A stretch of DNA of 64,000 bases from Hirudinaria manillensis (Eukaryota; Annelida; Clitellata; Hirudinida; Hirudinidae): assembly GCA_034509925.1 (NCBI GenBank), contig CM067529.1, forward strand, positions 10,689,501 through 10,753,500, read 5' to 3'. The notes beneath the pieces are model-generated. The model did no database searches. It saw only the letters and a list, made by a program, of their open reading frames with translations, and was not told the DNA's origin. The position numbers and the translations under genes are program-made. Positions 1-64,000 of this stretch are shown one piece after another. Each line of letters starts with the position of its first letter. Position 1 is the first letter of the stretch.

Positions 1-517
1 TTCTAAAACTCATCAGAAACTATATTGAGACAACTGTAAACAAGTAAACTGAAAATAAACGTCAAGTGTAATTGAATATTCGTCCATAAGTATGCTGACT
101 CAAGCAAACCAACCAAACCCGCCTAATCCGTGAACCATTGCGAGAGTCCTTTTATAGGGACATGGAGTATTTGAATACGACGTGGTAACAGATATGTTGC
201 AGTGAAAATAACGGAATTAATTAATAGAACACTATATTTTTATATTTAATATAATTAATAAATTTAATAATATTAAGTTTTGAATTAGTGACCGTTTTCT
301 TTCTTCGCAGATCCTGATAGAGAGATTATTCAAAGTTTCGCAACGGCTAGGAAGATAAAGAATATTATATTTTCACATTAACTTCGTTACTAACTGAAAA
401 TAATATTTCTAAAAATGTATTTAATACAATGTATACGATAAAAGCTTTGCATGTTCCAACAAAATTTCCAACGTTTGCAGGTAAAAAAGAACATGGCATG
501 CTTTTCAAGTGTAAATC
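1..517. repeat. Duplicated upstream flank, copy 1
   Basis: This stretch closely matches 44356-44867 (upstream of the dispersed sixth ~440-codon gene) and, more loosely, 56590-57085 (upstream of a lectin gene). Landmarks shared by all three are a block around 309-350 (cagatcctgatagagagatt) and a block around 440-510 (aaagctttgcatgttcca). At about 518 the similarity stops abruptly and the sequence switches to the array leader (cgccacgacatcacg). No coding region is supported here. It may hold promoter sequence, which is inference only. Confidence 0.75.
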
Positions 518-850
518 GCCACGACATCACGTGCAAGACAGTGCAGGAAGCGGTTGTCGCAAGTATGGTGTGATGCAAGCTTCGGCAACGAGATCTGCTG
601 AATGGAGATGCGACAGCCATCCTGTTAAGAGAGCTTTGGACTGATCTGGTGGGTAACTTGAGAAAATTAAGCTGTTTTTATTTGATAAAATAAGGCCATT
701 TTTAAAAACCTTCGTAACTATGCCACTTTGCTCGGGCCGACGGGTGGCGTAGTGGCGAGACTTGACTGTAATTTATATGAAGAAGTCAGAAAATATTTTA
801 GAAAAATCGTATCGCGAATTGAGTAATTGGTTGTAAAACATAATAATTTT

Positions 851-921
851 TTAATAAATAAATAAATAAATAGATTAATAAATAAATAAATTAATTAAAA
901 AATAAATTAATTAAAAAATAA
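851..921. repeat. AT-rich low-complexity tract in array leader
   Basis: Tract of TAAA/TTAA-type repeats (taaataaataaataaat, aattaattaaaaaataaatt) just upstream of the gene. Equivalent tracts of differing length occur before every family member: about 13013-13069, 24197-24238, 30328-30391, 36480-36547 and 45155-45204. Length variation between otherwise near-identical leaders points to replication slippage. Confidence 0.85.
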
Positions 922-1031
922 ATCAGACCTTATGAATTATTCAGAATCTTTTGTTCTACTCATTCGTAAAGGCGACAACGGCGACACGAAATATAACTAC
1001 AAAACATAACAGATTATAGCAGTTAAAAAAA

Positions 1032-2345
1032 ATGATTCTCGAAAATTTTGAAATTGAATCCATGGTTTCAGGTTTGACGAAAGCAATGACGGTAAACGTT
1101 CTCGCACTCGAAAGAATTACAAACTCCGATGACCCAGTGGAAGCATTGAGGCAGGACGTTGGAAACAAGTCCTTGAAAGAGTGGTTGGAAATGGGTTATG
1201 CTCAGGCTCTCGGTCTCATAATGATGGAACTCGTAACTTGTTTGAGATGGGATTTAATCGAAAAATATTTGATGCTAGTAGACGCTATCATTCCACCCGC
1301 GCCGGATTTTATGGACATCAATGTTCCTAAGAACGTTTTCAATAGTTCATCGACCAAAGACAAAAAAGATATTGAAGAATTTATATCCGTTATCATGGGG
1401 CCTGTCGCTAAATTACATGGTAGATATGTGATAAACGAACCCCTTCTTCTAAGAATCGCCTACCATAGTAGTAAGCTGAGCTTAAACAATTTGTGGTCTT
1501 GCTTTTATCCTACAATCGCACATCGTTACTTGGGTCCAATTTTCCAAAATTTATCTCGCAATGCCTTGATAATGGTTGCGATATTATTGGAGAAAATGCC
1601 AATATCCTGGCTAAAAGTTAACTTTGACGGCAATATTGTTTTTGATATCAAAATGATATTTTTTCTGAATGACGAGTGCAAGTGCCGTCATATTGATTAT
1701 CTGCGAAAGGTTTGTCATAACCGTGACGATATTTTCGATTTACCGAATGCTTTGAAAACCACGCAGGATTTTGAGTTTAACGGACAATCTCTTAGAACGG
1801 ATCTGAAAAGAGCATTAATGTTGATCAGCTCCGAACGATCTAAGGAATATTTTTTCAAACACTTCATTATCGATGGCCTCCTGCAGAAGTTTCATTTGCT
1901 CTTGTGTAAACCTTCTGACGCCGTTGTTCAGTCATCCGCCAATAAGTCATTTCTCACCGTAATTCTAGACTTAGACGTTGACATTCAGGGTCGCAGGGGG
2001 GACATGGTCGCATTCAGGAACCTTGTCGAACTGGTTGTCAAAACCTTATCTTATATTTTTTCACTTGCGCTTCATGTAAGATGCAAATGTCGTACAGATA
2101 AACATATTGATTGTTCATTGAGCGCCATTGAAGGCATCAATAAGATTGCTGTCGTGACAGGGGAGCTACTAGAATCTCTCTTTGTTTTAAACGGCAGTTT
2201 CAACCAATATATCTACATTCCTGCTAAGAAAAAGTTAATTGAGGAATATCTGTTTAAGATGAAGATTGCATACCAATATACATCCATGACTGGGGATTGG
2301 TTCGTAAACCTTAGAAAAATATGTCCCTCTGCGTTCTATTTATGA
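1032..2345 (+). CDS. Unknown ~440-residue tandem family, copy 1
   Basis: Uninterrupted 437-codon frame starting at an ATG in a purine-rich context (gttaaaaaaaATG) and ending in the family's C-terminal motif CPSAFYL. I do not recognise the family. It is rich in Leu/Ile and Lys/Glu and looks mostly helical; I see no signal peptide and no clear membrane segment, so a cytoplasmic or nuclear protein is the simplest guess. Compared with the other copies it carries private changes around residues 63-72 (TCLRWDLIEK), 137-145 and 355-366 (ALHVRCKCRTDK), while the rest is nearly invariant. A candidate poly(A) signal AATAAA lies at 2528. The about 100 bp before the ATG are conserved in all six copies (gcgacaacggcgacacg at about 970). 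Open frames in six diverged copies argue for real coding sequence; introns in the 5' UTR cannot be excluded. Confidence 0.85.
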   Translation: MILENFEIESMVSGLTKAMTVNVLALERITNSDDPVEALRQDVGNKSLKEWLEMGYAQALGLIMMELVTCLRWDLIEKYLMLVDAIIPPAPDFMDINVPKNVFNSSSTKDKKDIEEFISVIMGPVAKLHGRYVINEPLLLRIAYHSSKLSLNNLWSCFYPTIAHRYLGPIFQNLSRNALIMVAILLEKMPISWLKVNFDGNIVFDIKMIFFLNDECKCRHIDYLRKVCHNRDDIFDLPNALKTTQDFEFNGQSLRTDLKRALMLISSERSKEYFFKHFIIDGLLQKFHLLLCKPSDAVVQSSANKSFLTVILDLDVDIQGRRGDMVAFRNLVELVVKTLSYIFSLALHVRCKCRTDKHIDCSLSAIEGINKIAVVTGELLESLFVLNGSFNQYIYIPAKKKLIEEYLFKMKIAYQYTSMTGDWFVNLRKICPSAFYL

Positions 2346-4220
2346 ATTTCCTGCTGACTAATTCGGTCAAAAATGACAGGCATCATAAATTTGTTTTTGA
2401 ATGATATTATTTAATTCACAATGGCTGGGGACATTTTACTTCCTCCTGATGTCCACCGGATCTTAATGAAATTTAGCATATTTTTGTACATTTTTGTGAC
2501 TAAACGTAAAATTGAATTTGTTAAAAAAATAAATAAATGCTAATAGAAATATTTAATACTTCTGACACCTGGAAAATACAGATTAAATAATCAATAAATT
2601 TACACGGTGGTATAACAATTTACAAGATCTACGATTTATCGTTGGCGGATACAAATTTTATATTGAAGCCAATGTATTTTTTTTTATTTTGAGTCAAAAT
2701 AAAGAATGTTGTAAATAGTTTTCATTGTTTTAGTTCATTCGATATCATGAAATAAAAAATTTATAATTTTTTTTTATTTTGTGCATTTTAAACTATCTTA
2801 TATTATCAAACAGAAAGTATTTAGAATAAGGCATTTACTATTAAAAAATCGAAATAGTAAGTTAATCGATGTTACGTTTAACTGAGGTTTTGGCCGGTTG
2901 CGAGCTTCACGGCGTAGTCAAACACCTGGATTCGATCCAAACCCGACACCCTGACAGTCGTCCTCACACTACGCCATTTGAATGCGGTGACGCGCGGGCT
3001 AAGAACGCGACTAGATAAATTTAAGTGCACCTAATAGCTATTAATCAATACGGAACACAATGTAATCACGAAGTATTATTACCAAGGAAGTTTATTGCCC
3101 AAACTTTTACAAACTTGATTCATTGATGTACAATTTTAGTTAGGCAAACATACTTTCATAAAACTTTGAATTAATTTTAATTAAGACTACATATAAATAT
3201 AAAATAATTTTAAAGAAATGATTTTATTTATTTAAAAATTAATTTATTTGGTTTTAAAATAAGAGAGGAATTTAAAAAAAAAATATTTTTATTCTTTTGA
3301 TTTTGTTCAAATTATTCAGCAGAAATCATTTGAGGAAGGCGCGGACAGTGAGATAATATTAATTACGATTCCAATCCAATTGTTTACAATTAGAAAGTTA
3401 CCATTAAATCATTCAATTGATTGTTGTTATGATTAAAGCATATCACTGACGAACTTCGACACTTTGACTGATTAACGCGAAAGATGGCGCTTTTCGCAAG
3501 AATTTCGATTTGTATGAATAATTAATAAAATACACCATAACATTAACAATTAATCGCTGCTTCGATTTAAAAATCAAGTTATTTGAGAAAGAAGAAAATT
3601 TTGAATCGGTTATTTTGTTAATCGGTATTTCACTCGAAAAACGTTAAATTCAAAATAAATAATACAAATCTTTTTATTATTAAATGATTTTATTTAATAT
3701 GTTTTGGATGTCAAATGAATCATCATTCAAGAAAAAATTAATTTGGTTAAAAATCATAATAAATAGAAAAATAAGAAATTACGGAATATACACTTCTGCC
3801 AACTAGGGAATAAATCAAAAACCAAATGACATTAACTTATGATTTGTAATTAGAATTGATCAAATTACAGAGAAAAATTAATTTTTTTTATTTTTAATTC
3901 GATTCACTATCATATATAATAAATATAATTATATCATTATATGTAATTGCATATTATTATATTCATAAAACTAATTTTAATCACACACCTTTAGTTTTCA
4001 AAGCGATGCAGTAAAATTTTTTAATATGACATTGAAACTTAATAAAAACATTTGCTAAGACAAAGCAGGATACACACTCCGCCCAATAATGATAGGAATG
4101 TGACATATTTTTGCAAATTTCTCGAAAACTAATTTTATTGAATAATTCAATATTCAAATTTGGACATTACATCACTTTATCACACATAAAACACCTAGAA
4201 ATTTGAGCTTCCTGTTACCA
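2346..4220. other. Unit 1 gene 3' flank and spacer
   Basis: No gene is supported here. The first ~450 bp (3' flank with AATAAA signals at 2528 and about 2749) are conserved after every family copy. Then come a SINE-like relic (2885-3020), a segment unique to unit 1 (2959-3397) and a copy of a direct repeat (3463-3508, tttgactgattaacgcgaaa) that recurs after the pseudogene at 4714-4757. The remainder is AT-rich and unassigned. Confidence 0.6.
2885..3020 (-). repeat. tRNA-derived SINE-like relic (minus orientation)
   Basis: Read on the minus strand, this has a plausible RNA polymerase III internal promoter. An A-box-like TGGCGTAGTGTGAGG lies at 2962-2976, and a B-box-like GGATCGAATCC at 2928-2938 about 40 nt downstream, which is tRNA-like spacing. 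Related sequence after the last array gene (38520-38720) and after the sixth gene (47205-47330) has GGTTCGAATCC, a perfect B-box. I do not see a complete foldable tRNA, so a tRNA-derived SINE fragment is more likely than a tRNA gene. Confidence 0.5.
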
Positions 4221-4670
4221 CTAAATTACATTTGCTTTTGTGCAAACCTCCTGACATCGTTGATCAGTCAGTCGTCAATATGTCATTTCTCACCGTAATT
4301 CTATACTTAAAAATTGACACTCAAAACCATCACAGTCGGAACGCTGGTACATTCAAGAAGCTTGTCAAACTGGTTGTCGATACCTAATCTTATATTCTTT
4401 CACTCTCGTATGATGTAAGATCCTAATGTTGTAGTGACGAACTCATTGACTGTTTAATGAGCACAATTTAAGGCATCGATAAGATTGCTATCGTGACAGC
4501 GGAGATACTACAATATCTGTTTGTTTCAAATGGCTGCTGGCACCAATGGCTTGGCATTTCAGCCGAAACAATGTTGATTGAAAATGATCAGTTTTTGATT
4601 ACAGATGCGCACAAATATAGAAAATAGAAATGGCTTGTAAACTTGGTAAAAATATGTCCTGCTATCGAAT
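4221..4670 (+). pseudogene. Truncated pseudogene of the ~440-residue family, unit 1
   Basis: This aligns with roughly the last 150 codons of the intact family genes. Shared landmarks include catttgctcttgtgcaaacc, tcatttctcaccgtaattct, the ggcatcgataagattgct block and the final aaaatatgtcc. The frame is broken by a TAA inside the region matching VVKTL and by later stops and indels. No homology to the first two thirds of the gene is visible upstream. The same relic sits in the same place in every unit, so it was already truncated before the array amplified. Confidence 0.85.
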
Positions 4671-7010
4671 CAAACTGGGAATCAAAACCCTTCGTTGACT
4701 AATTTTTTGTTGACTTTGACTGATTAACGCGAAAGATGGCGCTTTTCACAAGAAATTCAAATGTATAAGTTAAAAAGTGCTCAAATAATTTTATAAATTT
4801 ATACCTAAACAAATGAATGAGTACGATATTGTGAATCACCACTAATAATGACATTCTATGGTCACATATATGGTCAATGATTCTAAGACTTATTAGATCC
4901 TTCTAAATGTGATGATCGGTTCTTCAGTCTTGTGTCTGAGATGGGCGGCCACTTGTTACGACTTTGCCCGAAAACCATCTGATTATTTGGATCTCTTTCG
5001 GCAAAATTTAAGAAATAAGTTTGTCCGATAAAGTTTATTGTTCAAATTGATTTATTCTACTGAGAATGCTCTTGAATTTATGTCTTATTTCAGTTGGTAA
5101 AGTCGAACTCCATGAATAGAATATTTATTAACATTTAACAACGATTTATCAAAAGCGCTTGGAGTGTTTTTAGAAGTCTCACAAAATAATGCATGTTATC
5201 CATCAGCCGTGAAGCAAAATTGTCGTTGAAACGAAAGAAATCACCAATATTATCTCCCATATTTCAAATTATTTTCCAAGAAATAATCATCATGATGGCG
5301 TTCAACTGGTTTATCTTCAACCAAAACGTGATCATGATTGTGAATTATGATGTGAAAATGCTGTAGAATTTCATAGTGTACATGCTCCTTCTTGCTCGTT
5401 CTTAAGGTGTACAGCCTGCCTTTGTGCATCAAACTGCAAAACTATTTGCACTATTAAAATAAAATAAATATAAAATAATATAAATATAAAAAATAAAATA
5501 AAATACTATTAAAATAAAACGTTTTTGATTAATTTTTAAACAAATATAGCAGGTAATATTTTACAAATATTTTTGGAATGAGTTGAATTATATCACAGAG
5601 AACTGTTTTATGTCTTCCAATGTTCTATTTTTAGTAACTTTTGCTGGTAACAGAATCAATGATTAGTAAAAACATAATTGGTCACTGTGAGGGGCAAATA
5701 GAGAAGTGACAGTCAAAATCCAACTTGAGCAAGTTTTGTCAGTTTTCAGTGGACTTTTCAGGAGGCAAGATAATATATATTTAGGGTTAGGGTAGAGTTT
5801 GGGCATAATTTGGATACCAAAGAAAATAAGTGGAAATTACAAACAGCAATTAAAAACAGTTTATGCAACTTCATAAATCGGCGCAATAAATATATCTTGG
5901 ATAATTTTAAAATAATAAGTAGAGGAGAGAAAAGGGGCAACATTGGTCCTTTATACATTAAAGGTATAGAAGAAAAAAGTCTTGGTCAATAACATTTATT
6001 TGCTTTCCTCGGTCTCTGATGGTTACACAGAGGGTATCTGTTACTTACTGTTCAATTCTTAAATATCCTTAAAAGACCCTTCAACTGATCTTTCGTGTCC
6101 TTTGAATTCCCTTCAACAAATTTCTTCAGATATTCCTCCTTTGCCTTGAAACAACTTTCGCACAGGTGAAATCCAAGATGTTCTTCCGCAATTGGCCTTC
6201 TTGGTCTTGGCATAATTTCGTTTCAAAATGACACAAACGACTTTTGCAAACTTTAATTTTTACAATTCCACAATGATGTTTGAATTTGATGTTCTACTGA
6301 TACAGTTTCTATAGGAATCAAACCAAAATGAATTAATAACGTTTAATGACATTTATATGAAACCTATACAAAAACACTCCTCTAATCGAGCACTATGTTG
6401 TGTCAAAATTTCAAAGCAATTGGTTGAGAACTTTCAGAGAACATTTGCACATTACAAACACACATTGCATTTTATTTATATAGATAATTCAATGTTTAGA
6501 AAAGATGGACTGCATTTGTGGGTATAAGTAAGCTGTGCCTTGATAGAAGCCAGAAAATATTTTAGTGAGAGAATTGAAATCCCAGGAGAACATGAAAATT
6601 AAAGTTTGAGGATTCCTGAATATAATATAATATCGATAAAGAAATTGAGGAATACATTTTTGGTGTTATAATATTATATTGAAATCTAATTTAAGAACAG
6701 ATATGGCAAAAACTTTGTTCAAGAGTATTTCGTAGACTGATACAGTCAAATTTTGCTACTATGCCACTCCGTTACTATGCAAATTTTGCTCGATCCAGAC
6801 AAAATTCAATATATAATAAATTTGCTATACCACCGACAAATTAGGGTCCTGACAATGTTTATCTAATGAAGTTAGGGACATATTTTCAGTAGGGGGAAGT
6901 AATTAAGAAAAATTACCTTGTATTTTTAAGATTTGATCAGGTTAATACTTTCCAAGGACATTTCCATGGAATTTGGTTGGTCTTATGGGCAAAGTTGACT
7001 GGGAGTGTTA
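4671..7010. other. Unit 1 spacer between pseudogene and LTR element
   Basis: Unassigned, repeated in each unit. It holds the second copy of the direct repeat (4714-4757), a minus-strand frame 5250-5429, two TTAGGG-type hexamers at about 5777-5789 (far too few to be telomeric), the plus-strand frame 5810-5992 (its only possible start is TTG) and the 53-codon minus ORF at 6052-6213. I recognise no protein domain. Confidence 0.5.
6052..6213 (-). CDS. Hypothetical 53-residue ORF, unit 1
   Basis: Minus-strand ORF beginning MPRPRRPIAEEHLGF and containing a CESC motif followed by a Lys/Glu-rich helix (FKAKEEYLKKF). It stays open in all four units (also 17786-17947, 28970-29131, 35124-35285); units 3 and 4 have AAEH for AEEH and an N for K change. 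The units are recent duplicates, so conservation is weak evidence of function. It could be a small gene, an exon, or a relic of a transposon. I do not recognise it. Confidence 0.3.
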   Translation of the reverse strand: MPRPRRPIAEEHLGFHLCESCFKAKEEYLKKFVEGNSKDTKDQLKGLLRIFKN

Positions 7011-7014
7011 ATAG

Positions 7015-7258
7015 TGTTGTAACCTAGGGGTCTGATGAATTATTTAACGTAAGTATATCTTTATTGGAATAAACTAGTGGCAAAGATGTTTAGGAGATCT
7101 GGTCGATTGCTTGTCTTGATCGGAACTGCCTAATGACTCGAATCGCTAGATTCGACTTCGAAATAAAAGATTCTGAATATTAACTAAACTTAATTAATTA
7201 ATTATTTAATTAATTAATTTATTTATTTAATTAATTAATTAATGTCAGGGATCCAACA
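7015..7258 (-). repeat. Element 1 LTR (3' LTR in element sense)
   Basis: 244 bp, starting tgttgtaacctagggg and ending ggatccaaca. It differs from the other LTR essentially only in the TTAA/TTTA low-complexity tract at about 7188-7245. An AATAAA-type signal is possible in either sense but I could not assign one with confidence. Confidence 0.95.
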
Positions 7259-7260
7259 TT

Positions 7261-7273
7261 GCCCTCCCCTTAA
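7261..7273 (-). other. Element 1 polypurine tract
   Basis: On the element's sense strand the purine run AAGGGGAGGG lies two bases upstream of the 3' LTR. This is the expected position for the plus-strand primer in reverse transcription. Confidence 0.85.
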
Positions 7274-9639
7274 ATCTGTTCGTCCCGAACAGGCTGTTCT
7301 GTCTCGCCGTGATATTTTGCTAATCGATTGCTGTGGACCACTTTCATTCTAGTCCTTGCTGATTTCTGTATGCGGTATACCACGTCGTTTATTTTCTTTA
7401 TGATTCGGTATGGTCCTTCCCAATCTTTTTGTAACTTTGGCGACTTCCCCTTTTTTCGTTGGGGGTTGTATAGCCAGACTAGTTCATTTTCTTTAAAGCT
7501 TATATCATTGGCTTGCCTATCGTATCTCGCTTTGGCTTGATCGCTATTAACACTAATATTTTTCCGGGCAACCTGGTGTGTATCGGCCAATGTATTTCTT
7601 AGGCTTGAAACGTAGTCACATGCCGACTTAGGTTCCTCTGCTCTTCCGAACATCATATCGGCAGGAAGACGAATCTCCCTCCCGAATGTCATTTTCGATG
7701 GACTGATTCCTGTCGTTTTATGCACGGCTGTCCGGTAGGCCATAAGGAAAAGTGGTAGGTATCTGTCCCAGTCATCTTGCTGTTCACTTACCATTTTTGA
7801 CAAATACTGTTCCATGGTCCTGTTAAATCTCTCGACCATACCGTCCGATTGCGGATGCAATGCAGTGGTTCTTGTCTTATGGATTCCAAGGTTTTCGCAT
7901 AGCTCTTGAAATATTTTTGACTCGAAATTCCTTCCTTGGTCCGAATGTAACTCTAATGGCACCCCGAATCGACTAATCCAATTATTTACGAGAGCATCAG
8001 CTACATTTTCCGCCTCCTGATTTGGCAGTGCAAACGCTTCGGTCCATTTGGTGAAGTAATCGCTGATCACTAATATGTACCGATTTCCTTTCTTTGATGC
8101 AGGGAATGGTCCTGCAATATCCAAAGCTATTCTTTCAAAAGGTACTCCCACATTATAGGGTTGCATTAGACCTTTAGTCTTCTTTTGAGGACCTTTACTG
8201 GTTGCGCAATTCTTGCAATTTCTACACCACTCCTCAACGTCTTGTTTGTAGTGCAACCAGTAAAACCTCTCCCTCACCTTCCTGATGGTTTTATTCACTC
8301 CTAAGTGTCCACCTGAGGTTCCGTTATGGAATTCTTGTAACACCTCAGAGACGCAAGATCTCGGAAGTACTATTTGAAGGTGATAGTCGGTGCCATCCTC
8401 TGTTTCCCACTTCCTATGTAGGAGTCCATTACTAATTCTCAAGGAATCCCACTGTGCCCAATAGGACTTAGTAACTTCTCCGTGCTCCGCTATCTGTTGC
8501 CAACCTGGTTTCACCCCGGCCTCCATCCACTGTAGTATGGGTGCAAGTGCTTCGTCTCTTAATTGTAGATCTCGTAACCCGCTTTCTGTCCAGGGTTCGG
8601 GAGCCGTGATACGAATTTGTCGACATTCTTCGGTCTCCTGTTTTTTCTCTGCGTTGTTGCAGTGTCTGCAGTTAAGTTGACAAGGACGTCGTGATAGCGC
8701 ATCAGCGTTGTTGTGTATTTGACCTCTTCTGTGTTCAATATTGAACTGAAAACCCTGTAGTTTTTCAATCCACCTCGCCATCTGACCTTCTGGGTTTTTA
8801 AAGTTTAACAGCCACCTCAGAGAGGCGTGATCCGTTCTTAGCAAAAACGGCTGGCCCAAAAGATATTTCTGGAAATGTTTCATGGATTCTACTGCTGCTA
8901 ATAATTCTCTCCTGGTTACGCAATAGTTTCTTTCCGCTTTGGACAGTGAACGGCTATAAAATGCTAGAACTTTTTCTTCGTTTCCAACCTGCTGGGAAAG
9001 AACTGACCCGATTCCACAGTTACTGGCATCTGTATCGAGGATAAAAGGTAATCCGGGAATAGGATATGCCAGGATCGGTGCCGTTATCATAGCTGCTTTC
9101 AGATTATCAAATGCTTTCTCACAGCTGTCGTTCCAGATAAATGGCTTGCCTTTTACAGTAAGCTCATGAAGGCTTTTTGCGATGTTTGAAAAGTTGGCAA
9201 TAAATCGTCTGTAATAGGTACAAAGTCCTAAGAAGCTTTGAAGTTCTTGGATATTTTTGGGTACAGGCCAATTTTTTACTACCTCGACTTTATCTGGATC
9301 TGTACTAACACCTTCAGAAGACACGATATGGCCAAGGTATTTGACTTCTTTTTTAAAGAGTGAGCATTTCTTTGGACTCAGTTTCATGCCTGCCTCTCTA
9401 ATCCTAATAAATACTTCTCGGAGGTTGTCTAAATGTTCTCCAAATGTTTTTCCGACAACAATTATGTCATCCAAATATACTAGGCATACTTTCCAATTGA
9501 GTCCCCTTAGTATGTGTTCCATTAATCTTTCAAACGTCGCGGGGGCATTGCATAGCCCGAACGGCATGACAGTGAATTGCCATAATCCTTCACCTGTCGA
9601 GAAGGCCGTTTTTTCTCTATCGTCAGGATGTAACTCCAC
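7270..9639 (-). CDS. Element 1 pol, 3' part: RT (palm onward), RNase H, integrase
   Basis: 789-codon frame with no ATG at its start; it is the continuation of pol after a one-base frameshift. RT motifs: [10 protein letters not shown] near residues 27-36 and the catalytic YLDD at about 55-58. An RNase H block follows ([12 protein letters not shown], and the [10 protein letters not shown] end motif). Integrase has an H-H-C-C zinc-binding module (GHLGVNKT ... CRNCKNC), then the catalytic D (LDIAGPF), D (HSDQGRNF) and E (DGMVERFNR), and a C-terminal GPY/F-type module (WEGPYRI). Such proteins copy element RNA into DNA and insert it in the genome. All key catalytic residues seen here are present. 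I do not see a chromodomain. Confidence 0.93.
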
Positions 9640-10936
9640 TTGCCAGTAACCACTTTTGAGATCTAACGTGGAAAAAAATTTTTGATCCCGAGAGAGTGTC
9701 TAAAGTATCATCGATTCTAGGTAAGGGGTAGCTGTCCTTAAGTGTCATTTCGTTCAGCTTTCTATAGTCGACACAAAAACGAAGTGATCCATCTTTCTTC
9801 TTAACGAGTACCACTGGTGAGCTCCAGGGGCTATTTGACGGTTCAATAACCCCTTGGTCTTGCATTTCTTTTATCATTTCCTTGGCGTTTGCTCTTGTAG
9901 CTAAAGGAAGTGGACGGGGGTTTTGTCGAATGGGTTTAGCACCGGCCGTATTTATTTGATGTTGCACGAGGTTAGTTCTACCCAAAGGGCTGTCTTGTTC
10001 AGCCATTATATCCTGAAATTCGCTAAGCAGTTTTTCCGCTTGTTGGTAATCTTCTTTTTGTAGGGTTTTGTTTAAATCTTTCAGGAGATTGTCCATCAAT
10101 GGTTTAGATATGGTATCCCTTTTGATATGCTTATTTCCACTTCCATCTAATGTTAATATGCGTTCTAGGTTCCTGCAAAGTGCGATAGGTGTTCCTGCTT
10201 TGATCTGTTGTTTCTGGTCAGATAGATTCATTACCCTCAGTGGAACTCTGCCGGTGTTTAGCCTGACTAGTGCTCGTCCTATTAGTAGTCCTTGGCCAAT
10301 GCCTGATTGATCTTCGACTGCTCCTATACCAAATTTTGTATAGTCGCCTTCAAGCCCGCCCCAAATTAAGCTTTCCGACTGTGCCGGGATGGTCTCGTTT
10401 TGTAATACTTTTACAAACGTGTCTTTGACTTCTGTACCTCCGTAGTGTAGAGGAATCTCCATCGTTCCTTGTTGAAGGATGCCGCCTTTCATGTCAATGG
10501 AAATTCCGTAACGTCGCATGAAATCCAATCCCAGTATACATTCATCTGTGATATTGGCTATCATGAATTCTTGTTTGAATGACCTGCCTCCTAAATCTAC
10601 TGTAATAGCTGTGGTTCCCTGGACTGGCACTAATTCCCCTGTGGCTGTTTTTAGCTTGTAATTTTCGGCTATGGTTATTTTACTGCTTTCTGCTAACTTT
10701 GGTTGGATAATGGATGCAGATGCCCCTGTGTCTATCACCATATTGTATTCATTCCCTCCTATTTTCCCTTTAACTCCCAGCGATGATTCTTTCCCTAGTG
10801 CTGTAACGTGAAAGATGAGTGGGGCATTTCGAGTTTGCTGAACCGATCTTCGCCCCTCAAAACCGGTAGCTTCTAGTTTTCCTGATTGTACGATCTTCCC
10901 CAGTACTGTTGTTTTGGGGGGAATGTCGTTCTGCAA
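9623..10936 (-). CDS. Element 1 pol, 5' part: aspartic protease and RT fingers (frameshifted)
   Basis: 437-codon frame that overlaps the end of gag by 64 bp in the -1 frame, consistent with expression by -1 ribosomal frameshifting. The protease active site DTGAS is at residues 69-73. The N-terminal RT block ([19 protein letters not shown]) follows near the end. The frame is lost inside RT at about 9675-9692, where a run of A and T on the sense strand is one base out of register, and it stops 20 codons later; the rest of RT continues in the frame of the 7270-9639 entry. This could be a real inactivating indel or an assembly error in a homopolymer. Confidence 0.92.
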
Positions 10937-12243
10937 TCTCGGGCTAAATGGCCAGGCTTGTTACATCTGAAGCACCTTGGTCTTCTATCTACTTCTTGGA
11001 ACCTTGGTTTTCCTTGAGGTTTGCTGAGGTTGTTGATTTGTTCGGCCATTCTTCTAATTATCTCACTGTTTTTATCATTGTCTTTCTCCTTGTCTTTGTC
11101 TTCCTGTGCTTCAATTTTCCTTACATTCAAGCTGTTTTGGATTGAAGCTCTTGCCGCCTCCATTGAGATTGCAAACGCCAATGCTTCGTGGCTGGCCTTC
11201 TTTCCATGTATTTTTAATGCCATTTTTGTTTCCACATCCCTTATCCCATCAATGAAGGCGTCAGTTACAATGTTTTCGATGAAATCTGTTGACTGTCCTG
11301 GATGGGCTAGGTATGCGAGCCTTCTGACATCAGCCTCTAATTCTTGGAGTGTTTCGCCCTGTTTTTGCGTACGATTTTTCAATTCGTTTTTATGTACTTC
11401 AAGCATGTGGCCATTCCCAAATCTTCTTTCCATTGCTTCTGCTATTTCTGAATAGGCTTTACAGTGGAGCATTGTTTGCAAAAGCTCGGCTGCCCTTCCT
11501 CGCAGTACCATTATCAGCTCTGTTGCTTTTTCCTCTTCGGTCCACTTGTTGCGTTCAGCGGCAGTTTCAAACTGATGTCTGAACACTGCCCATGGCCCTT
11601 GTCCGTCGAATAATGGTGGTCTTGTCGTTTTCTCTCTTCCATATGTCTCTGTTTTCGATTCATTGTATTTTTTAAACTTCTCTATTTCCATCCTCTGCTC
11701 TTCTTTTAGTGCATCTAATTCTGCTTTAACCTTTCTCAGGTCGGCCATCTCCTTGGATGATCTGAGGTTGGCTACGTCCGTTTTTACCTCTTCCCGCAGA
11801 GCATCCATGGATGTCTGGAATTTGGCTGCATCAGTTTTTACCTCTTCCCGCAGAACATCCATGGATGTCTGGAATTTGGCTACGTCTGTTTTTACCTGCT
11901 CCTGTAAAACATCCATGGCTACCTGGAAGTTGGCTATATCGGATTTCACATCTGACCGCAAAGTATCCATGCCGCAAATCAATTCTGACCGCAAAACATT
12001 ATTGTCTGACCGCAAAGCATCCAGGGCCTTATTGTTGGCTTCTATAGCAGTCTGAAGGGCTTCCCATTGTTTTTCTTTTTGAGCCCCAAATTCATACTCC
12101 GACGGATCGTGATTATTTTCCAAAAGCCATTCCTCGAGCCGTCCTTGTAGTTCGGCTTTTAGGCCAGTTGCATCCAGGCCTCGATTCCTTAGTTCTCGTC
12201 TCAAATCGGGAACGCGCAAATCTTCCAGTATCTTAGGTCCCAT
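10873..12243 (-). CDS. Element 1 gag with SAP-like N terminus and zinc knuckle
   Basis: 456-codon frame starting at ATG (12241-12243). Residues ~6-42 look like a SAP-type helix-extended-helix ([20 protein letters not shown]). A long charged coiled coil follows (residues ~55-200), with four near-repeats of about 20 residues (variants of [18 protein letters not shown]), visible in DNA as a ~60-nt repeat at 11770-11960. After a capsid-like segment, a CCHC knuckle has C424, C427, H432 and C437. Gag packages element RNA into particles; a SAP-like domain could bind DNA or chromatin, which is inference. The deleted element at 18549-19296 encodes a diverged version of the same N terminus. Confidence 0.92.
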
Positions 12244-12303
12244 TTCTGTCGTTAAAACTCGCTGTTTTACCTCTAGTGAATCGATATCCCTTTACGACGT
12301 TAA

Positions 12304-12321
12304 ATCCCACTCCTGACACCA
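12304..12321 (-). other. Element 1 primer-binding site
   Basis: On the sense strand TGGTGTCAGGAGTGGGAT lies one base after the 5' LTR. Its complement ends CCCACTCCTGACACCA, which resembles the 3' end (with CCA) of animal leucine tRNAs as I remember them. The same 18 bases occupy the same position in the deleted element at 18788-18805. Confidence 0.85.
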
Positions 12322-12322
12322 A

Positions 12323-12566
12323 TGTTGTAACCTAGGGGTCTGATGAATTATTTAACGTAAGTATATCTTTATTGGAATAAACTAGTGGCAAAGATGTTTA
12401 GGAGATCTGGTCGATTGCTTGTCTTGATCGGAACTGCCTAATGACTCGAATCGCTAGATTCGACTTCGAAATAAAAGATTCTGAATATTAACTAAACTTA
12501 ATTAATTAATTATTTAATTAATTAATTAATTTATTTAATTAATTAATTAATGTCAGGGATCCAACA
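12323..12566 (-). repeat. Element 1 LTR (5' LTR in element sense)
   Basis: 244 bp, starting tgttgtaacc and ending ggatccaaca. It is followed directly by the target duplication ATAG and then by the normal unit sequence (gaatgagagtgaatg). Confidence 0.95.
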
Positions 12567-12570
12567 ATAG

Positions 12571-13181
12571 GAATGAGAGTGAATGTCGAGATTTTATGTG
12601 AGAATTGCGAATTGGAGTGAAGATTAGCAAATTTCACCTCAGAACCTTAAAGGAACGGTTGGCAGGACAATTTAAAAAAGTGCCACGACATCACGTGCAA
12701 GACAGTGCAGGAAGCGGTGGTCGCAAATATGGTGTGATGCAAGCTTCTACAACGAGATCTGCTGAAAGGAGGTGCGACAGCCATCCTGTTATGAGAGCTT
12801 TGGACTGATCTGGTGGGTAACTTGAGAAAATAAAGCTGTTTTTATTTGATAAAATAAGGCCATTTTTACATACCTTCGTAACTATGCCACTTTGCTCGGG
12901 CCGACGGGTGGCGTAGTGGCGAGACTTGAATGTAATTTATATGAAGAAGTCAGAAAATATTTTAGAAAAATCGTATCGCGAATTGAGTAATCGGTTGTAA
13001 AACATAATAATTTTTTTATAAATAAATAAATAAATTAATTAATTAATTAAAAAAATTAATTAAAAAATAAATCAGACTTTATGAATTATTCAGAATCTTT
13101 TGTTCAACTCATTCGTAAAGGCGACAACGGCGACACGAAATATAACTACAAAACATAACAGATTAAAGCAGTTAAAAAAGA
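12571..13181 (+). other. Array leader upstream of copy 2
   Basis: Conserved upstream region of the ~440-codon gene. It contains a 67-codon frame (12605-12808; ATG, then IGVKISKFHLRTLKE) that also occurs at 29916-30119, 36070-36273 and, longer, at 19463. No domain is recognised. A tRNA A-box-like motif TGGCGTAGTGGCGA (about 12907-12920) has no nearby B-box. The last ~100 bp before the ATG (gcgacaacggcgacacg) are almost invariant in all six copies and are the best candidate for 5' UTR or core promoter. Confidence 0.5.
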
Positions 13182-14489
13182 ATGATTCCCGAAAATTCTG
13201 AATTTGAATCCATGATTTCAGGTTTGACGAAAGCAATGACGGTAAACGTTCTCGCACTCGAAAGAATTACAAAATCCGATGACCCAGTGGAAGCATTGAG
13301 GCAGGACGTTGGAAAAAAGTCGTTGAAAGAGTGGTTGGAAATGGGTTATGCTCAGGCTCTCGGTCTCATAATGATGGAACTCGTAAATAGTTGTAGAAGG
13401 GATTTAATGGAAAATTATTTAATGCTAGTAGACGCTATCATACCACCCGCGCCGGATTTTATGGACAGCAATGTTCCTAAGAACATTTTCAATAGTTCAT
13501 CGACCAAAAACAAAAAAGAAATTGAAGAATTTCTATCCGTTATCATGGGGCCTGTCGCTAAATTACATGGTATATATAAGATAAACGCACCCCTTCTTCT
13601 AAGAATCGCCTACCATAGTAGTAAGCTGAGCTTAAACAATTTGTGGTCTTGCTATTACGATAGAATTTCACATTTATCCTTTGGTCCAATTTGTCTAAAT
13701 TTATCTCGCACTACCTTGATATTGGTTGCGATATTATTCGAGAAAATGCCAATATCCTGGCTAAAAGTTAACTTTGACGGCAATATTGTTTTTGATATCA
13801 AAATGATATTTTTTCTGAATGATGAGAGCAAGTGCCGTCATATTGATTATCTGCGAAAGGTTTGTCATAACTGTGACGATATTTTCGATTTACCGAATGC
13901 TTTGAAAACCACGCAGGATTTTGAGTTTAACGGACAATCTCTTAGAACGGATCTGAAAAGGGCATTAATATTGATCTGCTCCGAACGATCTATGGAATAT
14001 TTTTTCAAACACTTCATTATCGACGGCCTACTGCAGAAATTTCATTTGCTCTTGTGCAAACCTTCTGATGCCGTTGCTCAGTCATCCGCCATTAAGTCAT
14101 TTCTCACCGTAATTCTAGACTTAGACGTTGACATTCAGGATCGCAGGGGGGACATGGTCGCATTCAGGAACCTTGTCGAACTTGTTGTCAAAACCTTATC
14201 TTATATTTTTTCAGTTGCGTTTCTTGTAAGATGTTGTACAGACGAACACATTGATTGTTCATTGAGCGCCATTGAAGGCATCAATAAGATTGCTGTCGTG
14301 ACAGGGGAGCTACTAGAATTTCTCTTTGTTTTAAACGGCAGTTTCAACCAATATATCTACATTCCTGCTAAGAACAAGTTAATTGAGGAATATCTGTTTA
14401 AGATGAAGTTTGGATGCCATTATACATCCATGAGTGGGGATTGGTTCGTAAACCTTAGAAAAATATGTCCCTCTGTGTTCAGATTATGA
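13182..14489 (+). CDS. Unknown ~440-residue tandem family, copy 2
   Basis: 435-codon frame, ATG start, C terminus CPSVFRL. It is a mosaic: around residues 68-77 it has NSCRRDLMEN like copies 3-5, at residues ~125-145 it has the short PVAKLHG version like copies 1 and 6, and at ~160-180 it is private (YYDRISHLSFGPICLN). Its ~360 region reads AFLVRCCTDE. An AATAAA signal lies about 190 bp past the stop. No signal peptide, membrane helix or known motif is apparent. The open frame despite many substitutions suggests it is functional. Confidence 0.85.
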   Translation: MIPENSEFESMISGLTKAMTVNVLALERITKSDDPVEALRQDVGKKSLKEWLEMGYAQALGLIMMELVNSCRRDLMENYLMLVDAIIPPAPDFMDSNVPKNIFNSSSTKNKKEIEEFLSVIMGPVAKLHGIYKINAPLLLRIAYHSSKLSLNNLWSCYYDRISHLSFGPICLNLSRTTLILVAILFEKMPISWLKVNFDGNIVFDIKMIFFLNDESKCRHIDYLRKVCHNCDDIFDLPNALKTTQDFEFNGQSLRTDLKRALILICSERSMEYFFKHFIIDGLLQKFHLLLCKPSDAVAQSSAIKSFLTVILDLDVDIQDRRGDMVAFRNLVELVVKTLSYIFSVAFLVRCCTDEHIDCSLSAIEGINKIAVVTGELLEFLFVLNGSFNQYIYIPAKNKLIEEYLFKMKFGCHYTSMSGDWFVNLRKICPSVFRL

Positions 14490-15951
14490 ATTTTCTGCTG
14501 ACTAAATAGGTCAAAATTGACAGGCATCATAAATTTGTTTTTGAATGATATTATTTAATTCACAATGACTGGGGACATTTTACTTCCTCCTGATGTCCAC
14601 CGGATCTTAATGAAATTTTGCATACTTATGCACATTTTTGTGACTAAACGTAAAATTGAATTTGTTAAAAAAATAAATAAATGCTAATAGAAATATTTAA
14701 TACTTCTGACACCTGGAAAATACAGATTAAATAATCAATAAATTTACACGGTGGAATAACAATTTACAAGATCTACGATTTATCATTGGCGGATACAAAT
14801 TTTTTATTGAAGCCAATGTCCTTTTTTTTTTATTTTGAGTAAAAATAATAAATTTTAATATATTCGTTAGAATGTTGTAAATAGTTTTCATTGTTTTAGT
14901 TCATTCGATATCATGAAATAAAAGATTTATAATTTTTTTTTATTTTGTGCATTTTAAACTATCTTATATTATCAAACAGGAAGTATTTAGAATAAGGCAT
15001 TTACTATTAAAAAAATCGAAATAGTAAGTTAATCGATGTTACGTTTAACTGAGGTTTTGGCTGGTTGCGAGCTTCACGGCGTAGTCGGACACTTGGATTC
15101 GAACCAGACCCGACACCCTGACAGTTACCATTAAATCATTCAATTGATTGTTGTTATGATTAAAGCATATCACTGACGAACCTCGACACTTTGACTGATT
15201 AACGCGAATGATGGCGCTTTTCGCAAGAATTTCGATTTGTATGAATAATTAATAAAATACACCATAACGTTACCAATTAATCGATGCTTTCGATTTAAAA
15301 ATCAAGTTATTTGAGAAAGAAGAAAATTTTGAATCGGTTATTTTGTTAATCGGTATTTCACTCGAAAGACGTTAAATTCAAAATAAATAATACAAATCTT
15401 TTTATTATTAAATGATTTTATTTAATATGTTTTGGATGTCAAATGAATCATCATTCAAGAAAAAATTAATTTGGTTAAAAATCATAATAAATAGAAAAAT
15501 AGGAAATTACGGAATATACACTTCTGCCAACTAGGGAATAAATCAAAAACCAAATGACATTAACTTAAGATTTGTAATTAGAATTGATCAAATTACAGAG
15601 AAAAATTAATTTTTTTAATTTTTAATTCGATTCATTATCATATATAATCAATATAATTATATCATTATATGTAATTGCATATTATTATTATATTCATAAA
15701 ACTAATTTTAATCACACACCTTAAGTTTTCAAAGCGATGGAGTACAATTTTTTAATATGACATTGAAACTTAATAAAAACCTTTGCTAAGACAAAGCAGG
15801 ATACACACTCCGCCCAATAATGATAGGAATGTGACATATTTTTGCAAATTTCTCGAAAGCTAATTTTATTGAATAATTCAATATTCAAATTTGGACATTA
15901 CATCACTTTATCACACATAAAACACTTAGAAATTTGAGCTTCCTGTTACCA
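14490..15951. other. Unit 2 gene 3' flank and spacer
   Basis: Repeat of the unit 1 spacer minus 2959-3397. It holds the B-box half of the SINE relic at about 15050-15125 (ggattcgaacc) joined directly to ttaccattaaatc, and one copy of the direct repeat at about 15193-15238. No gene is supported. Confidence 0.55.
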
Positions 15952-16400
15952 CTAAATTACATTTGCTTTTGTGCAAACCTCCTGACATCGTTGATCAGTC
16001 AGTCGTCAATATGTCATTTCTCACCGTAATTCTATACTTAAAAATTGACACTCAAAACCATCACAGTCGGAACGCTGGTACATTTAAGAAGATTGTCAAT
16101 CTGGTTGTCGAAACCTAATCTTATATTCTTTCACTCTCGTATGATGTAAGATCCTAATGTTGTACTGACGAACTCATTGACTGTTTAATGAGCACAATTG
16201 AAGGCATCGACAAGATTGTTATCGTGACAGCGGTGATACAACAATATCTGTTTGTTCCAAATGGCTGCTGGCACCAATGGCTTGGCATTTCAGCCGAAAC
16301 AATGTTGATTGAAAATGATCAGTTTTTGATTACAGATGCGCACAAATATAGAAAATAGAAATGGCTTGTAAACTTGGTAAAAATATGTCCTGCTATCGAA
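15952..16400 (+). pseudogene. Truncated pseudogene of the ~440-residue family, unit 2
   Basis: Same C-terminal third relic as at 4221-4670, nearly identical to it, with the same early TAA. It has a few private changes (for example gatacaacaatatc at about 16240). Not translatable as a family protein. Confidence 0.85.
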
Positions 16401-18544
16401 TCAAACTGGGAATCAAAACCCTTCGTTGACTAATTTTTTGTTGACTTTGACTGATTAACGCGAAAGATGGCGCTTTTCACAAGAATTTCAAATGTATAAG
16501 TTAAAAAGTGCTCAAATAATTTTATAAATTTATACCTAAACAAATGAATGCGTACGATACTGTGAATCACCACTAATAATGACATTCTATGGTCACATAT
16601 ATGGTCAATGATTCTAAGACTTATTAGATCCTTCTGAATGTGATGATCGGTTCTTCAGGCTTGTGTCTGAGACGGGCGGCCACTTGTTACGGCCCGAAAA
16701 CCATCTGATTATTTGGATCTCTTTCGTCAAAATTTAAGATCAGTGAAATAAGTTTGTCCGATAAAGTTTATTGTTCAAATTGATTTATTCTACTGAGAAT
16801 GCTCTTGAATTTATGTCTTATTTCAGTTGGTAAAGTCGAACTCCATGAATAGAATATTTATTAACATTTAACAACGATTTATCAAAAGCGCTTGGAGTGT
16901 TTTTAGAAGTCTCACAAAATAATGCATGTTATCCATCAGCCGTGAAGCAAAATTGTCGTTGAAACGAAAGAAATCACCAATATTATCTCCCATATTTCAA
17001 ATTATTTTCCAAGAAATAATCATCATGATGGCGTTCAACTGGTTTATCTTCAACCAAAACGTGATCATGATTGTGAATTATGATGTGAAAATGCTGTAGA
17101 ATTTCATAGTGTACATGCTCCTTCTTGCTCGTTCTTAAGGTGTACAGCCTGCCTTTGTGCATCAAACTGCAAAACTATTTGCACTATTAAAATAAAATAA
17201 ATATAAAATAATATAAATATAAAAAAATAAAATAAAATACTATTAAAATAAAACGTTTTTGATTAATTTTTAAACAAATATAGCAGGTAATATTTTACAA
17301 ATATTTTTGGAATGAGTTGAATTATATCACAGAGAACTGTTTTATGTCTTCCAATGTTCTATTTTTAGTAACTTTTGCTGGTAACAGAATCAATGATTAG
17401 TAAAAACATAATTGGTCACTGTGAGGGGCAAATAGAGAAGTGACAGTCAAAATCCAACTTGAGCAAGTTTTGTCAGTTTTCAGTGGACTTTTCAGGAGGC
17501 AAGATAATATATATTTAGGGTTAGGGTAGAGTTTGGGCATAATTTGGATACCAAAGAAAATAAGTGGAAATTACAAACAGCAATTAAAAACAGTTTATGC
17601 AACTTCATAAATCGGCGCAATAAATATATCTTGGATAATTTTAAAATAATAAGTAGAGGAGAGAAAAGGGGCAACATTGGTCCTTTATACATTAAAGGTA
17701 TAGAAGAAAAAAGTCTTGGTCAATAACATTTATTTGCTTTCCTCGGTCTCTGATGGTTACACAGAGGGTATCTGTTACTTACTGTTCAATTCTTAAATAT
17801 CCTTAAAAGACCCTTCAACTGATCTTTCGTGTCCTTTGAATTCCCTTCAACAAATTTCTTCAGATATTCCTCCTTTGCCTTGAAACAACTTTCGCACAGG
17901 TGAAATCCAAGATGTTCTTCCGCAATTGGCCTTCTTGGTCTTGGCATAATTTCGTTTCAAAATGACACAAACGACTTTTGCAAACTTTAATTTTTACAAT
18001 TCCACAATGATGTTTGAATTTGATGTTCTACTGATACAGTTTCTATAGGAATCAAACCAAAATGAATTAATAACGTTTAATGACATTTATATGAAACCTA
18101 TACAAAAACACTCCTCTAATCGAGCACTATGTTGTGTCAAAATTTCAAAGCAATTGGTTGAGAACTTTCAGAGAACATTTGCACTTTACAAACACACATT
18201 GCATTTTATTTATATAGATAATTCAATGTTTAGAAATGATGGACTGCATTTGTGGGTATAAGTAAGCTGTGCCTTGATAGAAGCCAGAAAATATTTTAGT
18301 GAGAGAATTGAAATCCCAGGAGAACATGAAAAGTAAAGTTTGAGGATTCCTGAATATAATATAATATCGATAAAGAAATAGAGGAATACATTTTTGGTGT
18401 TATAATATTATATTGAAATCTAATTTAAGAACAGATATGGCAAAAACTTTGTTCAAGAGTATTTCGTAGACTGATACAGTCAAATTTCGCTACTATGCCA
18501 CTCCGTTACTATGCAAATTTTGCTCGATCCAGACAAAATTCAAT
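16401..18544. other. Unit 2 spacer
   Basis: Unassigned spacer repeated from unit 1. It holds the direct repeat copy (about 16445-16490), the minus frame at 16983-17162, the TTG-initiated plus frame at 17544-17726 and the 53-codon minus ORF at 17786-17947. Nothing recognisable otherwise. Confidence 0.5.
17786..17947 (-). CDS. Hypothetical 53-residue ORF, unit 2
   Basis: Same minus-strand ORF as 6052-6213 (MPRPRRPIAEEHLGF start, CESC motif, Lys/Glu-rich helix) and apparently identical in sequence to it. No function is recognised. Confidence 0.3.
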   Translation of the reverse strand: MPRPRRPIAEEHLGFHLCESCFKAKEEYLKKFVEGNSKDTKDQLKGLLRIFKN

Positions 18545-18548
18545 ATAT

Positions 18549-19296
18549 TGTTATAACCCAAAGAATTATTTAAAATTATATGGCGATATAAAATTAGGGC
18601 TACTATACAGAGTCTTCGGTTAGGTCTGATTATGCAGCTCAGCAAATGGGGAAACGGGGCAAGGACAGGGAGAATTAGCTGCTGCAAAGACTTAGGCAAT
18701 AGGGCCTTGAATATCTTCCAAGCCATCCGAATACTTTCAATAAACCTGCCCTACCATAATTAGTTAGAGGACCCCGGTTTATTACATTGGTGTCAGGAGT
18801 GGGATCTAGAGTTGAAGGGGAATCCAAGATTAACTAAGGTAAAAAAGTAAAAAAGATGGGTAAATGGTTGGAAGAATTGACCCTGCCCGGACTGAGATAT
18901 GAGTTGAAACAACGAAACCTGAACCCAACAGGTCTAATAGCCGAGATGCAGGAGCGGCTTGAGGCATGGTTGATAGAGAATGGTCATGATCCGGAAGAAT
19001 ACATATTCTGGGGCCCACCATCAGACAGCAGGTTTGCTTTGCAGGAACTAATCAGGAAAGAGCGTATGGCTGAACTGAAGAATATCGAAAAAGCTTTGGA
19101 AATCGAAGTAGTTCCGTGCCAAGTTGCCTCGTTGAGCTCAGGTGAAAACTCTACCGAGAAGAGTCCTGTTGGTTCTTTTGAGGAGAGCAAAGTGGTGCTT
19201 CCATCTTGCGAGGGCCTTGAATATCTTCCAAGCCATCCGAATACTTTCAATAAACCTGACCTACCATAATTAGTTACAGGACCCCGGGTTATTACA
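18549..19296 (+). mobile_element. Internally deleted LTR retrotransposon, element 3
   Basis: 748 bp with a 4-bp target duplication ATAT (18545-18548 and 19297-19300); the empty site is visible in units 1, 3 and 4 (caatatataataaattt). Structure: full 238-bp LTR (18549-18786, tgttataacc ... ttattaca), primer-binding site at 18788-18805 identical to that of element 1, short 5' leader, N-terminal gag, then only the last 85 bp of a second LTR (19212-19296). The two LTR copies match from gggccttga onward with about four mismatches in 85 bp. Most of the coding region is lost, so it can move only with helper proteins, if at all. Confidence 0.93.
18856..19269 (+). pseudogene. Element 3 gag N-terminal fragment fused to LTR
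   Basis: 137-codon frame from ATG. The first ~55 residues (LPGLRYELKQRNLNPTGL) align with the SAP-like N terminus of the element 1 gag. It then runs through a deletion junction into the partial 3' LTR (19212 onward), so its C terminus is translated LTR. There is no capsid, knuckle or pol. It is a remnant of gag, not a host gene. Confidence 0.85.
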
Positions 19297-19300
19297 ATAT

Positions 19301-19714
19301 AATAAATTTGCTATACCACCGACAAATTAGGGTCCTGACAATGTTTATATAATGAAGTTAAGGATATATTTTCAGTAGGGGGAAGTAATTAAGAAAAATT
19401 ACCTTGTATTTATAAGATTTGATCAGGTTAATACTTTCCCAGGACAATTCCATGGAATTTGTTTGGACTTATGGGCAAAGTTGACTGGGAGTGTTAATAG
19501 GAATGAGAGTGAATGTCGAGATTTTATGAGAGAATTGCGAATTGGAGTGAAGATTAGCAAATTTCACCTCAGAACCATAAAGGAACGGCTGGCAGGACAA
19601 TTTAAAGAAGCGCCACGACATCACGTGCGAGACAGTGCAGGAAGCGGTTGTCGCAAGTATGGTGTGATGCAAGCTTCGGCAACGAGATCTGCTGAAAGGA
19701 GATGTGACAGCAAT
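19301..19714 (+). other. Array leader of copy 3, left part
   Basis: Continuation of the unit spacer and leader up to the element 2 insertion. It holds the left part of the conserved leader frame (IGVKISKFHLRT), here open from 19463 because of point changes. The leader continues at 23970 after the retrotransposon. Confidence 0.5.
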
Positions 19715-19719
19715 CCTGT

Positions 19720-19894
19720 TGTTGTGGGATTATACGTATTTTTGGTTTTGTGCACCTCGTGCGACGAGGCACGCTTGTTTTCCGTTTTAATTCCGCTCGT
19801 GTTCGTATCGTACTGTGTCGTGTTGTGTCGAGTTGTGTCGTATTGCGTTGATCCTAATAAACCGTGTTGATCTCGATATTCTGAAGTTATAACA
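19720..19894 (+). repeat. Element 2 5' LTR
   Basis: 175 bp. It contains a Thr/Val-poor, TGTGTCG-rich stretch (tgtcgtgttgtgtcgagttg) and an AATAAA poly(A) signal at about 19856. The sequence directly after it, TTTGGCGACGAGGATGGC, overlaps the gag start codon and is the likely primer-binding site. I did not assign the tRNA. Confidence 0.94.
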
Positions 19895-19909
19895 TATTTG
19901 GCGACGAGG

Positions 19910-22900
19910 ATGGCTACTGAGGATAAATTTTTGACCATGATGACGATGTTCATGGAAGAAAATCGACGACGCGACGATGAACGTCGCGAAGAAGAGACTC
20001 GCCGTCGCGAGGAAGAAATTCGTCGTCGTGAGAAAGATCTCCGCCGAGACGAGGAGAACCGTCGATGGGAAGAAGCTTTGCTGCAATTGCTCGAGTCCCT
20101 GAAACCTCAGTATAAAGAAGCCATAGCGACAGACAGAAAATCAGATCTACCCCCGGAGGTCATGGGACAGGTAACTCAATCCAGTTATGATCCGGAGTCC
20201 GGGGCGCCCCCATCCAAGTGGACGGGACGATTTGAAGAAGGAGGTCACGCAATGCAGTTGTCGGATGCAGACAAGACAGGCGCACTCGTGTCGAAGCTGG
20301 AGAAGCAGGAAGGATGCACTCTACAAGACATGGTAAATAAGTGTGAGAACCTTGTCAATCTGGGGAAGGACACCGACATGGTAGACGGCATGCAGGCTGT
20401 GAATGCAGTACGAAGAGGTTACCATAGGAAGAAGACTCGACGTATTTTCCCTAGCAAAGAAAATCCTCGAGAATCGTCCAAGGGTGCCTGCTTCATCTGT
20501 GGATCCTTGTCACATTTCAAGAAGGATTGCCCACAGAAGGACTGCCACAGAAAGGAATCGAAATTCAAGGGGCGAGTCAGAAAAATTAACTCAGATGTCA
20601 GGACCAACCGAAGGTACGCCGAAGTTAGCTTCGGAGAAACCAAGGTCAGAATGCAGTTGGACTCTGGTGCAGACGTCACGATAAAAAGCAGAGACGCATG
20701 GGAGCAGATAGGTTCGCCATCTCTGGAAGGAACGACGACTTCACTGGGAGCTGCAAATGGAACGCCGATTGAGGTCCTGGGTCAATTTGATGTTAAGTTC
20801 ACCTGCGGAGGATTTTCAGGCCACGGTCGCTGCTATGTGGCTGAAAACGTTGATCAATTGTTGGGCATCGAGTGGATGAATCAGCTGCCACCTCTACAGA
20901 AAGCCTTCAACGCCATCTGCTGCAAAATTGAGCAGAAGCCAGAAGAAGAAGGGAGACAACTTGCCAAGAGTTTGGCTGAAAGGTTCTCAGATGTTTTCGA
21001 AGAGGAGTTGGGCAAATGCAAGACTCGAGCACAGTTGATTGTGAGGCAGGGAGTTCGTCCGACCTTTTGCCGACAGAGGAAGATTCCGTTCGCTCGGGAG
21101 GAAGCAGTCAACACAGAGCTGGAGCGTCTAGTGCAACAAGGAGTCTTGAAGAAAGTGGATTATAGCAATTGGGCTGCCCCGATTGTTGTAGTGGCCAAGA
21201 AGAACGGATCAGTCCGTATCTGTGCTGATTTCAAGACAGGATTAAACGAAGCACTCGAGATGCACCGTCACCCTCTGCCGACACCCGACGAAATCTTCGC
21301 TCGTCTAAACCAAGGCGCATGGTTTACCCAGATCGACTTCGCAGACGCATACTTGCAGATGGAAGTCGAAGATGACTCGAAGGAACTGGTGACGATAAAT
21401 ACACACAAGGGCCTGTTCCAGTACCAGCGGTTACCCTTCGGAGTCAAATGCGCACCTGGCATTTTCCAAGAAGCCATGGATCGAATGATCACAGGACTTA
21501 ATGGCTGTGCGGCATATCTAGATGATGTCATCGTGACAGGATCAACAATTCTAGAGCACAACAATAACGTCCAGGCTTTGTTTGAAAGAATTGCAGATTG
21601 TGGTTTCCGCGTCAGAATGGAGAAGTGCTCCTTCGCAAAACCTGAAATCAACTTCTTGGGACACGTGGTTTCAAAAGATGGCCGTCGACCAGATCCCGAG
21701 AAAATACAAGCAATTGTCGGAATGCCAACGCCTAAGGATCAAAAGCAGCTGAAATCGTTCTTAGGTATGATAAGCTACTACTCGTCTTTTGTGCCAGATA
21801 TGCGTTCAATGAGAGGCCTCCTGGACGATCTGGAAAGAGAAGACAAATTCGTGTGGACTGCTGAACACCAGAGAGTTTTGGACAAGCTCAAGGTAGTGTT
21901 GCAGTCTGATCTGTTGTTGACGCACTTCGACCCTGCACTGGACATTGTCGTTGCTGCGGACGCGTGTGACTATGGAGTGGGAGCAGTCATCTCTCATCGC
22001 TTCCCGAACGGCACGGAGAAGGCGATCGCACACGCCAGTAGATCTCTCACCAAGACAGAGAAGAACTACGGACAGATCGAGAAAGAAGCTCTGGCCTTAG
22101 TATTTGCGGTAAGGAAATTTCATCGCTACATATACTGCAGAAGCTTTCTGTTGCTGACTGATCATAAGCCGCTGTTGTCGATCTTCGGATCCAAGGTTGG
22201 TATATCAGCTCATTCAGCAAATCGGCTCCAACGATGGGAACTCGTCTTGCTTGCGTATGATTTTGTCATCGAGTATAGGCGATCCACTCACTTTGGTCAA
22301 GCCGATGCGCTGTCCCGTCTCATCGCTACGAAGAAGCTGCCAGAAGATGAAGACATCGTCATTGCGAAGATCGAAAGGGATGTCAAGGCAGTTCAGAGTG
22401 ATGTCATCCGAAACTTGCCAGTCACAAAGGAGGATATTCAGAGGATGACTGAGGAAGATTCCGAGCTAAAATTGGTTGTTGAAAGTGTAAGAACGGGTAG
22501 ATGGCCTAGTTTCCGGGCTGGATCGACTCTGCACGCCTTCCACAGCCGTTCTAAAGACTTGTCAGTCCATGAGGGTGCACTCTTCATGGGAACACGAGCC
22601 GTGATCCCATCAGCCCTGCAAGGCCGAATTTTGAAGATGCTGCACGAGGGACATCCTGGGACAAGTAGAATGAAAATGCTAGCTCGACTGCACGTTTACT
22701 GGCAAGGAATCGACAGGGACATCGAAGACAGAGTAAGACTTTGCAGTTCATGCCAGTTGGCTGCAAAGATGCCTGTCAGGAACGAACTGACGCCATGGCC
22801 GAAACCGGATTGTGCCTGGGAAAGGGTCCATATTGATTTTGCCGACCCGATTGAAGGAGTGATGTTCTTAATCGTGGTGGACGCCTTCTCCAAGTGGACT

Positions 22901-23443
22901 GAAGTTATTAAGATGACGACTTCAAAATCCACTGCCACAATCAGAGAACTAGGTAGGATTTTTGCGCAGCTGGGATACCCAAAAGTGATAGTTTCGGACA
23001 ATGGGACTCAGTTCACGTCCAAGGAGTTCCAAGAGTTCTGTCAGAGGAATGGAATGCAACACGTCAAGTCACCGCCCTACCAACCTCACTGCAATGGACA
23101 AGCTGAGCGTTTTGTGGACACATTCAAGCGTACACTACAAAAGCTGCAGGGGGAGGAGGTGATGGAGGATGCGCTCCAGAGGTTCCTGCTGACTTATAGG
23201 ACAACGCCATGCACGTCTTTGACGGATTTGAAGACGCCGGCAGAGAAACTCCTAGGGAGACTTTTGAGAACTCCCCTGAGTGACCTCCAACTCAAAAGTC
23301 CAGTAAAACATCTCCCAAGAGCGGATCAGGAGATGGAAGAAAGGAAACCTATCCACAGGCGAATGAGAGAGTTTGCCGAGGGAGACGCAGTCTTCGTAAG
23401 AGACTACAAGGATCCAAGTCACCCGAAGTGTATACAGGGATAG
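19910..23443 (+). CDS. Element 2 gag-pol polyprotein
   Basis: I place the start at the ATG at 19910, inside the putative primer site. The frame encodes about 1177 residues. Residues 1-65 form a very charged Arg/Glu coiled coil. The gag part is short; a CCHC knuckle (CFICGSLSHFKKDC) is at about residue 194. Protease LDSGADV follows at about 249, then RT with YLDDVIV at about 534, RNase H (AADACDYGVG), and integrase with HPGTSRMK ... CSSC, catalytic D (IDFADPI), D (SDNGTQF) and E (GQAERFV). Only about 110 residues lie between the start of the globular gag (SKWTGRF) and the knuckle, so the capsid region looks internally deleted, which is inference. The frame ends at a TAG (23441-23443) in the integrase C terminus. 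Confidence 0.94.
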   Translation: MATEDKFLTMMTMFMEENRRRDDERREEETRRREEEIRRREKDLRRDEENRRWEEALLQLLESLKPQYKEAIATDRKSDLPPEVMGQVTQSSYDPESGAPPSKWTGRFEEGGHAMQLSDADKTGALVSKLEKQEGCTLQDMVNKCENLVNLGKDTDMVDGMQAVNAVRRGYHRKKTRRIFPSKENPRESSKGACFICGSLSHFKKDCPQKDCHRKESKFKGRVRKINSDVRTNRRYAEVSFGETKVRMQLDSGADVTIKSRDAWEQIGSPSLEGTTTSLGAANGTPIEVLGQFDVKFTCGGFSGHGRCYVAENVDQLLGIEWMNQLPPLQKAFNAICCKIEQKPEEEGRQLAKSLAERFSDVFEEELGKCKTRAQLIVRQGVRPTFCRQRKIPFAREEAVNTELERLVQQGVLKKVDYSNWAAPIVVVAKKNGSVRICADFKTGLNEALEMHRHPLPTPDEIFARLNQGAWFTQIDFADAYLQMEVEDDSKELVTINTHKGLFQYQRLPFGVKCAPGIFQEAMDRMITGLNGCAAYLDDVIVTGSTILEHNNNVQALFERIADCGFRVRMEKCSFAKPEINFLGHVVSKDGRRPDPEKIQAIVGMPTPKDQKQLKSFLGMISYYSSFVPDMRSMRGLLDDLEREDKFVWTAEHQRVLDKLKVVLQSDLLLTHFDPALDIVVAADACDYGVGAVISHRFPNGTEKAIAHASRSLTKTEKNYGQIEKEALALVFAVRKFHRYIYCRSFLLLTDHKPLLSIFGSKVGISAHSANRLQRWELVLLAYDFVIEYRRSTHFGQADALSRLIATKKLPEDEDIVIAKIERDVKAVQSDVIRNLPVTKEDIQRMTEEDSELKLVVESVRTGRWPSFRAGSTLHAFHSRSKDLSVHEGALFMGTRAVIPSALQGRILKMLHEGHPGTSRMKMLARLHVYWQGIDRDIEDRVRLCSSCQLAAKMPVRNELTPWPKPDCAWERVHIDFADPIEGVMFLIVVDAFSKWTEVIKMTTSKSTATIRELGRIFAQLGYPKVIVSDNGTQFTSKEFQEFCQRNGMQHVKSPPYQPHCNGQAERFVDTFKRTLQKLQGEEVMEDALQRFLLTYRTTPCTSLTDLKTPAEKLLGRLLRTPLSDLQLKSPVKHLPRADQEMEERKPIHRRMREFAEGDAVFVRDYKDPSHPKCIQG

Positions 23444-23779
23444 ATCAGGCGCAGACAGGGACGTCAAGTCTATCTAGTGGAGGCAAGCGGCAAAATGCTC
23501 CATCGCCACGCGAACCAGCTCAGGAAGCGTGCGCAGGATGATTCACTGAAGGTGATGTGTGAGGCATTTGACTTGCCATTCCTGCCACTAAGTGGGACGT
23601 CCCAGACAACCGCAGAAAACACACACACGCCGGAACTACAGGAAATTCCAGAGTGCGAAGTAGAGCCTGTCATTCCACCAGTGCAACCTCGGACACCAAA
23701 GAAAAGATCCGCAAGGAACCGCCGACCTCCAAGAAGGCTGGAGATGGACCCCCAGAGGAAGAAATACCTAATCGTTTAG
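23444..23779 (+). pseudogene. Element 2 integrase C-terminal tail after in-frame TAG
   Basis: The same reading frame as gag-pol continues for about 111 codons after the TAG at 23441-23443, through a segment typical of integrase C termini (HRHANQLRKRA) and a Pro/Thr/Arg-rich tail, to a TAG just before the polypurine tract. The TAG is most simply a nonsense mutation. Stop-codon readthrough is possible but I see no specific signal for it. Confidence 0.85.
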
Positions 23780-23789
23780 GGGGGGGAGG
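23777..23789 (+). other. Element 2 polypurine tract
   Basis: A purine run with eight consecutive G (aggggggggagg) ends right at the start of the 3' LTR. Confidence 0.9.
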
Positions 23790-23964
23790 TGTTGTGGGAT
23801 TATACGTATCTTTGGTTTTGTGCACCTCGTGCGACGAGGCACGCTTGTTTTCCGTTTTAATTCCGCTCGTGTTCGTATCGTACTGTGTCGTGTTGTGTCG
23901 AGTTGTGTCGTATTGCGTTGATCCTAATAAACCGTGTTGATCTCGATATTCTGAAGTTATAACA
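23790..23964 (+). repeat. Element 2 3' LTR
   Basis: 175 bp, same ends as the 5' LTR and an AATAAA at about 23926. It is followed by the target duplication CCTGT and the resumed array leader. Confidence 0.94.
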
Positions 23965-23969
23965 CCTGT

Positions 23970-24348
23970 TATGAAAGCTTTGCACTGATCTGATGGGTAA
24001 CTTGAGAAAATAAAGCTGTTTTTGTTTGATAAAATAAGGCCATTTTTACAAACCTTCGTAACTATGCACTTTGCACGGGCCCGACGGGTGGCGTAGTGGC
24101 GAGACATGACTGTAATTTATATGAAGAAGTCAGAAAATATTTTAGAAAAATCGTATCGCTAATTGAGTAATTGGTTGTAAAATATAATAGTTTTTTAATA
24201 AATAAATAAATTAATTAATTGATTAATTGAAAAATAAATCAGACCTTATGAATTATTCAGAATCTTTTGTTCTACTCATTCGTAAAGGCGACAACGGCGA
24301 CACGAAATATAACTACAAAACATAACAGATTAAAGCAGTTAAAAAAGA
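23970..24348 (+). other. Array leader of copy 3, right part
   Basis: Conserved leader: gacgggtggcgtagtgg block, AT-rich tract (24197-24238), then the gcgacaacggcgacacg block before the ATG. No separate gene is seen. Confidence 0.5.
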
Positions 24349-25674
24349 ATGGTTCTCGAAAATTCTGAATTTGCATCCATGGTTTCAGGTTTGACGAAAG
24401 CAATGACTGTAAAAGTTCTCGCACTCGAAAGAATTACAAAATCCGATGACCCAGTGGAAGCATTGAGGCAGGACGTTGGAAAAAAGTCGTTGAAAGAGTG
24501 GTTGGAAATGGGTTATGCTCAGGCTCTCGGTCTCATAATGATGGAACTCGTAAATAGTTGTAGAAGGGATTTAATGGAAAATTATTTAATGCTAGTAGAC
24601 GCTATCATACCACCCGCGCCGGATTTTATGGACAGCAATGTTCCTAAGAACATTTTCAATAGTTCATCGACCAAAAACAAAAAAGAAATTGAAGAATTTA
24701 TATCCGTGATAACGATGTCTGTCGCAAAAAGTTTGTCTTTAATCTATCCATTCGGTAATATAAACAAATCCCTTCTTCTAAGACTCGCTTACCATAGTAG
24801 TAAGCTGAGCTTAAACAATTTGTGGTCTTGCTATTATGATACAATCGCACATTTCCGCTTGGGTCCAACTTGCCAAAATTTATCTCGCACTGCCTTGATA
24901 TTGGTTGCGATATTATTGGAGAAAATGCCAATATCCTGGCTAAAAGTTATCTTTGACGGCAATATTGTTTTTGATATCAAAATGATATTTTTTCTGAATG
25001 ATGAGAGCAAGTGCCGTCATATTGATTATCTGCGAAAGGTTTGTCATAACCGTGACGATATTTTCGATTTACCGAGTGCTTTGAAAACCACGCAGGATTT
25101 TGAGTTTAACGGACAATCTCTTAGAACGGATCTGAAAAGAGCATTAATGTTGATCAGCTCCGAACGATCTAAGGAATATTTTTTCAAACACTTCATTATC
25201 GATGGCCTCCTGCAGAAATTTCATTTGCTCCTGTGTAAACCTTCTGATGCCGTTGTTCAGTCATCCGCCAATAAGTCATTTCTCACCGTAATTCAAGACT
25301 TAGACGTTGACATTCAGGATCGCAGGGGGAAGATGATCGCATTCAGGAACCTTGTTGAACTGGTTGTCAAAACCTTATCTTATATTTTTTCACTTGCGTG
25401 TGATGTAAGATACAAATGTTGTACAGACGAACACATTGATTGTTCATTGAGCGCCATTGAAGGCATCAATAAGATTGCTGTCGTGACAGCGGAGCTACTA
25501 GAATCTCTCTTTGTTTTAAACGGCAGTTTCAACCAATATATCTACATTCCTGCTAAGAACAAGTTAATTGAGGAATATCTCTTTAAGATTAAGATTGGAG
25601 ACGAATATAAATACATGAATAGGGATTGGTTCGTAAGAATTATAAAAATATGTCCCTCTGTGTTCTATTTATGA
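24349..25674 (+). CDS. Unknown ~440-residue tandem family, copy 3
   Basis: 441-codon frame, ATG start (aaaaaagaATGg), C terminus CPSVFYL. It shares the long version of the residue ~125-148 segment (MSVAKSLSLIYP) with copies 4 and 5, but keeps SWLKV at ~198 like copies 1, 2 and 6. Private changes: ASM for ESM near the N terminus, VKVLAL for VNVLAL, YYDTIAHFRLGPTC at ~165, and the end around IGDEYKYMNRDWFVRII. No known domain. The 4.2-kb retrotransposon sits 385 bp upstream and may affect its expression. Confidence 0.85.
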   Translation: MVLENSEFASMVSGLTKAMTVKVLALERITKSDDPVEALRQDVGKKSLKEWLEMGYAQALGLIMMELVNSCRRDLMENYLMLVDAIIPPAPDFMDSNVPKNIFNSSSTKNKKEIEEFISVITMSVAKSLSLIYPFGNINKSLLLRLAYHSSKLSLNNLWSCYYDTIAHFRLGPTCQNLSRTALILVAILLEKMPISWLKVIFDGNIVFDIKMIFFLNDESKCRHIDYLRKVCHNRDDIFDLPSALKTTQDFEFNGQSLRTDLKRALMLISSERSKEYFFKHFIIDGLLQKFHLLLCKPSDAVVQSSANKSFLTVIQDLDVDIQDRRGKMIAFRNLVELVVKTLSYIFSLACDVRYKCCTDEHIDCSLSAIEGINKIAVVTAELLESLFVLNGSFNQYIYIPAKNKLIEEYLFKIKIGDEYKYMNRDWFVRIIKICPSVFYL

Positions 25675-27137
25675 ATTTTCTGCTGACTAATTCGGTCAAA
25701 AATGACAGGCATCATAAATTTGTTTTTGAATGATATTATTTAATTCACAATGGCTGGGGACATTTTATTTCCTTCTGATGTCCACCGGATCTTAATGAAA
25801 TTTTGCATACTTATGTACATTTTTGTGACCAATCGTAAAATTGAATTTGTTAAAAAAATAAATAAATGCTAATAGAAATATTTAATACTTCTGACACCTG
25901 GAAAATACAGATTAAATAATTAATAAATTTACACGGTGGAATAACAATTTACAAGATCTACGATTTATCATTGGCGGATACAAATTTTATATTCAAGCCA
26001 ATGTCCTTTTTTTATATTTTGAGTAAAAATAATAAATTTTAATATATTCGTTAGAATGTTGTAAATAGTTTTCATTGTTTTAGTTCATTCGATATCATGA
26101 AATAAAAGATTTATAATTTTTTTTTATTTTGTGCATTTTAAACTATCTTATATTATCAAACAGGAAGTATTTAGAATAAGGCATTTACTATTAAAAAAAT
26201 CGAAATAGTAAGTTAATCGATGTTACGTTTAACTGAGGTTTTGGCCGGTTGCGAGCATCACGGCGTAGTCGGACACTTGGATTCGAACCAGATCCGACAC
26301 CCTGACAGTTACCATTAAATCATTCAATTGATTGTTGTAATGATTAAAGCATATCACTGACGAACCTCGACACTTTGACTGATTAACGCGAATGATGGCG
26401 CTTTTCGCAAGAATTTCGATTTGTATGAATAATTAATAAAATACACCATAACGTTACCAATTAATCGCTGCTTTCGATTTAAAAATCAAGTTATTTGAGA
26501 AAGAAGAAAATTTTGAATCGGTTATTTTGTTAATCGGTATTTCACTCGAAAAACGTTAAATTCAAAATAAATAATACAAATCTTTTTATTATTAAATGAT
26601 TTTATTTAATATGTTTTGGATGACAAATGAATCATCATTCAAGAAAAAACATTTAATTTGGTTAAAAATCATAATAAATAGAAAAATAGGAAATTACGGA
26701 ATATACACTTCTGCCAACTAGGGAATAAATCAAAAACCAAATGACATTAACTTAAGATTTGTAATTAGAATTGATCAAATTACAGAGAAAAATTAATTTT
26801 TTAATTTTTAATTCGATTCATTATCATATATAATCAATATAATTATATCATTATATGTAATTGCATATTATTATTATATTCATAAAACTAATTTTAATCA
26901 CACACCTTAAGTTTTCAAAGCGATGGAGTACAATTTTTTAATATGACATTGAAACTTAATAAAAACCTTTGCTAAGACAAAGCAGGATACACACTCCGCC
27001 CAATAATGATAGGAATGTGACATATTTTTGCAAATTTCTCGAAAGCTAATTTTATTGAATAATTCAATATTCAAATTTGGACATTACATCACTTTATCAC
27101 ACATAAAACACTTAGAAATTTGAGCTTCCTGTTACCA
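25675..27137. other. Unit 3 gene 3' flank and spacer
   Basis: Repeat of the unit 2 spacer, including the same deletion of the SINE A-box half (junction at about 26307, accctgacag joined to ttaccatt). The SINE B-box is at about 26280. No gene is supported. Confidence 0.55.
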
Positions 27138-27588
27138 CTAAATTACATTTGCTTTTGTGCAAACCTCCTGACATCGTTGATCAGTCAGTCGTCAATATGT
27201 CATTTCTCACCGTAATTCTATACTTAAAAATTGACACTCAAAACCATCACAGTCGGAACGCTGGTACATTTAAGAAGATTGTCAATCTGGTTGCCGAAAC
27301 CTAATCTTATATTCTTTCACTCTCGTATGATGTAAGATCCTAATGTTGTTATGACGAACTCATTGACTGTATAATGAGCACAATTGAAGGCATCGATAAG
27401 ATTGCTATCGTGACAGCGGAGATACTACAATATCTGTTTGTTCCAAATGGCTGCTGGCACCAATGGCTTGGCATTTCAGCCGAAACAATGTTGATTGAAA
27501 ATGATCAGTTTTTGATTACAGATGCGCACAAATATAGAAAATAGAAATGGCTTGTAAACTTGGTAAAAATATGTCCTGCTATCGAATC
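27138..27588 (+). pseudogene. Truncated pseudogene of the ~440-residue family, unit 3
   Basis: Same relic as at 4221-4670, with the same early TAA (here after gttgccgaaacc) and private point changes (gttatgacgaac at about 27347). Not a functional gene. Confidence 0.85.
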
Positions 27589-28969
27589 AAACTGGGAATC
27601 AAAACCCTTCGTTGACTAATTTTTTGTTGACTTTGACTGATTAACGCGAAAGATGGCGCTTTTCACAAGAATTTCAAATGTATAAGTTAAAAAGTGCTCA
27701 AATAATTTTATAAATTTATACCTAAACAAATGAATGAGTACGATATTGTGAATCACCACTAATAATGACATTCTATGGTCACATATATGGTCAATGATTC
27801 TAAGACTTATTAGATCCTTCTAAATGTGATGATCGGTTCTTCAGTCTTGTGTCTGAGATGGGCGGCCACTTGTTACGACTTTGCCCGAAAACCATCTGAT
27901 TATTTGGATCTCTTTCGGCAAAATTTAAGAAATAAGTTTGTCCGATAAAGTTTATTGTTCAAATTGATTTATTCTACTGAGAATGCTCTTGAATTTATGT
28001 CTTATTTCAGTTGGTAAAGTCGAACTCCATGAATAGAATATTTATTAACATTTAACAACGATTTATCAAAAGCGCTTGGAGTGTTTTTAGAAGTCTCACA
28101 AAATAATGCATGTTATCCATCAGCCGTGAAGCAAAATTGTCGTTGAAACGAAAGAAATCACCAATATTATCTCCCATATTTCAAATTATTTTCCAAGAAA
28201 TAATCATCATGATGGCGTTCAACTGGTTTATCTTCAACCAAAACGTGATCATGATTGTGAATTATGATGTGAAAATGCTGTAGAATTTCATAGTGTACAT
28301 GCTCCTTCTTGCTCGTTCTTAAGGTGTACAGCCTGCCTTTGTGCATCAAACTGCAAAACTATTTGCACTATTAAAATAAAATAAATATAAAATAATATAA
28401 ATATAAAAAAATAAAATAAAATACTATTAAAATAAAACGTTTTTGATTAATTTTTAAACAAATATAGCAGGTAATATTTTACAAATATTTTTGGAATGAG
28501 TTGAATTATATCACAGAGAACTGTTTTATGTCTTCCAATGTTCTATTTTTAGTAACTTTTGCTGGTAACAGAATCAATGATTAGTAAAAACATAATTGGT
28601 CACTGTGAGGGGCAAATAGAGAAGTGACAGTCAAAATCCAACTTGAGCAAGTTTTGTCAGTTTTCAGTGGACTTTTCAGGAGGCAAGATAATATATATTT
28701 AGGGTTAGGGTAGAGTTTGGGCATAATTTGGATACCAAAGAAAATAAGTGGAAATTACAAACAGCAATTAAAAACAGTTTATGCAACTTCATAAATCGGC
28801 GCAATAAATACATCTTGGATAATTTTAAAATAATAAGTAGAGGAGAGAAAAGGGGCAGCATTGGTCCTTTATACATTAAAGGTATAGAAGAACAAAGTCT
28901 TGGTCAATAACATTTATTTGCTTTCCTCGGTCTCTGATGGTTACGCAGAGGGTATCTGTTACTTACTGT
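27589..28969. other. Unit 3 spacer
   Basis: Unassigned unit spacer with the direct repeat copy at about 27632-27675, the minus frame 28167-28346 and the TTG-initiated plus frame 28728-28910. No recognised gene. Confidence 0.5.
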
Positions 28970-29131
28970 TCAATTCTTAAATATCCTTAAAAGACCTTTC
29001 AACTGGTCTTTCGTGTCCTTTGAATTCCCTTCAACAAATTTCTTCAGATATTCCTAATTTGCTTTGAAACAACTTTCGCACAGGTGAAATCCAAGATGTT
29101 CGGCCGCAATTGGCCTTCTTGGTCTTGGCAT
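28970..29131 (-). CDS. Hypothetical 53-residue ORF, unit 3
   Basis: Same ORF as 6052-6213, with AAEH in place of AEEH and FKANEEY in place of FKAKEEY. The frame remains open. No function is recognised. Confidence 0.3.
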
Positions 29132-30504
29132 AATTTCGTTTCAAAATGACACAAACGAATTTTGCAAACTTTAATTTTTACAATTCCACAATGATGTTTG
29201 AATTTGATGTTCTACTGATACAATTTCTATAGGAATCAAACCAAAATGAATTAATAACGTTTAATGACATTTATATGAAACCTATATAAAAACACTCCCC
29301 TAATCGAGCACTATGTTGTTTCATTGAGAACTTTCAGAGAACATTTGCACATTACAAACACACATTGCATTTTATTTATATAGATAATTCAATGTTTGGA
29401 AAAGATGGACTGCATTTGTGGGAATAAGTAAGCTGTGCCTTGATAGAAGCCAGAAAATATTTTAGTGAGAGAATTGAAATCCCAGGAGAACATGAAAAGT
29501 AAAGTTTGAGGATTCCTGAATATAATATAATCTCGATAAAGAAATAGAGGAATACATTTTTGGTGTTATAATATTATATTGAAATCTAATTTAAGAACAG
29601 ATATGGCAAAAACTTTGTTCAAGAGTATTTCGTAGACTGATACAGTCAAATTTTGCTCGATCCAGACAAAATTCAATATATAATAAATTTGCTATACCAC
29701 CGACAAATTAGGGTCCTGACAATGTTTATCTAATGAAGTTAAGGACGTATTTTCAGTAGGGGGAAGTAATTAAGAAAAATTACCTTGTATTTTTAAGATT
29801 TGATCAGGTTAATACTTTCCAAGGACATTTCCATGGAATTTGGTTGGTCTTATGGGCAAAGTTGACTGGGAGTGTTAATAGGAATGAGAGTGAATGTCGA
29901 GATTTTATGTGAGAATTGCGAATTGGAGTGAAGATTAGCAAATTTCACCTCAGAACCTTAAAGGAACGGTTGGCAGGACAATTTAAACAAGTGCCACGAC
30001 ATCACGTGCAAGACAGTGCAGGAAGCGGTGGTCGCAAATATGGTGTGATGCAAGCTTCGACAACGAGATCTGCTGAAAGGAGGTGCGACAGCCATCTTGT
30101 TATGAGAGCTTTGGACTGATCTGGTGGGTAACTTGAGAAAATAAAGCTGTTTTTATTTGATAAATAAGGCCATTTTTACAAACCTTCGTAACTATGCCAC
30201 TTTGCTCGGGCCCGACGGGTGGCGTAGTGGCGAGACTTGAATGTAATTTATATGAAGAAGTCAGAAAATATTTTAGAAAAATCGTATCGCGAATTGAGTA
30301 ATTGGTTGTAAAATATAATAATTTTTTAATAAATAAATTAATTAATTAATTAAAAAAATAATTAATTAATTAAAAAAATTAATTAAAAAATAAATCATAC
30401 CTTATGAATTATTCAGAATCTTTTGTTCTACTCATTCGTAAAGGCGACAACGGCGACACGAAATATAACTACAAAACATAATAGATCAAAGCAGTTAAAA
30501 AAGA
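29132..30504 (+). other. Unit 3 end and leader of copy 4
   Basis: Spacer plus conserved leader. Compared with units 1 and 2 it lacks about 25 bp near 29320 and about 30 bp near 29655. It contains the 67-codon leader frame at 29916-30119 and the AT-rich tract at about 30328-30391. No domain is recognised. Confidence 0.5.
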
Positions 30505-31848
30505 ATGGTTCTCGAAAATTCTGAATTTGAATCCATGGTTTCAGGTTTGACGAAAGCAATGACGGTAAACGTTCTCGCACTCGAAAGAATTACAAACTCC
30601 GATGACCCAGTGGAAGCATTGAGGCAGGACGTTGGAAAAAAGTCGTTGAAAGAGTGGTTGGAAATGGGTTATGCTCAGGCTCTCAGTCTCATAATGATGG
30701 AACTCGTAAATAGTTGTAGAAGGGATTTAATGGAAAATTATTTAATGCTAGTAGACGCTATCATTCCACCCGCGCCGGATTTTATGGACAGCAATGTTCC
30801 TAAGAACATTTTCAATAGTTCATCGACCAAAAACAAAAAAGAAATTGAAGAATTTATATCCGTGATAACGATGTCTGTCGCAAAAAGTTTGTCTTTAATC
30901 TATCCATTGGGTAAGATAAACAAATCCCTTCTTCCAAGACTCGCCTACCATAGTAGTAAGCTGAGCTTAAACAATTTGTGGTCTTGCTTTTATCCTACAA
31001 TCGCACATTTCCACTTGGGTCCAATTTGCCATAATTTATCTCGCACTGCCTTGGTATTGGTTTCGATATTATTGGAGAAAATGCCAATATCCTGGTCAAA
31101 AAGTAACTTTCACGGCAATATTGTTTTTAATATCAAAATGATATTTTTTCTGAATGACGAAGGCAAGTGCCGTCATATTGATTATCTACGAAAGGTTTGT
31201 CATAACTTGAACTGTGACGATATTTTCGATTTACCGAATGCTTTGAAAACCACGCAGGATTTTGAGTTTAACGGACAATCTCTTAGAACGGATCTGAAAA
31301 GAGCATTAATGTTGATCAGCTCCGAACGATCTAAGGAATATTTTTTCAAACACTTCATTATCGATGGCCTCCTGCAGAAATTTCATTTGCTCCTGTGTAA
31401 ACCTTCTGACGCCGTTGTTCAGTCATCCGCCAATAAGTCATTTCTCACCGTAATTCTAGACTTAGACGTTGACATTCAGGGTCGCAGGGGGGAGATGGTC
31501 GCATTCAGGAACCTTGTTGAACTGGTTGTCAAAACCTTATCTTATATTTTTTCACTTGCGTGTGATGTAAGATGTTGTACAGACGAACACATTGATTGTT
31601 CATTGAGCGCCATTGAAGGCATCAATAAGATTGCTGTCGTGACAGCGGAGCTACTTGAATCTCTCTTTGTTTTAAACGGCAGTTTCGACCAATATATCTA
31701 CATTCCTGCTAAGAACAAGTTAATTGAGGAATATCTGTTTCAGATTAAGATTGGTGACAAATATAAATCCCTGAGTGAGGAATGGTTCGTAAGCCTTAGA
31801 AAAATATGTCCCTGTGTTCAGATTATGAATTTTCTGCTGACTAAATAG
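30505..31848 (+). CDS. Unknown ~440-residue tandem family, copy 4 (altered C terminus)
   Basis: 447-codon frame with ATG start. Very close to copy 5 (shared MSVAKSLSLIYP, SWSKSNFHGN at ~195 and an inserted Leu-Asn before the CDD at ~229). The C terminus differs from all others: a 2-nt CT loss at about 31812 (gtccctgtg against gtccctctgtg) shifts the last codons, so it ends CPCVQIMNFLLTK and uses a stop 16 nt downstream. This is a mild change and does not by itself make it a pseudogene. No recognised domain. Confidence 0.85.
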   Translation: MVLENSEFESMVSGLTKAMTVNVLALERITNSDDPVEALRQDVGKKSLKEWLEMGYAQALSLIMMELVNSCRRDLMENYLMLVDAIIPPAPDFMDSNVPKNIFNSSSTKNKKEIEEFISVITMSVAKSLSLIYPLGKINKSLLPRLAYHSSKLSLNNLWSCFYPTIAHFHLGPICHNLSRTALVLVSILLEKMPISWSKSNFHGNIVFNIKMIFFLNDEGKCRHIDYLRKVCHNLNCDDIFDLPNALKTTQDFEFNGQSLRTDLKRALMLISSERSKEYFFKHFIIDGLLQKFHLLLCKPSDAVVQSSANKSFLTVILDLDVDIQGRRGEMVAFRNLVELVVKTLSYIFSLACDVRCCTDEHIDCSLSAIEGINKIAVVTAELLESLFVLNGSFDQYIYIPAKNKLIEEYLFQIKIGDKYKSLSEEWFVSLRKICPCVQIMNFLLTK

Positions 31849-33290
31849 GTCAAAAATGACAGGCATCATAAATTTGTTTTTGAATGATATTATTTAATTC
31901 ACAATGGCTGGGGACATTTTACTTCCTCCTGATGTCCACCGGATCTTAATGAAATTTTGCATACTTATGTACATTTTTGTGACTAATCGTAAAATTGAAT
32001 TTGTTAAAAAAAAATAAATAAATGCTAATAGAAATATTTAATACTTCTGACACCTGAAAAATACAGATTAAATAATTAATAAATTTACACGGTGGAATAA
32101 CAATTTACAAGATCTACGATTTATCATTGGCGGATACAAATTTTATATTGAAGCCAATGTCCATTTTTTATATTTTGAGTAAAAATAATAAATTTTAATA
32201 TATTCGTTAGAATGTTGTAAATAGTTTTCATTGTTTTAGTTCATTCGATATCATGAAATAAAAGATTTATAATTTTTTTTTTATTTTGTGCATTTTAAAC
32301 TATCTTATATTATCAAACAGGAAGTATTTAGAATAAGGCATTTACTATTAAAAAAATCGAAATAGTAAGTTAATCGATGTTACGTTTAACTGAGGTTTTG
32401 GCCGGTTGCGAGCATCACGGCGTAGTCGGACACTTGGATTCGAACCAGACCCGACACCCTGACAGTTACCATTAAATCATTCAATTGATTGTTGTAATGA
32501 TTAAAGCATATCACTGACGAACCTCGACACTTTGACTGATAAACGCGAATGATGGCGCTTTTCGCAAGAATTTCGATTTGTATGAATAATTAATAAAATA
32601 CACCATAACGTTACCAATTAATCGATGCTTTCGATTTAAAAATCAAGTTATTTGAGAAAGAAGAAAATTTTGAATCGGTTATTTTGTTAATCGGTATTTC
32701 ACTCGAAAGACGTTAAATTCAAAATAAATAATACAAATCTTTTTATTATTAAATGATTTTATTTAATATGTTTTGGATGTCAAATGAATCATCATTCAAG
32801 AAAAAATTAATTTGGATAAAAATCATAAGAAATAGAAAACTAAGAACTTACGGAATATACACTGCTGCCCACTCGGGAATAAATCAAAAACCACATGACA
32901 CTAACTTAATATGTGTAATTAGAATTGATCAACTTACATAGAAAAATTAATTTTTTTTTTATTTTTAATTCGATTCACTATCATATATAATCAATATAAT
33001 TATATCATTATATGTAATTGCATATTATTATATTCATAAAACTAATTTTAATCATACACCTTTAGTTTTCAAAGCGATGGAGTACAATTTTTTAATATGA
33101 CATTGAAACTTAATAAAAACCTTTGCTAAGACAAAGCAGGATACACACTCCGCCCAATAATGATAGGAATGTGACATATTTTTGCAAATTTCTCGAAAAC
33201 TAATTTTATTGAATAATTCATTATTCAAATTTGGACATTACATCACTTTATCACACATAAAACACCTAGAAATTTGAGCTTCCTGTTACC
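31849..33290. other. Unit 4 gene 3' flank and spacer
   Basis: Repeat of the spacer with the SINE A-box half deleted. A 62-codon frame at 32753-32941 exists only because point changes removed stops here; the other units do not keep it open, so I do not call it a gene. Confidence 0.55.
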
Positions 33291-33740
33291 ACTAAATTAC
33301 ATTTGCTTTTGTGCAAACCTCCTGACATCGTTGATCAGTCAGCCGTCAATATGTCATTTCTCACCGTAATTCTATACTTAAAAATTGACACTCAAAACCA
33401 TCACAGTCGGAACGCTGGTACATTTAAGAAGATTGTCAATCTGGTTGTCGAAACCTAATCTTATATTCTTTCACTCTCGTATGATGTAAGATCCTAATGT
33501 TGTACTGACGAACTCATTGACTGTTTAATGAGCACAATTGAAGGCATCGACAAGATTGTTATCGTGACAGCGGAGATACTACAATATCTGTTTGTTTCAA
33601 ATGGCTGCTGGCACCAATGGCTTGGCATTTCAGCCGAAACAATGTTGATTGAAAATGATCAGTTTTTGATTACAGATGCGCACAAATATAGAAAATAGAA
33701 ATGGCTTATAAACTTGGTAAAAATATGTCCTGCTATCGAA
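33291..33740 (+). pseudogene. Truncated pseudogene of the ~440-residue family, unit 4
   Basis: Same C-terminal third relic as in the other units, with the same early TAA. Its sequence is closest to the unit 2 relic (for example the shared cgacaagattgttatcgtg). Confidence 0.85.
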
Positions 33741-35123
33741 TCAAACTGGGAATCAAAACCCTTCGTTGACTAATTTTTTGTTGACTTTGACTGATTAACG
33801 CGAAAGATGGCGCTTTTCACAAGAAATTCAAATGTATAAGTTAAAAAGTGCTCAAATAATTTTATAAATTTATACCTAAACAAATGAATGAGTACGATAT
33901 TGTGAATCACCACTAATAATGACATTCTATGGTCACATATATGGTCAATGATTCTAAGACTTATTAGATCCTTCTAAATGTGATGATCGGTTCTTCAGTC
34001 TTGTGTCTGAGATGGGCGGCCACTTGTTACGACTTTGCCCGAAAACCATCTGATTATTTGGATCTCTTTCGGCAAAATTTAAGAAATAAGTTTGTCCGAT
34101 AAAGTTTATTGTTCAAATTGATTTATTCTACTGAGAATGCTCTTGAATTTATGTCTTATTTCAGTTGGTAAAGTCGAACTCCATGAATAGAATATTTATT
34201 AACATTTAACAACGATTTATCAAAAGCGCTTGGAGTGTTTTTAGAAGTCTCACAAAATAATGCATGTTATCCATCAGCCGTGAAGCAAAATTGTCGTTGA
34301 AACGAAAGAAATCACCAATATTATCTCCCATATTTCAAATTATTTTCCAAGAAATAATCATCATGATGGCGTTCAACTGGTTTATCTTCAACCAAAACGT
34401 GATCATGATTGTGAATTATGATGTGAAAATGCTGTAGAATTTCATAGTGTACATGCTCCTTCTTGCTCGTTCTTAAGGTGTACAGCCTGCCTTTGTGCAT
34501 CAAACTGCAAAACTATTTGCACTATTAAAATAAAATAAATATAAAATAATATAAATATAAAAAAATAAAATAAAATACTATTAAAATAAAACGTTTTTGA
34601 TTAATTTTTAAACAAATATAGCAGGTAATATTTTACAAATATTTTTGGAATGAGTTGAATTATATCACAGAGAACTGTTTTATGTCTTCCAATGTTCTAT
34701 TTTTAGTAACTTTCGCTGGTAACAGAATCAATGATTAGTAAAAACATAATTGGTCACTGTGAGGGGCAAATAGAGAAGTGACAGTCAAAATCCAACTTGA
34801 GCAAGTTTTGTCAGTTTTCAGTGGACTTTTCAGGAGGCAAGATAATATATATTTAGGGTTAGGGTAGAGTTTGGGCATAATTTGGATACCAAAGAAAATA
34901 AGTGGAAATTACAAACAGCAATTAAAAACAGTTTATGCAACTTCATAAATCGGCGCAATAAATACATCTTGGATAATTTTAAAATAATAAGTAGAGGAGA
35001 GAAAAGGGGCAGCATTGGTCCTTTATACATTAAAGGTATAGAAGAACAAAGTCTTGGTCAATAACATTTATTTGCTTTCCTCGGTCTCTGATGGTTACGC
35101 AGAGGGTATCTGTTACTTACTGT
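33741..35123. other. Unit 4 spacer
   Basis: Unassigned spacer with the direct repeat copy (about 33786-33830), minus frame 34321-34500 and TTG-initiated plus frame 34882-35064. No recognised gene. Confidence 0.5.
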
Positions 35124-35285
35124 TCAATTCTTAAATATCCTTAAAAGACCTTTCAACTGGTCTTTCGTGTCCTTTGAATTCCCTTCAACAAATTTCTTCA
35201 GATATTCCTAATTTGCCTTGAAACAACTTTCGCACAGGTGAAATCCAAGATGTTCGGCCGCAATTGGCCTTCTTGGTCTTGGCAT
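35124..35285 (-). CDS. Hypothetical 53-residue ORF, unit 4
   Basis: Same ORF as 28970-29131 (AAEH version) but with FKANE encoded from gccttg rather than gctttg; still open. No function is recognised. Confidence 0.3.
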
Positions 35286-36657
35286 AATTTCGTTTCAAAA
35301 TGACACAAACGAATTTTGCAAACTTTAATTTTTACAATTCCACAATGATGTTTGAATTTGATGTTCTACTGATACAATTTCTATAGGAATCAAACCAAAA
35401 TGAATTAATAACGTTTAATGACATTTATATGAAACCTATATAAAAACACTCCCCTAATCGAGCACTATGTTGTTTCATTGAGAACTTTCAGAGAACATTT
35501 GCACATTACAAACACACATTGCATTTTATTTATATAGATAATTCAATGTTTGGAAAAGATGGACTGCATTTGTGGGAATAAGTAAGCTGTGCCTTGATAG
35601 AAGCCAGAAAATATTTTAGTGAGAGAATTGAAATCCCAGGAGAACATGAAAAGTAAAGTTTGAGGATTCCTGAATATAATATAATCTCGATAAAGAAATA
35701 GAGGAATACATTTTTGGTGTTATAATATTATATTGAAATCTAATTTAAGAACAGATATGGCAAAAACTTTGTTCAAGAGTATTTCGTAGACTGATACAGT
35801 CAAATTTTGCTCGATCCAGACAAAATTCAATATATAATAAATTTGCTATACCACCGACAAATTAGGGTCCTGACAATGTTTATCTAATGAAGTTAGGGAC
35901 ATATTTTCAGTAGGGGGAAGTAATTAAGAAAAATTACCTTGTATTTTTAAGATTTGATCAGGTTAATACTTTCCAAGGACATTTCCATGGAATTTGGTTG
36001 GTCTTATGGGCAAAGTTGACTGGGAGTGTTAATAGGAATGAGAGTGAATGTCGAGATTTTATGTGAGAATTGCGAATTGGAGTGAAGATTAGCAAATTTC
36101 ACCTCAGAACCTTAAAGGAACGGTTGGCAGGACAATTTAAACAAGTGCCACGACATCACGTGCAAGACAGTGCAGGAAGCGGTGGTCGCAAATATGGTGT
36201 GATGCAAGCTTCGACAACGAGATCTGCTGAAAGGAGGTGCGACAGCCATCTTGTTATGAGAGCTTTGGACTGATCTGGTGGGTAACTTGACAAAATAAAG
36301 CTGTTTTTATTTGATAAATAAGGCCATTTTTACAAACCTTCGTAACTATGCCACTTTGCTCGGGCCCGACGGGTGGCGTAGTGGCGAGACTTGAATGTAA
36401 TTTATATGAAGAAGTCAGAAAATATTTTAGAAAAATCGTATCGCGAATTGAGTAATTGGTTGTAAAATATAATAATTTTTAATAAATAAATTAATTAATT
36501 AATTAAAAAAATAATTAATTAATTAAAAAAATTAATTAAAAAATAAATCATACCTTATGAATTATTCAGAATCTTTTGTTCTACTCATTCGTAAAGGCGA
36601 CAACGGCGACACGAAATATAACTACAAAACATAATAGATCAAAGCAGTTAAAAAAGA
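35286..36657 (+). other. Unit 4 end and leader of copy 5
   Basis: Nearly identical to 29132-30504. Contains the 67-codon leader frame (36070-36273) and the AT-rich tract (36480-36547). No gene is recognised. Confidence 0.5.
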
Positions 36658-37974
36658 ATGGTTCTCGAAAATTCTGAATTTGAATCCATGGTTTCAGGTT
36701 TGACGAAAGCAATGACGGTAAACGTTCTCGCACTCGAAAGAATTACAAACTCCGATGACCCAGTGGAAGCATTGAGGCAGGACGTTGGAAAAAAGTCGTT
36801 GAAAGAGTGGTTGGAAATGGGTTATGCTCAGGCTCTCAGTCTCATAATGATGGAACTCGTAAATAGTTGTAGAAGGGATTTAATGGAAAATTATTTAATG
36901 CTAGTAGACGCTATCATTCCACCCGCGCCGGATTTTATGGACAGCAATGTTCCTAAGAACATTTTCAATAGTTCATCGACCAAAAACAAAAAAGAAATTG
37001 AAGAATTTATATCCGTGATAACGATGTCTGTCGCAAAAAGTTTGTCTTTAATCTATCCATTGGGTAAGATAAACAAATCCCTTCTTCTAAGACTCGCCTA
37101 CCATAGTAGTAAGCTGAGCTTAAACAATTTGTGGTCTTGCTTTTATCCTACAATCGCACATTTCCACTTGGGTCCAATTTGCCAAAATTTATCCTTGGTA
37201 TTGGTTGCGATATTATTGGAGAAAATGCCAATATCCTGGTCAAAAAGTAACTTTCACGGCAATATTGTTTTTAATATCAAAATGATATTTTTTCTGAATG
37301 ACGAGAGCAAGTGCCGTCATATTGATTACCTGCGAAAGGTTTGTCAGAACTTGAACTGTGACGATATTTTCGATTTACCGAATGCTTTGAAAACCACGCA
37401 GGATTTTGAGTTTAACGGACAATCTCTTAGAACGGATCTGAAAAGGGCATTAATGTTGATCAGCTCCGAACGATCTATGGAATATTTTTTCAAACACTTC
37501 ATTATCGATGGCCTCCTGCAGAAATTTCATTTGCTCTTGTGCAAACCTTCTGACGCCGTTGTTCAGTCATCCGCCAATAAGTCATTTCTCACCGTAATTC
37601 TAGACTTAGACGTTGACATTCAGGGTCGCAGGGGGGAGATGGTCGCATTCAGGAACCTTGTTGAACTGGTTGTCAAAATCTTTTCTTATATTCTTTCACT
37701 TGCGACTAATGTAAGATGTTGTACAGACGAACACATTGATTGTTCATTGAGCGCCATTGAAGGCATCAATAAGATTGCTGTCGTGACAGCGGAGCTACTA
37801 GAATCTCTCTTTGTTTTAAACGGCAGTTTCAACCAATATATCTACATTCCTGCTAAGAACAAGTTAATTGAGGAATATCTGTTTAACATTAAGATTGGAG
37901 ACGAATATAAATCCCTGAGTGAGGAATGGTTCGTAAACCTTAGAAAAATATGTCCCTCTGCGTTCTATATATGA
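36658..37974 (+). CDS. Unknown ~440-residue tandem family, copy 5
   Basis: 438-codon frame with ATG start and C terminus CPSAFYI. Very close to copy 4 but lacks three codons in the ~180 region (QNLSLVLVA where others have LSRTALILVA) and ends with the normal family terminus. The region at ~350-360 (KIFSYILSLATNVRCC) matches copy 6 rather than copy 4, another mosaic feature. No known domain, signal peptide or clear membrane helix. Confidence 0.85.
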   Translation: MVLENSEFESMVSGLTKAMTVNVLALERITNSDDPVEALRQDVGKKSLKEWLEMGYAQALSLIMMELVNSCRRDLMENYLMLVDAIIPPAPDFMDSNVPKNIFNSSSTKNKKEIEEFISVITMSVAKSLSLIYPLGKINKSLLLRLAYHSSKLSLNNLWSCFYPTIAHFHLGPICQNLSLVLVAILLEKMPISWSKSNFHGNIVFNIKMIFFLNDESKCRHIDYLRKVCQNLNCDDIFDLPNALKTTQDFEFNGQSLRTDLKRALMLISSERSMEYFFKHFIIDGLLQKFHLLLCKPSDAVVQSSANKSFLTVILDLDVDIQGRRGEMVAFRNLVELVVKIFSYILSLATNVRCCTDEHIDCSLSAIEGINKIAVVTAELLESLFVLNGSFNQYIYIPAKNKLIEEYLFNIKIGDEYKSLSEEWFVNLRKICPSAFYI

Positions 37975-38891
37975 ATTTCCTGCTGACTAATTCGGTCAAA
38001 AATGACAGGCATCATAAATTTGTTTTTGAATGATATTATTTAATTCACAATGGCTGGGGACATTTTACTTCCTCCTGATGTCCACCGGATCTTAATGAAA
38101 TTTTGCATACTTATGCACATTTTTGTGACTAATCGTAAAATTGAATTTGTTAAAAAAAATAAATAAATGCTAATAGAAATATTTAATACTTCTGACACCT
38201 GAAAAATACAGATTAAATAATTAATAAATTTACACGGTGGAATAACAATTTACAAGATCTACGATTTATCATTGGCGGATACAAATTTTATATTGAAGCC
38301 AATGTCCTTTTTTTTTTATTTTGAGTTAAAATAAAGAATGTTGTAAATGGTTTTCATTGTTTTAGTTCATTCGATATCATGAAATAAAAAATTTATAATT
38401 TTTTTTTATTTTGTGCATTTTAAACTATCTTATATTATCAAACAGGAAGTATTTAGAATAAAGCATTTACTATTAAAAAAATCGAAATAGTATGTTAATC
38501 GCTGTTACGTTTAACTGAGGTTTTGGCCGGTTGCGAAATTTAAGGCGAAGTCACACCTGGATTCGAACCAGACCCGACATCCTGACAATTAGACGTCCTC
38601 ATACTACGCCATTTGAAGGAGGTGACACGCTGGCTAAGAACGCGACTTGATAAATTGATGTGGACTGTGGGCGAGCCCAGGACAAAGCGACACGCGAGCC
38701 GGTTCAATAAAAGATTATGTAAATATTGATCATGTGAGTAAGTTTTTTGTAGCATCGTTTCAGCTATGTGATAGTTGTTAGAGGCTATTTGAAACCGAAG
38801 GAGCCTATCTAATTCAAAATAAGATTTAGCCAAACTACTTCCTTAAAAATGAACAGCCTTATAATCATTCTCTACATTTGTAACATAACAA
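37975..38891. other. Array end to first lectin gene
   Basis: Family 3' flank (AATAAA at about 38160), SINE relic at 38520-38720, then about 170 bp of unique sequence before the first lectin exon. A 97-codon minus frame (38540-38833) runs through the SINE relic and is not a credible gene. Confidence 0.6.
38520..38720 (-). repeat. tRNA-derived SINE-like relic, copy after gene 5
   Basis: On the minus strand: A-box-like TGGCGTAGTATGAGG (38597-38611) and B-box-like GGTTCGAATCC (38559-38569). A GC-richer stretch precedes the A-box in that sense (about 38615-38710). Same family as 2885-3020 and 47205-47330. A Pol III-derived element is the best explanation; the tRNA of origin was not determined. 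Confidence 0.55.
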
Positions 38892-40291
38892 ATGGAAGCA
38901 ATGTCTGCATTAAATTTATTAGCTGGTAAGAATAGAAAGTTATTGTTAATGATTGTATGTTCATAATTTACATTGGATTTGTTATAAAAATACGAGATAT
39001 ATTTTTATTTCAGAATCTTTGGTAATGCTTAATTTATGGATTAATTTAGCAAAATGCCACTACTATTGTGCTGATGATGTTGGAATATGTTTGTACACCA
39101 ACAAATCATTTGTTATGAGTTGGAACGAAGCCCGTGAAAATTGTCGCTTAAACGGAAGTATTTTATTGGAAATTTATGACGAAAAATATAAAGAAGTCGT
39201 CATTGATGCTATTCACAAGTTTCAGTTAGAAAAATATTATTTAATATTTGGATTGGAATATGTCAATAACCAATTTCGATGGTCCTCAGGTAAGTATTTT
39301 AAATGAATAATTTATTAATTATTTTTTCAACATTTGTTTTTCAATATTTTTATTTTCCTTGCTAATATAAATTTTATGGAAAAGAGTGACATTAACCTTT
39401 ACCAAAAAAGATGAATTCAATGGAACTTGTTATGCATTCCTGGTGGTGAATGGATCCCAATTATCTATTTCTCCTTTGTGTGATTACACACTTCCCAATC
39501 ACACCTTTGTATGTCTAAAAGGTTTTCAATTTTACCAAACATGAATGGAGACGTCATATCCTGACTCTTCTGTTATAACTTTTCAGTCAACAAAATATTT
39601 GTGACAGATACCTGATGACGTTTGTACATCGCAAGAATCGGTTGAAGTTTCACATTTCACCAGTTCTCAACAACATTGGTGAACAACATCCCCTCAAGCT
39701 GGCAATTGGAGTTGGTGTCGTTGTCCCAATGATTGTCATCTCTCTCGTTGTGTTTGATGTCTATTTAAGAAAACGAAGGTGAATCTTTTTTTATTTTATC
39801 TCTAGCCAATTTTGTTGCATTTGTCTACATTTAGTTATATTTAGCTAACTCAGGATAGAAGATTGATAGGAAAATAGAATATGCTATTGTCGCTTAGTGA
39901 TCCACAATCATACTACACCAAAGCATTCTAGATGAATTTGTGCTCTGCTGTTACTGAAGTGTTTTTTTTTCATTTTAAAAATCTAGGTAATAATTTGAAC
40001 ACGATATAATTTATTTATCAACGTATTACACTTTTAAAGGTTTTCCATTGTTTTTTGTTTGTTTTTTTACAATTGTTTAAGGTCCAAGAGATCAGCATTA
40101 GTCTGTCATGTTACCTCAAAAAAAAAGCAGAAGAGAATTGCAAGTCGAATGAAAATTCCACTGATATGAAAGCTTCAGTAAATGTGAATGACAGGACAAT
40201 TGACGTTCCAGATGAGGATCATTACGAGGGTCTTGTTGTATATGAAAATAACCATCACCATTACGACATCATGGGTTCTGAGAAATATTAA
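38892..40291 (+). CDS. C-type-lectin-like receptor A, Tyr-rich tail (splicing uncertain)
   Basis: Proposed exons: 38892-38925, 39014-39289, 39387-39521, 39664-39778, 40096-40291 (251 codons, in frame). Signal-peptide-like start, CTLD with CHYYC, SWNEARENC, the WIGL-like block YLIFGLEY, and GTCYAF ... FVCLK. There are no EPN/QPD or WND motifs, so calcium-dependent sugar binding is not expected. The stalk is short, with helix AIGVGVVVPMIVISLVV, basic RKR, then a tail with HYEGL, VVYENN and HYDIM. Two acceptors are unusual: the positions used by sister genes (39597 and 40081) would break the frame, while AGs further downstream (39663 and 40095) restore it. Either this gene shifted its splice sites and shortened the stalk, or it is decaying. 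Confidence 0.65.
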
Positions 40292-42038
40292 GTTACGCGT
40301 TTACTTAAAGTAATACTTTAATATTTAGATTTTTGATTCTGATTTCATTATTCGGTGTGAAAGTGAAACTGAAGCAAATATGTATAAAATATAATTATGT
40401 ATGATATAAAGTATAATATTTGATATAATGTTATAAATAATGTATGAGACGAAATGTCTTGTAATGTAAGCCATAATTTTATTAGTAATATTGTTGTTAG
40501 TGCCTTGTGATTGTAGAAAAATAATGTTTATAAAAATTGAATTTTTCGTCGGCTTGGATTGTATCTTTATCTATCTAATTTTATTGTATCTATTACAAAC
40601 TCTGAAATAAATATATTTTACTGAAAACATTTCAATTCTATTTTCATTGTTTTCTAACTATTTAAGATTGAAATTCTTATTAAATAACTTCAAACCACTA
40701 GTCTCAATATTTAATCCTGACACATTCAGAGTGGTTGATGCGAGATGTTATACGCTCGTTGATTGTCTGGTTTAGATATATAATACGATTAATTGATTTT
40801 AATTTAGAAATGATTCATAACCCATTTGAAATAAATTCAGTTGACCTCTGCTGTGGTATTAAATATATGATAACTGTTATGACTCCAGAATATCGAGATT
40901 TAAACGGTTTTTTAAAATCACCGCAACACGATACGGTACGAAATTACAACCGGAAACGAACGTGCCTCGACGCCCGAGGTACACAAAACCAAAGATTCAT
41001 ATAATCCTACAACAATAACAAATTTAAATTAATTATGTTTAATAAAAATTGATTCAGAAACTAATAAAATAACAAACAAATTCAACCCTGTGGGATTCCT
41101 TGTATCAACCCTAACAAGTCAATTCTTTTCAAACATCATCTGGAACAACTTCAGTTCATGTCTTTATTAAATTTGACCTCACATTAATTAATTTGAGAAG
41201 CCCCCCGGATTGCAACAATATTCATAAAACACATAAAAATGCATTATGCAATGATTATGTAATTGGATGTTTTAATACCACTATAAAATTCCTTCTCTTA
41301 AGATGATATGCCAATTTGGTAAGCGTTTAAAGACGATGTGATCAACTCTACTTTATTTGTGATGGCTAAAATTCTACAAAAATAAAATTTAAATTTAATT
41401 TTGTTTAATTAGCTCGAAAAATATTAATTAAATATTAAATTATATATTAAATTATAAACATTGTCGTTGTTGATATTCTATAGCTAATCATTTAATAGTT
41501 TGGGAAAATGTCTGTTTCTATTTTCACAGATCCAATTAGAGCGATGGTTCAAAGGTTACGGAGATGAACCGATGATCATCTGATTTAGTATAAAGAACGT
41601 AATTTTTTTTAAATATTTTTTTTTCATTACCTTGCTTATTTATTGTAAGTAATTTTTCAAAATAAGTTTATTAAACATAATCGCAAGTACATTAAATTTC
41701 AAATGTAAATAATCAGTCTAAACATTAGCAACTATAAAAAGAAAAACGTGACCATAAGATGAAAACACAAAAAAACACCAAGTAGGATCTAAACTCTTAG
41801 GAATATCTCAACCACGTAACAAACGCATAACGATTCCATTCAGATGGCTCAGAGAAATAAGAAATGAGCTACTAAATCGATTAAACACAGGATGTCCCAG
41901 GTTATGAATATGTTCGTTAATATCTTAAAAGTAAGACTTTGATCTTAAAGTTAGAACTCTAGAGAATTGTTCTGCAGTTCAATAATTACTTTCAATTTAA
42001 AATTTAATCACTTTAAAGTTCAAAATTCAATATAAAAC
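40292..42038. other. Spacer between lectin genes A and B
   Basis: AT-rich. It contains a solo LTR (40875-41014) and a block at about 41527-41580 loosely similar to the upstream module at 309 and 44660. The 41720-41940 stretch resembles 57200-57440 upstream of lectin gene G, so it may contain shared regulatory sequence. No gene is recognised. Confidence 0.5.
40875..41014 (-). mobile_element. Solo LTR related to element 2
   Basis: On the minus strand it reads like a diverged, shorter element 2 LTR (TGTTGTAGGATTATATG..., then TCTTTGGTTTTGTG, GTCGAGGCACG, CTCGATATTCTGGAGTCATAACA). It is 140 bp against 175 bp and flanked by a perfect 5-bp duplication ATAAC (40870-40874 and 41015-41019). This is the expected product of LTR-LTR recombination. 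A spurious 89-codon plus frame (40735-41004) overlaps it. Confidence 0.88.
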
Positions 42039-43356
42039 ATGAAGACGCAAGGTCTAAAAGGTTTATTCAGCTTTTTCAGAATAGTTTTAAATCTCTTAGC
42101 AAATTTAATCATATTTGTTGGGTGTTTTATTTTTGACTGTGAATTAATTACATAGTTTCATTGTTATTTGTTGCGTTGTGGCTAAATGGAAGAAAATGTG
42201 ACTTCTGTTGCGATGAAAAATCTGTGATCTGCCTGTTTACCAACTCTCTAGACACGGCAACAAGTTGGGAAGAAGCTCAAAGATATTGTTCTAGAAATGG
42301 AAGTATTTTGCTGGAAATTTACGATGAAAAATATAAAGATATTACATGCAAAGCTTTTATCGTATGTAATGGATCTCAGTTACGCATCGAACCATTTTGT
42401 GCTAACTTGAATGAAGGCCATCGATTCATGTGCTTAAAAGGTAATGTCGATATTTTTTATTGACTTTAAAATCAATTCATTTAACAATTCCTCATTTTAG
42501 ACAAAATTCCTGAGACAACCAAAACTAAATGGAACCAAATCTCAACTACTGAAACGACAACAAACAAAAACAAATTTACAACCACTGAATTCATTAAAGA
42601 CACACACACAGCATCACTCGACCACAATGTCCACCAATCAACTAAACCTCAACAACAGAACAACAACATTGCATTAGTACTCTGTACCGGCATTACACTC
42701 CCAGTAATTATTATCTCTCTCATCATTTTGATTATTGTCCTTGTAAAACGAAGGTGGGTTGTTTGTTTAGTTTTTCGTATTCATTTTGAAGCCACCTTTA
42801 TAACCTGTGTGACCTCTATTATAATTAATTAATTTTGTATAATTAGTTAATGTAGTTTAAATTCTGCCCAAGCACCATTATGCTTTGACATTCAGCGATC
42901 CAATTTGAGATGCCTACAAAACCATATCATAACAAAGAATTTTTAAATGAAAATATAAAATTGATCAACGTTTACCATTATTTTGAAAATCATTTCAAAT
43001 AAATACTTCTACAAGCGCGTGGATGTAATCGACAAACTATTAGAGAACTGTACAAGTAAATTAGGACGTTGATATATAATTTATATATTGCTTTTCTCTT
43101 GTTGAATCTTTATAATTTTATCAATCAAACAAATTTTATATCATGTATTTTATTTTATTATAGGTCAAAGAAAGTAAACGACGATTGCAGTACTCTGGAA
43201 TATGTCAGCGATCTCCCATCAGTAACTCCTTGCAATAGGGCATCATTATATTATGCTGATTTGGAATTAAAAGGAAATACTTCTGAATATAAAGAACAAA
43301 AGCTTTCATGGGAAATCCTTTTTATGTACAAAAATAACAAACTGAATTTTTGGTAA
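42039..43356 (+). CDS. CTLD receptor B with ITIM-like tail; 50-codon internal deletion
   Basis: Proposed exons: 42039-42060, 42156-42440, 42501-42753, 43164-43356 (251 codons). Signal peptide (SLLFVALWL), CDFCCD, SWEEAQRYC and SILLEIYDEKY; then the sequence jumps directly to CKAFIVCNGSQLRIEPF and HRFMCLKG. The WIGL-like core present in sister genes and the intron inside the domain are absent, so the lectin fold may be compromised. A Thr-rich stalk (TTTNKNKFTTT), helix PVIIISLIILIIVLV, basic KR, and a cytoplasmic exon with SLYYADLEL (an ITIM-type LxYxxL) follow. The last ~16 codons are shifted by one base relative to copy F (tttcatgg against tttcaatgg). The first donor is GTTTAT, weaker than in sister genes. 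May be a functional short receptor or in decay. Confidence 0.7.
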
Positions 43357-44355
43357 AACTGAACTGTCTGGTACACAAAAGAGCATTTAATATAACGTTT
43401 ACAATAAGCTGTTAAAATTCGTTGTTAAATTTTAATATAAATAAATGCACGAATACGTGGTTTTTTTTCACGCACACATTCTTTATTCAATGAAAAAAAA
43501 GCACTTAATATAAAACAACAGTAGGCCAGAAGGGATTTTCATCCCGCTGGGTGGCTAACCGTTAGCAACATAAATTATATAATAAATATGATATATAGTA
43601 CATAAATAATATATCAAGAATAAGTCGGATATTGGAAAAAGGATTAGTGGTGGATTCAGACAGTACATTCAGACAACATTCAATTAAGCACTTCTGCCAC
43701 CTGGGGACTAAGGGATAACTAGTTTATACGAGATTTTTATGAGCACATTGTATACACCTGCTGTCTATTTTAATTTCTTAAAATCAGTTCTAATTCAATG
43801 AAACTCTGATCGGGTTTCAATGCACACACTTTTCTTGTCAACTATGAGCAGCTATAGTTTTAGAAGTTTATTATTGGTGAAATAAACTCAAATTAATAAA
43901 TAAACTGATAACAATTTCCTATTTTTAATGGTTAATTCATATTTAATTACTTAAAAATAAATTGAACAATATTATATTACCAATTCATACAAGTTTACTT
44001 TCAACTACTGCCAATGTACGTAAATCAAAGAATAAAAGTCATGTTTTATAAATAAGTAATAAAATATTTTCGCCCGTGCTTCTATTTTTAGTCCTAACAA
44101 GTTTCTATGTTTTCGGGCATCTAAATAAAATTATTGCATTCAATTTGAAGCAATTTCGACATAAAATCCTGAATTAAAATTTGCGATTGTATGATTAAAA
44201 GTTAACGCGACCATAGATTCTTTCTCTTTAAAATACCATGTGTCATTTTGTTAAGCTTCTTAACAATGAAAGCCGATGTGAACAACTGTGATCGTCGAAA
44301 TTGAACAAAACTTAAAATTATTATTCGTTGCTGAGAATTTTGTTGAATTCAGAAC

Positions 44356-44880
44356 ATTCTAAAACTCATCAGAAACTTTATTGAGACAACTGTAAACAAG
44401 TAAATTGAAAATAAACGTCAAGAGTAATTGAATATTCGTCCATAAGTATGCTGACTCAAGCAAACCAACCAAACCCGCCTAATCCATTGCGAGAGTCCTT
44501 TTATAGGGACATGGAGTATTTGAATACGACATGGCAACAGATATGTTACAGTGAAAATAACGGAATTAATTAAAAGAACACTATATTTTTATATTTAATA
44601 TAATTAATAAATTTAATAATATTAAGTTTTGAATTAGTGACCGTTTTCTTTCTTCGCAGATCCTGATAGAGAGATTATTCAAAGTTTCGTAACGGCTAGG
44701 AAGATAAAGAATATTATATTTTCACATTAACTTCGTTACTAACTGAAAATAATATTTCTAAAAATGTATTTAATACAATATATACGATAAAAGCTTTGCA
44801 TATTCCACCAAAATTTCCAACGTTTGCAGGTATAAAAGAACATGGCATGCTTTTCAAGTGTATAATGTATTTAACACTTT
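44356..44880. repeat. Duplicated upstream flank, copy 2
   Basis: Near-identical to 1-517 apart from small indels (for example the 9 bp tgaaccatt... variation near 44480), and clearly related to 56590-57130. It ends just before the (GAT)n tract. Confidence 0.85.
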
Positions 44881-44917
44881 ATTTTGAAAATTCATCTTCA
44901 ATTAATAAAGAAGTTAA

Positions 44918-45014
<97 letters not shown>

Positions 45015-45026
45015 TTGATGATGATG
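44918..45026. repeat. (GAT)n trinucleotide microsatellite
   Basis: About 36 GAT triplets with one GTT interruption near the end. In frame it reads as a poly-Met run, which explains a spurious frame at 44796-45029. It sits exactly where the duplicated lectin-type flank ends and the array leader begins, so it marks or caused a recombination junction. Confidence 0.97.
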
Positions 45027-45312
45027 TAACTATGCCATTTTGCTCGGGCACGACGGGTGGCGTAGTGGCGAGACTTGACTGTAATTTATATGAAGAAGTC
45101 AGAAAATATCGTATCGCGAATTGAGTAATTGGTTGTAAAATATAATAATTTTTTAATAAATAAATAAATAAATTAATTAATTAAAAAAATTAATTAAAAA
45201 ATAAGTCAGACCTTATGAATTATTCAGAATCTTTTGTTCTACTCATTCGTAAAGGCGACAACGGCGACACGAAATATAACTACAAAACATAACAGATTAA
45301 AGCAGTTAAAAA

Positions 45313-46635
45313 ATGCAATCATTCATTCCACCATATTCTGAAGTTGAATTCTTGCTTTCAGGTTTGTCGAAAGCAATGACGGAAAACGTTCTCGCACTCG
45401 AAAGAATTACACACTCCGATGACCCAGTGGAAGCATTGAGGCAGGACGTTGGAAACAAGTCGTTGAAAGAGTGGATGGAAATGGGTTATGCTCAGGCTCT
45501 CGGTCTCATAATGATGGAACTCGCAACTAATTCGTATAGTGGTTTAATCGATAGATATTTGATGCTAGTAGACGCTGTCATTCCACCTGCGCCGGATTTT
45601 ATGGACAGCAATGTTCCTACGAACATTTTCAATAGTTCATCGACCAAAAACAAAAAAGAAATTGAAGAATTTATATCCGTTATCATTGTGCCTGTCGCTA
45701 AATTACATAGTAGGGATAAGATAAAGGAACCCCTTCTTCTAAGAATCGCCTACCACAGTAGTAAGCTGAGCTTAAACAATTTGTGGTCTTGCTTTTATCC
45801 TACAATCGCACATCGTTATTTGGGTCCAATTTTCCAAAATTTATCTCGCACTGCCTTGATATTGGTTGCGATATTATTGGAGAAAATGCCAATATCCTGG
45901 CTAAAAGTTAACTTTGACGGCAATATTGTTTTTGATATCAAAATGATATTTTTTCTGAATGACGAGTGCAAGTGCCGTCATATTGATTATCTGCGAAAGG
46001 TTTGTCATAACCGTGACGATATTTTCGATTTACCGAATGCTTTGAAAACCACGCAGGATTTTGAGTTTAACGGACAATCTCTTAGAACGGATCTGAAAAG
46101 GGCATTAATGTTGATCAGCTCCGAACGATCTAAGGAATATTTTTTCAAACACTTCATTATCGATGGCCTCCTGCAGAAATTTCATTTGCTCTTGTGCAAA
46201 CCTTCTGATGCCGTTGTTCGGTCATCCGCCAATAAGTCATTTCTCACCGTAATTCTAGACTTAGACGTTGACATTCAGGGTCGCAGGGGGGAGATGGTCG
46301 CATTCAGGAACCTTGTTGAACTGGTTGTCAAAATCTTTTCTTATATTCTTTCACTTGCGAGTAATGTAAGATACAGATGTTGTACAGACGAACACATTGA
46401 TTGTTCATTGAGCGCCATTGAAGGCATCAATAAGATTGCTGTCGTGACAGCGGAGCTACTAGAATCTCTCTTTGTTTTAAACGGCAGTTTCAACCAAAAT
46501 ATCTACATTCCTGGTAAGAACAAATTAATTGAGGAATATCTGTTTAAGATTAAGATTGGTGAGAAATATAAATCCCTAAGTGAGGAATGGTTCGTAAGCC
46601 TTAGAAAAATATGTCCCTCTGTGTTCAGATTATGA
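45313..46635 (+). CDS. Unknown ~440-residue family, copy 6 (dispersed)
   Basis: 440-codon frame with ATG in aaaaaATGc context, inside the lectin cluster and 7.3 kb from array copy 5. It has the most divergent N terminus (MQSFIPPYSEVEFLLSGLSKAMTE..., shown to residue ~20 only in part) and a private segment at ~68-77 (TNSYSGLIDR). Elsewhere it matches copy 1 (FYPTIAHRYLGPIFQN) or copy 5 (KIFSYILSLA). C terminus CPSVFRL. The 3' flank and a complete SINE relic follow as in the array. No domain is recognised; the maintained open frame suggests function. Confidence 0.85.
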   Translation: MQSFIPPYSEVEFLLSGLSKAMTENVLALERITHSDDPVEALRQDVGNKSLKEWMEMGYAQALGLIMMELATNSYSGLIDRYLMLVDAVIPPAPDFMDSNVPTNIFNSSSTKNKKEIEEFISVIIVPVAKLHSRDKIKEPLLLRIAYHSSKLSLNNLWSCFYPTIAHRYLGPIFQNLSRTALILVAILLEKMPISWLKVNFDGNIVFDIKMIFFLNDECKCRHIDYLRKVCHNRDDIFDLPNALKTTQDFEFNGQSLRTDLKRALMLISSERSKEYFFKHFIIDGLLQKFHLLLCKPSDAVVRSSANKSFLTVILDLDVDIQGRRGEMVAFRNLVELVVKIFSYILSLASNVRYRCCTDEHIDCSLSAIEGINKIAVVTAELLESLFVLNGSFNQNIYIPGKNKLIEEYLFKIKIGEKYKSLSEEWFVSLRKICPSVFRL

Positions 46636-49058
46636 ATTTTCTGCTGACTAAATAGGTCAAAAATGACAGGCATCATAAATTTGTTTTTGAATGATATTAT
46701 TTAATTCACAATGGCTGGGGACATTTTACTTCCTCCTGATGTCCACTGGATATTAATGAAATTTTGCATACTTATGAACATTTTTGTGACTAATCGTAAA
46801 ATTGAATTTGTTTAAAAAATAAATAAATGCTAATAGATATATTTAATACTTCTGACACCTGAAGAATACAGATTAAATAATTAATAAATTTACACGGTGG
46901 AATAACAATTTACAAGATCTACGATTTATCGTTGGCTGATACACATTTTATCTTGATGCCAATGTCCTTTTTTTTTATATTTTGAGTAAAAATAATAAAT
47001 TTTAATATATTTGTTAGAATGTTGTAAATAGTTTTCATTGTTTTAGTTCATCATGAAATAAAAAAATTATAATTATTTTTTATTTTGTGCATTTTAAACT
47101 GATATTTTTTAATCTGATATTATCATACAGGAAGTATTTTGAATAAAGCATTTACTATTATAAAAATCGAAATAGTATGTTAATCGCTGTTACGTTTAAC
47201 TGAGGTTTTGACCGGTTGCGAAATTTAAGGCGAAGTCGAACACCTGGATTCGAACCAGACCCGACACCCTGATAATTAGACGTCCTCATACTACGCCATT
47301 TGAAGAAGGTTACACGCTATCAAATGAACAATAACCAATATTTCTTTCTTCGTTTTGATCTTTCATGCTATGAAACGAAGGATTCGTGACTCAACAGAGT
47401 TTCACTACTACATAGCTAACCATGATGTCCTTCATGCTGGCCAGGCGATTAGCTTTTAACTTTGACATAACTAAAGTTTTGAACCGGTCGAAGCAACATT
47501 TTGAATTAAGTTATTTCTGAAATAATGACCATTCACCTGAAATTTAAATTTTAAATATAAATTTATTTTATTGTTCTTGCGAATCCGTTAAATTGTCTTA
47601 TTTTTGGGATGTGGATATAAACTTCGAATGTTTTTTTTTTTTTTGGTAAACAAAAAGGCAAGATGGAGATGTTTTACTTCATCTAAACAACAGCACAACA
47701 TACCATTGCATATCGATTGCTCTCCCCCACTGCCCGATTAGTCGTCATAAATTATTTTTAATAGTCTTAGTATTATCCATACACACTTAGGCTTATTAGG
47801 CGCAATATCCAAAATATTTGATCCGCTTTGATTTTCGTAATTTTGAATCCTCTAAAGATTTATAGCATCTGCTCATTCTCAGACCTATTCAGACAACTGA
47901 AAATAAATTCTAAGAATTGTATTCTCAGAGTAATTCTAAGACATTTTCTTTGCCTACAAAATTTTGCACCTCAAGGTTTTTCCAAATTTATAAAAAAAAA
48001 TTGTTTACTAAAGAATACTCGTCAACAGAGGACATCAATCAAATAAATAACAACGGACATTCCACTAAGCGGAGTATTATCTTCAAATAACCAGACAGCA
48101 TCTCTCATGTGATTAGAAAATTGTGTCTGCTTTGGTCGCAAGCGAAGACTATTCGTGCATCATAGTTATTCATTTGAAGCATACATCTGAAACAATGGCA
48201 GTATTATCATTTATCTACGGCTTCCTTTGCCACATCATATCTGACTAAGTTGACTAGGTTGATAACTAATCATTTGGCACAAAACTTTGCACTGAGGATT
48301 TTGAATAAATTGAAATAATGATTTTTCATACTTGTTCCAAATTTTCTTCTATATTTAGAATAATTTGATGATGTCTGTAAATTCGCCAAAAAGTTCTTGT
48401 TGGAACTGGCATGAAGTTTAATTGTAAAATGGAGGACAAAGAAAGGTTTAACTTATTTTGAGATATTCATCAGATACATAGAGCTTATTCATCTGAACAA
48501 TAGAACAACATTCCAACACTGGCAATACTGTTGCTGCCCAATGATCTATCACCTTATCTACGATGGTTTTTTTCAGTCGTCATCTTAAATTCATGCAGGT
48601 CAGATATGATTTCAAAGCGAATTGTGCTCCAAAAGCTTTGAAATCAAAGTGTATTGATGTGATACTTTAACATTCTTTATCATTGTATGACTATTAGTAC
48701 AGCTGCTAGTGTCACTTTTTTTTTAAATTAACTTTTTCATTTTCTTTTTAACAAAATAAGCGTGTTAAAGACATTAAACCATAAGAATATTAAGGGGTCT
48801 AATAATTAATTAGAAATTAAAATTCAAAAAATATTAAAAAAATTATTGCTATTGCGAACAAATCAATTGTAAAACAAATTTATAAAAAAGTACGGATGGC
48901 TTCGTTTACGTAAGGATAATAGGAACCAAAAATGTCTGAGTAATATCTGAGTTTAAAAAAATGGCTCAATTGTTAGCTTCATGCGCTACACATATTATGT
49001 ATATATAATGGGGATGTTACAATATGAAATACTTTCTTGTTTTGAATTAAAATTAACA
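46636..49058. other. Copy 6 3' flank, SINE relic and start of the 3.25-kb duplication
   Basis: AATAAA at about 46819. SINE relic at 47205-47330 (minus; B-box 47246-47256, A-box 47284-47298). From 47329 on, the sequence is near-identical to 60747 onward. Frames such as 47828-48046 recur in the duplicate only because the DNA is duplicated; no gene is supported before 49059. Confidence 0.65.
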
Positions 49059-50578
49059 ATGATTTCTAAATTAATGAATTTGAGAGGTAAGAGAAAACTT
49101 CTTAATCTTTCAAAATATCTTTAACATCAATTCTAGGATATAAAAAAAAAATGATAAAAAAAAAATATAATTAATTTTAAATGAAGTGCATAATAATATA
49201 ATTGCTAAACTCACAAAATATATTTAAATATTAAATAATTCAGTGATCCTTATCATTGCTGCATTGTGGCTGATTCGAGCAAGAAGTGACTACTATTGCG
49301 ACAGTGGAATCTGTCTGAACTTCAATTCTACAAATTTTGCCACAAGCTGGGAAGATGCTCAGAGTTATTGTTCCAGAAATGGAAGTATTTTGCTGGAACT
49401 TTATGACAATCAATATGCGGATGTTGCATTAAGAGCAGTTCAATATTTTAACTCAAAAACATTTTTGGTCGGATGGTATTTGTTACTTGGTTTGGAATAT
49501 AACAATGGTGAATATCGTTGGCTAACTACAAGTAAGCCTTTTTTTTATGTTGCGATGGTCGACAAATTAAATATTAAAAAATAAATTAATTGAAATTATG
49601 TAAAATCACCAATTTATCTAATTGATAGATAAACAGCGATTCAACTTCCACTTCATGTGCCTGGAGATTTTACCGGAACCTGCAGATGTTTTTTGGTTTA
49701 TAATGGAAGTAATATTCGGATTGAGGGACAGTGCCCTTTTACACCTAAATTTCATTGGTTCCTTTGCTTGAAAGGTTTGTCAACTTATACTTTGGTTTTC
49801 ATCCTTATCTGACATTTACGCAATTTTAGATAAGGTTAATTTGGCCACGTCACCAGAAATGACTACAAGAAGATTAACAACCTCATCTTTGTTAACTTCA
49901 TCAAAATCAACCTTTCCAACTACCAGAATCTCAGAATCCACTGCAGGCACTAAACATGCGACGACAATTGTTAAAAATCAACAACCAATAACAAGTGATC
50001 AGCAACATAACTTGAACGTTGCAATTGAAATTGCAATGAATTACTATATTTTGTCATCCCTTCTCTTGCTTAATGTTTTGTTTTAAGACATTGGCCGAAA
50101 CATTAACATTATGTGCTTTTAAGACTTTTTTTTGTATTCACTTTAGCAATTACCTGACGTAAGAAATGAACTATACTAATTAGTTAATAAGAATAATAAT
50201 AATTTTACTGGGAATTATCGTCCCATGTAAAGTTTAAAAACAGACTAAAGTTAACACAAGCACGAACGATTATCATTTGCCGAGTTTTCCATTTCTGTAC
50301 CATTCTACCAACAAGGTCCACTTTCGTCTTCGATATTCCCATTCATGTTGCAGAATTTTGCATCATTTTGCAAAATTTGACTTTTGCATGAAATCATTAT
50401 CACCGAACATCAATAAAACGAAGTGTGAAAAACAGAGTTATCCTGTGAATCCAACACTCATTGGGTTATTGCTATTTATTAATTTTTAATTCAAAATTTT
50501 AAAATATGCTAAAGTTTTGATAAATATAATAATAATCACAATTCAAAATATAAATAAAACAGAGCCATTACACATGGT
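47329..50578 (+). repeat. Segmental duplication, copy 1 (~3.25 kb)
   Basis: Direct repeat of 60747-64000 with scattered substitutions and short indels. It starts at the edge of the SINE relic (tcaaatgaacaataacc) and includes a whole tail-less lectin gene. The second copy runs off the window end, so the full length is unknown. Confidence 0.93.
49059..50086 (+). pseudogene. Tail-less CTLD gene C1 (frameshifted copy)
   Basis: Exon plan as in the intact copy at 62487-63519: 49059-49086, 49244-49531, 49629-49774, 49830-50086. Exon 3 is 146 nt instead of 147: an A is missing near its start (gataaacag against gataaaacag), which shifts the frame and removes the GTCRCFLV and CLKG end of the domain. 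Two further changes nearby replace NHR by FHW, as expected under relaxed selection. The remaining exons look normal: signal peptide (ILIIAALWLI), CDSGIC, SWEDAQSYC, YLLLGLEYNNG. Probably a pseudogene, or a source of a truncated protein. Confidence 0.8.
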
Positions 50579-50751
50579 TTCAGTTTCAATGGCATTACTT
50601 AAAACTTTAAATAACTCGTTATGATTAAAAGCTTTGAATCCTTTGAGGCACTCAGTTTCAAGCACAGTACAAACGTTATATGAATTATATGCTCGTTTAG
50701 TGTGGAAGGCAGTTGCTGAGACATCGTTTATGTACTGAATATAAAATAACA
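50087..50751. other. Spacer C1 to D
   Basis: End of the 3.25-kb duplication at about 50578, then about 170 bp unique to this locus. No gene. A 69-codon minus frame at 50543-50752 overlaps the start of the next gene and is not credible. Confidence 0.5.
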
Positions 50752-51786
50752 ATGGTTTTCCGGATGAATTACGTACAAGGTAAGTGAATAATTAAGAAAA
50801 TGTTTTCAGTTTGATGAGCAACAATTTAAAATTAGTAATAATAAAAACGTTACAGTACAATTAAAATTGCAATAAATTGAATAAATTTGCAAATTTAACA
50901 AATTTAACATCTTATAAGTAATAATACTGCAATAATATTTAAAAACATTTAGTGACACTGTTGTTTACTGTGTTGTGGTTAAGAGGAACCCTATGTGATT
51001 ACTACTGCGATAACGACCTTGGAATTTGTCTGCATTTTAATGACATGTACCTTGCCGTAAGTTGGGAAGACGCTCAGAATTATTGTTCAAAAACTGGAAG
51101 TATTTTACTGGAGATATACGATGAACAATACGCCGATGTCGTATTGAAAGCCATTCATCATTTTAGCAAAAAAACGTTTATGATTGGATGGTATTTATTA
51201 CTTGGATTGGAATACAACAACGGCCAATATCGTTGGTTGACAACAAGTTGGTGATACTATTAATTGTTTTCAAATGATTCAATTTAAAAATGTAAACCAA
51301 AAATCAAACAATAATAAATATATAAAATACTAGATAAAACGGTTACTCAACTACCACTGCCCACACCTAGAGACCTCTTTGGAACTTGCAAATGCTTTGT
51401 GGTTTTTAATGGAACTCAACTGCGAATTGAGGGAGAATGTTTTGTTGCAGTTAAACATCATCGATTCCTTTGTTTGAAAGGTTTGTCCAAAGCGTAGGTT
51501 TTAAATTTAAACCTTAAATTAAATTTAAACCAATTACGTTTTTATAGAAAAAAATAATCTGGCCACATCACCAAGATTAGATTTAGGATCTGTATCAAAC
51601 CCACCTGTATCAACCTCATCAACTTCAACCCGTAGGCCTCTCATGATTTCAAAACCACCCTCATCAACTTCAACTCGTAGACCTGTCATTAGTTCAAAAT
51701 CCAGTGCAAGAAAATCGAACATTGCAGTTGGAATCGCACTAACTTATACTTTGTCATCTCTTCACATGCTTGCTAAGCTGTTTTAA
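50752..51786 (+). CDS. Tail-less CTLD protein D, possible GPI anchor
   Basis: Four exons: 50752-50779, 50953-51246, 51334-51480, 51548-51786; 235 residues, all junctions phase 1. Signal peptide (TLLFTVLWL), CDYYC, WEDAQNYCSKTGSILLEIYD, YLLLGLEYNNGQYRW, then GTCKCFVV ... HHRFLCLKG. The Ser/Thr/Pro-rich stalk contains two near-repeats of STSTRRP (about 51600-51690). The protein ends in a hydrophobic segment (AVGIALTYTLSSLHMLAKLF) with no basic stop-transfer residues or tail, which fits a GPI signal, though a secreted or tail-less membrane form is possible. No calcium-site motif. The second donor reads a|GTTGGT, shared with gene G. Confidence 0.82.
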
Positions 51787-53454
51787 TGCATATGTTTCAG
51801 TGAAATACATTACATAACCAGAATAATGTATTTCACCACATCTCTATTATAAATCAATATTCACAGATATACAGAGGCTTATTAGACTTTTAAAATCACT
51901 TTTCTAGTCACTAAAACAACAAATTATGTACTATTAAAGCTGTTATTATTAAAAACAATCCAACACTCATTGGGTTATTTTTAATTAAAAATTTAATTGT
52001 TAATTCCCATTCCTTTGAAAATCATTAAAAACAAATCAAAGTTCACACAACAGGTTACCACAAACATCACTTTTCAGCTCATTAGTACGAGTGAACGATT
52101 GCTATATTTGTGGCTTTTTGCTTTAACCGGACCTTCATTTATAAAGTTTACGCCACCTTAGATTTAACCTGTTATATGTAATCTCTGTTTGCTCTAGGTA
52201 GGATGGGTAGCAAAACCACTCTGTTATATCCCCAAAACCCTCTGTTAAAGTCTTCGTGAATTTAATGGATATTTAATAATAAAACGATGGATGATGTTTT
52301 TCCATGACATTAGCGACACTCTTTTTCAATTCCTATATTTTGAATAAATAAATGTTCTTAGTTGGTATCTTGCGCTATTTGTTTATCAATATACTGCCTT
52401 CGTAAACAATGTTGCCTTATCCGTTGTGATCCATCAAGGAAAGTGATTGCCCAACCTTGTTTTATATACATTAATAATAGTCTACATAAATTTGAAACAA
52501 GATATTAAAATTCCTGTATACCACCAACATTTCTGAATTGTTTGATAAATTAACTGTTCTGCTTCTAATTTGTGATTGATTGAGTTCATTTTTGTTGTTT
52601 TCTCTCTGTTATCAGATGTGAATATTGAAGTTGGAAGCGCATCTTGAAGTAATTAGTTTCAAAGGTATCATAAAAAAGCGTGTTCTTTGCTACAGTCTAA
52701 AAGTGGAATACAATTTGTTATTGTACCGAAAGACGTTAAGCATTTATATAAAGATTGTTTACTCTGTTGGATTATGTTTTGTAACGTTATCGATTACGTT
52801 TTATCAGATATAGTATTTTTAACAATCATCTTTAAAAGTTTAAGTTTTATTTTTATTAATTTACAAATAACAACTCAGTAATCCAGTTTTTTTTTTCGAC
52901 AGAGGATGAAAGAATCTGCAGCACACACAAAAAAAATAATTCATCTTTGTTAGCTTCAAGTAACTTAAATTTTGGACTCTGAATGAAAGCAATCAACATT
53001 GATTGTTTAAGAAAATTCAATTTATGAGAATTCGTTTATATAAACACATTGATTGCAATGGAAGATAATTTTACTTGTGGTTGTAACCCGTGACCCATTT
53101 ATAATAGAACTCGATTAAGAGTTAAATATATACATTATTATCTATAATATCATTTAAAGTAACATTTAAATTTCATAAATATTTAGTAGACTGATAGATC
53201 CGTTTGAATATATTATAAATTTCTAAATGATTGCAATTCGGCACTGGGGAACAAATTTTTAAAAAAATCGAAAATATTAAAACAATTACGTTTACGTTAC
53301 CTACAACAATAATAACAATAAAATATAGCTCGAAATATATCTTATATTTGATAAAATACAAGCTAACTCATAGTCAGAAGAGCAATCAAACATCATAAAT
53401 CTCCAAAACCAAAACATTTTAGACAAAGTTGAAATAATAACAAAACAAAAAACG
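51787..53454. other. Spacer D to lectin exon relic
   Basis: AT-rich with no recognised gene. The first ~200 bp share fragments with the 3' flank of C1 (ccaacactcattgggtta at about 51960), consistent with tandem duplication of C and D. Short frames at 52625-52881 and 53173-53361 have no supporting features. Confidence 0.5.
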
Positions 53455-53571
53455 GAGATCTTAATGGAACATGCAAATGTTTTCTTGTTTTTAATGGAAC
53501 TCAGTTACCTCAGAATTGAGGCTTCTTGTATTAATGCAGCTACAAACCATCCTTTCATATGTTTAAAAGGT
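53455..53571 (+). pseudogene. Orphan CTLD exon-3 relic
   Basis: This reads like lectin exon 3: GDLNGTCKCFLVFNGTQL, then a frame break caused by a few extra bases (ttacctcagaattgagg), then a shifted stretch equivalent to NHPFICLKG and a GT donor (gtatgtc). No matching exons 1, 2 or 4 are seen nearby. It is the remnant of another lost lectin copy. Confidence 0.8.
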
Positions 53572-53961
53572 ATGTCAACATATATTTTAAATGTTATACA
53601 CATGTAATAACTTAAATTTACATTTTCTTCGGAAAAATAATTTGACAACATATGTATCTTTTAAATTTTATTAAAATAATATGGTTTTATTGTAATTGTA
53701 GTAACTTATAAAATCATGCACCATAACTGACTATAATTTATCTATCAATGTTATAATTATTAAAGAATTCGTTTATAATAATATTCTGGAAGCTATTTGA
53801 CTGAATATATTTGGACCTAACCTAGCAACTATAGATAATTGAATACTTTGAAAAATTGAATGAAAAAAATTTATAACATTTAAAAACACATCTCTAGCGA
53901 AAACGTCAGTTAAAAGTTCAATATTTTCAATTTGGTTACATTACAAACATTAATTTTTCAG

Positions 53962-55147
53962 AGTCATTGTTATTTGCTGCGTTGTGGATAAGTGGAACAA
54001 AATGTGACTTCTACTGCGATGACAAATCTGACATCTGCCTGTTTATCAACCTTTCGTACACGGCAACAAGTTGGGAAGAAGCTCAAAGATATTGTTCTAG
54101 AAATGGAAGTATTTTGCTGGAAATTTACGATGAAAAATATAAAGATATTACATGCAAAGCTTTTATCGTATGTAATGGATCTCAGTTACGCATCGAACCA
54201 TTTTGTGCTAACTTGAATGAAGGCCATCGATTCATGTGCTTAAAAGGTAATATCGATATTTTTTATTGATTTTAAAATCAATTCATTTAACGATTCCTCA
54301 TTTTAGACAAAATCCGTGAGACAACCAAAACTAAATAGAACCAAATCTCAACTACTGAAACGACAACAAACAAAAACAAATTTACAACCACTCAAATCAT
54401 TAAAGACACACACACAACATCACTCTACAACGATGTCCATCAATCAACTAAACCTCAACAACAGAATAACAACATTGCATTAGTACTCTGTACCGGCATT
54501 ACACTCCCAGTAATTATTATCTCTCTCATCATTTTGATTGTACTCCTTGTAAAGCGAAGGTGGTTGTTTGTTTGTTTAGTTTTTCGTATTCATTTTGAAG
54601 CCACATTTATAACCTGTGTGACCTCTATTATAATTAATTAATTTTGTATAATTAGTTAATGTAGTTTAAATTCTGCCCAAGCACCATTATGCTTTGACAT
54701 TCAGCGATCCAATTTGAGATGCCTACAAAACCATATCATAACAAAGAATTTTTTAATGAAAATATAAAATTGATCAACGTTTACCATTATTTTGAAAATC
54801 ATTACAAATAAATACTTCTACAAGCGCGTGGATGTAATCGACAAACTATTAGAGAACTGTACAAGTAAATTAGGACGTTGATATATAATTTATATATTGC
54901 TTTTCTCTTGTTGAATCTTTACAATTTTATCAATCAAACAAATTTTATATCATGTATTTTATTTTATTATAGGTCAAAGAAAGTAAACGACGATGGCAGT
55001 TCTCTGGAATATGTCAGCGATCTCCCACCAGTAACTCCTTGCAATAGGACATCATTATATTATGCTGATTTGGAATTAAAAGGAAATACTTCTGAATATA
55101 AAGAACAAAAGCTTTCAATGGGAAATCCTTTTTATGTACAAAAATAA
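53962..55147 (+). pseudogene. CTLD receptor F, duplicate of B with nonsense codon
   Basis: Exons matching gene B: 53962-54246, 54307-54559, 54973-55147. It shares the same 50-codon in-frame deletion in the lectin domain. The stalk exon has a TAG at 54336-54338 where B has TGG (KTKW), which removes the stalk, membrane helix and tail. The tail exon downstream is still intact, with SLYYADLEL, and ends in MGNPFYVQK. I could not find a convincing first exon. Best read as a recent pseudogene of a B-type receptor; a truncated secreted product cannot be excluded. Confidence 0.78.
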
Positions 55148-57540
55148 CAAATTGAATTTTTGGTAAGACTGAACTGTCTGGTACACAAAAGAGTATTTAA
55201 TATAACGTTTACAATAAGCTGTTAAAATTCGTTGTTAAATTTTAACATAAATAAATGCACGAATACGTGGTTTTACACTCCGACAACATTCAATCAAGTA
55301 CTTCTGCCACCTGAGGACTAAGAGATAACTAGTTTATAAGAGATTTTTATGTGTACTTTTTATATGCTTGATATTCGTCTATTTTAATTTCTATTTTATT
55401 CTATGAAACTCTGATCGGGTTTCAATGTAGACACTTTTCTTGTCAACTATACGCAGCTATAGCTTTAGAAGCTTATTATTGATGAAATAAACTCAAATTA
55501 ATAAATAAACTGATGATAATTTCCTATTTTCAATGGTTAAATCATATTTAATAACTTAAAAATAAATTGAACAATATTATATTACCAATCTGCTATTCAT
55601 ACAAGTTTACTTTCAACTACTGCCAATGTACGTAAATCAAAGAATAAAAGTTATGTTTTATAAATAAGTAATAAAATATTTTCGCCCGTGCTTCTATTTT
55701 TAGTCCTAACAAGTTTCTATGTTTTCGGGCATCTAAACAAAATTATTGCATTCAATTTAAGACATTTCGACGTAAAATCCTGAATTAAAACTTGTTTTTT
55801 CATAAATTTTGATTTTCCCTTTTTAATCTTAGTAAATATAATTGTAAAAATGTGCCACGAGATGCAATTATCACTTTAGTTATGAGTGATTAAGAATAAA
55901 TTAGTCCTGGGATAGAGGTTTCAGTTCATATGAATCGCTTTGATCTTGTTTTCATCCGTTGTTAGTGTTATAACCTTATACACAAGAAAATAACACAAGA
56001 CGTTGATGGTAAGCATAGTGATGATGAAGTACAACTTCGACAATTTGCCATCAGAAGGTTGCCCTTAGAACTTATTGAATGAATTTGAATTGTCAATAAA
56101 CCACTTGTTAGAAAAGTAGACATCTTTTTAAATGAATTTATTGTTACTCCTAACAGTGACGATTAGAACCAGTAGCACATCTGGAATGGGGGAGGAAATG
56201 AAATCCATTGAAATAAAGTCGTGATGAATCAAATATTTACATACATTCATCAGGGCCTGATTTTCCCGTAAAATTTATCTCTCATCCAAGTTTTACTTCT
56301 GACGTAGTATTCAGAATCCTTAACTTATCAGGACTTGTATGTTTTTAAGTATGTCTTTAAGGATGTCTCTTTAATAATAAATTAAATGTATTGTTAATTT
56401 ATTGCTTAAAATATCATTACGCACTGCGATTGCATGATTAAAAGTTAACGCGACCATAGATTCTTTCTCTTTAAAATACGATGTGTCATTTTGTTAAGCT
56501 TCTTAACAATGAAAGCGGTTGTGAACAACTGTGATCGTCGAAATTGACAAACAAAACTTAAAATTTCGTTGCTGAGAATTTTGTTGAATTCAGAACATTC
56601 AAAAACTCTTCCGAAACTTTATAGAAACAACTGTAAACAAGTAAACTGAAAATAAGCGTTAAGAATAATTGAATATTCGTCCAAAAGACTTAAGCAAACC
56701 AGCCAATCCCCCTAATCCGTAAACCATTACGAGAGGCCTTTCATAGGAACATGGAGTACTTGAATACGACATGATAACAGTTGTGTTGCAGTGAAAATAA
56801 CGGAACTAATTAATAGAACATTAGATTTTATATTTAATAATATTAATTTTTGAAAAAAAATGGCTATTTTCTTTCTTCCCAGATCTTGATAGCGAGATTA
56901 TTCAAAGTTTGCATAACGACTAGGAAAATAAAGAATACCATATTTTCACATTAACTTCGTTATTAAATGAAAATAATATTTCTAAAAATGTATTAAATAC
57001 AATATATACGATAAAAGCTTTGCATGTTCCACCAAAATTTCCAACGTTTGCAGGTATAAAAGATCATGCCATGCTTCTATCGTATATAATGTATTTAACA
57101 CTTTATTTAGAAAAATCATATTCAATTAATAAAGAAGTTAACTATTAAATCGCCTATAAATGAAATGTTAAATGCAAGCGATGAATGGTAGGCTAAATAT
57201 TAACAACTGTTAAAAGTCAAAACGTGACCACGATATGAAAGATTTTAACAAGCAACAAATACCAAGTAGGAAGTAAGCATCTGAGAATGTGTCATCCCCG
57301 TAACAAACATATTATGTAGCGCTTCCATTCAGTTGGCTCTGAGAGATAAACACGAGTTCGTAAACCCTTAAATGCAGGAAGTAAGTCTTAAATTATAAAT
57401 AGTTCAATAAACATCTTTAAACTAAGATTTTGATCTTAACGTTAGAACTTTAAAATGACTTAAAGTGAAATAAAGTTCCGCTTTTCAACATTTGCCATCA
57501 AATGCCTTCATTTAAAAATTATTAGACGTAGCTTACCAAG
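55148..57540. other. Spacer F to G (segmental duplication of 43380-44880)
   Basis: 55285-55780 and 56425-57130 match the spacer before gene copy 6; about 640 bp between them have no counterpart there. 57200-57440 resembles 41720-41940 upstream of gene B. Probably contains shared upstream regulatory sequence of the lectins. No gene is recognised. Confidence 0.6.
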
Positions 57541-59049
57541 ATGTCAAAAAGTCTAACAGGTAAATTACACTTTTTAAAATCAGTTCCAATCGGCTAACAA
57601 ATGTAATATATTTTTATTGTTTAGTTATTATTAACTGTGAATTAATTATACAGCTTTACTGCTATTTACTGCGTTGTTGCTAATTCGAACAAAATGTGAC
57701 TCCTATTGCGATAACAACTCCGGCGTTTGCCTGTTTACCAACCAATCGTACAAGGCAACAAGCTGGGAAGAAGCTCAAGGATACTGTTCTAGAAATGGAA
57801 ATATTTTACTGGAAATTTATGATGAAAAATATAGAGATATTACTATGACTGCTTTAAATAACTTTAACTCCTATTTAATTGAATGGTATTTATTACTTGG
57901 ATTGGAATACATTAATGGTCAATTTCGATGGTTAACAACAAGTTGGTGATATTTCATGTGATTATCATGTTAATTAATGATTAATTTATTATGAAAATTT
58001 TAATTTTAGAAAGAATAGCTACTCAAGTAGTACCAATAAACATTAGAAGTTTTAGTGAAACATGCAAAGCTTTTATCGTGTGGAGTGGATCTCAGTTACG
58101 CATCGAACCATCTTGTGGTAACTTGAATGAAGGCCATCGATTCATATGCTTAAAAGGTAACAACAATGTTTTTTTTTTTTGCAATTTATCAGTTTATTTA
58201 ACGCATCTTCATTTTAGACAAAATCAATCCGACAACCACAACCACTTTCAACCAAATCTTAACCTCTGAAATGACAACAAAAAGGGACGCATCGTCAACT
58301 TCTCAAAGCATATTAAGCACCCAGCAAATATCACCCAAAAACAATGACCATCAATCCGCTGAACCACATCAACAGAATAACAACATTGCAATAGGAGTTG
58401 GTGTCGGTGTTACTCTCCTAATAATTATCATCTCTCTCATCATTTTCATTGTGATTCTTTTAAAGCGAAGGTAGGTTGTCTGCTTTTTTACCTTTTCATT
58501 TTGAGATAATACTTGATACCGTGAGCGATCTCTTTCCCAACTTTGCCCGAGTAACATTATGTCTTGTGTTCTAGAGAGATGCAAATTTGTTGAGTTCAAT
58601 ATCACAAATTTATTTAAAATTTATTGGTTAAAAATTATTTAAAATGCAAGATTAATTATTTTCTATTATTTTGAAAATGATTATAAATGAAAAGTGACTG
58701 CAGAATTTATTGAAAAGCACATGTATATTCCTGGCACAATATTTTAGAATAAATAGAATAATAAGTAGTATAACTATGAAACAAATAGTTGCATTAAGAG
58801 CTTATTAAATAACTCAACTATATTGCTAAATCTTCGCAATTTTATTTTATAAACAAATTTTTTAATATATTTATTTATAGGTCAAAGAAAGCAAATGCCG
58901 ATAGCGGTACTTTGGGATTTGCCAACGATCAATCACCAGTAAATCCTTCCAATGGGACATCCTTGGTTTATGCGGATTTAGAATTTAAAGAAAATATTTC
59001 AGTATCTAAAGAGCCCATGTATTCAGCGGGAAACCAATGTAATGAATGA
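57541..59049 (+). CDS. CTLD receptor G with ITIM-like tail (intact)
   Basis: Five exons: 57541-57559, 57654-57941, 58010-58156, 58218-58470, 58881-59049; 291 residues, consistent phases throughout. Signal peptide (ALLLFTALLLI), lectin domain with CDSYCDNNSGVC, SWEEAQGYC, YLLLGLEYINGQFRW, TCKAFIV and HRFICLKG. EPN/QPD and WND motifs are absent, so a protein or other non-calcium ligand is likely. A Thr/Ser-rich stalk (TTTTTFNQ-like) and a helix beginning GVGVGVTLLIIIISLII, followed by KRR, form a type I membrane anchor. The tail has SLVYADLEF, an ITIM-type sequence. Such motifs recruit SH2 phosphatases in vertebrate receptors; that role here is inference. This is the cleanest gene of the cluster and the model for the others. 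Confidence 0.87.
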
Positions 59050-62000
59050 CGATAACAATCTCCTTTGTTTTGCCACAATTATGAACAATTGTCCGGTACA
59101 AATTAGAAGCATTTTGTAAAGTTTAATAGCATGGTTGTCAAATGTATTTTGCTTGATTAACTACTATTATTATGTAAACTTTATTATTATTATTCTACTT
59201 TTTATTATTACGACTATTAGTGTTCTGTAATTTTAAATTTACAATCTTATTTATTTAAAATATTTAATTCATGTCGATTTAGATTAGATTGAATGTCTTA
59301 ATGATTTAGGATCAATTTCAACCATTCATTAGAGATCTTATTCGTCTGTTTATTTTTTACGTATTAACTCATTATTAGGGCATTTACCACCACAGCCACC
59401 AATTGTTTGATCAGCTTCTTCTGTTTTCCAAATGCTACTAGATTTGAATGTATCACAAAGTTCGAGGAATTCTTATTGTGAAATTTATTTCTGAAGGTAG
59501 AAATTATTACTAATACAAAGAAATATTTAATGCACAGTATTAAATAATAATTTGTTTGGCATCAAATAAATTGCCGATGATTGTTTTTAACAATTTTAAT
59601 AATTTAATAAATAATCATTTAAAACAAAATCACTTTCTAAATAAATTGCATTATTAACTATATACACATATTACCAAATGCATAATATAATAAATTGATT
59701 AAGTTTTAATTCGTCGTAAATGATTTTCGGTTTAGTTCAAAAGTAACATTTCCTACCTAAAAGTTTAAAACATCGTGGGAAGTTCTCCAAAATATGAACA
59801 AAACATTGGATGCTCAACAAATCTACGAAGGTCATCATTGATCCGTAAAGAGTTTCCGAGTACGAAACAGCCTTGCGTACAAGATGGATACTCATTTATA
59901 TATAGAATTATATGGACATCTAAGAACCGACATGTTGAATTGTAAATGTTTACAAAACAAATTATGTACTTCTCTCATTATTAAATTAACTAATTTTAAT
60001 TTTATGTTGGGGTCTGGAAGTAGACCGTGAAGATGATTAAAATCATTATTGTGAAATATGAAGTTATTTATAAAAAAAAACTCATCTTCTTAAAAAAAAA
60101 CGCTTTCTGAAAGCTGAAGAGCAAAAGATTCATTGCAATTAATCTACAATCGATTAGAATTCTACCAGACTCGACATACCTGACTACAAGGGATCATGGA
60201 TCCTAAGCTAAGGACTTGACCCTAGAAGAATGGTACCGAAAAATTTTTATTTTACAAATCTTTGTAAATAATAATTGTGCCGGTCTGGAATTCTCTGTAA
60301 TTTTGTCAAACTACATTTTAGATGCCTCATTAATGACATTAATTAATTTCTAAATTCTTGTCCCAATCAACATTTCTATCGCACATCCCCGATTGTTGTT
60401 AGTGGTCTCCAGAGTCTAAACCTATCTATTTGCGAAGCACTAATAAATAAATAACTAATTGAATACGTTTAATAATGCTACTTAATACTTGGCATATAAT
60501 GCATTTCATATTTATTATTACCACGATAACAAAATAGACATTTAATAAATAAATACTTAAGGCATTTAAATGTAACAATTGCATTTTTATATAAAATAAA
60601 ATAAATCTTCAACAAAGGACTGAAAATGATCAAAGAAATTTTCCTATCCTGACAACAAAAACTTTTGCAATTCATCGTTTCTTCGACGTAATGAAAAGCA
60701 AGAAACTTTGAAGTTTGATGTCTTAACAAAAACGTACGAACATTTATCAAATGAACAATAACCAGTATTTCTTTCTTCGTTTTGATCTTTCATGCTATGA
60801 AACGAAGGATTCGTGACTCAACAGAGTTTCACTACTACATAGCTAACCATGATGTCCTCCATGCTGGCCAGGCTTTTAACTTTGACATAACTAAAGTTTT
60901 GAACCGATCGAAGCAACATTTTGAATTACGTTATTTCTGAAATAATGACCATTCACCTGAAATTTAAATTTTAAATATAAATTTATTTTATTGTTCTTGC
61001 GAATCCGTTAAATTGTCTTATTTTTGGGATGTGGATATAAACTTCGAAAGTTTTTTTTTTTTTGGTAAACAAAAAGGCAAGATGGAGATGTTTTACTTCA
61101 TCTAAACAACAGCACAACATACCACTGCATAGCGATTGCTCTCCCCCACTGCCCGATTAGTCGTCATAAATTATTTTTAATAGTCTTAGTATTATCCATA
61201 CACACTTAGGCTTATTAGGCGCAATATCCAAAATGTTTGATCCGCTTTGATTTTCGTAATTTTGAACCCTCTAAAGATTTATAGCATCTGCTCATTCTCA
61301 GACCTATTCAGACAACTGAAAATAAATTCTAAGAATTGTATTCTCAGAGTAATTCTAAGACATTTTCTTTGCCTACAAAATTTTGCACCTCAAGGTTTTT
61401 CCAAATTTATAAAAAAAAATTGTTTACTCAAGAATACTCGTCAACCTAGGACATCAATCAAATAAATAACAACGGAACATTCCACTAAGCGTAGGTATTA
61501 TCTTCAAATAACCAAACAGCATATCTCATGTGATTAGACAATGGCGTCTGCTTAGGTCGCAAGCAAAGACTATTCGTTCATCAGAGTTATTCATTTGAAG
61601 CATACATCTGAAACAATGGCAGTATTATCATTTATCTACGGCTTCCTTTGCCACATCATATCTGACTAAGTTGACTAGGTTGATAACTAATCATTTGGCA
61701 CAAAACTTTGCACTGAGGATTTTGAATAAATGGAAATAATGATTTTTCATACTTGTTCCAAATTTTCTTCTACATTTAGAATAATTTGATGATGCTTGTA
61801 AATTCGTCAAAAACTCCTTGTTGGAACTGGCATGAAGTTTAATTGTAAAATGGAGGACAAAGAAAGGTTTAACTTATTTTGAGATATTCATCAGATACAT
61901 AGAGCTTATTCATCTGAACAATAGAACAACATTCCAACACTGGCAATACTGTTGCTGCCCAATGATCTATCACCTTATCTACGATGGTTTTTTTCAGTCG

Positions 62001-62486
62001 TCATCTTAAATTCATGCAGGTCAGATATGATTTCAAAGCGAATTGTGCTCCAAAAGCTTTGAAATCAAAGTGTATTGATGTGATACTTTAACATTCTTTA
62101 TCATTGTATGACTATTAGTACAGCTGCTAGTGTCAGAGACACTTTTTTTTTAAATTAACTTCTTCATTTTCTTTTTAACAAGATAAGCGTGTTAAAGACA
62201 TTAAACCATAAGAATATTAAGGGGTCTAATAATTAATTAGAAATTAAAATTCAAAAAATATTAAAAAAATTATTGCTATTGCGAACAAATCAATTGTAAA
62301 ACAAATTTATAAAAAAGTACGAAGGCTTCGTTTTCGTAAGGATAATAGGAACCAAAAATGTCTGAGTAATATCTGAGTTTAAAAAAATGGCTCAATTGTT
62401 AGCTTCATGCGCTACACATATTATGTATATATATAATGGGGATGTTACAATATGAAATACTTTCTTGTTTTGAATTAAAATTAACA
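59050..62486. other. Spacer G to C2
   Basis: 59050-60746 is AT-rich and unassigned (frame 60478-60750 on the minus strand has no supporting feature). From 60747 the sequence repeats 47329-49058. No gene is recognised. Confidence 0.5.
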
Positions 62487-63519
62487 ATGATTTCTAAATT
62501 AATGAATTTGAGAGGTAAGAGAAAACTTCTTAATCTTTCAAAATATCTTTAACATCAATTCTAGGATATAAAAAAAAATGATAAAAAAAAAATATAATTA
62601 ATTTTAAATGAAGTGCATAATAATATAATTGCTAAACTCACAAAATATATTTAAATATTAAATAATTCAGTGATCCTTATCATTGCTGCATTGTGGCTGA
62701 TTCGAGCAAGAAGTGACTACTATTGCGACAGTGGAATCTGTCTGAACTTCAATTCTACAAATTTTGCCACAAGCTGGGAAGATGCTCAGAGTTACTGTTC
62801 CAGAAATGGAAGTATTTTGCTGGAACTTTATGACAATCAATATGCGGATGTTGCATTAAGAGCAGTTCAATATTTTAACTCAAAAACATTTTTGGTCGGT
62901 TGGTATTTGTTACTTGGTTTGGAATATAACAATGGTGAATATCGTTGGCTAACTACAAGTAAGCCTTTTTTTTATGTTGCGATGGTCGACAAATTAAATA
63001 TTAAAAAATAAATTAATTGAAATTATGTAAAATTACCAATTTATCTAATTGATAGATAAAACAGCGATTCAACTTCCACTTCATGTGCCTGGAGATTTTA
63101 CCGGAACTTGCAGATGCTTTTTGGTTTATGATGGAAGTAATATTCGGATTGAGGGACAGTGCCCTTTTACACCTAAAAATCATAGGTTCCTTTGCTTGAA
63201 AGGTTTGTCAACTTATACTTTGGTTTTCATCCTTAAGATATCTGACATTTACGCAATTTTAGATAAAGTTAATTTGGCCACGTCACCAGAAATGACTACA
63301 AGAAGATTAACAACCTCATCTTTGTTAACTTCATCAAAATCAACCTTTCCAACTACCAGAATCTCAGAATCCACTGCAGGCACTAAACATGCGACGACAA
63401 TTGTTAAAAATCAACAACCAATAACAAGTGATCAGCAACATAACTTGAACGTTGCAATTGAAATTGCAATGAATTACTATATTTTGTCATCCCTTCTCTT
63501 GCTTAATGTTTTGTTTTAA
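62487..63519 (+). CDS. Tail-less CTLD protein C2, possible GPI anchor (intact)
   Basis: Four exons: 62487-62514, 62671-62958, 63056-63202, 63263-63519; 239 residues. Signal peptide (ILIIAALWLI), CDSGIC, SWEDAQSYCSRNGSILLELYD, YLLLGLEYNNGEYRW, GTCRCFLV and HRFLCLKG. A Thr/Ser stalk (MTTRRLTTSSLLTSSKSTF) is followed by a hydrophobic C terminus (YYILSSLLLLNVLF) with nothing after it, consistent with a GPI signal. No calcium-site motif. Intron 3 (63203-63262) is 60 nt with no in-frame stop, so its retention would add 20 residues without a frame change. Upstream flank and signal exon are duplicated with gene C1. Confidence 0.85.
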
Positions 63520-64000
63520 GACATTGGCCGAAACATTAACATTATGTGCTTTTAAGACTTTTTTTTGTATTCACTTTAGCAATTACCTGACGTAAGAAAT
63601 GAACTATACTAATTAGTTAATAAGAATAATAATAATTTTACTGGGAATTATCGTCCCATGTAAAGTTTAAAAACAGACTAAAGTTAACACAAGCACGAAC
63701 GATTATCATTTGCCGAGTTTTCCATTTCTGTACCATTCTACCAACAAGGTCCACTTTCGTCTTCGATATTCCCATTCATGTTGCAGAATTTTGCATCATT
63801 TTGCAAAATTTTACTTTTGCATGAAATCATTATCACCGAACATCATTAAAACGAAGTGTGAAAAACAGAGTTATCCTGTGAATCCAACACTCATTTATTA
63901 ATTTTTAATTCAAAATTTTAAAATATGCTAAAGTTTTGATAAATATAATAATAATCACAATTCAAAATATAAATAAAACAGAGCCATTACACATGGTTTC
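63520..64000. other. C2 3' flank
   Basis: End of the duplicated block; same as 50087-50578 apart from a short deletion near 63895 (gggttattgc missing). No gene is recognised. Confidence 0.5.

Follow-up and report, generated by a model that had tools for sequence, protein, structure and literature searches.

Receptors that pair activating with inhibitory members are known best in vertebrates. The genes of the vertebrate NK complex (KLR, Ly49, NKG2 and the Dectin-1 cluster) are clustered CTLD genes that signal through ITIM or ITAM/hemITAM motifs in opposing pairs, and the lectin receptors that they encode have type II topology, the tail being N-terminal. Among mammalian Siglecs, Siglec-11 and Siglec-16 form an inhibitory and activating pair whose ectodomains have been homogenised by gene conversion, as stated in excerpts of two reports (PMC5701461; PMC2832619). 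Outside the vertebrates, the fester co-receptors (FcoR) of Botryllus schlosseri are described, in excerpts of PMC12065747, as a large linked family of type I receptors with ITIM or hemITAM tails, and at some loci the two motifs are exchanged by alternative splicing. According to the same excerpts, a tunicate has ITIM/hemITAM receptors, and Hydractinia has ITAM/ITIM motifs. In Drosophila, Shark reads the ITAM of Draper-I, and the Draper-II isoform has an ITIM to which Corkscrew, the SHP-2 orthologue, binds (PMC8092387, in excerpt). Among the open-licence papers listed by literature searches, the titles and opening lines of abstracts showed no CTLD receptor bearing an ITIM or ITAM from an annelid or any other protostome.

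A COX1 reading and the mitochondrial gene order point to an annelid genome; a GH6 search aimed at a tunicate origin gave nothing, but its controls gave nothing either, so it has no bearing. The window, a 64,000-nucleotide stretch of the leech genome, contains seven CTLD loci (A, B, C1, D, F, G and C2) and one exon relic (E) between positions 38892 and 63519. The original prediction of at least six CTLD genes or copies with a common exon plan is thus borne out. The plan consists of a signal exon, the N-terminal and C-terminal halves of the CTLD, a stalk and transmembrane (TM) exon, and a tail exon or none. Intron phases of 1-1-1-2 and GT/AG borders are common to the seven loci, and the two CTLD exons are fused into one in B and F. 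The features are as follows.

38892..40291, forward strand: gene A, an open model with unusual acceptors
38892-38925 (signal), 39014-39289 and 39387-39521 (CTLD), 39664-39778 (TM), 40096-40291 (tail), forward strand: exons of gene A
42039..43356, forward strand: gene B, with an open frame, a TM segment and a type I tail
43246..43263, forward strand: ITIM of B, LYYADL
47318..60745, forward strand: first 13.4-kb tandem unit (C, D, the E relic, F and G); the array reaches about C4:10781900
49059..50086, forward strand: gene C1, tail-less, with a frameshift at exon 3 that C2-C4 lack
50764..51786, forward strand: gene D, a clean tail-less CTLD gene with a Ser/Thr-rich stalk and a hydrophobic C-terminus
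53457..53568, forward strand: E, a relic of CTLD exon 3 only
53962..55147, forward strand: F, a pseudogene 96% identical to B
57541..59049, forward strand: gene G, a clean type I receptor
57541-57559, 57654-57941, 58010-58156, 58218-58470 and 58881-59049 (tail), forward strand: exons of gene G
58963..58980, forward strand: ITIM of G, LVYADL
62487..63519, forward strand: gene C2, a clean tail-less CTLD gene with a hydrophobic end

The predicted lectin cluster with tailed and tail-less forms is real and larger than claimed, extending past the window in both directions to 166 kb and about 40 loci, but only three of the seven loci in the window are clean: G, which is tailed, and D and C2, which are tail-less. 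Among the four genes proposed as tailed, G is clean, with the tail ...GTSLVYADLEFKE, and B is open, but F is dead and A needs unusual splice sites. An in-frame deletion has removed the middle of the CTLD in B, leaving the six cysteines as judged by eye, and exon 1 of B has a weak donor. F shares this deletion. A stop interrupts its stalk exon near 54336, the same in all three tandem copies, and its exon 1 candidates are all weak, with none convincing; F is therefore ruled out as a tailed receptor. Gene A has a single open model, in our own reading, in which exons 3-5 have acceptors different from those of its relatives. Its tail is Tyr-rich (DEDHYEGLVVYENNHHHYDIM) and type II/hemITAM-like. Two copies upstream of A have an intact tail and a damaged signal exon, and the A lineage is in decay. 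Of the three genes proposed as tail-less, D and C2 stand with their hydrophobic ends, but the exon 3 frameshift rules out C1 as a working gene in this assembly.

The Pfam Lectin_C profile matches 7 of 12 family members (E≤0.1; best 6.6e-6). Five proteins of the window were scanned (G, C2, D, A and B), and the E-values are 0.021 for G, 0.0022 for C2, 2.1e-5 for D and 0.0013 for A; only D passes the Pfam cut-off, and B has no Lectin_C match. A profile of the 12 members retrieved nine distinct PDB sequences at E≤0.01, every one from a CTLD-bearing protein, including LY75, PLA2R, the IgY receptor, NKG2D, Klrb1b and CD302, with LY75 and PLA2R scoring best. Six cysteines are invariant in all 12 aligned members. 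A six-frame genome scan with Lectin_C listed 36 matches, none in this cluster, indicating that this CTLD family is divergent. No Ig or sushi match was found at E≤1 in the same five proteins. Calcium-dependent sugar-binding C-type lectins have EPN/QPD and WND motifs; inspection of the 12-row alignment by eye revealed neither, and the single CTLD is probably calcium-independent. No homologue of full-length G was found at E≤0.01 among 7996 scored candidates from 5.8 billion proteins. With the CTLD profile, a search of 2675 candidates gave a single protein at E≤0.001: one exon read from an ENA contig, 111 aa long, with 66% identity over 64% of the query.

Two types of tail exon were identified. 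Type I encodes LxYAD[LI], an ITIM, and type II encodes YExL-x9-YASL, which is ITAM-like. In the tailed genes measured, the TM segment is followed by basic residues. The ITIM pattern [SIVLT]xYxx[ILV] is present in G, B, V4 and Z, the four type I tails examined for it; alone it is not rare, arising in 3–27% of shuffles of these tails. L, Y, A and D are invariant in eight aligned type I tails. When three type II tails were tested for the ITAM pattern YxxL/I-x(6-12)-YxxL/I, H1 and V2 matched with a spacing of 9, which exceeds the classical ITAM spacing of 6-8, and A1 did not match, having M at the last position. In the hemITAM consensus a single YxxL is directly preceded by acidic residues; a loose form of this consensus occurs in V2 and A1 (DEDHYEGL) and not in H1. 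In type II the middle YE is conserved and the x9 spacing fixed. The tyrosines of the motifs do not vary even where the rest of the tail has diverged, an invariance that counts few independent lineages because the aligned tails are paralogues, several of them nearly identical. The dN/dS between same-type tails is 0.35–0.88 for type II and 0.21–0.41 for type I where computable; taken whole, same-type tails are under no strong constraint. The type II query did not pick up the A tails at E≤1, and distant tails elsewhere may likewise have escaped it.

Both tail types occur in each of three supported ectodomain clades. Matched pairs of ITIM-tailed and ITAM-like-tailed genes, mostly outside the window, have these nucleotide identities: V4 and V2 89%, V8 and V7 91%, G and H1 84%, G and H2 84%, and Z and A 87%. 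Damage affects the type II members of the A/Z clade; in the G/H and V clades both tail types remain open. DNA similarity within the pairs stops between the ectodomain or TM exon and the tail exon, and therefore the tail exons have been exchanged. In a tree of tails only, a single group of H tails was not rejected (p = 0.255), and the H1/V1 exchange thus rests on the DNA mosaic. The ectodomains gave a dN/dS ratio in 17 of 22 comparisons; it was below 1 in 16 of these 17 and between 0.16 and 0.52 in 13, with values near 1 between some V ectodomains. In the manner of paired receptors, similar ectodomains are joined to opposing tail types and linked in the genome.

The tail-less C and D genes form a fourth, separate ectodomain clade (support 100/97), and C2 and G share 54% protein identity. 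Contrary to what was expected of paired tailed and tail-less forms, they do not fall beside the ITIM genes and are ruled out as their partners. Tail exons behind the tail-less genes, which would have undone their proposed tail-less state, were sought in the DNA 3' of C and D by tblastn at E≤0.01 and none was found. The tail-less state is probably derived, the TM exon having lost 13 nt. The C/D proteins end 1–3 residues beyond their best 19-residue hydrophobic window, whose mean hydropathy is only 1.28–1.55, and a home-made rule finds possible omega sites, making the GPI signals suggestive only. Their products are probably binders or decoys, predicted to be GPI-anchored or otherwise without a tail.

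Compared with the described systems, the leech cluster resembles Botryllus FcoR, as excerpted, in being a linked family of invertebrate type I receptors with alternative tail motifs. It differs from that chordate family, with its Ig and sushi ectodomains, in having a single CTLD, and from its splicing in that the swap is fixed in the genome gene by gene, with a tail-less clade in addition. As with Draper, ITAM/ITIM alternatives occur in a protostome, and the leech genome encodes SHP-type phosphatase and Shark-type kinase genes; Draper is, in the source excerpts, one gene with an EMI/NIM ectodomain and a splicing switch, whereas the leech has many genes and genomic tail-exon exchange. The proposed inhibitory and activating members recall the mammalian Siglec-11/16 and CEACAM receptors, a paired group that evolves through gene conversion; these are Ig-type and without a CTLD, unlike the leech receptors. 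The vertebrate NK complex likewise has clustered CTLD genes, and the leech CTLD profile matches NKG2D and Klrb1b, but the leech order of signal exon, CTLD, stalk, TM and C-terminal tail is that of a type I protein. The NK analogy in the original prediction holds, with the amendment that the pairs are ITIM against ITAM-like tails and not tailed against tail-less forms. The likeness is one of similar use, not membership, and the locus is best read as an invertebrate paired-receptor complex that would work like the NK clusters.

We consider it more likely than not that this is part of a tandem complex of type I CTLD receptors whose tails are swapped by last-exon exchange, with opposing inhibitory and activating output. 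Related ectodomains are joined to alternative cytoplasmic tails in this way. If the genes are expressed and the tail tyrosines phosphorylated, the ITIM of type I tails may recruit an SHP-type phosphatase, leading to inhibition, and the YExL...YASL pair of type II tails may attract a Shark/Syk-like kinase with tandem SH2 domains, leading to activation. Immune-type cells would then weigh the balance of opposing receptors with common ligands. The bolder proposal, that a protostome independently built an NK-complex-like CTLD locus and in each of three clades flipped the sign of the signal, at least once, by exchanging a single cytoplasmic exon, yielding ligand-matched twins and tail-less decoys, has in our judgement about an even chance. 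If true, an annelid CTLD-based complex would represent a convergent origin of the paired-receptor arrangement in protostomes. With ectodomain and tail on separate exons and the exchange points visible, the rate of change from inhibitory to activating and the selection on it could then be tested directly.

The main rival explanation takes the tails for YxxPhi endocytic sorting signals on lectin-type uptake receptors, the two types differing in trafficking and not in signal sign. Both motif types are compatible with it, as YADL, YEQL and YASL all fit YxxPhi, and LY75, PLA2R and CD302, found among the profile matches, are type I endocytic receptors. The conservation nevertheless exceeds YxxPhi, including Leu at -2 in type I and the middle YE with fixed x9 in type II, and uptake alone needs no two unrelated tails exchanged on close ectodomains; we regard this explanation as unlikely.

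Neutral tandem duplication, in which exons are reshuffled through decay and unequal crossing-over and the tails have little function, would account for the roughly 3.4 repeats of the 13.4-kb unit at 98.7% identity, the numerous broken copies across the cluster, and the highest dN/dS values of some V ectodomains and tails. It appears still less probable given the prevailing constraint on ectodomains, the invariant motif tyrosines and the retention of both open tail types in the G/H and V clades. That only the tail-less C/D products matter, as GPI-anchored or shed decoys or secreted lectins with the tailed genes as remnants, is very improbable. In its favour, exons 2-4 are open in seven tail-less copies (C2, C3, C4 and D1-D4), and the C2-D1 ectodomains are strongly constrained (dN/dS 0.16); against it, the tail-less state itself looks derived, and six ITIM genes and six type II genes are likewise open in exons 2-5. 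A point against the tail-swap complex is that H1 has no identified exon 1 and that the exon 1 of H2, H3 and Z is weak. In G2, every exon is open individually and a variant tail acceptor is visible.

The CTLD receptor forms of the original prediction are real and extend beyond the interval assigned to them (window 38892-63519), but only G, D, and C2 in that interval are clean genes, with spliced models, GT/AG borders, and intron phases 1-1-1-2. The predicted G product starts with a signal peptide, followed by a CTLD, a Thr-rich stalk, a TM helix, KRR, and an LVYADL-bearing tail. Its TM helix is strong (mean hydropathy 3.41 over 19 residues). The D and C2 products end in a hydrophobic stretch weaker than that of G, with at most three residues past the best window and without a basic run. 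Locus C1 is frameshifted. Loci B and F have undergone the same in-frame deletion in the centre of the CTLD, which retains its six cysteines as judged by eye; at the site of loss (window about 42343-42346 in B and about 54152 in F), two exons and an intron have become one exon. The frame of B stays open and may encode a mini-CTLD, and F carries a stop in the stalk in all three copies. An open model of A needs unusual acceptors, and E is a single exon relic between D and F.

The genome searched is an assembly of 148.4 Mb in 23 contigs, in which the window occupies C4:10689501-10753500 (C4 being contig CM067529.1). With the G protein as query, the genome gave 122 exon matches (E ≤ 0.01), the majority within C4:10676219-10841920. 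Of the remainder, one group lies at C4:10318831-10345325 on the opposite strand, some are on contig C6, and C8 and C12 have a single match each. An exon map was built on stitched C4:10670001-10850000, and by our count it contains 40 loci that retain one or more CTLD exons, with relics counted. A 13.4 kb tandem unit [C, D, E, F, G] is repeated about 3.4 times with 98.7% identity. An isolated A-type tail exon relic was observed upstream of the first gene, at C4:10671155-10671253 (+), and the cluster therefore formerly extended further left. The loci with open frames carry a type I tail (LxYAD[LI], an ITIM), a type II tail (YExL-x9-YASL, ITAM-like), or no tail:

Type I tail, open in exons 2-5: G1-G3, V4, V8, Z (G2 checked exon by exon only)
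Type II tail, open in exons 2-5: H1, H2, H3, V1, V2, V7
Tail-less, open in exons 2-4: C2-C4, D1-D4

Among the 13 loci searched for exon 1, a good candidate was found in G, C2, D, V1, V2, V4, V7, and V8 and a weak one in H2, H3, Z, and F; none was found in H1.

Six cysteines are invariant in all 12 aligned CTLD sequences, which also show a WIGL-like stretch. The motifs known as EPN and WND were not seen by eye in this alignment, and their absence suggests a calcium-independent CTLD. Pfam Lectin_C was matched by 7 of 12 family members at E ≤ 0.1. It was listed in four of five window proteins, with only D passing the curated cut-off, and a Lectin_C scan of the genome listed 36 matches, none in this cluster. 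A PDB profile search returned nine distinct sequences at E ≤ 0.01, all CTLD-bearing, including NKG2D and Klrb1b.

Between the TM exon and the type I exon after it lie about 240–410 bases in B, G, V4, and V8; in Z the distance is about 1.9 kb. The alignment of eight type I tails, made without the F copies and G3, has 10 invariant columns, among which are the L, Y, A, and D positions of the motif L-x-Y-A-D-[LI]. For the type II exon, the distance past the TM exon is about 70–80 bases where the H and V genes are open; for the A genes it is about 300. Seven of the 13 invariant columns among 13 type II tails (A2 left out) belong to Y-E-x-L, Y-E, H, and Y, and the A tail DEDHYEGLVVYENNHHHYDIM aligns with this type. 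Genome searches with one query per type (E ≤ 1) gave 11 matches to the type II query and 12 to the type I query, all in the cluster. At this threshold the A tails escaped the type II query, so distant relatives elsewhere could be missed. The ITIM pattern arises in 3–27% of shuffles of four type I tails, and the type II double motif in 0.3–0.6% of shuffles of H1 and V2. Lone tyrosine motifs are cheap, and this, together with expression being presumed, is the chief doubt about a paired-receptor reading.

An ectodomain tree was built from 18 rows of the 40 loci, with three second-cluster rows as outgroup. Clades C/D (support 100/97), G/B/H (98/97), A/Z (100/99), and V (100/99) were recovered. Both tail types occur in G/B/H, A/Z, and V, and topology tests rejected keeping the ectodomains of either tail type together as one group. 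At the DNA level, V4/V2 (84%) and V8/V7 (88%) are alike from the 5' side into the TM exon, with no match beyond. Similarity of G/H2 (80%) and B/H2 (87–90%) reaches as far as intron 4, and that of Z/A2 (86%) ends at the intron preceding the TM exon. The H1/V1 match is confined to the TM exon through 3' DNA, and in same-tail pairs, V4/V8 and G/B among them, the match runs through the tail. This breakpoint pattern is the apparent trace left by tail-exon exchange; for H1, the tail tree alone is no proof of exchange. The tail-less forms, proposed as the partners in an NK-like pairing, instead form their own clade, while both tail types do sit on related ectodomains. The best-supported reading is that the paired arrangement would consist of ITIM and ITAM-like twins on shared ectodomains, plus the separate tail-less clade. 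The present cluster would work much as vertebrate NK clusters do but is not a member of them, its topology being different. It would likewise resemble the Botryllus schlosseri fester co-receptors (PMC12065747) in working, but it differs from them in ectodomain and is not a member of that family either.

In the TM-exon alignment, C2 and D1 share an identical 13-nt gap, past which TTTTAAAG, coding for the basic end in G, H1, and the V genes, is read as TTT TAA. Because of this gap placement, the tail-less state looks derived from a tailed one.

By simple counting, which is noisy on short parts, dN/dS was obtained for 17 of 22 ectodomain pairs and was below 1 in 16. The top four values (0.67–1.26) are all V versus V. 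Same-type tails gave 0.35–0.88 for type II (seven pairs) and 0.21–0.41 for type I (three pairs).

SH2 and phosphatase exons are present in the genome among the matches listed. From ORF pieces joined by eye, an SHP-type locus has two SH2 domains and the first part of a tyrosine phosphatase domain, and a Shark-type locus has SH2, ankyrin repeats, SH2, and a tyrosine kinase. In the fly, the receptor Draper is read by the kinase Shark, and the ITIM of Draper-II is bound by the SHP-2 orthologue Corkscrew (PMC8092387). Given these loci and this precedent, signalling of both signs is possible. Many tyrosine phosphatase exons were observed at C11:1769914-3437767 and C4:10439579-10462024 (among the matches listed from 150 scored of 267 candidates), which suggests an expanded family. 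A second CTLD group at C4:10318831-10345325 (-), separated from the main cluster by about 330 kb, apparently has three consecutive CTLDs per gene. It is interleaved with tyrosine phosphatase exons on the same strand (C4:10308673-10361427, -), and its genes are possibly CTLD-ectodomain phosphatases. A third, more distant CTLD group lies at C6:245238-266230 (+), with TM segments NLPLAIGLGVGIPLGLLIIGALVALIIFTVRR.

The window also contains six copies of a single-exon ORF family of roughly 440 aa, in blocks about 90–97% alike in DNA, and two Ty3/gypsy-like retroelements recognized by eye. One ORF copy was scanned against Pfam and gave no match at E ≤ 1. Both retroelements have long open frames and are sited amid the ORF blocks.

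1020-2345 (+), ORF of about 440 aa
7270-12291 (-), Ty3/gypsy-like retroelement
13176-14489 (+), ORF of about 440 aa
19871-23779 (+), Ty3/gypsy-like retroelement
24343-25674 (+), ORF of about 440 aa
30499-31848 (+), ORF of about 440 aa
36652-37974 (+), ORF of about 440 aa
45310-46635 (+), ORF of about 440 aa

COX1 was found on a 15.6-kb contig, where TGA encodes Trp. Judged against conserved COX1 positions, AGR encodes Ser, ATA Met, and AAA Lys. On this partly readable contig, the protein genes named by eye lie on a single strand in the order cox1, cox2, cox3, nad6, cob, nad4, nad1, nad3, nad2 (atp8, atp6, nad5, nad4L, and rRNA genes not placed), with tRNA-Gln 3' of cox3; this order is a familiar annelid one. 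Single-strand mitochondrial genes in a conserved order are described for leeches and most annelids (PMC4866719). The mitochondrial gene arrangement points to an annelid. A second full-length COX1, scoring equally with that of the mitochondrial contig, was observed at C9:3026446-3027786 (+) and is either a nuclear mitochondrial insert or an assembly error.
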